Part shown: in pieces, positions 1-64,000 of the stretch | How positions within the stretch are numbered: position 1 is the first letter of the stretch | Layout: each line of letters starts with the position of its first letter | Assembly (NCBI RefSeq): GCF_028389875.1 | Contig: NC_084670.1 | Coordinates: forward strand, 36,601,155-36,665,154 | Origin: Rhea pennata | Lineage: Eukaryota > Chordata > Aves > Rheiformes > Rheidae | Direction: 5' to 3' | Length of the DNA stretch: 64,000 bases | Made by a program: the position numbers and the translations under genes | Notes under the pieces: model-generated | Databases searched by the model: none | What the model saw: the letters and a program-made list of their open reading frames with translations, nothing else | What the model was told of the DNA's origin: nothing

Positions 1-170
1 AGCCTATTAAAAATCTAGGCCTACTTGAAGGCCAAGTAGCTGACTTGCTGTAGCTTCTCTTGTACTCAAATCATTAGCCAGCCTATTCCGAAAAGGCACT
101 CATGTTCTTGGAGGTGAACCTGAATTTCTGTAGCCTTATATCTGCAATGTCTTTCCTCCTCCCGCCTAAG

Positions 171-306
171 GTCCGAGATTTATTTTCTGAGGCTTATGGA
201 GAAGTTTTCCATGTCCAGTTGCCGGACGAGGAAGAAGGCAGAAAGTTCTTTGAGGACTTGCTTTTAAATCAAGCTGCTCAACCTGCTGCCTCCAAAAGGA
301 AAGCAG
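171..306 (+). CDS. ATAD2: Copy A exon: end of second AAA module
   Basis: 136 bp after a pyrimidine-rich acceptor ending in CCTAAG and before donor GTGAGG. It encodes the segment with VQLPD and KFFED followed by a lysine-rich SKRKA end, in the order found in ATAD2. It leaves one base over for the next exon. Confidence 0.9.
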
Positions 307-3266
307 GTGAGGAGCGTTTACAAGGAGGGCTTTGCTTACTGTTATGGGAGCAGCCATTTGGCATTTGTCTGGGCAACAGATTGTCGAGCAATAACCTTTA
401 GAAGGCTTGCATGCTTTAGTGTGCTTTGAGTACTGCTGTCTAAAACACCTTCTGGCTGACTGCAGCTTGTCAGGAACACGGCGTACAGCCTGCAGCATCT
501 CCACCGGAGCCTCGACTGCCAGCAGAGGAGCAAATGAAACAGTTTGAGGAGCAAGCAGAGGAGACATTGCCAGCAGGGCCTCTACCTTCCCATACACCCT
601 TCCCAAGTGGCAAGTGGCATTTTTTTTTTTTGCCTTTCCTGCATAAGCTGCTAATGCCATTGCTACCCTCCCTGTTCTCACTGCAAACTCCCTCTTTCCC
701 ATGATGCTTTTGCTTCCTTTTCCTCTTCCTTTCCTTCCGACCTGCCTCCCCTGCGCCCAGACAGAGAGCAGTGTCTCGCCCTGTGATTTCCAGTTCAAAG
801 GATTAGACCTGCCAACTCAAGTGGCAAAAAGAGGGGAGCAAGAGTAACAGCTATCTGAAGACAAGACCATTGTTTCTTCCCTGCCCTCTGCTTTTCCCAT
901 GAGAAGGACAGCAGGGAACAAGGGGCTGGGCTTTCTCCCCGCTAAGGCCCAGGGTATGACATTGTGTGACAGCTCCTTATCCTGCTGGCAGGACTGGGAA
1001 TTCCGTCACTGGTTTCATCCATGAGTTTTGGGCAATGTTCAGTGAATGCCAACATTGGTGTCTTATCCTGGAAGGCATAAGCACAAGGTTGGTTGTAAAG
1101 CAAGTGAACTGAATCTGCAAGCATACGAGCAGTAAGTGCTTAAGGAGCATTTCCCCTTCTCCAGCAAGTATTCCCTTAAGACTGCCTCTTTAACTCTTCC
1201 CACCGTTGAAGAAGAGCTTGCGTGCAGTGGCTCTTCAGCTTCTCCTCTACATTAGTTCCTGCAGTAAGACAGTAAGCAACCTGTCCTGCTGAGATAAGCT
1301 TCCTTTGTGGTAAAGCGTTCTGCCTGAAGTCTGAGCTGTGCATAAAATCCTGCAGCTGACTATTCTGTGAATGACATTCTGTAATCCGTTCCTCTTCTTT
1401 TAAAATCAAAAGGCCAAATGACCCCCTTCCCTTGCTCCCCCTTCTTTCTCAAGGTGCCTATGTAGTGGGACAGCACAGGGCTACTTCAGTGCCCTTGGTC
1501 CCTCTCCTGGTACTCCACGTCAGGTGACGATGCTAGAATTGACTGCATCGGTAATGTTTTGGTTTGCGCTTTCTGATGTCCCTGTGCAGCTGTATCAAGC
1601 AGAAAACGCAGAAGCAACGCATCACCGTCAGTCAGCGTAGCAGAGAAGAGGAGGAGATTCCCATCCAGCGAGGAGAATGAGACTCACGTCTGTTTAAGGG
1701 TAGGTTGGAGCTGACCGCCCTGCCTTTGCTTCCTGATCTGCTTCAGACACTTGAGCTGTTCTGCCAGCACGGCTGTACACATGTAGGCAGCTCCTGGGTC
1801 AAGAGAAGGAGCTGGGGAGGCTCCTGTTTGCAGCTGTCCGCAGCATTTCCAGGAGACCTGTGGCCTCTCTCCCAAACAGTGCCTCGTACTGCAGCAGTAC
1901 GATCTAATCAAATGCAGTCGTGACTTTGCTGCGGCAGCCTCTACCCCTTACTGTGCACTGGGCCACAGCAGTTGCTGCTGTTCTGGAAGAAGTTGCTTTG
2001 CCGTTAGGATCGTTCATGGGATAGACTGGGAAGTAACACAATGCTAGGCTTGTAACACAGCCTAAGGCTTGCTTTTTCCCTCGGAGGTAGGACCAATTCA
2101 CCCATTTCTTTCCCCCCAAAATCCAGTGCAATCTGTAGTTTTGTTCTTGAAGTTTCACTCGTATTGTATTTTGCAGAAAAAGAAAGCAGGATGCGAGTTG
2201 TGTTAGACTGTCCTGGTTTAGTTACTGACGACACCCAGAGCCTGTTTGAAAGAGCTCATGCGCTCTTGCACTTGTCTTGTCTCCCTTCCTCCTTCAGCAA
2301 CTGCTGAGTGCTGCTGCTGGGATAATAAAGAAGTTCAGCATCTTTCACCGGGAAAAACTACATGTTATGCTCAGCCAGTGTATTTACCGGCATCGACAAG
2401 ACGATGACAAGACTCAGTTAATAGAGGTAGTATTTCTCACGGCACTTCCGATCGCTGTTACACCGCTCCTGCACGGGTACAGTGTGGGTATCGTGTCTTC
2501 ATCTCAATCTTTGTCTCTTTACCGCATAGTAGTCCGTGTAATATCGGAGTGGTTCATCTCTGCCTGGGAGAACTCGGTGCATGCTGCAAAGCCATTGTTG
2601 CGTTTGGCATGGCTGTTGGCAGTTTCAGCAGGGCTAAGACCGAGCCGGAAGACAAGGGATTGCACGCACACAGCCCTTTCAAAGCAGTTCACCCTGGAAG
2701 TTGTGAACAGCTTTTCTGTCGGGCCTCTCCTTGGGGAGGGGGCTGTGAAAGAAGGGCCCTGGTCTCCGTTTGTCACTACCCCTTCCTCCCCTTGCAGGCA
2801 GGCAAGCATGGTAAGGAGCTGGGAAGAGATTTTTCTTTAGTGCCGCCACCATAACTCTTCTAGACTAGCACGTGCGAGCGTCTTGAATTGCGCACAAAGG
2901 GAGATTTCTGCCTCGGCTGGTGCTAGATAGGCCAGAAATTCCGGCTTCACATTCAAGAGCCAGGAGGCAAAATTGGTTGTGCCTCTGCAGTTTGCCTTGA
3001 GAAGAGGAGGTCCCTTCTCCTAAGCCCTGCTCGTCTCCATCCCGTCTCGCACACCTGACAAAGAGGATGTCTCTCCTCAGCACACTTTTTGCAAGCACTG
3101 CTGATCCAGGCTCCCTCTCTTCCTCTGCTTGGGACACGTGGGGGTGCCTCTAAAGCCAGAGGGGCTAAAAAGACATTGTGATGGTTTCAGCACACCTAGT
3201 TGCCCTGTATTCTTTCCTTTTTAGGAAATGAAGAAGGAAATTGGAACGTTCCTTGGTGCCAACTAG
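171..3266 (+). CDS. ATAD2: ATAD2-like gene, copy A, 3' exons only
   Basis: Five 3' exons of an ATAD2-family gene: 171-306, 466-606 (end uncertain), 1590-1699, 2298-2426 and 3225-3266. ATAD2 is a nuclear AAA+ ATPase that acts on chromatin and normally carries a bromodomain (family knowledge). Here the frame runs from the end of the second AAA module (VQLPD, KFFED) through a PPEPR/EEQ acidic segment and a basic KRRR segment to a C-terminus with the family-typical SQCIYRHR motif. Exon phases fit together. The bromodomain expected between the second and third of these exons is absent. Upstream exons, if present, lie left of the window. The copy converges on copy B across spacer 1. Confidence 0.85.
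466..606 (+). CDS. ATAD2: Copy A exon: PPEPR / acidic linker
   Basis: The acceptor CTGACTGCAG gives a two-base start that fits the preceding exon. The product contains SPPEPRLP and an EEQ-rich stretch, matching the linker in front of the ATAD2 bromodomain. Similarity to the family stops after EET. The 3' end at 606 is a guess, chosen because the weak donor GTGGCA there restores the phase needed by the next exon. Confidence 0.6.
1590..1699 (+). CDS. ATAD2: Copy A exon: basic KRRR segment
   Basis: Acceptor CCTGTGCAG and donor GTAGGT enclose 110 bp that stay open in the phase leading exactly into the exon at 2298. The product is rich in Ser, Arg and Lys, ends with an acidic EENETH patch, and resembles the KKRRK region after the bromodomain of ATAD2. 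It could be a chance open frame, but the phase match supports it. Confidence 0.6.
2298..2426 (+). CDS. ATAD2: Copy A exon: conserved C-terminal SQCIYRHR segment
   Basis: 129 bp, 43 codons, acceptor CCTTCAG and donor GTAGTA. It encodes the most recognisable part of the ATAD2 C-terminus, with SQCIYRHR followed by DDDKT. Both ends are in phase 0. Copy A reads IIKKF where copy B reads ITKKF. Confidence 0.93.
3225..3266 (+). CDS. ATAD2: Copy A terminal coding exon
   Basis: After acceptor TTTTTAG the frame continues in phase 0 for 13 codons (EMKKEIGTF...) and stops at TAG 3264-3266. Length and sequence agree with the last residues of ATAD2. Confidence 0.88.
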   Translation, partial: EMKKEIGTFLGAN

Positions 3267-3369
3267 TGTGAGCTTCTGAAGACTGACTCCAGCTCCGTGA
3301 TGTTTTGTTTTAGTTGTATGCTGCCTGCTTCTCTGGGCCTGATTCAGTCACGAGAGCTTTGGCTCCATC

Positions 3370-3580
3370 TGAACATAAGGAAAGACTTGTTTATTGTGAG
3401 GGCATCAGCACACTGGAGCAGATTGCCCAGAGACGTTGCGTAGTCTCTACCCTTGAAGCTGTCTGGATGGGGTGCAGGGCAACGTGCCTGGTGTGACCCT
3501 GCTTGAGCAGGGGGGTTGGACTAGCTGATCTCCAGAGGTCCCTTCCAACCGCAACCATTCTGTGCTGCCGCGATTCTGTT
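3370..3580 (+). mobile_element. CR1 LINE 3' fragment (left arm)
   Basis: Contains the avian CR1 3' end: 'ggttggactagctgatctcc' and 'aggtcccttccaacc', followed by the attctgt tail. It lies about 100 bp after the copy A stop codon, so it may be part of the 3' untranslated region. Mirrored at about 15003-15208. Confidence 0.93.
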
Positions 3581-6500
3581 TATATATATAACATGTATAT
3601 ATGTATGTGTGTGTGTGTATGTCCAACTTTCACCAGTGTATCTCCTATTACTTACAAAGTCTAATTTATTAAAAGGGGTTGGTAACATTTATATTCGTAA
3701 AGGTGTGTCCTACCTTCAAAGTGATAAATGGGAACTCTAGAACATCACTGTGTATACGCAATACATTGTACAGTCAAAATAGTCCTCTTTTGACGGAAAT
3801 GTAGACAAATAACTTGTTGCTGGGAGACTAGCTCTGTGTGAATACTGAGTAATGTAAAATCAGCTAGTCTAAGGAAAATAAAAATAATCTGGAACAAGCC
3901 CAATACGTGAAATGTGTGATCCTAGAAGGTATTCTAAAGGACTGTACCTATTCTCAGACAAACTTCATTGCTTTAAAACTGGAATTTTATGTGCTAGAAT
4001 AAAAGAGCAGAAGAACCTCTGGAGAGCAGTAGTGGATTATGGTGGGGACTATGAGCCCCTGTTGTACCGGTGGAAAAGCAAGCACGTGCATTAGCACAGG
4101 ACCTTAGCAATGTTTTGCCTGAAATGCACTGTGCAATACTAATCATCTAGACTCCGGTTTGCAAAACTCCAGCACATGTGCTGAGAGTGACTCCTAGCAT
4201 AGTCTTGCTTTCACCAATCTATGATGCAGACAAACTTTGTCCTTTTAGTTTAGAAAGACAAGAGTTAAGATGGGATATGCCTGTTATCAATCAATATATC
4301 AGCGGCCGAAGAGAAGAGCTGAAATTTAAAATACGCAAAAGATCAGCAGATGCTTCAGTTTAAAATGTAACCTGCAGATGTAGTGATTGAAGTAGTGGGA
4401 AATAAGACTCAACACAGTTGCGGTTCTTACAAACATACACTGATTTTTCTAATGGTGTTGAGACACTGAAGTTCAGCTTCCACTGAAATGTTTTTGAAAT
4501 TTATATTAATAATTTAAAATAGAGAGAACTCTAAATACGGAACCATAAAACACAGATAAATAGAAGACCATTACACTAGCCATATTTGGAAGGTTATGTA
4601 GAGAGCACAAAACTCTAATCACAACAAAATCTAACTGTTTCAATGCTGTTTTGAAGCATATATTTCATATAACCTCAATGCTATCAAAAAGGCTGCTGCA
4701 AGACGGCACCACAGTATTTTGGGTGATGACATTACCGTGTCATAATAATGATTTTTTTTCTTCGTGTAAGTATAAAATAAAATAGCTGTGGATATAAGAA
4801 ATGACCTTATTTGAAGACAATGTGTACAAGAAAGAATCTTTAATGCATTTTACTTATGGATTTTCTGCATTTCTATACAATTAAATACTTCATTCTGGAC
4901 GAAGCTCTAGCCTGGGATGTGTTTCGTTCTGTCGTTTCTCTTTCTGTGGTGTGGACTACTTACAAAGGATTGTTTTCTTGGATACGTTCATCAGAATAAT
5001 TTTGATTTATATTTAAATCAAATAAGGTTGACTCCAAGTACCAATACATGAGGAACAAGAATTGTGTTTCAGTGAGGACAGTAAAATATGAGTTTGTTCC
5101 AATTTCAATCTATTTTAATAGGGGAGGAACCCAACTTTTGTTAAGAAACTAAACTTTTTATTTTAATCGTTACTGAATTGAGTTCGGCCAGGAACCCCAA
5201 AGCACCCTTACTTAGCCAGGCATCCCAGCCAGAGCTCCTGGGGTTTCAGTCAGCGCGCAACTGACGGATGAGACAGTAATCTGAAATTGAGACTTGTCAG
5301 TGGCTTTCCAGGGCTGCCAAGAAACTAGGTGGGCAAGCCAGCATGAAACGGGCAAACGTCCAGGGAAAACCTGCCTGACAAGTCAGGCTCTTGCATAGCC
5401 TGCCTGGGCTCTCCAGAATTTTTTTAACATCTGCCTCTGCAGTATTTTTCAGTTTTACAGGTCTACATTCTCCGAAGAAAAACTGTGAAGTCAGGGAGTC
5501 TTTGGAGCGTGCTTCATCCCTAGGAATATTAAATAATAGCAAATAACAAATAAACTCTCTGCGACATGGCTTCCTTGCTATTTAGAACAGCTTTGAGTCT
5601 AGGTCTGTAAGACACAAGATCTAGAAATAAGTTATAAAGCTCTTGTACTGTAAAAGGAATGATAAAGAGTACATAATGTTTACAAGCTTATTTTCCTTTT
5701 TAGCTGGTATTGGTTTTTTGTGATGGGGTAATTTCACGTTTATTTCCAAATACTGTAAGAAGTCTGTTGCTGAAAATGGGTTGTGCCACGGACCAGGCGT
5801 ATATTTCACTGGGAATGGGAAAATCACACTCCGCAAGATCAATGTTTTAGATAATTCCATCAGATTATAAATGGCCAACTCAAGAAACACACTGGGTATA
5901 GAAATATATATACATTTATATACATGTATACATCTAAACTGATTCTGTAGGATTAGTAATAAGACCAAGAACATAATTTAAGAATCTCGCCTCACTTGAG
6001 TCTAATAACAATTCTAAATTATATGCATCATAGGGTTCAGATGGGTGGTTTGGCTATGGATTCTCTCTGTTTTTTTTCTCACAGGAATGGCTATTCAGCG
6101 CCTCCTGCTGTGGACTAAACTCTCCAGTAAATTAGGTGCTTTATGTCTGTGGAATTTCTTATGCAGTATGAAGGAACCATTATGTGAAAATAAGCATTTT
6201 ACTTCTACGGTGGACTACAGCATAGGCTGAAAAATAGGCTTTTCTTCCCCTGCCCACTGAAATTAACCTGACCTGGTATTTAAATTGTTCCATTTCCATA
6301 AGCTTATTGGTAACAGAAGAGGGTTTTTTTTTTTTTTTTGCCTTCCTTTTCTTATATTTTGTTTAATAAAAAGTGTGGTTTGTTGAAGGCAAAATCGTTA
6401 AGAGAACTGGCGTGGAGAGATGAACACTTTGAATCTTTGGCTAACCGCAGCCAGCACGCAGCCCCATGAACGCTGAGGGGTTCGCAATGTCCGATAGGTG

Positions 6501-7474
6501 CTGGCTGACCGGTGTTCATACAGTTTTCATCCTAATGAGAAGATATCTCTATCATTAAGAAAAAATTGCTCCTTTCTCCTCCAATTCTGTTCTAGTATTT
6601 CTTTTTTACAATACATTCATGGCATAGTCCCTCTTTCACCAAGCACAGTAGGGAAGCTCTGCATAGGATCTGCAAAGCAGAATTAGGTTGATGGCTTTGG
6701 GGTTGTCTACAAGGAGGCACCTGTGCACAGGCTCAGCTAAAAAGGCACTTTATAGCTCCAAAGAGCGTTCGTTAGCATCAGGATTTGCTGTAGGAGTTTG
6801 GGGCCTTCTTATGGTCATTGCTGTAAGTGGGAAAAAGCTTCCTTCTCTCCTTGCACAAGGGAAGACTTCTTACCACTAACACAGCCTAAACTAATGTCCA
6901 TCATTGTCTCATTATCCCCACTGTCGCCTAGTTATGTTCCTGGGACATTTCATTTATTTTCTAAATTTGCACTGCACCTCCATTCCCTCTGCAGAGCCAG
7001 GAGGTGAGGCCCAGGTAAAGTTGGAGCTTTCAAGCCTCTCTGATGGACATCAGGTCAGAGAGGAGAGCATTTCTGAAGAGCTTCCTTCTCCTGGGCTGTA
7101 AACCTGGAGATGTTTCTCCATCTGTGGTCATTCAAAGCCATGCCTTGCAGGTTCTGCTCCAAAATCCCAGGACACAGTTCCAGAGGCCTCAGGGTCCACC
7201 CAGCTGAGGGGAATGAAAGCAAAGACTCTCTCTCACTGCCACCAGGCACCTGAAAAACCTATCAGAAGTCCTGCCTTGGATTCACTGAGAGTTTATCAAA
7301 CTGGAAATACGGAGTGAAATGTTTATGACCCAGCAAACTGGAATTTTCCCAATTAAATTTTTGCTTGGAAATTTTCTAGTTGCTTCTAGGCAAGATTCAC
7401 TTTAGCATTAGACAATATGGACAGTATGGGGGAGGATAATTAGACAAAAGTTAGGGATCATCAAATAGCCTGCT
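3581..7474. other. AT-rich intergenic DNA of the left arm
   Basis: No exon, RNA gene or full mobile element recognised. It starts with a TA/TG microsatellite (about 3582-3620), is strongly AT-rich to about 5200, and contains only short shadow frames that are copied in 11108-15000. A possible poly(A) signal AATAAA lies at 3877-3882. Confidence 0.6.
3877..3882 (+). promoter_or_regulatory. Possible poly(A) signal of copy A
   Basis: AATAAA about 610 bp after the copy A stop codon. The mirror hexamer for copy B is at 14697-14702. In this AT-rich sequence the match may be chance. Confidence 0.25.
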
Positions 7475-8589
7475 ATTTCAAATAGTGAAATAAAGAATTG
7501 CACGAGGAAAGGGTGAAAATAAATAACAAAAACGAGCAATTTTTAAAAACATATAACAAATTAAAAATAAAAAGTAGTAACATATACAAATACCAAACAT
7601 TATAGAAGTCTGAGGTCCTAGACTCTCCACAAAGATACGATCAGCTGGGAAATGAAAAGTATTAACTGGAGAGAGAGAAAAACTCCTACCTGCATCCAAC
7701 ATCATGCCCCTCAGAAATCCACTTATACCAGGTAGAATTGCAAAATGTCACGATTTAAGTAGGATCACAACACCTAGCAATGCCATGATACTATTTGGGG
7801 ATCCACACTGTGAAAGAGTTACAGGATTATCCGCAATATTTTTACTGTGTACAGAGCCCAATTCAAATATGGATCAATACATCTGCAGAAAGTAAGACAA
7901 AACACTTTCCATACACAATAGGAGACAGGTTCTTGCAGGATGTATTAAAAAAAAATTACCAAAAAAACACTGTTACTATGAAGAAGGGTGCATAAAATCC
8001 CACTTCCATGAGCTAGGAAGCCTGATGTTTCATTCCTTTTTGATTCAGATCATCTATTCCAGTAAGTCAAAATTCCATCAGAATTCCAGGAAGTTTTTCT
8101 GCATCAGATACACCTTCCAAACATCCGGTTTCACATCCAAAATGCAGATTTGCCTACCTGACTGAACGAATATGGGCTTCTGGGTCAATCTTTCAATGGA
8201 ATGAATAACTGTGGCTCCATTTAAAACAACAGAATTCTACTACTACGTGACAAAGAAAATCTTCTTTGAAGCACTTCAGAAGTTCAAGTCTCCTCCAAGA
8301 AGGTATGAGAAATGGAGGAAACAGTCCCTTTTCCTTCCCTCTTCTGCCCCCCCCCCCATCCCACAGCACTTCAGTCAGCATAATTCACCTAGAAAGGAAA
8401 AACAGAACTAAAAGAAAGAAACAAACCAACCAACCCTCTGTAAAACTTCCTGACTTTTTAAGGCATTTACTGATTTCCCAGCCTAAAAAAACAAACAAAA
8501 AAATCCACCCTAACACACCTTCCTCTTCATTGTACTGCCTTCCTGACGGCTGCGTGCCATGCACTTGAGCTTCCAGTAGCTAAGGGATG

Positions 8590-9240
8590 GACACACAACC
8601 GAGAGCACCGCTGAGACCAAGTTTGACCCTCCGGCGGTCCCGTCCCGTCCCGACCCCCAACACCGTCCGGGCCCCTGCCGCCACCGGCTCCGGCTCAGTT
8701 CCGACACCCGCCCCCTCCCCGTGGTCCTGCCTCGGGCTTCCCCTGGGATCCCTGCTCCCCCTCCCAGACACCGCCCCCCTCTGGCCCGGGGCGCCCCCCT
8801 CCTCCCCCCGCAGCCCCCTTTCCCGCCGCCCTCCGCGACCCGGCGCACCGCCAGCCCCGGCCCCAGCGCGCCCCGCTGGCGCCGCCTTGCCCAGGACGTT
8901 GCCATGGGCGCGGGCGGGCGCGGGACGCGCAGCGCGCACCCCCCGGCCCCGCTCACCTCCTCCGCGCTGCAGCCGCCCTGCCGCTGCCCGCGGGCGGCGC
9001 TCGGCCGCAGCTCCCTCGGCCCGGACCGGCCCCGGCGCCACCTCGCCCCGAAGGCTCCGCTCCTGGCCTCTGCCCACGCCGCCCCCGCCCCCGCCGTCAC
9101 GGCCCGGGCCAGCAGCCGCCGCCCGTCGGCAAGCGGGCAGGAGTGGCGGCCCTCAGCGCCCGCGGGGCCAGCGGCGGCTGCCGGGGCCCCAGAGGCTGCC
9201 GCGCTCCTGAGAGCAGCGTCCTGAAGGCTCAAGGGAGAGC
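8590..9240. promoter_or_regulatory. CpG island in spacer 1
   Basis: Very GC-rich and CpG-dense sequence in the middle of AT-rich surroundings, typical of a vertebrate promoter island. Long open frames here are a by-product of high GC. It sits between the 3' ends of two converging gene copies, so it is not an obvious promoter for either. It may belong to a non-coding transcript or to a first exon not recognised. Confidence 0.7.
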
Positions 9241-9644
9241 CCTGGAGCGCACCGGGGGCAAAGGGAGCGTTCAGGGGGCAACGGAACAAACGGAGAGCGG
9301 CGGGTGCGACAAGCAAACCAAACAAACAAGAAAAAGCAATGGCAGAGCAAACAGAACGATTCTGGGAGCCCCAAAAGGCAAAAGGAGGCCCTGGGGCACA
9401 CCCAGAAAGCTCTGCGGCAGATGAGAAAGCTGAACAGAGAACTTTGTCGCATGCTGCAGAGCAAACACAAGGCCCTGAAGCACACAGCGGCCGTGGGGGC
9501 AACCCAAAATGTGACCTGAAGGCTCCTGAGGGCATCTGAGGGCAAACGCAGGGCTGTGGGGCAAACGAAAGCACAAACGAAGGGCCTCGGGGCACACCAA
9601 AGGGGCCATAAGGCACATCACAGCGCTCAGCGCGGCTGACTTAG

Positions 9645-10020
9645 CCTGGAGAAGGGACTCAGCCCGGAGAAGACTGAGGGGGATCTTATCAATGTCTATC
9701 AGTAGCTGAAGGGAGGGTGTCCAGGGGATGGGGCCAAACTCTTTTCAGTTGTCCCATGCGAAAGGACAAGAGGCGATGGGCACAAACTGAACCACAGGAA
9801 GTTCCTCTTGAATACGAGGAGGAATTTCTTTCCCGGGAGAGTGATGGAGCACTGGACCAGGTTGCCCAGAGAGGTTGTGGAGTCTTCCTCTCTGGAGATA
9901 ATCGAAGCCTGCCTGGATGCAACCCTGTTTAACGTGCTGTAGGTGACCCAGCTTGAGCAGAGGGGTTGGGCTAGATGATCTCCAGAGGTCCCTTCCAACC
10001 TTACCTATTCTGTGATCGTA
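9645..10020 (+). mobile_element. CR1 LINE 3' end (spacer 1)
   Basis: About 380 bp of CR1 including the pieces 'ggttgcccagagaggttgtg', 'ggttgggctagatgatctcc' and 'aggtcccttccaacc'. This is the best-preserved CR1 in the window. Confidence 0.96.
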
Positions 10021-10602
10021 AGAAAAAATAACTAGCTTTTCTGATTTCTCACCTCTAGGTGTCACTCCAAGTTGCAGTAATATTGCAACTCTCTTAAAAG
10101 CTCTGTGTGAAATGCTTAGCAGTTTCCTTAATGCCTTCCAATTCTCTGTTTAAAAATTCATTAGTAGCTTAGGAAGCTTATGGTCTTTTCAAAATAGGCT
10201 TATAATGAAAAATGTTAAACTTAACAATGTTTTCCCTTCTGGCCTGGCTCTTCACTAAGCTCTCAGGCATCCAGTGCCCATAAGAAGGCAGAAGGTCACT
10301 GTAGCCTTTAGTCTCTGATTATTTCCATGCCGATCATTTCTGTATTCTACCCTTACTGTAGGAAATATAAAGAGAAAAAGTACAAATAAACATGCGTATT
10401 TTTAAGGCATCGGGCACTTCCAGATGAGCTCTAAGTGGTTAAAAAAATACATGTAACATTTTAAGGGAATTATGTCCGTTGTCTCAGAAAGAAACAAAGG
10501 TATGGGGAGGCTATGTGTTTATTAAATGCTTACTACACCTGTATACAGACCTTTTCTCTACGCTTACCTCCAAATGTGAAGCTAAACTGAAATTTAAACT
10601 TA

Positions 10603-10634
<32 letters not shown>

Positions 10635-11107
10635 CCTAAAAAGCATCCAGGAACCAGGAAATAGTAGTACATGCAGAGAAATGATATTTAGCATATAGTA
10701 TGCATATGTCGATAATGCTATAATAAATAATGCTGTAATCTAAAAAAGGTCATCAGCTTTTTGTACATAGCTGTAGTTTGAGAGATCATCTGCTTACTTC
10801 AATTACAGACAAATATATTAAACCAGTAACAGATGTTATCTCCACAGTAATGAGCTCAGGAGCAACCGAATGTGGCACTAGCTACACTCTTGTGGAGGAC
10901 CTCTTAGGAGTAAATTTTTCACTCTGAGTATGAGTGACTATTAGGTAGGCATGTTTAAAAGCAATTTCAGACTGGCATTTTTTGCACATAGATAGGGTTA
11001 ATGAATGCTATTTCTGTCTGTGTCTTCCTCTCATATTTTCAGACATCAGCCTTTGCTCTTCCTTCAGACTGCATAGGTTGTTACCAGCTTAAGAGCAAAC
11101 CAAAGCA
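10021..11107. other. Spacer 1 distal part, no gene seen
   Basis: AT-rich unique DNA with a run of 30 T at 10605-10634. Nothing further recognised. Confidence 0.5.
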
Positions 11108-14100
11108 AGCAGGCTATTTGATGATCCCTAACTTTTGTCTAATTATCCTCCCCCATACTGTCCATATTGTCTAATGCTAAAGTGAATCTTGCCTAGAAGC
11201 AACTAGAAAATTTCCAAGCAAAAATTTAATTGGGAAAATTCCAGTTTGCTGGGTCATAAACATTTCACTCTGTATTTCCAGTTTGATAAACTCTCAGTGA
11301 ATCCAAGGCAGGACTTCTGATAGGTTTTTCAGGTGCCTGGTGGCAGTGAGAGAGAGTCTTTGCTTTCATTCCCCTCAGCTGGGTGGACCCTGAGGCCTCT
11401 GGAACTGTGTCCTGGGATTTTGGAGCAGAACCTGCAAGGCATGGCTTTGAATGACCACAGATGGAGAAACATCTCCAGGTTTACAGCCCAGGAGAAGGAA
11501 GCTCTTCAGAAATGCTCTCCTCTCTGACCTGATGTCCATCAGAGAGGCTTGAAAGCTCCAACTTTACCTGGGCCTCACCTCCTGGCTCTGCAGAGGGAAT
11601 GGAGGTGCAGTGCAAATTTAGAAAATAAATGAAATGTCCCAGGAACATAACTAGGCGACAGTGGGGATAATGAGACAATGATGGACATTAGTTTAGGCTG
11701 TGTTAGTGGTAAGAAGTCTTCCCTTGTGCAAGGAGAGAAGGAAGCTTTTTCCCACTTACAGCAATGACCATAAGAAGGCCCCAAACTCCTACAGCAAATC
11801 CTGATGCTAACGAACGCTCTTTGGAGCTATAAAGTGCCTTTTTAGCTGAGCCTGTGCACAGGTGCCTCCTTGTAGACAACCCCAAAGCCATCAACCTAAT
11901 TCTGCTTTGCAGATCCTATGCAGAGCTTCCCTACTGTGCTTGGTGAAAGAGGGACTATGCCATGAATGTATTGTAAAAAAGAAATACTAGAACAGAATTG
12001 GAGGAGAAAGGAGCAATTTTTTCTTAATGATAGAGATATCTTCTCATTAGGATGAAAACTGTATGAACACCGGTCAGCCAGCACCTATCGGACATTGCGA
12101 ACCCCTCAGCGTTCATGGGGCTGCGTGCTGGCTGCGGTTAGCCAAAGATTCAAAGTGTTCATCTCTCCACGCCAGTTCTCTTAACGATTTTGCCTTCAAC
12201 AAACCACACTTTTTATTAAACAAAATATAAGAAAAGGAAGAAAAAAAAGAAAAAACCCTCTTCTGTTACCAATAAGCTTATGGAAATGGAACAATTTAAA
12301 TACCAGGTCAGGTTAATTTCAGTGGGCAGGGGAAGAAAAGCCTATTTTTCAGCCTATGCTGTAGTCCACCGTAGAAGTAAAATGCTTATTTTCACATAAT
12401 GGTTCCTTCATACTGCATAAGAAATTCCACAGACATAAAGCACCTAATTTACTGGAGAGTTTAGTCCACAGCAGGAGGCGCTGAATAGCCATTCCTGTGA
12501 GAAAAAAAACAGAGAGAATCCATAGCCAAACCACCCATCTGAACCCTATGATGCATATAATTTAGAATTGTTATTAGACTCAAGTGAGGCGAGATTCTTA
12601 AATTATGTTCTTGGTCTTATTACTAATCCTACAGAATCAGTTTAGATGTATACATGTATATAAATGTATATATATTTCTATACCCAGTGTGTTTCTTGAG
12701 TTGGCCATTTATAATCTGATGGAATTATCTAAAACATTGATCTTGCGGAGTGTGATTTTCCCATTCCCAGTGAAATATACGCCTGGTCCGTGGCACAACC
12801 CATTTTCAGCAACAGACTTCTTACAGTATTTGGAAATAAACGTGAAATTACCCCATCACAAAAAACCAATACCAGCTAAAAAGGAAAATAAGCTTGTAAA
12901 CATTATGTACTCTTTATCATTCCTTTTACAGTACAAGAGCTTTATAACTTATTTCTAGATCTTGTGTCTTACAGACCTAGACTCAAAGCTGTTCTAAATA
13001 GCAAGGAAGCCATGTCGCAGAGAGTTTATTTGTTATTTGCTATTATTTAATATTCCTAGGGATGAAGCACGCTCCAAAGACTCCCTGACTTCACAGTTTT
13101 TCTTCGGAGAATGTAGACCTGTAAAACTGAAAAATACTGCAGAGGCAGACGTTAAAAAAATTCTGGAGAGCCCAGGCAGGCTATGCAAGAGCCTGACTTG
13201 TCAGGCAGGTTTTCCCTGGACGTTTGCCCGTTTCAAGCTGGCTTGCCCACCTAGTTTCTTGGCAGCCCTGGAAAGCCACTGACAAGTCTCAATTTCAGAT
13301 TACTGTCTCATCCATCAGTTGCGCGCTGACTGAAACCCCAGGAGCTCTGGCTGGGATGCCTGGCTAAGTAAGGGTGCTTTGGGGTTCCTGGCCGAACTCA
13401 ATTCAGTAACGATTAAAATAAAAAGTTTAGTTTCTTAACAAAAGTTGGGTTCCTCCCCTATTAAAATAGATTGAAATTGGAACAAACTCATATTTTACTG
13501 TCCTCACTGAAACACAATTCTTGTTCCTCATGTATTGGTACTTGGAGTCAACCTTATTTGATTTAAATATAAATCAAAATTATTCTGATGAACGTATCCA
13601 AGAAAACAATCCTTTGTAAGTAGTCCACACCACAGAAAGAGAAACGACAGAACGAAACACATCCCAGGCTAGAGCTTCGTCCAGAATGAAGTATTTAATT
13701 GTATAGAAATGCAGAAAATCCATAAGTAAAATGCATTAAAGATTCTTTCTTGTACACATTGTCTTCAAATAAGGTCATTTCTTATATCCACAGCTATTTT
13801 ATTTTATACTTACACGAAGAAAAAAAATCATTATTATGACACGGTAATGTCATCACCCAAAATACTGTGGTGCCGTCTTGCAGCAGCCTTTTTGATAGCA
13901 TTGAGGTTATATGAAATATATGCTTCAAAACAGCATTGAAACAGTTAGATTTTGTTGTGATTAGAGTTTTGTGCTCTCTACATAACCTTCCAAATATGGC
14001 TAGTGTAATGGTCTTCTATTTATCTGTGTTTTATGGTTCCGTATTTAGAGTTCTCTCTATTTTAAATTATTAATATAAATTTCAAAAACATTTCAGTGGA

Positions 14101-14995
14101 AGCTGAACTTCAGTGTCTCAACACCATTAGAAAAATCAGTGTATGTTTGTAAGAACCGCAACTGTGTTGAGTCTTATTTCCCACTACTTCAATCACTACA
14201 TCTGCAGGTTACATTTTAAACTGAAGCATCTGCTGATCTTTTGCGTATTTTAAATTTCAGCTCTTCTCTTCAGCCGCTGATATATTGATTGATAACAGGC
14301 ATATCCCATCTTAACTCTTGTCTTTCTAAACTAAAAGGACAAAGTTTGTCTGCATCATAGATTGGTGAAAGCAAGACTATGCTAGGAGTCACTCTCAGCA
14401 CATGTGCTGGAGTTTTGCAAACCGGAGTCTAGATGATTAGTATTGCACAGTGCATTTCAGGCAAAACATTGCTAAGGTCCTGTGCTAATGCACGTGCTTG
14501 CTTTTCCACCGGTACAACAGGGGCTCATAGTCCCCACCATAATCCACTACTGCTCTCCAAAGGTTCTTCTGCTCTTTTATTCTAGCACATAAAATTCCAG
14601 TTTTAAAGCAATGAAGTTTGTCTGAGAATAGGTACAGTCCTTTAGAATACCTTCTAGGATCACACATTTCACGTATTGGGCTTGTTCCAGATTATTTTTA
14701 TTTTCCTTAGACTAGCTGATTTTACATTACTCAGTATTCACACGGAGCTAGTCTCCCAGCAACAAGTTATTTGTCTACATTTCCGTCAAAAGAGGACTAT
14801 TTTGACTGTACAATGTATTGCGTATACACAGTGATGTTCTAGAGTTCCCATTTATCACTTTGAAGGTAGGACACACCTTTACGAATGTAAATGTTACCAA
14901 CCCCTTTTAATAAATTAGACTTTGTAAGTAATAGGAGATACACTGGTGAAAGTTGGACATACACACACACACATACATATATACATGTTATATAT
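11108..14995. other. AT-rich intergenic DNA of the right arm
   Basis: Mirror of 3581-7474. No gene recognised. A CA/TA microsatellite lies at about 14959-15000, and a minus-strand AATAAA is at 14697-14702. Confidence 0.6.
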
Positions 14996-15002
14996 ATAAA
15001 CA

Positions 15003-15208
15003 GAATCGCGCCGCACAGAATGGTTGCAGTTGGAAGGGACCTCTGGAGATCAGCTAGTCCAACCCCTCTGCTCAAGCAGGGTCACACCAGGCACGTTGCC
15101 CTGCACCCCATCCAGACAGCTTCAAGGGTAGAGACTACGCAACATCTCTGGGCAATCTGCTCCAGTGTGCTGATGCCCTCACAATAAACAAGTCTTTCCT
15201 TATGTTCA
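15003..15208 (-). mobile_element. CR1 LINE 3' fragment (right arm)
   Basis: Mirror of the CR1 fragment at 3370-3580, downstream of the copy B stop codon on the minus strand. The shared insertion shows that CR1 was in place before the arms were duplicated. Confidence 0.93.
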
Positions 15209-15311
15209 GATGGAGCCAAAGCTCTTGTGACTGAATCAGGCCCAGAGAAGCAGGCAGCATACAACTAAAACAAAACATCACGGAGCTGGAGTCAGTCTTC
15301 AGAAGCTCACA

Positions 15312-15353
15312 CTAGTTGGCACCAAGGAACGTTCCAATTTCCTTCTTCATTTC
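15312..15353 (-). CDS. ATAD2: Copy B terminal coding exon
   Basis: Mirror of 3225-3266: acceptor TTTTTAG, 13 codons and stop TAG. The residues EMKKEIGTF complete the C-terminus. Confidence 0.88.
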   Translation of the reverse strand, partial: EMKKEIGTFLGAN

Positions 15354-18300
15354 CTAAAAAGGAAAGAATACAGGGCAACTAGGTGTGCTGAAACCATCAC
15401 AATGTCTTTTTAGCCCCTCTGGCTTTAGAGGCACCCCCACGTGTCCCAAGCAGAGGAAGAGAGGGAGCCTGGATCAGCAGTGCTTGCAAAAAGTGTGCTG
15501 AGGAGAGACATCCTCTTTGTCAGGTGTGCGAGACGGGATGGAGACGAGCAGGGCTTAGGAGAAGGGACCTCCTCTTCTCAAGGCAAACTGCAGAGGCACA
15601 ACCAATTTTGCCTCCTGGCTCTTGAACGTGAAGCCGGAATTTCTGGCCTATCTAGCACCAGCCGAGGCAGAAATCTCCCTTTGTGCGCAATTCAAGACGC
15701 TCGCACGTGCTAGTCTAGAAGAGTTATGGTGGCGGCACTAAAGAAAAATCTCTTCCCAGCTCCTTACGATGCTTGCCTGCCGGCAAGGGGAGGAAGGGGT
15801 AGTGACAAACGGAGACCAGGGCCCTTCTTTCACAGCCCCCCCCCCCCCCCCCCCCAAGGAGAGGCCCGACAGAAAAGCTGTGCACAGACTCCAGGGTGAA
15901 CTGCTTTGAAAGGGCTGTGTGCGTGCAATCCCTTGTCTTCCGGCTCGGTCTTAGCCCTGCTGAAACTGCCAACAGCCATGCCAAACGCAACAACGGCTTT
16001 GCAGCATGCACCAAGTTCTCCCAGGCAGAGATGAACCACTCCGATATTACACGGACTACTATGCGGTAAAGAGACGAAGACTGAGATGAAGACACGATAC
16101 CCACACTGTACCCGTGCAGGAGCGGTGTAACAGCGATCGGAAGTGCCGTGAGAAATACTACCTCTATTAACTGAGTCTTGTCGTCATCTTGTCGATGCCG
16201 GTAAATACACTGGCTGAGCATAACATGTAGTTTTTCCCGGTGAAAGATGCTGAACTTCTTTGTTATCCCAGCAGCAGCACTCAGCAGTTGCTGAAGGAGG
16301 AAGGGAGACAAGACAAGTGCAAGAGCGCATGAGCTCTTTCAAACAGGCTCTGGGTGTCGTCAGTAACTAAACCAGGACAGTCTAACACAACTCGCATCCT
16401 GCTTTCTTTTTCTGCAAAATACAATACGAGTGAAACTTCAAGAACAAAACTACAGATTGCACTGGATTTTGGGGGGAAAGAAATGGGTGAATTGGTCCTA
16501 CCTCCGAGGGAAAAAGCAAGCCTTAGGCTGTGTTACAAGCCTAGCATTGTGTTACTTCCCAGTCTATCCCATGAACGATCCTAACGGCAAAGCAACTTCT
16601 TCCAGAACAGCAGCAACTGCTGTGGCCCAGTGCACAGTAAGGGGTAGAGGCTGCCGCAGCAAAGTCACGACTGCATTTGATTAGATCGTACTGCTGCAGT
16701 ACGAGGCACTGTTTGGGAGAGAGGCCACAGGTCTCCTGGAAATGCTGCGGACAGCTGCAAACAGGAGCCTCCCCAGCTCCTTCTCTTGACCCAGGAGCTG
16801 CCTACATGTGTACAGCCGTGCTGGCAGAACAGCTCAAGTGTCTGAAGCAGATCAGGAAGCAAAGGCAGAGCGGTCAGCTCCAACCTACCCTTAAACAGAC
16901 GTGAGTCTCATTCTCCTCGCTGGATGGGAATCTCCTCCTCTTCTCTGCTACGCTGACTGACGGTGATGCGTTGCTTCTGCGTTTTCTGCTTGATACAGCT
17001 GCACAGGGACATCAGAAAGCGCAAACCAAAACATTACCGATGCAGTCAATTCTAGCATCGTCACCTGACGTGGAGTACCAGGAGAGGGACCAAGGGCACT
17101 GAAGTAGCCCTGTGCTGTCCCACTACATAGGCACCTTGAGAAAGAAGGGGGAGCAAGGGAAGGGGGTCATTTGGCCTTTTGATTTTAAAAGAAGAGGAAC
17201 GGATTACAGAATGTCATTCACAGAATAGTCAGCTGCAGGATTTTATGCACAGCTCAGACTTCAGGCAGAACGCTTTACCACAAAGGAAGCTTATCTCAGC
17301 AGGACAGGTTGCTTACTGTCTTACTGCAGGAACTAATGTAGAGGAGAAGCTGAAGAGCCACTGCACGCAAGCTCTTCTTCAACGGTGGGAAGAGTTAAAG
17401 AGGCAGTCTTAAGGGAATACTTGCTGGAGAAGGGGAAATGCTCCTTAAGCACTTACTGCTCGTATGCTTGCAGATTCAGTTCACTTGCTTTACAACCAAC
17501 CTTGTGCTTATGCCTTCCAGGATAAGACACCAATGTTGGCATTCACTGAACATTGCCCAAAACTCATGGATGAAACCAGTGACGGAATTCCCAGTCCTGC
17601 CAGCAGGATAAGGAGCTGTCACACAATGTCATACCCTGGGCCTTAGCGGGGAGAAAGCCCAGCCCCTTGATCCCTGCTGTCCTTCTCATGGGAAAAGCAG
17701 AGGGCAGGGAAGAAACAATGGTCTTGTCTTCAGATAGCTATTACTCTTGCTCCCCTCTTTTTGCCACTTGAGTTGGCAGGTCTAATCCTTTGAACTGGAA
17801 ATCACAGGGCGAGACACTGCTCTCTGTCTGGGCGCAGGGGAGGCAGGTCGGAAGGAAAGGAAGAGGAAAAGGAAGCAAAAGCATCATGGGAAAGAGGGAG
17901 TTTGCAGTGAGAACAGGGAGGGTAGCAATGGCATTAGCAGCTTATGCAGGAAAGGCAAAAAAAAAAAAAATGCCACTTGCCACTTGGGAAGGGTGTATGG
18001 GAAGGTAGAGGCCCCGCTGGCAATGTCTCCTCTGCTTGCTCCTCAAACTGTTTCATTTGCTCCTCTGCTGGCAGTCGAGGCTCCGGTGGAGATGCTGCAG
18101 GCTGTACGCCGTGTTCCTGACAAGCTGCAGTCAGCCAGAAGGTGTTTTAGACAGCGGTACTCAAAGCACACTAAAGCATGCAAGCCTTCTAAAAGTTATT
18201 GCTCGACAATCTGTTGCCCAGACAAATGCCAAATGGCTGCTCCCATAACAGTAAGCAAAGCCCTCCTTGTAAACGCTCCTCACCTGCTTTCCTTTTGGAG

Positions 18301-21300
18301 GCAGCAGGTTGAGCAGCTTGATTTAAAAGCAAGTCCTCAAAGAACTTTCTGCCTTCTTCCTCGTCCGGCAACTGGACATGGAAAACTTCTCCATAAGCCT
18401 CAGAAAATAAATCTCGGACCTTAGGCGGGAGGAGGAAAGACATTGCAGATATAAGGCTACAGAAATTCAGGTTCACCTCCAAGAACATGAGTGCCTTTTC
18501 GGAATAGGCTGGCTAATGATTTGAGTACAAGAGAAGCTACAGCAAGTCAGCTACTTGGCCTTCAAGTAGGCCTAGATTTTTCATAGGCTTCCGTGGCATC
18601 CTAAAACATCATCTTTGAAGGACTCTTTGGCCTGCATGAAATAAGAATGATCATTTCTGTTGAGGCATGGAAAGTCTAAATTAATTGCCGCTCTTAACAG
18701 TGTAACAGCCGCCTTTGGAAACGGCAGGCTGTCGCAAGAAATCATTTTAGAAAGCATGTTTTTTACCCTTTACAATGCAAGCACTGCGTACGCTTGACTA
18801 AGCAGGTCAATAACTGTGTGGAAGTCACAGGGATTATTGTCCAGGAGGGAATTCAGGCATCTGTCTGAGAAGGCCATAGGGGTGGAGAAGGCTGGGTCAA
18901 AGGGAAGCTCTTGACTTCAAAAGTCTGGTAGACAAACATGTTCAGTCGTGATTACTGCCTAAGCAAATTTCCAAAGATTCAGGCAGGCTGCCCTGGTAAC
19001 ATCAGGATCCCTCTGCTCTGGGCAGCGCAGTAGCCAGGTGCTTACTGGAGAGGCAAGTTCCACCGAGACAGAAAAAAGCAGGAAAAGCAGCAATCGAAAT
19101 ACCTCTTGGGCGAGCTCTGCGTGACGTACATCTGACGTTGCAAGCAACAAAACTGGAGCATATGCTGGAATGTTCTCCAATAACGTTGTAAACGTAGCTC
19201 TCAGTGTGACGCCAGCAGCCTCCCACCATACGTGGATACGAGGCACATAAAGGATGCTTGGCGCTGTCCTCTGGGCTTCTCGGATCAACTAGTAAAATGG
19301 GAGTTTGCATAAGAATTCTGAACCACACAGAATAAGCTGCTAAGAAGCAACACCGTTATCAGTCAACACATGCTACAAAATACCAGTGCCTGATGGGAAA
19401 AGGTCGGAAGAAAGCCACAAGACTAGAAAGAGACCTGATTTCCAAGCTGCTTAGACGTAAGGTGACTCCTTACAGCCCAGTCCACGTGGCAGTGCATCTA
19501 CCCCATGAACAGAGCGGCAAGCATCCTTTCTGGGCTTGAATACCTTTGGGCACCTGATCAGGTGACCAGCACTCAGGCAGTTGCTGTTCCAGGATGGAAC
19601 GCACCAGCAGTATATCCGGGCACTAGTTAGGCACTGCGGCTCGGTGGCCACGGATGCCAGTGTCACATAACCCAGAAGGAGATGTTGCCTTTCTGTGACT
19701 GATGAGCCCCCAGCCACGGAACACGTCTATTCTCCCTTGCACGGCTCTCAAGTGCTTCTACTAAGGGTTAACCTGTGAAAATACAGCGATGCCAAACAAC
19801 AGAGTCGGCTCCCTGCCCAAGAGGCAAAAGGAATAGAACGGCACTCAGCCTGTATGTTGCATTCTACTCTCACCTTGAGCTAAACACAACTAACTCTAGC
19901 TCAGTTTCTCCAGGTAAACAAAAGACACAGGTGCACAAGTATAAAGCGTTCTGGGAGTCCTTGCCTTTACGACATAGACTGCAGTGCTACCGGCTCAGTA
20001 TTAGCTGCATTTTGTAACTGTACCCAGCTAGAAGAGTACTCCTGTTAATGCAAGAGAGAAGAGATACCTGTGCACATCTTTCTTCAGGCGACGTGCTACT
20101 AACAAAGAGAGCCGGCAGGTCCAGCGTGTAAGCTGCAAACTCCTCCAGCGCGTGTATTACTGCAGGAGCCAGGTGAGAACTTTGCCCGCATCCGGGCTCT
20201 CCAACTATTAAGAACCTTGGCCTGTAACACGTGGGCTGGCAGTAAGCATCTCTAGAACAACAAGAAGAAAGCAAGCACTCTGAAAACAAAGTAATCAGTA
20301 AAGACACAGCTGTTCAGTCCCTTCTCCTTTTTCCTTGCTTTTTGCTTTTTCCTCCTCAAATACTCTCCACACTACAGGAGGTGAGAAACTGCTCTGTGAT
20401 CAGGAAGGACATGGAACTGCAAGACATTTTTTTAATTCAGTTATTCTCATTGAGGCACCCCTTCCCCCATGGGCTGTTAGTGATTCTTGCTTTATTCTTA
20501 CGAAACACGCCTGTCAGAAGCATTTGGGTCTACCCCCCTCCCAGTTCCACAGCCGAGACCGCCGGCAAGGACGCAGCAAGCCAAAGAACTGCAATCCAAA
20601 GCACACAGACATTTACCTGTTCAAGTGAAGGAACATTTCCTTTTGAGGACTGGCCGTTTGATGAAACAGCTCCTCTGCAAAACCTGAAGGTGACGCCTCA
20701 TGACTATACATGCAGCCGTTTCCTAAGATAGGATTTGCACCGTCTGAAAGACAAGAGAGGTTTGTTAACTGTCCAGAAGAGCCCACACCTGCCTCCCTTG
20801 CACTCCTACAGCTTTGAAATGAGTGCTGAAAGCCAGGGTCTTGTCTTCCTTCATTGGGCGGGCACACACTGAACGCTAGACACCTAAAGCACCCAACAAG
20901 GTCACTTCTTTCTGGAGCCGGAGCCCACAGTAAGCGAGTGGCAACTAAGGGAACGGGGCGGCAGCAAACGCCCATTTGTCCGAGGACTGCAGAGCTGGCA
21001 TATAGAGACCAGGGTGTCTTCTAAATGCAGCCTCTCAAAGGTCACTCGAGGAGGAGGTAGCGGAAGGTGGACAACTCAGGCGGCATGTTTCTGCCAACCC
21101 CCTCGCCTCTCCACCTGCCTTTCCTCAGTGCTTTTCTGCCTCTCTTTTACCCAGAGGAAAGAATCTAGCAGCTCTCCTTAGTTCCACTAGTTCATAGTAG
21201 CGGTAGGACAGCCTCAAGCAATCAGCATAGAACCAGTCAGCGACCTCCATTGATCAAAGCATGGAGCGCTTCAGAAGCCGCAGTACAAGCTAGGCAGCAC

Positions 21301-24300
21301 TCTGTTCCAGATATTCCTGAGGTAAAGGCATGCATAGGCAAACGAGAAGTTTCTACCGTTTGAGACCAGTCCCACCATGACTGAAAGATTGGTTTCTGCT
21401 GCCTGCACCAGCTGGAAGTGTTTGCTGTGGCAGAATTTGAAGGCAGTGATGTTACTGTTCTACCTGGCTGCTGGTCCTTCTTTAGTGCAAGCGCTGCCTG
21501 GGGAAACACTCTCTGTAACGCTTTTAGGAGTCTCTCCAGAGTCCTCTGAAGCAGTGGCTTACAAACGGCTGACAGCGGTTGCGCGGGCGAAGCCACAGCC
21601 CTCTGCGAAGCTGGTGCAATCTTCCGCAGAGCCTCCGCAAAATCTCTTGCTGCTACTTCAATGGCAGCGATGTCTATCTGCAGCTTCTGTCGACTCGTGT
21701 ATATCCGTGGGTAGTGTCGGCGCAAAGCACAGAGGGCAGCTTCAGCACAGAGAGACTGAATGTCGGCTCCACAGTATCCTAATGAGCAAGACAAGAATGC
21801 AGTGTCATGTCAGTCTCAGGCAGCACAAAGAAGTCAGGGACATGGCTGCCAAAGGGCAGCTTGTCAAGTCTCTGTCTGCGGCCCAAACAGGAACTGTTCA
21901 GCGGGTGATTTGAAAAGAGTTACCGCTCTGCAGAGCAGTTCCTTTATGGGGTTTGCAGCTGGATATCCTGTGCTTAGGAAGCCCCTGTGAGAGCAAATTT
22001 TTTGCTGCTGAGGAAGATGCCCCCCAAACCCTTTGGTGTTCTGAGAGACAAAACAAGGCAAGTGGACAGGAACCTGCCACCGTGGTAGCAACCAAGTCCT
22101 GCCAGCCGGCTCAGGGGCAAATTCTGTGGCAAGGCACAGGGGCTTGCTTACTGCCTGGTACAAGCTTGGACTCTTTCAGCATGCAGTCACGTGCAGGTGC
22201 TCAATGCATTTTTGATCTTACCAACACATTTTTCAGCCAGCTCCTCAAGAAATGCATCCAGCGGCTTAGGGCTCCAGGCTCTCGTGTGAATCTTGAGAAT
22301 CTCTTTTCGAGCCTACATACAAAACGATAGCGTTTTGCTTTACGTTCGTCTCTCAGGGAAAAACAAACAAACAACCCCACAAACACTCTCCCGTTCATAT
22401 AACTGCCAGTTTTACACTGCTAGAAAGGCAGGAACTTTAGAATTCTCTTAACGCACTGCCTGCTCTCCCAAGTTCAGTGATTCTCAGTTTGCCACGTTCA
22501 GCTCTTTGTGAGGAGCAGGAAGCAAACGAAAGGCATTTCCGGCATCTATAAAGAGGCGAGTCTCCACAGGTATGAGACTGAATGCTCTTGGGGGAAAAAA
22601 AGGTAGTCTAAAGCTTAGGTGGAAAGAGATTCCTCAGAGAAGATTCTCAAATCCTCAGAGAAGACCCTCTCCAATTCAGCAAAACTTCATGGTGACGGAC
22701 TCATCAGTTAATCAAGTCTGCCGTTCTCACAGGTTGTTCTGCAAAGTAGTGCCAGCGCTCTCTTTCAGGTTGCTACAAGTCCTACCAAGAGGAACGAAAA
22801 CTGTGGCTCAAAGCGCTAGCCCAGAAAATGTCAGGCTTTGCCTGTGTTTCACCTCCGATCTTTGCCAGAGATGCACTCAAGTGTTCCCTGCTACAAGGAC
22901 TAATCACAGGAGGGATTTTGAGATGACTTCTACAGGAGCAAATCATACGATAACTCTGTTTCATGCTACCCTCTCTGCTGCTCATGAGAGCAGACAAACA
23001 CGTGGGCACCATTTCTTCCCTTCTTCCCTGCTCTGTGGTACTGCGTGGGTGCACGGTTGTCTTGCAAAGAAAGACTTGGCCACATTAGCAGGAGGGTGAC
23101 TAAACGGGGTCTTACCTCTTTATTGGGCAAGGCGAAAAGGAACTCTCTGTCAAAACGACCCGGCCTCCGCAAAGCAGGGTCTAGGGAGTCGAGTCTGTTG
23201 GTGGCTCCAATGACCACAATCTCTCCTCTGCTCTCTAAGCCATCCATAAGCGCCAGAAGCGTTGTGACAAGAGAACTAACAAAAGAAGAAGGGTTGATTC
23301 ACTGGTTTGGGAAGTGCTGCTCCATTCGGCATGACTTTCTCCAGTGGCCACTCCAAAGGATAAGCTCTTCTGGATGAGATGTTGGTTAGTGGAAGGACTC
23401 ACGTCAAGACAAACAAACAGCACACAGGGTAACCAGAGACCTTGTGCTGACACCCAGCTTAGCACGTGCTTTTCAGCTCCGGTGTGTAAAATCACCTGAG
23501 GCTGAGCATCATGGTGCTCTAAGATTTCAGCATGAATTAGTGTGTCATGTAAAGGCACCAGGCTGGTCTTCTTTTTGCAGAAATCAAACAGATTGTGTGT
23601 AAATGCAGAAGAAAAGAAAGAGAAAAGAAGAAAGAAAAGTGCCATACCTATGAATTTGATCCTGGCGACTGGACCGCACAGGGGCAAGACCATCTATCTC
23701 ATCAAAGAAAATAATTGAAGGCCGCATCTTGTAGGCCTGGAAGGAAAGTGCAACTGTGGCCTAGGTAGAACACAGCACTACTCAAAGGGGACAGGCATGA
23801 AAAAACACTGTGGCTGCAAAGTCACCAGCCCTGGACTTTCAGAGCACCATCAGGGACCTCTGCTCTCTGAGACAAAGGGGTAAGTGGCACAAGTAACAGA
23901 AGCCAGCAGCCTGCGCCAAGCAGCTGTGACTGCTCCTGGGAACAGATGGCTCCAGGAATTTGCACAGCTGCTGGGCAACCAGAGAGCAGAGTCAGGCCTT
24001 CAGTAACTCAATTACAGGCTCTGGAGGCAAGCTGCCAGTGCAATGATTCAATGACCATGTGCTGGGGTTTTTTTTTGTTTGTTTGTTTGTTTTTGTTTTT
24101 TGGGGGGTGGGGTGAGGGTGTTTTTTTTTTGTTTTGTGTGTGTGTCTGTGTAGTATGGCAGGGGAGCAGGAGGAGGAGGGAATCTTTGATCTAGTGAATT
24201 CTCCTGCTTATTGATACGTCTTTGCCAGCACACCTGCAAGATTCCAAGCCGCTGATCCAAAGCAGGATGACACTGAGAAAGGAAACACTAACATTCCCAC

Positions 24301-27300
24301 TTCAGTGGGAGACACCAACCAAATACGCAGAAGACCGAGTTCTCCAGGAAGACATCCAGCACAGAACTACTCCAGCACCGCTCTGACACAACAGAGTACA
24401 CATTTCCACCTTACCTGCTCAAATAATAAACGGAGCTGGCGCTCAGATTCTCCCACCCATTCACTCAGGCAGTCAGCGCCTTTCCTCATGAAGAAGGAAA
24501 TTCTCCTGTCGCCTTGGCTGCATTCGTTAGCAAGTGCCCGAGCTACCAGGGTCTTTCCAGTCCCTGGTGGGCCATAGAATAGACAGCCTCTGTAACGAAA
24601 AATGAAAATATAAATAAATAAATAATGAAAAAGGAGAGAGTTGCATGGCTCTGACCAAAACACCAAAAAGTGCCTACTGCAAGCCCCACCCCTAAAGCAA
24701 ACAAGCCTTTCCTCCTAACTAAAACACTTCCAGTACTTCCAGGAGTAGCAGCAGGCAGAGCTCAAGTGGCAGAAAAGTCAAAACAGGTGCAAGCTCTCAC
24801 AAGAGGCAAGACTTGACACTAACAGCCTTCTCTTAGCCATTAAATCAATGAACACTACCCCTCCTCCCAAAGAGAAGAACACATTCATGTTAAAAAGAAT
24901 GCACCCCAACAGTAAGCTCTCTGTGAGTGATTGCATCTCACAGCACAGAACCAATATAACTATGTAAGAAGCAGACTATTTTTATTTTAGTCTAAGCATC
25001 ACAGGCGCAGCAACGTTTCAGTTGGAAGTCCTAAGGCTTACAGGACTGATTCTCATTGTAAGAGAGCAGCCACCAAGCCTTTAACTATGGCAAGGCATAG
25101 GAGTCTGCCTAATACAGTCCGGATTTGTTCCATTTTTAAGACATCACTTCTTAACACCCCTGCAAAATCTCAGCAGGGGTGACCACAACTTTTGAAGCAC
25201 CCAGCTGTACGAACACCTCGGGTTCCTATTCTCCTGAGCACGGCGGCGTTAGCTTGTGCACTTCTAATGCGCCTTCCGTTACCTTGGGGGTCGCAGTTTG
25301 AATCTCTCAAAGAACTCCGGATAAAGTAACGGGAAAATGACCATCTCTTTCAAAGCTGAAATGTGGTCAGAGAGACCCCCCACGCCATCAAACCGCACCT
25401 GAAGAGAAATTCAACAGAACACAGTTCGTAGGTTAGAGAAAGCTGCCCCTGAGGAAAGGCTTCATCAGAAATTGTCATCTGCCAGCAGAAAGGAGATGCT
25501 GAGGACAGCTTTGAAGTTCCTTCAGAGAAAACTGTGACCCGAGGCAGCCATAGACAGCCCAGCACGCAAAGATTTCATCAGCCCTGGAAAAGTCCCCACC
25601 AAAGCCATAAGTGACAAATACTTACTGAGCCATCTATTTGCACTGGATCGTCTGGATCAGCCACATCTGTTCCAGTTTTCTTTGGATCCTTGCCATTTCT
25701 CTCAAATCCCTTTCCCCCAGAGTTCTGGGGAAGACACCTGGTGTGAATGAAGGAGAAAGGGAAAGGCGCCTTCTGAATGAACATGCAGCTGGAGGGATTC
25801 CGGTTTCTTTCATGTTGGCAAGGGAGGGCAGGAGCACTTACAAACTTGCATAAATTTCCCAGAAAGTAAAATAGTCATGGGAATTGATTTGTCTTCAATA
25901 GCCAAGAGTAAAGAAAGACGGGTGGGCCTGTGTGGCATTAGACTAGCTGAGTAATCATTTTTACATCCCTAAGTGCTCAGACCCAGCAATAGCCGTCATT
26001 CTCCGTGCTCTAGCTGCTCACAGAATCCAAAGAGCCTTTGTCAGCAATAGGGCCATGAACACTTGGTTGGGAAGCTTCCTTGTTTCGGAACGCTTCCAGG
26101 CAGAACTAGTGATCTCAGTTCCAAGAGGAAAGACGTGTCAGGAGTTGAGTGACTGAAAAACCCCCACCACAGTGCTTCTAACAAGTCTGATTTATTTTCA
26201 TATGGCTTGCCAGAGCAGTGCAAAGTCACCATAGTCTAGGAGTGCCCCCCTTATGCCCCCTGCTTTCCTCTGCACTTAATGTTCAAAGCTGCTGCCCAAA
26301 GCAGCCGCACAAGGAATGGCCAGCATGACTGGCCAGCACACCTGCCTTTGCTTCCCTTAGACTTCTGCCCCCTGCCATAGGCAGACCATGCAGCGTCACG
26401 CAGAGCTTGGAAAGCAAATGCAGAGCTTTCAGCAGGCTGGACCGCCTGCGTCAAGCAGCCTGCCGACGGAAAAGACTATCTAGACATAAGTTCTCAGTCT
26501 TCTTTAAAATCAGTGCAGACTACACAACGGGCAGCATTCAAAACTGGATACAAATAGACGATTTAATGCCCTACGGACCATGGGAATACAGAGCGTCATA
26601 GCCAGCGCTGTCTTTACAATCACAATTGCTCCCAACATCTTCATTTACACTAAGCAGAACACAGCTGTGTGGAATTTCCCGTAGGAACAAGAACTCACCT
26701 CCACTTGTACGTTGAATGAAATGAAGCTACTTTGAATCGTGTGCCAGAAGCAACTAAAAATACATGAACATTTATCCACAGACTCTCCCTCTAAGTAAGT
26801 TGCCTACATGCGTCAAGAAAATCATTTCTGTACTTCACAATGAAATCGTCTAGTGACGGTTTCTGGAAGGGGATTCTGGCTTCAAGTGCAGAACACAAGG
26901 GTTACATGCTCTAGGTGACCTGCTGAGCGGGGAGGTTGGACTAGATGATCTCTGGAGGGCCCTTCCAACATTACTGATTCTGTGATTCTATGATTTCAGC
27001 TGCAGAATCTCAGCCACTCCCTCCAGAATCGTCTCATCACTGGCCCCCAAAGCATGCCTTCCTGAAAACTGCTGGCTAGTGGAAGTCTCTCTAAGGCTGA
27101 GGATCACCTCTCCCAAAGAAAAAAATCTTGCCGCCTCTACACTGAGGTCGGACTGGCACGGTTACAAGGGTTACGGTTGTTCCATTACTCGGTGCTGGGA
27201 GTGACACCACTGCCGATAAACAAGAGCTGTCACTAGCTGTACGCCCACCAACCTGTTTGGTCTTTTGCCGACAGGGCTTTGTGACCGAGCACATGTAGAC

Positions 27301-30300
27301 GTAGCTCCTTGTGTGGGAGAAGAAGACGGCCCTGAACAAAATGTCTTAGCTTCTCCCAACTCCGCTGAAAGCAAAACATTTACAAGAATATTGCACATCA
27401 CATGCTTTTCAGGTACAGCTGGTTTGTCAACAAGGCAGGAAGTGGGATGGGATTCACCATCTTGAACTCCAGACCAGAGGAAAGTTCTCAGTGTTTTTTA
27501 CCAAGGCACAGGGCAAGTGAACTAAATGCACACCTGCTTCTGAAGGAGAACTGAAAGTCAGAACAGAGCACAAAAAGCAAGCGGGCTCTGCTACTATGCT
27601 TTTGAGGACACACAGGTCATTTGTTTTACTTCTGCGTGGACATCTTTCTTTTAAACTTGGGAAGTTCAGCTACAGAAAGAGCAAAGCTTATTCTGTGAAA
27701 CCTTGATAAGAGCAGAGCAGTGAAACCCCAAGAAGGTACTGCAAGCTGTAAACAACAAGTAGAGGAAGAAACTGAGTTCTAACCAGGCATCTACGAAAAA
27801 CCGTGGGGGTTTTTACTTGCAGAATGAAGGCAAGGAATTGAAATAACCGTGGTGCGCAGGTGTATAGATTTTTGTTCACAAAATTATGCCCCACCTATAC
27901 ACAAGAAACTGGCCCTTCAGAGAGGCTCTGTGAATATCGCACTTTGCAGTGCAGCTTGATCCTGCACCACGGTTTTGCTTGGGTGAAGGTTATGCTGCTT
28001 CCGAGTATCCTCGCCACTTTCGCCTTCTGGGTGTTCACCCCCTTTGGACAACCCTGTACTTCCAGAACCTAGATAACATTTCTTATTTGTGTGCACACAT
28101 CTACACTGTCATTCAAGAACTGATATCCCCCTTAAATGCAGAAAATCAGCCCTGCAGAGACACTGTGCCTATAACCTACATTCCAATCGTTCTCGAGAGC
28201 ATATGACGGTTTGCCTTGGTCGAAGGCTACGCTGCTTCAGAGGGTCTTTGCTAACTGCCTCTTCTTGATTTTCATCTTCTTCTGTTGACCCTGTAATTAC
28301 AGTACCTAAGATATCATTCCTGGTGCCTATATGGTATCGTTCAAGAACGTCTCTCCCCTCTATGCACAAGAAATCAGCCCTGCAGAGAAACTGTGCCCAT
28401 AACCTACATTCCAGTGGCTCTCGATAGCATATGGCAGTTTGCCTTGGTCGAAGGCTATACTGCTTTGGAGGGTCTTTGCCATCTGCCGCCTTTCGGTTTT
28501 CATCTTCTTCTGTTGACCCTGTAATTACAGTATCTAAGATATCATTCCTGATGCCTATACAGTTTCCTTCAAGAACTTCTGTCCCCTCTATGCACAAGAA
28601 ATCAGCCCTGCAGAGAAACTGCCCATAACCTACATTCCAGTGGCTCTCGACAGCATATGCCAGTTTGCCTTGGTCGAAGGCTACGCTGCTTCGGAGGGTC
28701 TTTGCCATCTGCCTCTTCTTGATTTTCGTCTTCTTCTGATGACCCTGTAATTACAGTATCTAAGATATCATTCCTGGTGCCTATACAGTTTCCTTCAAGA
28801 ACTTCTGTCCCCCTACACACAAGAAATCAGCCCTGCAGAGAAACTGTGCCCATAACCTACATTCCAGTGGCTCTCGATAGCATATGGCAGATTGCCTTGG
28901 TCGAAGGCTATACTGCTTTGGAGGGTCTTTGCCATCTGCCGCCTTTCGGTTTTCATCTTCTTCTGGTGACCCTGTAATTACGATATCTAAGATATCATTC
29001 CTGGTACCTATACAGTTTCCTTCAAGAACTTCTGTCCCCCCTATACACAAGAAATCAACCCTGCAGAGAAACTGCACATATAACCTACTGAGAGCATACA
29101 AGATCCTTCCTTTCTCTAAGCCTATAGTCCCTGCACGTATCTTTGCCTTCTTCATCTTCTTGCTCTTCACCTTCTTCTGATGAGCTGGTTAGAGCAGAAC
29201 CTTTACAACATCGCCAACACTGAACTCTTCAAACACTGCTGCAAGTTGTATTACTCCCAAAAGGTACCACACAGATAGCGATGGGTTTTATTGTTACCAG
29301 CATGGGTATGACACGCAAGATGTGAAACGCTGCCAAAGCTCCAGAGCCATTTGTGCATGACACATTCCAGAAACTCGGAATCAGCAGAGAGGAGCGTGCG
29401 TATAGGTCATGGGCAAAGGTCTGGCCTTGGTGGAATTGCTGGGTGACTTGCCACCAGCCTCCATGAGCGTAACAAGGGGCCACATTCTGCTGAGCAACGA
29501 GGCAGCTACCATGAGAAGAGCTATTTCAGAAAGTTCCCTCTCAGTATTGCGAGGTAGTGCTTCCGGGACATTTTTGGAATGTCCTGACAGCAGCAAGACT
29601 TCATCTGCTTCTGTGGTTTCAGATCTTGCCTCTGCCATAGCTCTGCCACGGGCAATAACAGGGAAGTTCCCCAACGAGAAAAAAGAAGTCTGATGCCTAC
29701 AGAGAAAGTTTATGCCAGGAGCTTCTGTTTAGGAACTGGAAATTCTTCTGTGAAAGATGGTCGGAATGCCAAACATGGAGCATCCCTACCTAGCAAGCTC
29801 TTACTAATACCCTCTCACATTAATAGCTGGATGCCAGGTAAGGAATGGACGTGGCCTCTTCAATGGCCAGCTTACCCACTCCGAGTAATTTCATTCTATT
29901 CCTTGGCTAGCATTGCCTTTTCCTTGTCTGAACCAAAACAGTAGTTCTGCTTTCTGAATGACAGAGATAAAAATTGCATGGGGCACACAGGCAGAGCACA
30001 AGGAAAACAGGGAAAGGAGTCTGGGGTTTCTACCAGCCCCCCTCCCTCACCCTCTAGCACTCTCCTCTTTCATCAGAGATGCAGGAATGTCTTGCCCTTA
30101 GAATCCCAGAGTTTTCACTTTGCCCATGAAAGAATTGCCTCATACTCTCACCTCCCAGTCAACGCACGCTTTTCAGCAGCTTTCTACAAGCAACTGCCTT
30201 CTCCTGAAAACCTTCAAGTGTCCTCTGGCTCATCCAATGCAAAGTTACTAAGGCCCTTCATGACTTATCCTCGTTCCTCATCCCATTTCCCACTGCATAC

Positions 30301-30887
30301 AACAGCCCCCGATTCCAAACGGGCCCTCACAACAGCTTCCATCAGCTACCTGCGCAACACACAAATGCAGAAGCGCTACATTCGGCCGATCTCTGTACTC
30401 GGCAGGAGCTTTTCCTACACATCCAGTGGTCTACCTTGCTTCCTGAAAATTCCCGTGATGCTGCTCAAAAGCCATGAACCCTGATGAACAGGTTAGTGCT
30501 GACATCATCCCTGCTTACCACTCGGAGTCAGACTCTCCCTTTCTTTGCGTTCCCCGCCTGTCTAGAGCCAGCTGCAGACTTCTGCCCTGCCTTAGCTCGT
30601 AAGCATTTGGGGAAAGGACCCGTTCTCTTTGCTGACCATCTGCACAGAGTTCACAAGGGCAGGGAGGCCCATGTGGAGGCCATGCCTACGGCTTGCAAGC
30701 TCTGCGGCAATAGGGAATTATGAAGAGCAGAACAAGAGGCAGTAGTTCAGCTCGTTTCCCTTTTAGGTGAGGCTCTGGGCTGCAACACGGGGAAGAAAAC
30801 GGAAAGCCAGAACTAACCGACAATTTCTGCCTCGGGTTCTTGAGTTTCTTCCTGTTGCTTTCCTTGGCAGTACGTATCCAGATTTTC
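15312..30887 (-). CDS. ATAD2: ATAD2-like gene, copy B (most complete copy)
   Basis: Spliced AAA+ ATPase gene read from 30887 to the stop at 15312-15314. Order of the product: N-terminal EN.DTY.QGKQ segment; four tandem copies of a 37-codon acidic LRPRQ exon; a Ser/Pro linker; first AAA domain with Walker A GPPGTGKT, Walker B FFDEID, sensor-1 ATNR and RRPGRFDRE finger; second, ATPase-dead AAA module (GEPGCGQ); acidic linker; basic segment; C-terminal SQCIYRHR. Family members are nuclear chromatin ATPases that bind acetylated histones through a bromodomain; that domain is missing here. With a candidate first exon (31569-31652) the mapped exons add to 2823 bp, about 940 residues, shorter than typical ATAD2 (about 1400). 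All phases agree and no stop interrupts the mapped frame. The HVWWE and VQLPD residues favour ATAD2 over ATAD2B. Expression is unknown. Confidence 0.88.
15836..15855. repeat. C20 homopolymer
   Basis: Twenty C in a row in the intron before the last exon of copy B. Copy A has the shorter, interrupted form. It accounts for the 10-bp shift in arm pairing. Confidence 0.9.
16162..16290 (-). CDS. ATAD2: Copy B exon: conserved C-terminal SQCIYRHR segment
   Basis: 129 bp, phase 0 at both ends, acceptor CCTTCAG and donor GTAGTA. Same as 2298-2426 except for an Ile-to-Thr substitution (ITKKF). Confidence 0.93.
16889..16998 (-). CDS. ATAD2: Copy B exon: basic KRRR segment
   Basis: Mirror of 1590-1699, with acceptor CCTGTGCAG and donor GTAGGT. 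The open phase fits its downstream neighbour. Confidence 0.6.
17984..18124 (-). CDS. ATAD2: Copy B exon: PPEPR / acidic linker
   Basis: Starts at 18124 after acceptor CTGACTGCAG and encodes SPPEPRLP plus an EEQ stretch. The 3' end near 17984 is uncertain, as in copy A. Family similarity stops just where the pre-bromodomain helix should begin. Confidence 0.6.
18284..18419 (-). CDS. ATAD2: Copy B exon: end of second AAA module
   Basis: Mirror of 171-306 with donor GTGAGG. It encodes [11 protein letters not shown] and KFFEDLL. This is the last mapped exon inside palindrome 1; exons further upstream are single-copy in this window. Confidence 0.92.
19103..19288 (-). CDS. ATAD2: Copy B exon: second AAA module, HVWWE
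   Basis: 186 bp, 62 codons, phase 0 to phase 0, donor GTATTT. Contains [15 protein letters not shown] and VLLLATSD, all in ATAD2 order. HVWWE separates it from ATAD2B. Confidence 0.94.
20068..20251 (-). CDS. ATAD2: Copy B exon: degenerate Walker A of second AAA module
   Basis: 184 bp, donor GTATCT. Contains [20 protein letters not shown], where the Walker A lysine is replaced, as is usual for the inactive second module of ATAD2 proteins, followed by YTLDLPALF and SPEE. Confidence 0.94.
20617..20743 (-). CDS. ATAD2: Copy B exon: linker between AAA modules
   Basis: 127 bp between acceptor CTTTCAG and donor GTAAAT. Variable Ser/Glu-rich linker ending in FLHLNR, which matches the family just before the second AAA module. 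Phase joins both neighbours. Confidence 0.85.
21464..21778 (-). CDS. ATAD2: Copy B exon: AAA lid
   Basis: 315 bp, donor GTAGAA. Encodes [16 protein letters not shown], then IPASQRAV-type and LQRVFP motifs (here IAPASQRAV and LQRVFPQA). This is the C-terminal lid of the first AAA domain and the start of the linker. Confidence 0.94.
22222..22312 (-). CDS. ATAD2: Copy B exon: after the arginine finger
   Basis: 91 bp with acceptor TATGTAG and donor GTAAGA. Encodes [11 protein letters not shown] and LEELAEKCV, and leaves one base that completes the glycine of GYCGAD in the next exon. Confidence 0.94.
23116..23275 (-). CDS. ATAD2: Copy B exon: sensor 1 and arginine finger
   Basis: 160 bp, donor GTAAGA. 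Contains [20 protein letters not shown] (sensor-1 Asn) and [10 protein letters not shown] (arginine finger). No catalytic residue is altered. Confidence 0.95.
23648..23736 (-). CDS. ATAD2: Copy B exon: Walker B
   Basis: 89 bp, acceptor CCTTCCAG and donor GTATGG. Encodes [20 protein letters not shown] with intact Walker B aspartate and glutamate. Confidence 0.95.
24062..24150. repeat. T/G-rich simple repeat
   Basis: Repeated gttt, T and TG tracts in the intron between the Walker A and Walker B exons. Confidence 0.8.
24415..24589 (-). CDS. ATAD2: Copy B exon: Walker A
   Basis: 175 bp, acceptor CGTTACAG and donor GTAAGG. Encodes [20 protein letters not shown] and ANECSQGD, with intact Walker A, followed by [10 protein letters not shown] and [10 protein letters not shown]. 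It is the clearest ATAD2 identifier in the window. Confidence 0.97.
24750..25282 (-). other. Copy B intron
   Basis: No feature beyond the splice sites of neighbouring exons was seen. Confidence 0.5.
25283..25398 (-). CDS. ATAD2: Copy B exon: entry of first AAA domain
   Basis: 116 bp, acceptor CTCTTCAG and donor GTAACG. Encodes [20 protein letters not shown] and FPLLYPEFF, with the ending RPP-R split over the splice junction. Confidence 0.95.
25626..25737 (-). CDS. ATAD2: Copy B exon: segment before the AAA domain
   Basis: 112 bp with an excellent donor GTAAGT. It encodes CLPQN, a Lys/Gly stretch and [11 protein letters not shown], corresponding to the family's CLPLN and DVDPMQLD segment. 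One leading base completes the arginine begun in the exon at 27253. Confidence 0.9.
26880..26995 (+). mobile_element. Short CR1 3' fragment in a copy B intron
   Basis: Contains 'ggttggactagatgatctct' and 'ccttccaac' followed by the attctgtgattctatgat tail. It is antisense to the gene and lies outside both palindromes. Confidence 0.92.
27253..27364 (-). CDS. ATAD2: Copy B exon: Ser/Pro-rich linker
   Basis: 112 bp, acceptor GCTTTCAG and donor GTTGGT. Encodes [12 protein letters not shown] and [11 protein letters not shown], aligning with the NIFYSGPASP and SPYCKRMNR segment of ATAD2. Phase fits both the repeat exons and the next exon. Confidence 0.82.
28180..28290 (-). CDS. ATAD2: Copy B repeat exon, unit nearest the ATPase exons
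   Basis: 37 codons: acidic TEEDENQEE, then KDP and SLRPRQTVI, ending RERLE. This corresponds to the acidic stretch and Y.LRQRK motif of the ATAD2 N-terminus. It is the most diverged of the four units. Confidence 0.8.
28408..28518 (-). CDS. ATAD2: Copy B repeat exon, second unit
   Basis: Open 37-codon exon with [25 protein letters not shown] and REPLE. Splice sites as in the other units. Confidence 0.82.
28634..28744 (-). CDS. ATAD2: Copy B repeat exon, third unit
   Basis: Open 37-codon exon with [26 protein letters not shown] and REPLE. Splice sites conserved. Confidence 0.82.
28861..28971 (-). CDS. ATAD2: Copy B repeat exon, fourth (5'-most) unit
   Basis: Open 37-codon exon with [25 protein letters not shown] and REPLE. 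It lies inside palindrome 2 and pairs with 63692-63802 in copy C. Confidence 0.83.
29089..29176 (-). pseudogene. Diverged repeat-like exon relic (copy B)
   Basis: Encodes an acidic [11 protein letters not shown] run and [10 protein letters not shown], clearly related to the repeat exons and closer to ordinary ATAD2. Compared with the array it has lost about 16 bp in front of the GTAGGT donor, and its end phase no longer fits the next exon. Joining the exon at 30818 directly to the repeats keeps the frame, so this unit is probably skipped or dead. Confidence 0.6.
30818..30887 (-). CDS. ATAD2: Copy B N-terminal exon
   Basis: 70 bp, acceptor TTTGATCAG and donor GTTAGT. Encodes [20 protein letters not shown], corresponding to the SNLNMYTRGKQ and EET segment of ATAD2. 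It ends with one base that the repeat exons complete to glycine. Confidence 0.78.
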
Positions 30888-30999
30888 CTGATCAAAAGGA
30901 ACAAGAACAATCAGTCCCAATTATGCTGCAGCTTGGTGCCTACCTAGTAACTTCATCCAAATGAGGCATATACACAAAAGAGTAGAGTCAGATACAGTT

Positions 31000-31560
31000 C
31001 TTCTACTTCACAAATAGCAAGGAAGGATCCATGGAGTACAACCACCGAGTGTTCCTTAGTTTCACAGGAGGTGCGGACTGTGTCAGCTTGCCCTTTTGCA
31101 GGCAAAAACATACCAGAAAGTGGGATGAGAAACGGAAAGTCTTTCAACAGAAGAACTGTAAATGTGTATTTAGTTTGGGGCTCCCTTGCCTCTCCGTGTT
31201 CAGTATTATTCATGGCCCAGGAAATGTTGAGATGTTTCTCAAATGTTTTTGTTTCTCAAAAAATGAAATGCCTAGCGGGCAACGGGAGACCAGAAGAATT
31301 CCGTTTAGCAAATCAAAGCTGAGGGAGAGGAAACACGGTTGCTGGCTCTAATCCTAACAGAAGTTACTGTAGTGGCAGAGGACCACGGGCTAAGCTCACG
31401 GGCAATGCTGGCCCAGGAACAGACACACCTGAAGTAGCCAACAGGAAAGTTATCATTAGAGAGCAATAATGCAAGTGCTTTTAGACAGCAGTAGGCTTTG
31501 GAAGAAGTTATTTCAGCTAAGTTAAAACTGCCATGGCATCATTTTGCTGAGTGAAATACG
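31000..31560. other. No gene recognised in this stretch of the left arm
   Basis: Contains an open frame on each strand of 80 to 106 codons, copied in the right arm at 61296-61694. Neither resembles a known protein, and neither has fitting splice sites for the ATAD2-like gene. Confidence 0.5.
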
Positions 31561-31568
31561 TTACTTAC

Positions 31569-31652
31569 ACAGAAAGGGTAAGATAAGTGCAGCTGTACTC
31601 CTTCTGCAATGGGAGAAGCCTGGAAGCATGTCGAGTCCATCATCTTCTCCAT
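31569..31652 (-). CDS. Candidate first coding exon of copy B
   Basis: ATG at 31652 followed by 28 open codons and a consensus donor GTAAGT, in phase 0 with the exon at 30887. EKMMD faintly recalls the QKMDDM segment of ATAD2. The mirror exon in copy C is identical in layout. No upstream promoter evidence was seen, and chance cannot be excluded. Confidence 0.35.
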
Positions 31653-32419
31653 GCACACAGAACAGCAAAGGGAAGCAGGCAAGAGAAAGTGTTTGAAACA
31701 ATACATATAATCAGCATGACATTCTAGTACAAAATGATGGAGTCAAATGGACACTTAGCCTCAGAACGTCACCAAACTACCTCTTGCTCTGTCTCACGAC
31801 CTCCCCTCGCCTTCTCCTGCTCAGGGCACAGCAGCCCCTCCAGAGCAGAGCGGTGGCGAGAGCAGCCCCCAAGACCTGGGCTCAACTCAGGCTCGCTGGG
31901 AAATCTGGGGAGAGGCCAGAGGTGCCTGCAGAGAGAGGAGTTGTACCTGTGCCAGTGTCCTGTACCCTATCTCCGTGCAGGTCCCTTTAGTCCCTCCATA
32001 GCCTTGGTATCTCCTCTCTACTGGTTCTCCTGTGTCCTTTCTGTCCCTACATATACCCCTTCTCTCCCATCCCCTCTATCCTTCCATGTGCCTTCTCTCC
32101 CACCGTATCCTTTGTATCTCCTGTCCCCTACATCCTCCCATGTCCCTGCTGTCACTCCATCTCTTGTCTATCTTCAGTACACTCCATCCTCCTGTGTCCC
32201 TTCTGTCTTAACTCTTCCTCTGTGACCCCTCTTTTCCCCCTTCTCCTCCCTTGCCCCCAGCAAACTAGGGCTGCTCACTGGGCAGCTGCCCCCTCCTGGA
32301 CGCCTGGGTCCCTGGGAGCAGTCCAGCTGCCCAGAGCTGACAGGGGAGTTTGGGGTGTCCCCACGCCCTTTCCCCATTCCCCAGGACTGCAACCCTGTGG
32401 GGCCTTGCCCTACTGCCTG

Positions 32420-33049
32420 GACCTCCACACTGACACACACCCTGTCCCGGCCCCCGACCCCTGCCCAGTCCCCGACCCGGTCCGTAATCTGGGCCCGAAT
32501 CTGGATATACTCCCAATCTCTGACCTGGATTTGGACTCTGGACCAGTCCTTGACCTGGCCCCCAACCCAGACCAGGATCCCAGACCGGTCCCCGACCCAG
32601 ACCTGGTTTCCAGACCAGTCCCTTACTCAGCTCCCAACCTGGACCCAGACTCTACACCAGTCCCCAGCCTGGACCCTTACCTTGGACCGTTCCACGACCT
32701 GGACCAGGTCCCCTGCCTGGTGCCCGATCCAGACCCGGTTCCATACCCTCACTCGGCCCCCAACCTGGCCCTTGATCCAGACCCCGATCACAGCCCCATC
32801 CCCGACCTGGTCACAGTCCTGTATCCCCACCTGGACCCCAACTGAAATCTCGTCTGCACTCCAATCTCTGACCAGGACCCGGCCCCAGCCCCGGCCCGGC
32901 CCCGGCCCCGGCCCCATCCCAAGCGCCACCCCGGCCCCAGCCCCAGCCCCGGCCCCGACTCAACCCAGCCCCGGCCCCAGCCACTGCCGCTGGCCAATGC
33001 CCCATCCCCGGCCCCAGCCGCTGCCGCCAGCGCCCTCCCGCTACCGACC
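32420..33049. repeat. GC-rich degenerate minisatellite (left arm)
   Basis: Long series of variable units built on cc(t/c)gacc, such as 'gaccagtcc', 'gacccagacc' and 'cccaacctgg', passing into ggccccggcccc and ccccagcccc repeats near 32880-33020. Open frames with Asp-Pro or Pro repeats are a by-product. The right-arm counterpart is 59620-60240, with small length differences. Confidence 0.85.
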
Positions 33050-33560
33050 CGGGACCCCGCTGCTGGCCCCGGCCCGAGCCCCGCGAGCAGCCGCGAGCAG
33101 CCCCTGCCCGTGGCAGGTGCCGCCCGGACACCTCCGCTCCTCCCAAGCCGCGCTGCCTCTGGGCCCTCCGACGGCTCCGTGTCCGTCGCCTGCCGCTCTC
33201 GCCACCTGCGTCCCCCGACGACAGGCCTCCTCCTCGCTCGCCGGCTCCCTCGGACGACGCCGGTAGGGACACAGCTGCCTCGGACGACGCTGCCGTTACA
33301 GACACAGCTGCGTGCTCTGAAACCGCCGTAACGGACACAGCTGCCTGCTCGAAACCGCCGTTGCCATGACATCCGTGTTCTGCGAGGCTGCCGTTGCCGG
33401 GACACCTGGGCCCCTCGGAGGCCTGGCCTCGGCCCCCTCCTGGGCAGCGCGGGCAGAGCACAGGGCACATCTCGACACACGCTGCCAAGCAGCTGCCGCT
33501 GCCGCTGCCGCTCCCGGGGCTGCAGCCCAAGGCAGACGGCAGGGCCGATGCTGCGGCGCG
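32870..33560. promoter_or_regulatory. CpG-rich region (left arm)
   Basis: CpG-dense and GC-rich. The part from 33050 on has no counterpart in the right arm. It may be a CpG island; no associated exon was identified. Confidence 0.5.
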
Positions 33561-33850
33561 GGGCAGGGCAGATCCCACGGCAGGATCCCAAGGCAGATTC
33601 TGCGGCAGGGGCCAGGGCAGGATCCTGCAGCACATCCTGGCGCAGTAGCCCAGGCATCATCCCACTGCAGTTCCCAGAGCACATCCCAGGGCAGGGTCCT
33701 GGGGCAGATGCCCAGGGCAGCATCCTGCTGCATGTCCCAAAGCACATCCCAGGGCACGATCCCGCTGCAGTTCCCAGGGCACATCCCAGGGCAGGATCCC
33801 GCTGTAGCAGCCTGGGGCAGGTTCCCACAGCTCTTTCTGCTGGAGTGACT
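33500..33850. repeat. GC-rich minisatellite with agcacatcccagggcagg units
   Basis: Related units recur at about 33677, 33741 and 33777 with interspersed variants such as 'ctgcagttcccag'. Present only in the left arm. Confidence 0.75.
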
Positions 33851-34090
33851 CCCACGGCCCCATACCTGAGGAAGCGTACGCTCCCCCGCCTGGAAACATG
33901 GGCCCCTTCCTTGCTCCCTCCTGTGCAAAGCGCTGCACACAGCGCTGCCTCTCTTAGCTGCACTCGCCCAGGGACCCCGGCCTCCGGGGCCCCTTAACTG
34001 CAGGCACCCAGGCACCCAGACCACACTCCCCCCACGGATCCAGGCATCCGCTGCCCCCAGGGAACCAGGTGTCTGGGGACCCCGCGTCAG

Positions 34091-34240
34091 AGGCCAGTAC
34101 CCTCTCACCAGGTTTGTTTAGATAGTCCACACATGGAGAGTGCAACGCTTAATAGCAAAATGTGCAATCGCAACATTTACTTCTCTGAAGAGGTCTGATG
34201 TTACATGGGGTTCTTGATTCAGCAAAGCGAGGCAGCAATA
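34091..34240. repeat. Direct repeat, first copy
   Basis: Shares 'agtccacacatg', 'gcaaaatgtg', 'cttctc.gaagagg' and 'gatgttaca' with 35540-35700 in the same orientation, about 1.45 kb away. Possibly LTR or leader fragments of ERV 1; not assigned. Confidence 0.65.
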
Positions 34241-35539
34241 TACGGAGACCACACTACAAAACCTGGGGCTATGTGCGGTGTAAATGAGTGCATAGGGTGG
34301 CTGGGACCCACAGGCTGGGAAGTCACAATCTCCTCTTTTCAAACAGTTAATGCTGCCCAATACTTCCGTTCCCAGCTCCGTACTGCTTTTTTCTTCAGCC
34401 GATCCTACAGAGGTCTTGCTAGGACCCTGGCTCCAGGAACGCATGCGCTCCAAAACCCCCACCGTCCTCCAACAGCTCGCAATTCCGTGTTATCAGAAGG
34501 TGCCGGCTTATTTTGTAGCTCTGTTAATACAGATTCTGGCGCAGACTCCCATCCTCCTAGCCATCGGCTACCTAAAAATAAAGGACCTCTTTGGCAAAAA
34601 TCGCACAGGCAACAGTGGCACTAGGTCTAAAACTTTGGGGTGGGCCATTAAAAGTGTATTGGATTCTACCCCAAGTCGAAGCAAAACTGGGGTTGTCCTG
34701 CTCTTGTATTGCGATTAGAAAGAGCATAGCTTTTCTATCTAACACGCCCATCCACGGAAAAACACGTTCATTTATTGTACTAGCTAGCTCTACTACATTA
34801 AGGAATGGTGGCTCTTAAAGGGCCACTTGCTTTAATTAAGGTCCTATAGTCAAGAGTCACGTGGCACGTCCCATCTGTCTATTTATCTATCTGTCTATCC
34901 ATCCTTTCCTTAAACAGGCCATACTGGGATGTTAGATGGTGAGTGATTTTTTTTTTTTCCTGTAATACCCCATTGCTCTAATTGTTTGACTAATGTGCCA
35001 CAGGTTTCATGGCAGGAGCAGGGAGCTTACACTGAGGAACCTTAACTGCTTTGCTGTTAGGCAGGAGCGGGGCTAGTTGTAGGAGATTCCTCGGCTTAAT
35101 CGTGTGGAGATGATTTTTTCCTGCAGTTGGAGGACTCCTAGTTTCCTACTTCCCTAGCTCTCTATCCAAGACTGTCCTTTCAGGAACCCCATTCCCAGAA
35201 GATTCATTTTGCCCAGTAACAACCACGGTCCTGTGGTACAGCCACCAGACAATATTAATTTAGCCCCTACAACTGGGTAAGTGCTGAATGCACCATTACC
35301 ACCTACAGCTGCAACTGACGGCTTCCTTGCAAGCACTTCCCCTTGGTAGGGACGCTCAGCTATGCCTGCAACCCGTCTGCGCCAGTCACAGGTTGGGGTA
35401 CGCCTAGCACTTACAAGCTGGGAAAGCTCCACTTTCTTCTGCTCCTTGTTCAGCATGCCCTCTCCCCGGGGACACAGGCATTTGGGCCGTACTCCTCCCT
35501 CCCAGGGACCCAAGAGTTGAGGACCCTGCTCCCCCAGGT

Positions 35540-35700
35540 CCCTCCGACCAGCTTCTTTTGACAGTCCACACATGCAGGCCGTGATGCTTCCAAGCAAAAT
35601 GTGTAACAGCAACACTTACTTCTCGGAAGAGGTTTGATGTTACACAGGTTCTTGATGCAGCAGAGCGATACAGCAACCTGCGCTAACCACACTACAAGTG
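35540..35700. repeat. Direct repeat, second copy
   Basis: Partner of 34091-34240, diverged by roughly a quarter. It is preceded by a similar 'gggaccc' GC-rich flank in both places, so the repeated unit may be longer. Confidence 0.65.
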
Positions 35701-35836
35701 TAAGTTACCCTTAGCAAAATAGAGCAAGTGCAATATACAGTTCAGCCCCCATCCCTCTGTGATCCCCATTACTGGTCTCTAGCACATGATCACCATCACA
35801 ACGCTGGGCTTCCCCAGGCACTGGGAGGGAAGACGG

Positions 35837-35851
35837 GGGGGGGGGGGGGGA
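35837..35851. repeat. G homopolymer run
   Basis: About 14-15 G in a row between the direct repeat and the gag-like part of ERV 1. Confidence 0.85.
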
Positions 35852-36294
35852 GGGGTTTGACTAAGGTGGGGGTCAGCCACCCTCCTCAGATGACCTCAGG
35901 GAGAAGCATTTACCACAGCTGATCCACTCAGCCAAGGGAGAGTCTGCTGACCCTCCCTCTGCCAGACCTCTTTCTCCAAAGCAAAGGCTGCCCTTCGCTC
36001 CTGCTTTATGGGTCAGTCACACCCCACCCCTTGGCTCAGACCCACATTGACGGATTCCTGGGGTGGTGCACTGAGCTTAAGCCATTCCTCCTGAGCAGGA
36101 CCAGCCCTCTTGCCTGCACACACTGTGGCAGGGAGAGCTGTGAAACCTGTAGTTGACAAGAGGTTGGTAGGTGATTAAACTTGAGTTTTTAAGGTAACAG
36201 GTCAATATCGAGCTCCCAACAAGTAACAAGACAGTGACTCTGAACAGTAGGAACACAGGATGCATCACTAGTTGCAGCACATTGGTGGCTTCTA

Positions 36295-37900
36295 GTGGCC
36301 AGCCTTTCAAGATGTCGTACCAATGTGGTTCAGGAGCCTGGGAACTTTGGCAATGGGAGGTGCCACCTGGAGACTCTTAAAACCTCTGCTGTAAATTCTG
36401 GTCAGGAAATGGGAACTAGACCTGGTGTGAAAAAGGCGATGCCCTTAGCCAAGGTATTGGAAAACTGGAAGAAGATAACTGGGGTTGTAGGCTTGTCAAG
36501 GAAACGAGCAGTAACGTTATGTCAGGAAGATTGGCCAGCACTGATCTGTCTAGGAGGGCTTGCCCAGTGAAGGGGCTTTTAATCAAAAGAAATTGGCACT
36601 ACTACAAAAGTATCCTGGAGGACAAAAAGCCTCAACAAATGGATTATTGGTATGCATGGGATAATTGGGCGTATGATCAGCATAAGGAAAACAGTTGAAG
36701 AAATTTGCCTAAGTCTCAGGTTGCGACTTCAGCATCAATTGGTTCATCCAACCAATTCAACTAGTTTGCCTGTGGAATCCATTCCACCCTATGCACCTCC
36801 TTCCTCTGCCTCTCCCATAACCCCTCCCATATTAGCTCCTGTTGCTCCCACTGGCAGCGATCCAATGGTTCCTAATGTTGTTCCTAATCCAGCTGCAATG
36901 CAACCAGGAGCAGATGGCCGGGGAGGGGGGGGGTGAGGGAGCAGGAGGAGGCTGATGCACCTCCCCCAGTACTGCACAGCTATACAAAACAACCCTGGGA
37001 TAACAACCCTGGAATCCCAGAGACTTGGCTAGATGGCACAGTAAAATGCCAATGGTTAAGGGAGGATGCACAAAAATGTGCTCGGGGGTTTCCCAATATA
37101 TGCACTGGGTATAACTCATCATGGGGAGATGTTCAAATTTTGTTAAAAGAGTTGTTTTGATCAGATGAGAAAGAAAAAATACTGGAAAAAGACACAGAAC
37201 TGCCAAGGCAAACGGGAGGAAAGAGGGCCACGCGGCCGGCCAGCGACCCCACCTGGGACTACAAGAAGGCAGGGGAGAGGGCTGCCTGCAAAAGAACAAT
37301 CAGAAATTTGGTGGAAGCTAATAGAGCTTACAGAGGAGGAGGAGGAGGAGTGAATTGGTCTACGGCACAGCAACGCAGGCAGAGGCCAAAGGAACAGCCC
37401 AGTGATTACTGGGGAAGACTGCAACAAGCCCTGTTAAAATACGGGGGAATGACACAACAGAACTTCAGTCATGAGTTAGCGTATCTGTAGACCAGGTGGC
37501 TTCTGATATAAGGGAGTACTTTACGGAATGTATGCCCGGATGGCAAGGGGAAACTCCACAGAAAGTTTTGAGTGTAGCTGTTCATACATACGATGGAAGA
37601 GAAGAGCGACAAACCACAAAACTAGCAAAAGAAAGGAGGCAAGAGAAGCAGCAAGAGACTACTCTGCTGGCAGCAGCGTTGTTGTCATTGCAATGATTAT
37701 AAGGAAAAGGGACTGGAAGAAGGCTTCCTCCTTGAAGAGGATGAGGCAGAGGCCGGGGAGGATTCAATTACAGAGTCGAGGAAGCAGCGCGAAGACCAAG
37801 GGGAGACTGGGAGAAGAGATGTAACTGTTGTGGAGAGGCTGGGCATTGAAAAAGGGAATGTCACTTCAGCCTAGAGGATTTGGGAGAGAAATGGATACGA
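36295..37900 (+). pseudogene. ERV 1 gag-like remnant
   Basis: Proline-rich stretch (36770-36930), then tryptophan-containing capsid-like frames (36930-37500) interrupted by stops, and a Lys/Arg/Glu-rich tail. Resembles gammaretroviral gag organisation; assignment rests on position before the protease motif and on composition. Confidence 0.6.
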
Positions 37901-38039
37901 GAGATTTGAGACGAGAATTCAGGCACGGTGATCAGCACCACCAATGACTGGAGGCGTGGAACTTGGAAAACTCAGTGGAGGCTGAGGTCTATGGGATGTG
38001 GAACACTCAATTAGACCATAAAGGGCATGTAACTGGGAA

Positions 38040-38530
38040 AACAGGGAAACAGAAGGTCGAGTTTTTCATTGATACAGGGGCAACTTTGTCACTTCTAAAC
38101 TTTGTTCTGCAGGGTGCTCTATTGTAAGATTAAATATTGATACAAGGGGTAACTGGAAAGGGGGAACAGGCCTTACGTAAACCATTACGACTGGCCACAG
38201 GTAAGAAGGGAGCATGGCAAAGATTTGTGATAGCAGAAGACTTACCGGCTTGTTTTCAAGGGAGACATCTTCTCCAGGCTCCAGATGTACAAAAGTGCAT
38301 CTTTTGCCAAAGGGCGCTGATCTAATAATTGCGGCGGGGATGTACAGCTTCTGGCCATACGGGTCTGAACCAGAAACACCGAGAGCCCTACAAGACATAC
38401 CCAAGGAACTATGGTATGGAGCAGGTCAGGGACAGAGGTGGGATTACTGAAATCAGCACAGCCAATAGGCAGAAAAGCAAAGCGGGGAGGGGAGCGCCCC
38501 CAGCAGTAAAACACTATCCCATCCCTCGCA
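38040..38530 (+). pseudogene. ERV 1 protease and 5' polymerase remnant
   Basis: The protease active-site motif DTGAT occurs near 38074, followed after several stops by a segment resembling the start of a gammaretroviral polymerase, cut at about 38530 by the LTR-like insertion. Confidence 0.7.
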
Positions 38531-38544
38531 GATGGATGCTTCTG

Positions 38545-39285
38545 CAGGTGTTCTAGTTAGATTCCCGGGGGCCAAACATCCGGTTTGGCCAGCCAGCACA
38601 AACTCACACACACACGCACAAACACTCTTCAGTAGCAAGTGGTTTATTAGTAGATACTTACAAACAGACCGACCTGATGGTAATCTTGAGAAGGACCACC
38701 TCAATGCTTGTCCCGATCGTCTGCATGGTGAGAGGGAGAGTCGGCAGGCACAATCTTTTCGGGCGTCCCCGAGGAGGCAACGTGGTCCTCTGTTGTGTAG
38801 CAGCCTCACCCTCCTTCGGAAAACTCCGGCATTTATGATTACTTGCGGTAGGCGGGAGTCCCAGCACCTGGGGCCAGCAAGCGTGGGGAGTCTAGCCCAA
38901 CTCCGCCCCGGTTGCATAACGGGGCTATGATACTGCGCACGCGTGCAGACTTATTTCGGGGGCCACATTTGGCTTTGGGGGTCGCTATTTCACTACTCTT
39001 CAGCTTCTGACCTTCCTGTTGACTGCTTCTCATGGTGATTCTGTGGCTTCCAGACCACATATGTGACCAACCGCTGTTCTTTCTCACAGATTTCCATGAC
39101 CTTGTTAGTTACTTGTTTGTATCCTGCTTAACACAGCGGTATTTTTCTAGGCACTAAAAAGTTACAGCACTAGACTATTCTCACCAAATAGCAGGTGGTA
39201 CAGATACAAAAGTTGCAACACGGACCATTCCCATCAAGTATCATGTAGCACGGATACAGCAGGGAAGCAGAAAAAAGGGCATTCT
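38545..39285 (-). mobile_element. LTR-like insertion inside ERV 1 polymerase
   Basis: About 740 bp of unrelated sequence splits the polymerase. In minus orientation it has an AATAAA (TTTATT at 38642) near one end and, toward the other, two related direct repeats of about 57 bp (39165-39260), as in a U3 region. Exact ends and a target-site duplication were not resolved. Confidence 0.5.
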
Positions 39286-39289
39286 AAAG

Positions 39290-40470
39290 CAAATTAAAGA
39301 AAATATCTTGTTCAAGGAATTCTAAAAGCATGTGAATCCCTGTACAACATGTCAATTCTACCAGGAAGTAAAAACAGCTTAGACAAAGACGGGCCTGCAG
39401 ACTTTTGGTTGGTACAGGATTGGAGAGCAATTAATCAGTGTGTTAGAGTTCCGCATCCAGTGGTAACCGACAGCTCTACTACACTTTTGCAAATACCACA
39501 CTGGGTTGGATATCCTACTGTGATTGACTGGACTGCCGCATTATTTAGCGTTCCAATAGATGAAGAGAGCCCACTCTTACTTGCCTGTGCTTGGAAAAGA
39601 CAGTAGTTAATGTGGACTTCCACAAGCATTTACTGGGTCTTCTACCATATTCACTTGAATATTGAAGGAAGATTGAAAAGATACTGAGTTACCTGGTGGA
39701 TTAGCTTGAATACAATATGTGGATGGACTTACTGAAAGCAAGTAAAAACTATGATGATTGTTTAAAGGATACTATACATTTATGCACTGCATTAGCAACT
39801 AAAGGGCATTGCGCATCTCCATCTAAGCTCCACCTGTGTTGTACAGAGGTGAAGTATTTGGGATTCATTCAGAAGGAGCGGCAGGAAATAACTGATCCAG
39901 AAAGGGTAAGAGCCATCGCTGAATTTCCTTAACCAGTTACAAAAAAAACTGTTACGAGGATTTTAGAAGCAGACGGGTTTTGCCCACCATGGACACCAGG
40001 GTTAGGAGAGATGAGAAAATTTTAACTGCCACTTGACAGAGGCAATTAAAAAGGACGAAGCAGAAGCTACCAAATGGGGACCGGAATGAGAAAAGGCTTT
40101 TCAAGCTATAAAAGGCGCCCTAGCTTCTGCCCCAGCCTCAGGACTTCCAGGCTACACAAAACCTTTTAACCTACAGAGACATGAACAAAAGCAGGGAGCC
40201 AGTGGGGCTTTAACTCAAAAAGCAGGTCCCCATCAAAGGCTGGTGGCACACTACCCTGCTCACTTGGATCCAGCTGCACAAGGAGCTCCCACATGCATCA
40301 GATCAGTTGCAGCAGCAGCTACCATCCCAGAAAAAGGTCGACCATTGGTACTAGGACATTCAGTAACTAGCTGTGTGCCACAGGAGGTTGAATTGCTCCC
40401 CAAACAACATGCAACACAGGCCTTGTCTCCCCAGCATGCCCACAAGCCCATCAGCTGACCCACCTGAATG
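39290..40470 (+). pseudogene. ERV 1 reverse transcriptase to RNase H remnant
   Basis: RT-like frame at 39349-39606, a YVDG sequence in the place of the catalytic motif near 39715, a thumb-like frame to 39930, and a connection/RNase H-like frame at 40243-40458. Interrupted by stops throughout, so not functional. Confidence 0.75.
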
Positions 40471-40559
40471 CTGATAACATGACTTTCAAGAAATGGAACA
40501 CAAAATCCTGCAACGTTACTACTGATACACTACTCAACAGTCCTGCAGGTATCCAATGA

Positions 40560-42730
40560 TACTGCGTAATGCCTACGGTAGCAGGTGGTGACTGTGTAAT
40601 TCCTGCAACAATCTCAGGTGGGAACAGCACAATTCCTATGGTAAAAGGTGGCAACTACATAATCCTGCAGCGAGCAGAGGGTGCCGCATCCACCCGAGAC
40701 CCAGGATCTGCAACCCTGCAGCACAGCAATCCATGCTGCTGCACTCCCCTGGGCCTTGGCAGGAGCTGGCATAAACTTACACTTGTTGTGGCATCTCCAG
40801 CCTCTGGGTCACTTTCTTCTCCTTCTCTGTGTGGGCAAGGCAGAGAGAAACCGCAGTTTTTGCCAGTTGCTCTTGTGCCGTTTTCCTCTTCATTTGGAAC
40901 TTGTCTGGACAAAAGCCACCATTTTTCTCTGACACTCTTCCTCCTCAAGTGGCAACTACAGCGCAAGACAAACAGAGAGGAGGCATTTCAGATGGACCGG
41001 AGATCAGAGGAAACCCCACGCAACAGCCCAGGAGGCATCCGCTGACTGGACAGTCAGTCACACGACATTCAACTCCAGCGCCTGCTTTTCCCAATCAAGC
41101 CTACATTAACAGCTCCATTCCTCGGCCACGGCAGGCAACAGGCTGTTTTCTTTCTTCTTCTTTACACCAGCATGCTTGGGAGTCAATCCTAATCCTTCAG
41201 GCAACAAAACTGACTTACAAAACCGTGTCTTAGTTATGCATCAAAACAATGCTACTGCTCAAGCTAATAGAACTAATTCATGCTACTAGAGGTACAGCAC
41301 ATCAAGGAACACCACCGCTGTGAGCTCCCCACTACAACTGCCTCCAGCCACTGGACTCAAAGAGCCTGACCCTGACCTCTGTACAGGCACTGCCAGCAAA
41401 GTCTACCCAACTCACAGGGCGACCATTAGTCTAGGCCCTCCCCACAGCACAGCACAGCACAGCACAGCACAGCCCCTCTTCTGTCCTTTGGCTTTATTGA
41501 CAACTTCTCCCTGCAAGGTCATGGGCTGGCAAGCAGGAAAGACATGCGGAAAAGCATGGAGTCATTTGCAAGACTCCATCAAAGGCAACGAACACACTGG
41601 AAGCTGTCCTTGAAGCCTCCACGGCCGTACAGCTGTGCTTTTTGACACTCAACTGAGGGACCAGCACTACGTAAATCTGTCACACGAACCAGTTCTCTCA
41701 TCTGCCTGTCCCCTGCAGGGACTCTGGCTTCAGGTGATTCCTTCTGCACACATTTTCCTCCTTTCTGCGCATAGTGCCCCGCACTTGGTGGCAGCCCTCT
41801 GCAAATGCACCACCCAGGCAGTTTGCAGGAGTGTGCTCAGGAGCCAAGCCCGCGAGGAGCAGGAGGTTCCGCAATCTGTTTCTCCTGCCGCCTCACCTTA
41901 CCGCACCCTCTGCAGATCCTCACTGCTGCAGCATTTCTCCCAGCACCTCCACAGCATTGGTGTGCTCGGGAGAGCAGGCGCTGGCCTGAAATGCAGCTCT
42001 TCACAACTGCATCTCGGGGACAGGGCTCACAAGAGGGACAGCTCAGCATCCTCACACATGGGCTACTACGGACTAAGTCCAGCCTCCTCGTGGCCCCTTC
42101 CGACTCCCTCAAGTGTGCAGCTCTCCCTTTCTAGGGCACCACCTTCTCCCCACTCACCGAGATTTCCTGTCCTACCGCTTCCTTGCCTCCAGAGTCTCAA
42201 CAGCAGGGTCTGCTGTTACATCACCTCTCACATCGCTCAGCTCCTCAGAGCTGCCTTCTCCCTTCTATTGCCGGGCAAGCTCTTCAGATTGGTTTGGCAA
42301 CAGCTCCTTTTGTGGCTTTGCCCAGGTCTTGCTCATTTAAAAACCTAGAAGCCAGAAGGAGACATCAGGTGAGAGACTCACCAAAAGCTGCCACACGCCT
42401 CCCACCCAAGCAGAAGACTTAAGCCCAGGGGGCACACAAGCATAATCTCTCAGTGTTAATACATGCAACACAGCCAAGCAAAATAGCTGCCTCGCATTCA
42501 TCCTGGAGCACAGGCTTACCCAAAGTCACTTCTCCAGGAGCCCCATCTCAGGTCTGCTAGCTGTCAGCAGGGCTGTTAGCAGAGAACCTTACCGCAACAC
42601 AAGGACTGGTGGGTGACACACAAGCAGAGAAAAACCCCGGGGACTCAGAAGGCCCAAGCAGGGACAACACTGGGCATAAGCCCTTCACAGCGTACCACCT
42701 CCACGTTCTCAGGTCAATCTGCCCTGCCAT
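40560..42730. other. Left-arm DNA between ERV 1 and ERV 2
   Basis: No recognised gene. Contains an (AGCAC)n microsatellite at 41443-41473, a 23-bp insertion near 40885 relative to the right arm, and a 237-codon open frame at 41635-42348 with no recognisable domain. Mirror: 57284-59460. Confidence 0.55.
41443..41473. repeat. (AGCAC)n microsatellite
   Basis: About six units of agcac. Mirrored as (CTGTG)n at about 58540-58570. Confidence 0.9.
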
Positions 42731-42732
42731 AG

Positions 42733-42835
42733 GTGTTCCGAAAAAGTGGAAAACAAAACTCCTTAACACCAGTGTAGCATTAAGGAGCAGGCATTCCTTT
42801 AACAGGCGCTAGGGACGTAGTGGATCCTTCCACGC
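42733..42835 (-). repeat. ERV 2 third LTR fragment (left arm)
   Basis: Contains 'ctccttaacacc', 'gcaggcattcctttaa' and the ggatcc end seen in the other ERV 2 LTRs, beyond the leader that follows the second LTR. Mirror: 57178-57280. Confidence 0.75.
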
Positions 42836-43122
42836 TTGTCAGAGTTACCTTACCCTCCCTTGCTTTAGCTACCTTTAGAGGCCAATCCTGCAAGGCTTTC
42901 ACTGCCACATCCTACGGACAGGTATCCTGCCTCAGGATCTCCCTTCTTTTTTTCCCTTTTCTTTCTTTTAAGAGGAATGCCTTTACCTTTCAGCAGGGGA
43001 CCTTGCTCGGAGGTCTCGGGTCCGGGGATCAGAGGTTCTCCCTGACAATCCCTCAGTGCCAGCTGGAGATGCAGCGATCCCATGGATCCATCGAGACTCA
43101 GAAGCAATGTCCCATCTGGGGT

Positions 43123-43457
43123 GCCAGAAAAGGTTACCCAAAAGAATGGAAAATAAAACTCCTTAACACCAAGGTAGCATGAAAAAGCAGGCATTCCTTT
43201 AATAGGTGCCGGGGGCATAGCGGATCCTTCCACCTAATACGCCCCCTGAGACCACGATTTGTTGAGCTTTTAGCCGATACCCCTCATACATATTCATTAC
43301 AATTCCTGGAATTAATTTGGGTATTCATTACTTTTCCAAGAATTCGCTTTTATACTTACATATCATTACGTGTGTGCATTGAGTCCACGAGGGGCTGTTT
43401 TTCGGAGTCACGGGGGTCTCTAGAGGCAGATAGGTGTCATACCAGGATGACCAGGAT
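43123..43457 (-). repeat. ERV 2 second LTR (left arm)
   Basis: Similar to 47071-47402 over its whole length, sharing 'cattgagtccacgagggg' (one base different), 'ggtgtcataccagg' and 'gcaggcattcctttaata'. Clearly diverged from the first LTR, so the element is old. Confidence 0.85.
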
Positions 43458-43512
43458 TAATATCACAAACATCATCATCAAAATAATCCCTGCATCCTGA
43501 TGCTCAGTCCTT

Positions 43513-45903
43513 CAGAGGTTCACCCTCTGGAGTTTTAGTTTGAGCGGGTCCTTAGTTGCAACTGTGGGCCACTGAACAGGGCGTGGAGACAATTTTACTT
43601 GCGTACAGTGGACCCAGGGCTCCACTCCCTCTAATCTGAGGGAGGCATATGTTGTCAAAAGTACCTGTCGCAGGCCTTTCCACTTTTCCTGGAGGGTTTC
43701 TGAGTTCCAGGATTTCAGGTAAAGCCAATCACCTGGCTGATACAGGTGGACCCGAGTGTCCAAAGCGAGTGGTCCAGCGAGAATGACGTATCTCCTCTAA
43801 GGGCGGGCTACCACTGCCTTTTCTAGGGAGATCAAATATAAGCGTAAGTCTGCCTCACCCACTATATGGGGTTCCCCAGGTATTAAGGGGACCTGGTACG
43901 GTTTTCCGTACAGCACCTCGTAAGGGATGATCCTAGTTCTTGTCCTGGGCTGTATCTGAATCCTCAAAAGCGCTATTGGAAAAGCTACTGGCCACTTTAG
44001 AGATGTTTCTTGACAAATTTTACTAAGCTGCGCTGCCGTTCTATGGTCTGAGTGCGTAAAAACTCTCATGTTCCCTGAACTACATCCCAGATGTCCTCAG
44101 ACAATGGACCTCATTTTATACCTTCAGGCATCCCAAATCGAGGAATTATTTCTTGTAGTAAAATCCCAATCACTTCTTTTGCGCCACTGGTGGAGCATGG
44201 GAAAGCTTCCCAGCCAGAAAAGGTATCTACCAAAACAAATCAGTATGACCACATTTAGGCAATTCAGAGAAATCTATCTGCCACTGTTCCCCTGGGGTTA
44301 ATCCTCTTCTTACTTCTCCCATTGGTGGCTTCTTCTAAATTTGGGGGTTACCTGCACAACAGCTGCGGCATCTTTTTACAATAAGGTCAGCATTAGATTG
44401 CATCTTTGACTCCACAGCGTATCTTTTTGCACTGCTTATCATAGCATCTGCTCCCACCTGAGTTTCCTCGTGCAGTCTCTTAAGGAGCACTTCCATCATT
44501 TTGCCAGTAGTTAAAACTTGTCCATTTGGAGTGAGCTACTACCGTTCAGCATTTTTTGTACATTTCAGCCTTCCTGACAATTCATTTTCATTGTCTGAAT
44601 ATTCAGCAGGTCTCAGTCTCAGTTGTATCTTTCCACTGGGTATTAGAGCTCCAATCACTTGTCCCGCTAACACTGCTCTTCCCGGCTACTGTATCTGCTC
44701 TCCTTTTACCTTGTGCCACTTCCCTACTTCCTTGCTGGTGGGCTTTGCAATGCATTATCGCTACTTCTTTGGGTTCCATTATTGCCTGTAACAATCTTAA
44801 CAGCTCTTGTCCATACTTTACATTGCTTCCTTCTTCGCAATCTGAGCCTTCTTCTTTGAAGCACAACACCCGGCAAGTCCCTCCCCCACAAAAATTTAAC
44901 AGACTCACTGTCGCTTCTAGCCATAGTTGCTCTGAGTCAGCTCCAATCAAGATGCCATCCACAGACCGTAAAAGAGTGGCATTTGACTACCTTCCCGCCA
45001 CTGGGCCAAGATCTCACCAGACAGGGTAGGACTATTCTTGAATCCTTGAAGAACCACCGTCCAGCATAACTGCTCCTTCCTCCTCGTAGTGGGACATTCC
45101 CATTCAAAGGCAAAAATTGTCTGGCTTTGCTCTTCTACGGGAATACAGGAAAAAAGCATCTTTTAAATCTAGCACCGTAAAACAAGTGTTAGTCTCAGGC
45201 ACCAAGGCTAAAAGAATATATGGGTTTGGCATGGTTGCGTGTATATCTTTTGTTACCTGGTTCACTGCCCTTAGGCCCTGGACCAGCTGATATTCTTGCA
45301 AACGCGATTTTCTTTCTGGCAGGATTGGTGTGTTGAATTCAGATCAACACTCTCTAAGCAAGCCATTTTGCAAGAAAGTATTAATTAGGGGTTCCAATCC
45401 TCTATGTGCTCCTAGCTTGGCAGGGTCCTGATGCACCCTAAACTGGCTTTGCTCCCAGCTGTAGCTCTATTTTGACTAGGGTCGCGTTCTTCCCTTTCCC
45501 CGGCTTTGTCGAAGCCCAGAGCAGGGGAATCACTGCAACCAATACACTTGAAGGGATACTTGCACCGTTATTCCACAGAGCCGACTCCATCAAAAGGCAG
45601 ATTTGCACTCCCCATGCCAGTTCTGGAGGGCTGTGGAGCTGCACGGAACTCTTGGAAAAGCTTATCTGCACATGAATTTGCATAGTAAATCCCGTCCTAA
45701 TAAAGGCAGGGAACACTGGCAGCTAGAGAAACTCATGAGTCCGTTTAGTACCTCCAATTGTACATTCCACTGCTTGCAAAAATGGCCTCCAGGTTTTCCT
45801 CCCCATAGCCCCAACCGTGGTAGTAGTAGTCGTCTTACTTAAGGGTCCTTTACAACTCGTTATCACTGAATGAGCGGCTCCACTATCTAATAAAAAAATC
45901 TAC
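43513..45903 (-). pseudogene. ERV 2 pro-pol remnant (left arm)
   Basis: In minus-strand order: protease-like motif DSGA near 45885; RT-like with a conserved TVLDLKDAF segment (45003-45333); RNase H-like (44683-44863); integrase core-like (43793-44313); integrase C-terminal-like (43513-43763). Frames change repeatedly and stops interrupt. The gap between RT and RNase H marks an internal deletion that both arms share. Confidence 0.85.
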
Positions 45904-46865
45904 AGTTTCATTCCCCAGCTTTAATGGAACCAGGGGATCAGCTGCGCAAATTCTGGTTTTCTCCCCCGCTCCCCTCCGTTCCATATTTGACTCCTCTAAC
46001 ATATTCAGGTTGGTGTTTTCTGGGCTCTGGGGCTTTGTCATCCTTCTTCGGATGACCAGAATTATTGCTTTTATATACCTTCTGTAGACCAGTATTACAG
46101 TTCAAGGTCACATTTTCTGGCCATTGCTCATCACATTCCAACTTAGCCATTCCAACTTACACATATTAATCACAGTAGCTTCTACAAAGATATCCCAGTG
46201 TTTCAAAATGCACCCCCCAAAGGGCTACGGGGAGGAATGGTGGATTGGCTTGACCCCAGGCCAGCTACCTAGAAACTCCAGCCTCCACCTTTATACCTGC
46301 ACCTTTGTGCGCACTCGGCTCTGACCCCTCTGGTCAATTAAGGCAACCCTTGCCGAGCCGCTGCCTGCGACTTTATCCCTTTATGCGCACTTCATACCCT
46401 TGTGCGCACTTCATCCCACTACCCTTCCCTGCAGCAAAATAATGTAAGTTGCTACGAGCTGTTTCTCTGATAGGAGGTCCACCCTCCATTTGACACCTAC
46501 GCCTCATAATGCGCCCTAATTCGGAAGCCCTTAAATTTCCTCTTTCAGGCGCAGAACATTTCCCACCCCGTAATAAACATAACAACCGGAACTAGCAACT
46601 GGAACAACCGTACTAACCGCAGCAACAGCGCAACACGCGGAGCAACAGAGGAAAGAAGGAACAGAAAGAAGAGAAGACGAGAAGACAGTGCGGCCGCCCA
46701 ATACCAGATACCTTTAAATCAATCTGCAGGCTTAGGCCTGACAGAGTTACCTTACCCACCCTTCCTTTAGGTACCTTCAGAGCCCAATCCTGCAAGGCTT
46801 TCACCACGTCTTATGGACAGACAACCTGCCTCAGGATTCACCCCATCCCTCCCCGCCCTTTTTTT

Positions 46866-46866
<1 letters not shown>

Positions 46867-46902
<36 letters not shown>
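46867..46902. repeat. A36 homopolymer in ERV 2 leader
   Basis: Thirty-six A in a row. Mirrored by T36-37 at 53110-53146. The nearly equal length in both arms fits a recent duplication or gene conversion. Confidence 0.9.
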
Positions 46903-46904
<2 letters not shown>

Positions 46905-47070
46905 AAAAGAGAGAGAGGAATGCCTTTACCTTTCAGCTTGGGACCTTGCTCGGAGCTCTTGGGTCTCAGGATCAGAGGTTCTCCCCGAAAATCCTTCGGT
47001 GCCAGCTGGAGATGCTGCGAGCCGACGGATCTGTCGAGACTCAGAAGCTGTATCCCATTCAGGGTGCCAG

Positions 47071-47402
47071 AGAAGATACCGAAAACCGGAAAATAAAGTT
47101 CCTTAACACCAATGTAGCATTCAAAAGCAGGCATTCCTTTAATAGGCGCTGGAGACGTAGGGGGTCCTTCTACCTAATATGCCTCCCAACAGCATGATTC
47201 GTTGAGCTTATTTCTGAATACCCCTCATACACGTTCATTACCATTCTTGGAATTAATTTGAGTATTCATTAGTTTTCCAGGAATTTGCTTGTATTTTTAC
47301 ATATTATTGCGCGTGCGCATTGAGTCCATGAGGGGCTGTCTTTTGGGGTTGCAGGTGCCTCTAGTGGCAAGCAGGTGTCATACCAGGGAGACCAGGATGA
47401 CC
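47071..47402 (-). repeat. ERV 2 first LTR, complete (edge of spacer 2)
   Basis: About 330 bp matching the second LTR end to end. It lies just outside the high-identity arm. The corresponding LTR piece on the other side (52801-52942) differs by roughly one base in five, whereas sequence inside the arm is nearly identical. Confidence 0.82.
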
Positions 47403-49590
47403 TTTGGTTGCACTTTTCCCTGGAACTTCCATTTAGGTCTTGACCGGAACTTCCATATAAGTCTCAATTCGGCTCTTCTTCTTGTTTGTCATACTTATCG
47501 GTCTTGCAATTTGGGCCAAATTGGTCTGTTCTGCTCTGATTTTGAAGGCCTCCTGTTGTTATCTTAATGGTTACGGCTAGCCAGGCGCCAGTTACATCCT
47601 GCTTGTGAAATTTCAAGGCCTACTTATCTACAACAGTGGGACTCCTGGCAAGCGAGTGCTGTGTGAGGGCCTCGCTGGGGAGGGCGGCATGCCTGAGACA
47701 TGCGCCTCTGCCTGTCCCAGGACAACAGGTCGAGCCTCTGAGCAGCCTTGCGACTGCCCCTGGCAGTGGCCTCAGAGAGGCCAGGCTGCAGCCCTGCTTC
47801 AGGCCCTGGGGCAAATTCCGACTTAAACCTAGTCCTTAGTTGTGCATAGCTGCCCAGGCTATTAGCCCAGCCCCAAAAGCCTGCACAGAGACTTTTTTAA
47901 GGCCTTCTCAGACTTCCACCCCAGGCAGCGTGCCTTCTCCTGGCCAGGAGACCCCATGCCTGACGTTTTCTTTGCCTGCTGACGGTGCTTGCAGCAAGCA
48001 GCTGCACTGCTCTGACAAAGGCATGATCAAGGTGTGACAAGGCTCTGTTTTATTTTCAAAGAAGTTCTTATCCACACTCCTGCCACCTGTCCATCTGCCT
48101 TCTTCCTTTGCATGTCACTCTCCTCCAGCTCAAAGCCACCAGGCTTCTGGTCTCCTGCCTCTGCTCACAACCAGTATGTGAGGCAAACACAGGGGAGGCA
48201 TTTCACATGGAGGCAGGAACAGAGGCAACACTACTGACTGGCCCAAGAGGCATCTACTGCTTGCACAGCCAGTCTCACAACAATCAACTAGAAGGCAGCC
48301 TTTTTCCAAACGCAACTTTGAAGGCTCCATCTCTTGGGATACTGAAGATATATAGATATGCATATAAAAATATATTTTTATATATCTATATATATATATA
48401 GGGGTGTATACATATGCCTTCTTGACATAGCCTAACACCTGGCATCAAGCATGACCAAGAATCTAGCTGAGAAGAGTTAATGCAAAACAAGTGCCTTTAT
48501 CCTTTGAGCAAACACTGTCAACAAAAGAGGAAGTGGTGTCCTCTCTTTGAGCATGGGTGTGGTAAAACACATTCGGTGACCTGGTTCCAATTAGTCTGGT
48601 TTTAACCCCCCCCCACCCCATCCCCCCCCACCCCACCTGCTCCGGTCCTTTTCTCAAAGCCGCTCCCCTTTTACCACTCCATTCTTAGGGTGAAAGGCTC
48701 AGGCTCAACACCATTCATCCTCTGCTGCAGTACAGATACCTTTGGATTGTCCCCACAGCTCGAACTAGTTGAGCAGCATCAGCCCATTCTGCCACCTTCA
48801 TTTGTCAGCTCCTTTCAGCGCTGAAGCCAGCAGAGCAGACTGCGCAGGGACCAGGCAGCTGTTGCTGGGAATACCTGCAGGCAACCAGCACCTTCCCCTG
48901 CTCTACAACACTTCCAAGTGCAGAGAAATACAGGGGAGAATGGAGCACTTCTTCAGATTTTACACACTGATGCTCAAGTATCTGGCCACACTACCGCAAC
49001 AGATTTAAAGCCTATGTAGGGCCTGACCCAGTCAACAAGGGGGGACATTTTTCATGCCACGTCCTTTTCACCCCAGCCTTCTAGGCAGGAGCATGAGGAC
49101 TACAAATACAGAAAATACATTTCTCTAAGCACTTCACTGCATTGTGCCCTTTACAGGCAGATCGTGCTCCCCAAACTAATGCCAAATCCGCCACTAACCT
49201 GCAGAGTCACCTCCGGAAGGGCTCCTTCCCCCTAGTTGTGCCAGGGAGCTGAGGCATAAGGACACACTAAGTAGGATTCCTGTTGCCAGAATTTGACTCG
49301 GAAAAAGAAGGAAGAAAGGTGCCATGCCTGACTGAGGACTACAGAAAGAAGTGCAAAGATTCAAACGGGCACGGAAGCAGGATCGTAGGGGAAAAAACAT
49401 CTCCAGACCAAATGACAGTGGGCCCTGGCTAACACAAACCTTTGGGACCTTGCTTTTCAGCAAAGGAAAAGCCCCCTTTGCTGAAATGGGATCGTTTCTA
49501 ACATAAATACATGCGCTGTGGGTTACGCTGTCCCTTTCCTCTGTGAGAGAGTGTTTGACCAGGAGACAAAACAAGGCTAAAGGCGAGCTG
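47403..49590. other. Spacer 2, first part, no gene recognised
   Basis: Includes an AT dinucleotide-rich tract (48345-48405) and a C-rich tract (48606-48638). Only short shadow frames. Confidence 0.5.
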
Positions 49591-49599
49591 GGATCCGAT

Positions 49600-50940
49600 G
49601 GATTTTGCCCCCCAATTCTTCCCCAGGCAAAGGCTGCAGCAGCAACGGCGGCTGCTAAAGGCAGGGTTTGGCTCTCGGGGGTCATTGGAAGCGGAAAAGG
49701 CCAGAGGAAAGGCCTCGCGCGGCGCTTTGAAGATGGGGCTTGCCCCAAGCAGGGGAAGGGCTGTGCTACTTGCCTGCGGTAACCGGCATCGCGCTCTGGC
49801 TCCAGGGCTTCCCTCCCACCGTTCCTGCGGGGCCAGGTTCACACTCCTGCTGCTTCATGCTCTGCTCAGGCTCCGCCGAGCAGCAAGGCGCTCGCAGCGA
49901 CGCAGATGCGGGTGCCAAGAGGCATTCTCGACGAGGGGCATTCCAGGTCCCGCGGTGCTTTCGCACGCTGGTTACACAGCCCATTCGCCGACGCCGAGGG
50001 AGCGAACGGCTCGTTTTAAACTCGGCCCGGTGGGAGCTGCGGCCCGCAGGCCCCGGCCGGGGAGCCGCCGCCGTGCCGGGAGGGCTCCGCCGGCGCGGGG
50101 CAGCGGGGGCGCCGCGCCGAGGCGCGTGTGCTGGGCCCGGGGCCGGGCTGAGGCGCCGGCGGCGCGGCGGCGGCGGCGGGCGGGAGGCTCCCCTCAGGCC
50201 GGCGTAGCCCGGGGCGCCGCGGGGGCCCCGGCGGGGCGGGGGGGCCGAGCCCGGGGCCCTCGCCCGCGGGGCCCCGGGAGCGCCGAGGAGCGCCGCCGCC
50301 GCCGCCGCGGGGGCCGGGCTCTGCCGGCTCGGCGCCTGCCCTCGCCTCCGCGGCCGCGCCAGGGCCCAGGCTGGGGCTCCCTGCCGGGCGCCGCAGACGC
50401 CCCCCTTCAGCCGGGCGGCGAGAGTGCGGGGCCTCCCCGCCGCTGCAGCCGCCGCCGCCGCCGCCCCGGCGCTTCCTCGGCCCGCGGCGGGGGGCGGTGC
50501 CGCGGGGCGGCCCGAGCTCCCCGAGGCGGCCTCTGCGCTCGGGCGGGGTCTTTCCCTCCGCGGCGAGAAAGGCGGGTGTCAGCGGCTCCCGCGTGCGCGG
50601 AGCTTCGCGCAGCTGCCGCGAGTCCCGGCCCGGCGCTGCCGTGTCCGCGGGTCTGTTCTCCGCGGAGGCGGCGGGCGGGTCGCGGCTTCCGCGCGCTGCG
50701 AGTTCCCGCGGGGGTGCCGGGAGCCGGCGCTTGCTCCCAGCACGTCTCTGCTGCGCGAGGGGAAGGCTCCTGCGCCGCGAGCGAGCGGGGAAAACGTTGG
50801 TGCTTGCTCGGAGCAGCGCTGGGTGCGGCCTCCCGGCAGCGGCGGCCTCTGGAAAGCCGCGGCTGCAGCCTGTCCTCGCTGCTGCCAGAAGCCCTTCGGC
50901 AGGCGTCAGGCAGCTGATCCTGTGTTCCAGGTGTGAAGCG
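49600..50940. promoter_or_regulatory. Strong CpG island in spacer 2
   Basis: More than 1.3 kb of extremely GC- and CpG-rich DNA, including ggcggcggcgg and gccgccgcc runs, with clearly lower GC on both sides. It sits close to the symmetry centre (50006) between the diverging copies B and C, so it could serve both as a shared promoter. The 439-codon and smaller open frames inside show only Arg/Ala/Pro/Gly composition and are not taken as genes. Confidence 0.75.
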
Positions 50941-52800
50941 CAGCGTGCTGTTTCCCTTGGAAAATATGCTGGTTGTCTCGGGGTTCGGCACGGAGTATTT
51001 TCAGCCGAGGAAGGGAGAGGAATGACCTCCTCCCGACAGCGAGGGCCCGGTGCCCGGGGGGTGAAGCACCACCCTTGCTGCGTCCCCGTGTGAGAAAGCT
51101 CTCGCCGCGCCGCCTGCCCGTGAGAAGACTTGTGAGCAGCCGCGGTGTCCGACTGCCTTCTCTTCTGCCGAGACTCTGCCTTCCTTTGCTTTCTCCCTTA
51201 ATAACGCCCGTAAGTTCCCAAGGGAAAGGACGATTAGCTTAGCGAGTGTTTTAGCTGCCTCTGGTTTATGTTTGTGGCCCGCGTTTCACAGCCCGGGGGA
51301 AGCTCTGCGTGCGCGAGTGGGGTAGTTGTGGTGAGCCCAGGGAGCTGCGAGCGCTTCTTCCCAGGCGCCGGTGGAGCCTGCGTTGCGGTATGCGTTTGGG
51401 AGTGTTTCAGAGCAAGCCAAGCCCGAGAAGCTGCTTTTTGAAGTAAACCGAGACCAGGCAGTTCTCGGTTGCTTTTCGCTTTCGCTTTCTCTACAGTCCA
51501 GCGGAGTGTGAAATATTTCTGCTGATGCATTCACAGTCGCTCTTTTGAGTCATGCTAAATTGCCGCGGGACGGAAGGCGAACGAGTGCGCGGAGACTCGG
51601 GAATGGCTGTTGCTTAGAGCAGTTGGGCGCGGGTTTGTAAGCAGTCTGGCGCAGCAGGCTGCTGCTGCTGCTGCTCAGCAGAGATGGCCCTTTCTCCACG
51701 CGTGGGAACCAAGCGGCTGCGGGAGGCTTCATGGTGCCGCCGTGACAGGAGCTCGCCTTCAGCACATTCACATTCCGTGCTTCTCTTTGCTTGTGGGCTG
51801 AGAAAGCTTCCTCGGTGCAGTTTCGGGAGGATTTCCCTGAGGTCTTGCTCCCCCGCAGCCTGTTGTTTTTCCTCGGGGGAAGCTCCCAGCACTGTTAGTG
51901 CACGTGGGGCAGTCCGAAAGGGCGCAGCCGCTGGACTGTGCCCCTGTCCGGGGCGCGAGTTTGGTAGCTGAATTTCAGCAGAGTGCGGGGACGATATTTT
52001 CCTTCTGTGTTGCAGGGTACCCGGAGAAGAATTGTACTTGTTCACAGAAAATAGGAATATTTACGTAACCAAAGCTTTCCTTCTCCCTGCCGGCGGAACA
52101 GACTGCTAGGTGTGGCGAATTGCTTGCCTGTAGCTAAATCATGACATTGTTGTTAACGTTTGTATAGCTTCGGGCTTGTGTTTATCTTCGAGAGCTTGCA
52201 AACACTTTCTTTTTGCTCTCCTTGTGTCCTCCTAATGGCTCTGGCAGCCTGACTGATGCTTAGTTATCTCTTAGTTTGTCCCTGCGCTGTGCTCCCGGTT
52301 GGTCTTTGAAGGTCGCAGTTCTGGTGCTTCAGCAGAGGAAGACATTGCCTCTTGCCTGCTGACGGGCATTTCTTCTCTCTTTGCCTTTGGCCAAGGAACT
52401 TCCTTGTTTCTTTAGTAATGAGATGGGGGGTGGGGGGTGGGGGTGACAGGAACTGCCCTGGCTGGCCGCAGAATGTACCCCAGACCTCTGCGGTGCAGTG
52501 TAGCTGCATGATAGTAGTGCAATGTTGAGAGCCTTAATGAAGTGACTAAAAAAGGGCTTGGTGCCAGTCATGCCGTAGGCAGCACTTTGCTTATGCTGAA
52601 GGGAGGAACAAGCTCTGAGGCCGAAGACGCCTTTGCATCGTGGATGGGAGCATGCCCTTGTCCAAAGCCCGTCTGGTGTCTTCATTTCAGCTGCAGCCCT
52701 CTGGCGGGGTCAGCGGAGGGCTTCTACTTGGAAGTCAGTTAAAATCTCAGCTCTGCAGCGCCCTCCTGCAAGGATATTTTGGGGGGTGGTGGCAGTGTTA
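50941..52800. other. Spacer 2, last part, no gene recognised
   Basis: GC declines away from the island. A short (CTG)n stretch is at 51657-51674 and a G-rich ggggtggggg tract is near 52425. No exon was recognised. Confidence 0.5.
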
Positions 52801-52942
52801 TAAGCTCAACGAATCATGGTCTCAGGGGGCGTATTAGGTAGAAGGATCTCCACTGTCCCCGGCGCCTGTTAAAGGAATGCCTGCTTCTTAATGCTACCTC
52901 GGTGTTAAGGAGTTTTATTTTCCGTTTTTTCGGTACCTTTTC
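52801..52942 (+). repeat. ERV 2 first LTR, partial (edge of spacer 2)
   Basis: Only about 140 bp of LTR, starting at 'ataagctcaacgaatcatgg'. It is diverged from the LTR at 47071-47402, although the leader that follows (from 52943) is practically identical to its mirror. Confidence 0.82.
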
Positions 52943-53107
52943 CGGCACCCTGAATGGGATACAGCTTCTGAGTCTCGACAGATCCGTCGGCTCGCAGCAT
53001 CTCCAGCTGGCACCGAAGGATTTTCGGGGAGAACCTCTGATCCTGAGACCCAAGAGCTCCGAGCAAGGTCCCAAGCTGAAAGGTAAAGGCATTCCTCTCT
53101 CTCTTTT

Positions 53108-53147
<40 letters not shown>

Positions 53148-54109
53148 AAATAAAGGGCGGGGAGGGATGGGGTGAATCCTGAGGCAGGTTGTCTGTCCAT
53201 AAGACGTGGTGAAAGCCTTGCAGGATTGGGCTCTGAAGGTACCTAAAGGAAGGGTGGGTAAGGTAACTCTGTCAGGCCTAAGCCTGCAGATTGATTTAAA
53301 GGTATCTGGTATTGGGCGGCCGCACTGTCTTCTCGTCTTCTCTTCTTTCTGTTCCTTCTTTCCTCTGTTGCTCCGCGTGTTGCGCTGTTGCTGCGGTTAG
53401 TACGGTTGTTCCAGTTGCTAGTTCCGGTTGTTATGTTTATTACGGGGTGGGAAATGTTCTGCGCCTGAAAGAGGAAATTTAAGGGCTTCCGAATTAGGGC
53501 GCATTATGAGGCGTAGGTGTCAAATGGAGGGTGGACCTCCTATCAGAGAAACAGCTCGTAGCAACTTACATTATTTTGCTGCAGGGAAGGGTAGTGGGAT
53601 GAAGTGCGCACAAGGGTATGAAGTGCGCATAAAGGGATAAAGTCGCAGGCAGCGGCTCGGCAAGGGTTGCCTTAATTGACCAGAGGGGTCAGAGCCGAGT
53701 GCGCACAAAGGTGCAGGTATAAAGGTGGAGGCTGGAGTTTCTAGGTAGCTGGCCTGGGGTCAAGCCAATCCACCATTCCTCCCCGTAGCCCTTTGGGGGG
53801 TGCATTTTGAAACACTGGGATATCTTTGTAGAAGCTACTGTGATTAATATGTGTAAGTTGGAATGGCTAAGTTGGAATGTGATGAGCAATGGCCAGAAAA
53901 TGTGACCTTGAACTGTAATACTGGTCTACAGAAGGTATATAAAAGCAATAATTCTGGTCATCCGAAGAAGGATGACAAAGCCCCAGAGCCCAGAAAACAC
54001 CAACCTGAATATGTTAGAGGAGTCAAATATGGAACGGAGGGGAGCGGGGGAGAAAACCAGAATTTGCGCAGCTGATCCCCTGGTTCCATTAAAGCTGGGG
54101 AATGAAACT

Positions 54110-56500
54110 GTAGATTTTTTTATTAGATAGTGGAGCCGCTCATTCAGTGATAACGAGTTGTAAAGGACCCTTAAGTAAGACGACTACTACTACCACGGTT
54201 GGGGCTATGGGGAGGAAAACCTGGAGGCCATTTTTGCAAGCAGTGGAATGTACAATTGGAGGTACTAAACGGACTCATGAGTTTCTCTAGCTGCCAGTGT
54301 TCCCTGCCTTTATTAGGACGGGATTTACTATGCAAATTCATGTGCAGATAAGCTTTTCCAAGAGTTCCGTGCAGCTCCACAGCCCTCCAGAACTGGCATG
54401 GGGAGTGCAAATCTGCCTTTTGATGGAGTCGGCTCTGTGGAATAACGGTGCAAGTATCCCTTCAAGTGTATTGGTTGCAGTGATTCCCCTGCTCTGGGCT
54501 TCGACAAAGCCGGGGAAAGGGAAGAACGCGACCCTAGTCAAAATAGAGCTACAGCTGGGAGCAAAGCCAGTTTAGGGTGCATCAGGACCCTGCCAAGCTA
54601 GGAGCACATAGAGGATTGGAACCCCTAATTAATACTTTCTTGCAAAATGGCTTGCTTAGAGAGTGTTGATCTGAATTCAACACACCAATCCTGCCAGAAA
54701 GAAAATCGCGTTTGCAAGAATATCAGCTGGTCCAGGGCCTAAGGGCAGTGAACCAGGTAACAAAAGATATACACGCAACCATGCCAAACCCATATATTCT
54801 TTTAGCCTTGGTGCCTGAGACTAACACTTGTTTTACGGTGCTAGATTTAAAAGATGCTTTTTTCCTGTATTCCCGTAGAAGAGCAAAGCCAGACAATTTT
54901 TGCCTTTGAATGGGAATGTCCCACTACGAGGAGGAAGGAGCAGTTATGCTGGACGGTGGTTCTTCAAGGATTCAAGAATAGTCCTACCCTGTCTGGTGAG
55001 ATCTTGGCCCAGTGGCGGGAAGGTAGTCAAATGCCACTCTTTTACGGTCTGTGGATGGCATCTTGATTGGAGCTGACTCAGAGCAACTATGGCTAGAAGC
55101 GACAGTGAGTCTGTTAAATTTTTGTGGGGGAGGGACTTGCCGGGTGTTGTGCTTCAAAGAAGAAGGCTCAGATTGCGAAGAAGGAAGCAATGTAAAGTAT
55201 GGACAAGAGCTGTTAAGATTGTTACAGGCAATAATGGAACCCAAAGAAGTAGCGATAATGCATTGCAAAGCCCACCAGCAAGGAAGTAGGGAAGTGGCAC
55301 AAGGTAAAAGGAGAGCAGATACAGTAGCCGGGAAGAGCAGTGTTAGCGGGACAAGTGATTGGAGCTCTAATACCCAGTGGAAAGATACAACTGAGACTGA
55401 GACCTGCTGAATATTCAGACAATGAAAATGAATTGTCAGGAAGGCTGAAATGTACAAAAAATGCTGAAGGGTAGTGGCTCACTCCAAATGGACAAGTTTT
55501 AACTACTGGCAAAATGATGGAAGTGCTCCTTAAGAGACTGCACGAGGAAACTCAGGTGGGAGCAGATGCTATGATAAGCAGTGCAAAAAGATACGCTGTG
55601 GAGTCAAAGATGCAATCTAATGCTGACCTTATTGTAAAAAGATGCCGCAGCTGTTGTGCAGGTAACCCCCAAATTTAGAAGAAGCCACCAATGGGAGAAG
55701 TAAGAAGAGGATTAACCCCAGGGGAACAGTGGCAGATAGATTTCTCTGAATTGCCTAAATGTGGTCATACTGATTTGTTTTGGTAGATACCTTTTCTGGC
55801 TGGGAAGCTTTCCCATGCTCCACCAGTGGCGCAAAAGAAGTGATTGGGATTTTACTACAAGAAATAATTCCTCGATTTGGGATGCCTGAAGGTATAAAAT
55901 GAGGTCCATTGTCTGAGGACATCTGGGATGTAGTTCAGGGAACATGAGAGTTTTTACGCACTCAGACCATAGAACGGCAGCGCAGCTTAGTAAAATTTGT
56001 CAAGAAACATCTCTAAAGTGGCCAGTAGCTTTTCCAATAGCGCTTTTGAGGATTCAGATACAGCCCAGGACAAGAACTAGGATCATCCCTTACGAGGTGC
56101 TGTACGGAAAACCGTACCAGGTCCCCTTAATACCTGGGGAACCCCATATAGTGGGTGAGGCAGACTTACGCTTATATTTGATCTCCCTAGAAAAGGCTGT
56201 GGTAGCCCGCCCTTAGAGGAGATACGTCATTCTCGCTGGACCACTCGCTTTGGACACTCGGGTCCACCTGTATCAGTCAGGTGATTGGCTTTACCTGAAA
56301 TCCTGGAACTCAGAAACCCTCCAGGAAAAGTGGAAAGGCCTGCGACAGGTACTTTTGACAACATATGCCTCCCTCAGATTAGAGGGAGTGGAGCCCTGGG
56401 TCCACTGTACGCAAGTAAAATTGTCTCCACGCCCTGTTCAGTGGCCCACAGTTGCAACTAAGGACCTGCTCAAACTAAAACTCCAGAGGGTGAACCTCTG
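54110..56500 (+). pseudogene. ERV 2 pro-pol remnant (right arm)
   Basis: Segments mirror 43513-45903: protease-like near 54115-54420, RT-like 54680-55010, RNase H-like 55150-55330, integrase core-like 55700-56220, integrase C-terminal-like 56250-56500. Non-functional. Confidence 0.85.
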
Positions 56501-56555
56501 AAGGACTGAGCATCAGGATGCAGGGATTATTTTGATGATGATGTTTGTGATATTA

Positions 56556-56890
56556 ATCCTGGTCATCCTGGTATGACACCTATCTGCCTCTAGAGACCCC
56601 TGTGACTCCGAAAAACAGCCCCTCGTGGACTCAATGCACACACGTAATGATATGTAAGTATAAAAGCGAATTCTTGGAAAAGTAATGAATACCCAAATTA
56701 ATTCCAGGAATTGTAATGAATATGTATGAGGGGTATCGGCTAAAAGCTCAACAAATCGTGGTCTCAGGGGGCGTATTAGGTGGAAGGATCCGCTATGCCC
56801 CCGGCACCTATTAAAGGAATGCCTGCTTTTTCATGCTACCTTGGTGTTATGGAGTTTTATTTTCCATTCTTTTGGGTAACCTTTTCTGGC
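56556..56890 (+). repeat. ERV 2 second LTR (right arm)
   Basis: Mirror of 43123-43457, beginning near 'tggtcatcctggtatgacac'. Confidence 0.85.
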
Positions 56891-57177
56891 ACCCCAGATG
56901 GGACATTGCTTCTGAGTCTCGATGGATCCATGGGATCGCTGCATCTCCAGCTGGCACTGAGGGATTGTCAGGGAGAACCTCTGATCCCCGGACCCGAGAC
57001 CTCCGAGCAAGGTCCCCTGCTGAAAGGTAAAGGCATTCCTCTTAAAAGAAAGAAAAGGGAAAAAAAGAAGGGAGATCCTGAGGCAGGATACCTGTCCGTA
57101 GGATGTGGCAGTGAAAGCCTTGCAGGATTGGCCTCTAAAGGTAGCTAAAGCAAGGGAGGGTAAGGTAACTCTGACAA

Positions 57178-57280
57178 GCGTGGAAGGATCCACTACGTCC
57201 CTAGCGCCTGTTAAAGGAATGCCTGCTCCTTAATGCTACACTGGTGTTAAGGAGTTTTGTTTTCCACTTTTTCAGAACAC
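57178..57280 (+). repeat. ERV 2 third LTR fragment (right arm)
   Basis: Follows a second leader-like stretch (56891-57177), which itself resembles the leader after the first LTR. Mirror of 42733-42835. Confidence 0.75.
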
Positions 57281-57283
57281 CTA

Positions 57284-59460
57284 TGGCAGGGCAGATTGAC
57301 CTGAGAACGTGGAGGTGGTACGCTGTGAAGGGCTTATGCCCAGTGTTGTCCCTGCTTGGGCCTTCTGAGTCCCCGGGGTTTTTCTCTGCTTGTGTGTCAC
57401 CCACCAGTCCTTGTGTTGCGGTAAGGTTCTCTGCTAACAGCCCTGCTGACAGCTAGCAGACCTGAGATGGGGCTCCTGGAGAAGTGACTTTGGGTAAGCC
57501 TGTGCTCCAGGATGAATGCGAGGCAGCTATTTTGCTTGGCTGTGTTGCATGTATTAACACTGAGAGATTATGCTTGTGTGCCCCCTGGGCTTAAGTCTTC
57601 TGCTTGGGTGGGAGGCGTGTGGCAGCTTTTGGTGAGTCTCTCACCTGATGTCTCCTTCTGGCTTCTAGGTTTTTAAATGAGCAAGACCTGGGCAAAGCCA
57701 CAAAAGGAGCTGTTGCCAAACCAATCTGAAGAGCTTGCCCGGCAATAGAAGGGAGAAGGCAGCTCTGAGGAGCTGAGCGATGTGAGAGGTGATGTAACAG
57801 CAGACCCTGCTGTTGAGACTCTGGAGGCAAGGAAGCGGTAGGACAGGAAATCTCGGTGAGTGGGGAGAAGGTGGTGCCCTAGAAAGGGAGAGCTGCACAC
57901 TTGAGGGAGTCGGAAGGGGCCACGAGGAGGCTGGACTTAGTCCGTAGTAGCCCATGTGTGAGGATGCTGAGCTGTCCCTCTTGTGAGCCCTGTCCCCGAG
58001 ATGCAGTTGTGAAGAGCTGCATTTCAGGCCAGCGCCTGCTCTCCCGAGCACACCAATGCTGTGGAGGTGCTGGGAGAAATGCTGCAGCAGTGAGGATCTG
58101 CAGAGGGTGCGGTAAGGTGAGGCGGCAGGAGAAACAGATTGCGGAACCTCCTGCTCCTCGCGGGCTTGGCTCCTGAGCACACTCCTGCAAACTGCCTGGG
58201 TGGTGCATTTGCAGAGGGCTGCCACCAAGTGCGGGGCACTATGCGCAGAAAGGAGGAAAATGTGTGCAGAAGGAATCACCTGAAGCCAGAGTCCCTGCAG
58301 GGGACAGGCAGATGAGAGAACTGGTTCGTGTGACAGATTTACGTAGTGCTGGTCCCTCAGTTGAGTGTCAAAAAGCACAGCTGTACGGCCGTGGAGGCTT
58401 CAAGGACAGCTTCCAGTGTGTTCGTTGCCTTTGATGGAGTCTTGCAAATGACTCCATGCTTTTCCGCATGTCTTTCCTGCTTGCCAGCCCATGACCTTGC
58501 AGGGAGAAGTTGTCAATAAAGCCAAAGGACAGAAGAGGGGCTGTGCTGTGCTGTGCTGTGCTGTGCTGTGGGGAGGGCCTAGACTAATGGTCGCCCTGTG
58601 AGTTGGGTAGACTTTGCTGGCAGTGCCTGTACAGAGGTCAGGGTCAGGCTCTTTGAGTCCAGTGGCTGGAGGCAGTTGTAGTGGGGAGCTCACAGCGGTG
58701 GTGTTCCTTGATGTGCTGTACCTCTAGTAGCATGAATTAGTTCTATTAGCTTGAGCAGTAGCATTGTTTTGATGCATAACTAAGACACGGTTTTGTAAGT
58801 CAGTTTTGTTGCCTGAAGGATTAGGATTGACTCCCAAGCATGCTGGTGTAAAGAAGAAGAAAGAAAACAGCCTGTTGCCTGCCGTGGCCGAGGAATGGAG
58901 CTGTTAATGTAGGCTTGATTGGGAAAAGCAGGCGCTGGAGTTGAATGTCGTGTGACTGACTGTCCAGTCAGCGGATGCCTCCTGGGCTGTTGCGTGGGGT
59001 TTCCTCTGATCTCCGGTCCATCTGAAATGCCTCCTCTCTGTTTGTCTTGCGCTGTAGTTGCCACTTGAGGAGGAAGAGTGTCAGAGAAAAATGGTGGCTT
59101 TTGTCCAGACGGCACAAGAGCAACTGGCAAAAACTGCGGTTTCTCTCTGCCTTGCCCACACAGAGAAGGAGAAGAAAGTGACCCAGAGGCTGGAGATGCC
59201 ACAACAAGTGTAAGTTTATGCCAGCTCCTGCCAAGGCCCAGGGGAGTGCAGCAGCATGGATTGCTGTGCTGCAGGGTTGCGGATCCTGGGTCTCGGGTGG
59301 ATGCGGCACCCTCTGCTCGTTGCAGGATTATGTAGTTGCCACCTTTTACCATAGGAATTGTGCTGTTCCCACCTGAGATTGTTGCAGGAATTACACAGTC
59401 ACCACCTGCTACCGTAGGCATTACGCAGTATCATTGGATACCTGCGGGACTGTTGAGTAG
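57284..59460. other. Right-arm DNA after ERV 2, no gene recognised
   Basis: Mirror of 40560-42730 with the (CTGTG)n microsatellite at 58540-58570. It lacks 23 bp near 59105 relative to the left arm. Confidence 0.55.
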
Positions 59461-59620
59461 TGTATCAGTAGTAACGTTGCAGGGTTTTGTGTTCCATTTC
59501 TTGAAAGTCATGTTATCAGCATTCAGGTGGGTCAGCTGATGGGCTTGTGGGCATGCTGGGGAGACAAGGCCTGTGTTGCATGTTGTTTGGGGAGCAATTC
59601 AACCTCCTGTGGCACACAGC
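59460..59620 (-). pseudogene. ERV 1 RNase H-like tail left in the right arm
   Basis: Reverse complement of 40367-40530. It is the only part of ERV 1 retained in the right arm and ends abruptly at the deletion junction. Confidence 0.8.
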
Positions 59621-59621
59621 T

Positions 59622-60240
59622 AGGTCGGTAGCGGGAGGGCGCTGGTGGCAGCGGCTGGGGCCGGGGCCAGGGCCGGGGCCGGCGGCAGCGGCTGGGGCCG
59701 GGACCAGGGCCGGGGATGGGACCGGGGCCGGGCCTTGGGCTGGGGCCGGGGCCGGGGCTGGGGCCGGGTCCTGGTCAGAGATTGGAGTGCAGACGAGATT
59801 TCAGTTGGGGTCCAGGCGGGGATACAGGACTGTGACCAGGTCGGGGATGGGGCTGTGGTCGGGGTTTGGATCAAGGGCCAGGTTGGGGGCCGAGTGAGGG
59901 TATGGAACCGGGTCTGGATCGGGCACGAGGCAGGGGACCTGGTCCAGGTCGTGGAACGGTCCAAGGTAAGGGTCCAGGCTGGGGACTGGTGTAGAGTCTG
60001 GGTCCAGGTTGGGAGCTGAGTAAGGGACTGGTCTGGAAACCAGGTCTGGGTCGGGGACCGGTCTGGGGTCCTGGTCTGGGTTGGGGGCCAGGTCGAGGAC
60101 TGGTCCAGAGTCCAAATCCAGGTCAGAGATTGGGAGTGTATCCAGATTCGTGCCCAGATTACGGACTGGGTCGGGGACTGGGTAGGGGTCGGGGGCCGGG
60201 ACAGGGTCTGTGTCAGGGTGGGGGTCCAGGCAGTAGGGCA
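59622..60240. repeat. GC-rich degenerate minisatellite (right arm)
   Basis: Mirror of 32420-33049. The ggggccggggcc part has rearranged units and a different length, the most variable piece of the arm. Confidence 0.85.
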
Positions 60241-60994
60241 AGGCCCCACAGGGTTGCAGTCCTGGGGAATGGGGAAAGGGCGTGGGGACACCCCAAAATC
60301 CCCCTGTCAGCTCTGGGCAGCTGGACTGCTCCCAGGGACCCAGGCGTCCAGGAGGGGGCAGCTGCCCAGTGAGCAGCCCTAGTTTGCTGGGAGCAAGGGA
60401 GGAGAAGGGGGAAAAGAGGGGTCACAGAGGAAGAGTTAAGACAGAAGGGACACAGGAGGATGGAGTGTACTGAAGATAGACAAGAGATGGAGTGACAGCA
60501 GGGACATGGGAGGATGTAGGGGACAGGAGATACAAAGGATATGGTGGGAGAGAAGGCGCATGGAAGGATAGAGGGGATGGGAGAGAAGGGGTATATGTAG
60601 GGACAGAAAGGACACAGGAGAACCAGTAGAGAGGAGATACCAAGGCTATGGAGGGACTGAAGGGACCTGCACGGAGATAGGGTACAGGACACTGGCACAG
60701 GTACAACTCCCCTCTCTGCAGGCACCTCTGGCCTCTCCCCAGATTTCCCAGCGAGCCTGAGTTGAGCCCAGGTCTTGGGGGCTGCTCTCGCCACCGCTCT
60801 GCTCTGGAGGGGCTGCTGTGCCCTGAGCAGGAGAAGGCGAGGGGAGGTCGTGAGACAGAGCAAGAGGTGGTTTGGTGACGTTCCGAGGCTAAGTGTCCAT
60901 TTGACTCCATCATTTTGTACTAGAATGTCATGCTGATTATATGTATTGTTTCAAACACTTTCTCTTGCCTGCTTCCCTTTGCTGTTCTGTGTGC

Positions 60995-61078
60995 ATGGAG
61001 AAGATGATGGACTCGACATGCTTCCAGGCTTCTCCCATTGCAGAAGGAGTACAGCTGCACTTATCTTACCCTTTCTGT
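60995..61078 (+). CDS. Candidate first coding exon of copy C
   Basis: ATG plus 27 codons and donor GTAAGT, mirror of 31569-31652, in phase with the exon at 61760. See the copy B entry for its weak similarity to ATAD2. Confidence 0.35.
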
Positions 61079-61759
61079 GTAAGTAACGTATTTCACTCAG
61101 CAAAATGATGCCGTGGCAGTTTTAACTTAGCTGAAATAACTTCTTCCAAAGCCTACTGCTGTCTAAAAGAACTTGCATTATTGCTCTCTAATGATAACTT
61201 TCCTGTTGGCTACTTCAGGTGTGTCTGTTCCTGGGCCAGCATTGCCCGTGAGCTTAGCCCGTGGTCCTCTGCCACTACAGTAACTTCTGTTAGGATTAGA
61301 GCCAGCAACCGTGTTTCCTCTCCCTCAGCTTTGATTTGCTAAACGGAATTCTTCTGGTCTCCCGTTGCCCGCTAGGCATTTCATTTTTTGAGAAACAAAA
61401 ACATTTGAGAAACATCTCAACATTTCCTGGGCCATGAATAATACTGAACACGGAGAGGCAAGGGAGCCCCGAACTAAATACACATTTACAGTTCTTCTGT
61501 TGAAAGACTTTCCGTTTCTCATCCCACTTTCTGGTATGTTTTTGCCTGCAAAAGGGCAAGCTGACACAGTCCGCACCTCCTGTGAAACTAAGGAACACTC
61601 GGTGGTTGTACTCCACCGATCCTTCCTTGCTATTTGTGAAGTAGAAGAACTGTATCTGACTCTACTGTTTTGTGTATATGCCTCATTTGGATGAAGTTAC
61701 TAGGTAGGCACCAAGCTGCAGCATAATTGGGACTGATTGTTCTTGTTCCTTTTGATCAG

Positions 61760-61829
61760 GAAAATCTGGATACGTACTGCCAAGGAAAGCAACAGGAAGA
61801 AACTCAAGAACCCGAGGCAGAAATTGTCG
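61760..61829 (+). CDS. ATAD2: Copy C N-terminal exon
   Basis: Mirror of 30818-30887, acceptor TTTGATCAG and donor GTTAGT, encoding the [11 protein letters not shown] segment. Confidence 0.78.
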
Positions 61830-64000
61830 GTTAGTTCTGGCTTTCCGTTTTCTTCCCCGTGTTGCAGCCCAGAGCCTCACCTAAAAGGGAAACGAGCTGA
61901 ACTACTGCCTCTTGTTCTGCTCTTCATAATTCCCTATTGCCGCAGAGCTTGCAAGCCATAGGCATGGCCTCCACATGGGCCTCCCTGCCCTTGTGAACTC
62001 TGTGCAGATGGTCAGCAAAGAGAACGGGTCCTTTCCCCAAATGCTTACGAGCTAAGGCAGGGCAGAAGTCAGCAGCTGGCTCTAGACAGGCGGGGAACGC
62101 AAAGAAAGGGAGAGTCTGACTCCGAGTGGTAAGCAGGGACGATGTCAGCACTAGCCTGTTCATCAGGGTTCATGGCTTTTGAGCAGCATCACGGGAATTT
62201 TCAGGAAGCAAGGTAGACCACTGGATGTGTAGGAAAAGCTCCTGCCGAGTACAGAGATCGGCCGAATGTAGCGCTTCTGCGTTTGTGTGTTGCGCAGGTA
62301 GCTGATGGAAGCTGTTGTGAGGGCCCGTTTGGAATCGGGGGCTGTCGTATGCAGTGGGAAATGGGATGAGGAACGAGGATAAGTCATGAAGGGCCTTAGT
62401 AACTTTGCATTGGATGAGCCAGAGGACACTTGAAAGTTTTCAGGAGAAGGCAGTTGCTTGTAGAAAGCTGCTGAAAAGCGTGCGTTGACTGGGAGGTGAG
62501 AGTATGAGGCAATTCTTTCATGGGCAAAGTGAAAACTCTGGGATTCTAAGGGCAAGGCATTCCTCCATCTCTGATGAAAGAGGAGAGTGCTAGAGGGTGA
62601 GGGAGGGGGGCTGGTAGAAACCCCAGACTCCTTTCCCTGTTTTCCTTGTGCTCTGCCTGTGTGCCCCATGCAATTTTTATCTCTGTCATTCAGAAAGCAG
62701 AACTACTGTTTTGGTTCAGACAAGGAAAAGGCAATGCTAGCCAAGGAATAGAATGAAATTACTCGGAGTGGGTAAGCTGGCCATTGAAGAGGCCACGTCC
62801 ATTCCTTACCTGGCATCCAGCTATTAATGTGAGAGGGTATTAGTAAGAGCTTGCTAGGTAGGGATGCTCCATGTTTGGCATTCCGACCATCTTTCACAGA
62901 AGAATTTCCAGTTCCTAAACAGAAGCTCCTGGCATAAACTTTCTCTGTAGGCATCAGACTCCTTTTTTCTCGTTGGGGAACTTCCCTGTTATTGCCCGTG
63001 GCAGAGCTATGGCAGAGGCAAGATCTGAAACCACAGAAGCAGATGAAGTCTTGCTGCTGTCAGGACATTCCAAAAATGTCCCGGAAGCACTACCTCGCAA
63101 TACTGAGAGGGAACTTTCTGAAATAGCTCTTCTCATGGTAGCTGCCTCGTTGCTAAGCAAGGTGACAGCAGAATGTGGCCCCTTGTTACACTCATGGAGG
63201 CTGGTGGCAAGTCACCCAGCAATTCCACCAAGGCCAGACCTTTGCCCATGACCTATACGCACGCTCCTCTCTGCTGATTCCGAGTTTCTGGAATGTGTCA
63301 TGCACAAATGGCTCCGGAGCTTTGGCAGCGTTTCACATCTTGCGTGTCACATGCATGCTGATAACAATTAAAAAACACCCATCACTATCTGTGTGGTACC
63401 TTTTGGGAGTAATACAACTTGCAGCAGTGTTTGAAGAGTTCAGTGTTGGTGACGTTGTAAAGGTTCTGCTCTAACCAGCTCATCAGAAGAAGGTGAAGAG
63501 CAAGAAGATGAAGAAGGCAAAGATACGTGCAGGGGCTATAGGCTTAGAGAAAGGAAGGATCTTGTATGCTCTCAGTAGGTTATATGTGCAGTTTCTCTGC
63601 AGGGTTGATTTCTTGTGTATAGGGGGGACAGAAGTTCTTGAAGGAAACTGTACAGACACCAGGAATGATATCTTAGATATTGTAATTACAGGGTCTCCAG
63701 AAGAAGATGAAAACCGAAAGGCGGCAGATGGCAAAGACCCTCCAAAGCAGTATAGCCTTCGACCAAGGCAAACTGCCATATGCTGTCGAGAGCCACTGGA
63801 ATGTAGGTTATGGGCACAGTTTCTCTGCAGGGCTGATTTCTTGTGTATAGGGGGACAGAAGTTCTTGAAGGAAACTGTATAGGCACCAGGAATGATATCT
63901 TAGATACTGTAATTACAGGGTCAACAGAAGAAGATGAAAACCAAAAGGAGGCAGTTAGCAAAGACCCTCCGAAGCAGTATAGCCTTCGACCAAGGCAAAC
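61760..64000 (+). CDS. ATAD2: ATAD2-like gene, copy C, 5' exons (runs off the window)
   Basis: Exons seen: 61760-61829, repeat exon 63692-63802 and repeat exon 63919-64000 (cut by the window). Splice sites and phases equal those of copy B. ATPase exons, number of repeat exons and intactness cannot be judged. It diverges from copy B across spacer 2. Confidence 0.8.
61840..63470. other. Copy C intron
   Basis: Mirror of about 29190-30810. It holds an open frame at 62973-63251 that is also open in the left arm (29381-29674) up to an 11-bp indel. No family resemblance was established. Confidence 0.5.
63487..63574 (+). pseudogene. Diverged repeat-like exon relic (copy C)
   Basis: Mirror of 29089-29176 with one Asp-to-Gly change ([11 protein letters not shown]). 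It has the same shortened 3' end and phase problem. Confidence 0.6.
63692..63802 (+). CDS. ATAD2: Copy C repeat exon, first unit
   Basis: 111 bp with acceptor TAATTACAG and donor GTAGGT. Encodes [25 protein letters not shown] and REPLE. Confidence 0.83.
63919..64000 (+). CDS. ATAD2: Copy C repeat exon, second unit (cut by window)
   Basis: First 82 bp of the next repeat unit, 227 bp after the previous one. Encodes TEEDENQKEAV and SLRPRQT. The window ends inside it. Confidence 0.82.

Follow-up and report, generated by a model that had tools for sequence, protein, structure and literature searches.

Two adjoining palindromes carry copies of an ATAD2-like gene without a bromodomain in Rhea pennata

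The 64,000-nt stretch of Rhea pennata DNA analysed here (the window) holds two palindromes with one near-complete, intact copy of an ATAD2-like gene and two partial copies, without a bromodomain and with a tandemly multiplied upstream exon. We consider it probable that the window shows part of an array in the rhea where multiple copies of an ATAD2-like paralogue alternate in inverted orientation. The paralogue would still encode a working ring, and its multiple copies would raise the dose. Comparisons with annotated proteins support a separate, fast-evolving paralogue that likely dates back at least to the ostrich–rhea split and multiplied in the rhea lineage. Most known palindromic ampliconic genes are from mammalian sex chromosomes, and a few are bird genes; the array would add to these families.

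Palindromes and gene copies

By self-blastn, two adjoining palindromes occupied most of the window:

1..7474, plus strand: left arm of palindrome 1, 99.3% identical by self-blastn to 11108-18589 inverted; reaches the window edge
7475..11107, no strand: spacer 1, tail-to-tail, 3.6 kb, with a CpG island inside (8501-9400)
11108..18589, minus strand: right arm of palindrome 1 (self-blastn)
28663..47211, minus strand: left arm of palindrome 2 (self-blastn and realignment)
33050..40366, no strand: 7.3 kb segment, in the arm of copy B and missing from the arm of copy C; its right end cuts an endogenous retroviral polymerase remnant
47212..52799, no strand: spacer 2, head-to-head, 5.6 kb, with a CpG island inside (49601-51400)
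52800..64000, plus strand: right arm of palindrome 2 (self-blastn and realignment); reaches the window edge

The arms of palindrome 1 (1-7474 against 11108-18589) were 99.3% identical over 7,487 columns. Palindrome 2 consisted of an inner block (40367-47211 against 52800-59623) with 99.1% identity and an outer block (28663-33049 against 59623-64000) with 97.2%. Kilobase inverted repeats at 97-99% identity are beyond chance; apart from these two long inverted pairs, all repeats listed by self-blastn of the window had at most 757 bases. The inverted matches extended to both window ends, the visible arms being a minimum extent.

The original prediction had described an alternating array in two large palindromes, adjoining and nested, whose outer arms run off the window. 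The palindromes, their inverted arms at 97-99% identity and the run-off at both ends were all recovered by self-blastn. The alternating layout was recovered as well: ATAD2 exons of copies A (plus strand) and B (minus strand) converge over spacer 1, and the upstream repeated exons of B (minus strand) and C (plus strand) diverge over spacer 2. The two palindromes adjoin and are not nested. The stretch 18590-28662 may also belong to arms, any partner of it falling outside the window. The CpG island between the two heads, in spacer 2, is by its position a candidate shared promoter. Further CpG islands were found at 32801-33600 and 59601-59900.

Large inverted arms with genes in them, short spacers and a multi-copy gene are features shared with the ampliconic families of mammalian X/Y and other sex chromosomes. 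In identity, the arms of palindrome 1 and the inner block of palindrome 2 reach the 99% or more of such families, and the outer block stays below. The rhea array differs from those families in the asymmetry of palindrome 2 and in its outer part below 99%.

Exons were located with a human ATAD2 probe, and all identities to human ATAD2 refer to this probe. Ordered exons were found between 25.4 and 16.2 kb on the minus strand, and 3′ exons recurred at 0.16-2.4 kb on the plus strand. The following gene features were recognized:

15312..25737, minus strand: copy B gene; its 15 exons form an open frame of 704 residues that ends in a stop
25737-25626, 25398-25283, 24589-24415, 23736-23648, 23275-23116, minus strand: copy B exons 1-5 of those found
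22312-22222, 21778-21464, 20743-20617, 20251-20068, 19288-19103, minus strand: copy B exons 6-10 of those found
18419-18284, 18124-17981, 16998-16889, 16290-16162, 15353-15312, minus strand: copy B exons 11-15 of those found
28971-28861, 28744-28634, 28518-28408, 28290-28180, minus strand: copy B upstream exon, four tandem copies of 111 bases each, unit of ~228 bases
29089..29184, minus strand: one further, more diverged copy of the 111-base exon in B, upstream of the four tandem ones
171..306, plus strand: copy A exon that closes the second AAA region, with the same sequence as B 18419-18284; preceded by AG and followed by GT
466..609, plus strand: copy A exon, ending where the ATAD2 bromodomain region begins; one difference to B over 466-608
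1590..1699, plus strand: copy A exon for the basic C-terminal part; no difference between 1586-1699 and B 17002-16889, start placed as in B
2298..2426, plus strand: copy A C-terminal exon; 2292-2426 shows three differences from B, start placed as in B
3225..3266, plus strand: copy A last exon with stop
63479..64000, plus strand: copy C, visible only as repeated upstream exons: a diverged one at 63479-63574, one at 63692-63802, and one at 63919-64000 that the window edge cuts

All 15 exons of copy B had AG acceptors, and its 14 introns had 13 GT donors and one GC donor. The frame contained neither a stop nor a frameshift, and was 99.3% identical to the annotated rhea protein P0001 over 700 residues. 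The core of B (598 residues, without a stop after splicing) was 69% identical to the human ATAD2 probe. The Pfam scan, run on nine stop-free ORFs and the spliced core, found AAA and AAA_lid_3 in the core. An alignment of 577 residues with 8h3h_A, a solved chain of human ATAD2, took in both AAA regions (E 4.8e-275). In the ranking of solved chains 8h3h came first, 6jpq, which we take to be Abo1, came second, and YTA7 (7uqi) seventh, after VCP-like ATPases. The tandem AAA regions expected of ATAD2 orthologues were present, and the first retained both GPPGTGKT (Walker A) and FFDEID (Walker B).

Two AAA regions, the Walker motifs and the C-terminal SQCIYRHR block are shared by B with vertebrate ATAD2, yeast Yta7 and Abo1. 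Compared with ATAD2, B lacks the bromodomain and a recognisable N-terminal part of ~240 residues, its upstream exon is repeated, and it exists in several near-identical copies. Beyond the second AAA region, homology of B to ATAD2 ended at EETL (18021) and left out the bromodomain; it restarted in a short exon of basic character, followed by the SQCIYRHR block and the final exon. Human, bee-eater and turtle probes gave no credible bromodomain match anywhere in the window, including the 3′ regions of A and B. For the N-terminal exons of ATAD2, human, cuckoo-roller and bee-eater probes gave no credible match in the window except the repeated exon; before the AAA core, human and bird probes found this exon and weak traces of neighbouring ones. 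The 5′ end of B, with its true start codon and initial exons, was not located in the window. Rfam gave no match there at gathering scores.

The 111-base exon had strong matches to P0001, and weak yet recurrent ones to the LRQRK-type exon, acidic and basic, of ATAD2 from human and birds. Downstream of the four tandem copies in B lay one more, faint copy. Because 111 is a multiple of three, extra copies of the exon can join without a frame break. The annotated (NCBI) rhea models read it in a frame different from the ATAD2-matching one, and one B unit carries a stop in the annotated frame. The units of the repeated exon showed 24 changes. Read in the ATAD2 frame, 8 of them were synonymous, against an expectation of 23%; read in the annotated frame, 4 were, against 18%. 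Neither frame is clearly favoured.

Three copies had been predicted. Copy B is near complete, but in the window A shows just the last five exons and C just repeated exons, with little coding sequence. We dropped C as a full gene, the repeated exons alone falling in the window. Copies A and B differed by 4 substitutions in 570 mostly coding bases, too few for dN/dS.

Differences between the arms

After realignment, palindrome 1 had 36 substitutions and 4 gaps in 7,486 columns. There were 37 substitutions in 6,847 columns of inner palindrome 2, and 82 in 4,404 columns of the outer block. Blastn itself counted 33, 34 and 79 mismatches, respectively, with more gaps than the realignment. Transitions outnumbered transversions in all three (28:8, 26:11 and 60:22), and 18/36, 11/37 and 30/82 substitutions stood in a CpG context. 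Most of the inner substitutions (24/37) lay within 47069-47192, the inner rim, where the arm fades.

Very few arm differences had originally been noted. This holds for palindrome 1 and for most of inner palindrome 2, but neither for the outer block, with its higher count, nor for the C arm, which is without 33050-40366. The 82 outer substitutions were distributed as 27 in 28663-29350, 39 in 29351-32900 and 16 in 32901-33049, a GC-rich repeat. An arm identity declining toward the 7.3 kb difference was discarded, as the recount showed substitutions crowding at both ends of the outer block and no simple gradient.

The frame at 40090-40455 in the B arm is the polymerase remnant. Its residues 1-113 matched a murine-leukaemia-type reverse transcriptase/RNase H, to ~40428 (E 1.8e-21), and the Pfam match extended to residue 93. 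The murine-leukaemia type is assumed from the matched chains, together with a MLVIN_C match elsewhere. Because the remnant spans the 40366/40367 boundary, the 7.3 kb difference suggests a loss from the C arm rather than a gain in the B arm.

The same differences bear on an assembly artefact, in which hairpin reads or haplotype joining would have produced a false inverted duplication. Palindromes misassemble easily, and the annotated copies may share the same assembly. However, the transition bias and CpG share of the substitutions, the lack of an inverted partner for either spacer, and a 7.3 kb segment on one side only speak for genuine DNA that has aged, not for a folded read, and the annotated copies have differing residues. 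The arm differences thus weaken the artefact reading, which we regard as very unlikely.

Related genes in rhea, ostrich and other birds

The core of B was 97-99% identical to Rhea pennata proteins annotated as ATPase family AAA domain-containing protein 2-like. Among the best 120 of 7,993 matches, from a search that scored the candidates with most words in common, these made up six clusters, with 12 member sequences in total (isoforms may be among them), all on one 38,578,059-base contig. B had 4, 5 and 7 differences in 594 residues to P0001, P0002 and P0003, and its residues M389 and V411 (core numbering) were found in none of the six rhea representatives. B would thus be a further copy, or come from a different assembly or from a sister species such as Rhea americana. 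The representatives differed from each other not just in model shape but also by substitutions, and these residue differences indicate several loci rather than isoforms of one gene. With one copy and two partial ones in the window and six clusters on one contig, the gene is multi-copy in R. pennata, as the original prediction had anticipated in expecting more copies. A seventh rhea protein, on a 70.16 Mb contig, was 75% identical to the B core, and the ostrich (Struthio camelus) ATAD2-like protein P0035 was 70% identical.

The bromodomain was absent from P0001-P0007, which all have the C-terminal block. The 70.16 Mb rhea protein and the ostrich protein shared this absence, which is less certain for P0035, whose record ends soon after that point. 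Over the first 120 proteins, 85 matched the bromodomain and 35 did not, many of the 35 being partial records. Crane P0015 and ptarmigan P0068 (an isoform) were also bromodomain-less models with the C-terminal block present, and they fell elsewhere in the tree. By these records, bromodomain loss, or its skipping in the gene model, occurred more than once. Its absence is therefore not confined to one old gene, and some cases may be model choices.

Two trees were calculated. The first contained 37 of the first 120 database proteins, the window and the human probe sequence. The second contained 30 of 237 proteins and the window, without the human probe. P0002, P0005 and P0006, being short models or almost identical to others, were omitted for brevity, and the tree did not include the canonical ATAD2 of rhea or ostrich. 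In the second tree, B and three rhea copies from the 38.58 Mb contig formed one tight group. The 70 Mb rhea gene and the ostrich gene grouped together with 100% support, and joined the rhea copies in a clade also supported by 100%. Emu and cassowary ATAD2 had short branches beside other birds, outside the rhea–ostrich clade. The position of this clade as sister to all other bird ATAD2 had 72% support, and long branches could mislead here. B did not fall with single-copy bird ATAD2 as its orthologue, but in a separate clade, in a tree without canonical rhea ATAD2.

The family relationship to ATAD2 was upheld by the 69% identity and the 8h3h_A match of the B core. The claim that the array consists of ATAD2 itself, normally single-copy, was not: its gene appears to be a distinct bromodomain-less paralogue, and ordinary bromodomain ATAD2 of emu, chicken and crane lay on contigs of ~150-170 Mb. 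Ordinary ATAD2 was also found for cassowary and kiwi among the matches listed, which contained no canonical rhea ATAD2 as a separate entry. Neither the best 120 of 7,986 nor the best 120 of 7,495 matches included further ratite members of the bromodomain-less clade. Together, the trees support at least two ATAD2-like lineages that would predate the ostrich–rhea split, one of which multiplied in the rhea. ATAD2B as the parent gene was tentatively set aside on its sequence. A palindromic amplification of ATAD2 had been thought undescribed. Our literature search, which had most subscription papers and all bioRxiv preprints outside its reach, found no description of this gene array, but the genes are already annotated as ATAD2-like.

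Several ATAD2-like records per species were found in other birds, too. Among the matches listed, the frogmouth Podargus strigoides had seven clusters with 20 member sequences on one 97.5 Mb contig (representatives 86-97% alike), and the loon Gavia stellata had four clusters on three contigs, three of the clusters being 99% alike. In a crane (Balearica), eight member sequences of one ATAD2-like protein belonged to a 417 kb contig, and canonical ATAD2 lay separately, on a contig of 168.6 Mb. Loon and crane grouped together (86% and 93% in the two trees), and the frogmouth stood apart, with weak deep nodes. Unlike the rhea genes, these copies are outside the rhea–ostrich clade, and those of frogmouth and loon retain the bromodomain. 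They look like amplifications separate from that of the rhea, and hint at a repeated amplification of ATAD2 duplicates across birds.

Coding constraint and possible role of the array

Neutral evolution was simulated from the B core with 300 runs per divergence, by substitutions only; without indels, the simulation is lenient to neutrality. Stop-free runs numbered 27 of 300 at 7% residue divergence, 6 at 11%, 1 at 16% and 3 at 20%, and none of 300 at either 25% or 29%. In the second tree, the branches leading to the rhea copies sum to ~0.29 changes per site. These results support coding constraint through most of the history of the gene, and are not proof that each present copy works.

If the gene had died lately and its copies were now decaying, a recent pseudogene cluster would explain the missing bromodomain and N-terminal exons, the stop in the annotated frame of one B repeated exon, and the odd, shortened model of P0006, of the same family. 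We consider this improbable. B has 704 open codons with all splice sites, and the six annotated clusters have open frames, though annotation favours open frames. In addition, the bromodomain is also missing from the 70 Mb rhea gene and from the ostrich record, by which the loss looks old and the remainder kept.

The gene could also be a passenger in an unstable inverted region, that is, in an autosomal segmental duplication without selection on copy number. The one-arm loss of 7.3 kb and the 97% identity of the outer arms would be ordinary turnover, and of the three copies, B alone is recognisable as intact inside the window. The frame that stayed intact despite large divergence speaks against a passenger, as do the ATAD2-like clusters on one frogmouth contig and three loon contigs, and we find this explanation doubtful.

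A sex-chromosome amplicon, on the W or a non-recombining Z, held by arm-to-arm conversion under germline selection or conflict, is a possibility to which we give somewhat limited credence. Long-armed palindromes with a germline-type chromatin gene fit the known pattern of such amplicons, and there are retrovirus remains in the arms. On the other hand, the 38.6 and 70.2 Mb contigs could be autosomes, and autosomal segmental duplications form inverted pairs, too. No paper found by our search tied ATAD2 to the bird W chromosome, to the germline-restricted chromosome, or to copy number in the zebra finch.

For the multi-copy array of a still-working paralogue, the reading we prefer, the following course is proposed. 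Inverted duplication would have given head-to-head and tail-to-tail copies, arm-to-arm gene conversion, as suggested by the arm identity, would hold the arms alike, and one arm of palindrome 2 would later have lost 7.3 kb. The protein would still work as a ring of the ATAD2 type, powered by ATP and directed at chromatin or at histone chaperones, minus the acetyl-lysine reader. By analogy, it may be a chaperone-evicting ring without acetyl-lysine targeting. The multiple copies would raise the dose of the protein, with the germline as the most plausible site.

Considerably more speculative, and in our opinion rather unlikely as a whole, is a wider scenario for birds. Here, ATAD2 duplicates would repeatedly have become multi-copy (rhea, frogmouth, loon, perhaps crane), and a ratite duplicate would have shed the acetyl-lysine reader, kept the ATP-driven ring and spread in palindromes in the rheas. 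In the germline, the product might remodel chromatin, driven by selection on dosage or by a sex-chromosome conflict; this would be the avian equivalent of the ampliconic arms race between X and Y.

If true, the array would give an independent test, from a conserved chromatin ATPase, of why germline genes turn ampliconic, and a natural experiment on the function of the ATAD2 ring without its bromodomain reader. The similar clusters in unrelated birds would allow testing across species. A paper on ATAD2 function mentions a short testis isoform.

Reading frame of the repeated upstream exon

Most units of the 111-base upstream exon, repeated in tandem in copy B (28180-28971) and partly seen in copy C (63692-64000), had two open frames. 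The frame used in the annotated rhea proteins was the one that does not match ATAD2. In the annotated ATAD2-like protein P0007, from the 70.16 Mb contig of Rhea pennata, the final residues resembled this repeated exon. P0007 ends as if its gene model had continued into a following copy, and tandem copies may be present at this locus too.

ATAD2-like proteins in other birds

The bromodomain was not present in the ATAD2-like models P0015 (Balearica) and P0068 (Lagopus muta), both outside the rhea-ostrich clade. Several ATAD2-like clusters were found in Podargus (frogmouth; P0051, P0067, P0072, P0073, P0076, P0093 and P0095) and in Gavia (loon; P0031, P0039, P0041 and P0044), apparently representing independent amplifications.

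Retroviral remnants in palindrome 2

Two remnants were recognized by protein-domain matches:

36244-40455, + strand: endogenous retrovirus pieces
54670-56498, counterpart at ~43.5-45.3 kb: second retrovirus remnant

The first had a reverse transcriptase/RNase H match (40090-40428, E 1.8e-21) and a weak, matrix-like match below the cut-off (36244-36567); its portion up to 40366 was confined to the B arm. For the second, domain matching covered only the C arm copy and gave an MLV-type integrase C-terminal match (56217-56498, E 5.3e-15) and a reverse-transcriptase match below the cut-off (54851-55063). Minisatellite-like, GC-rich tandem repeats lay at 33268-33804, just within the segment absent from the C arm.
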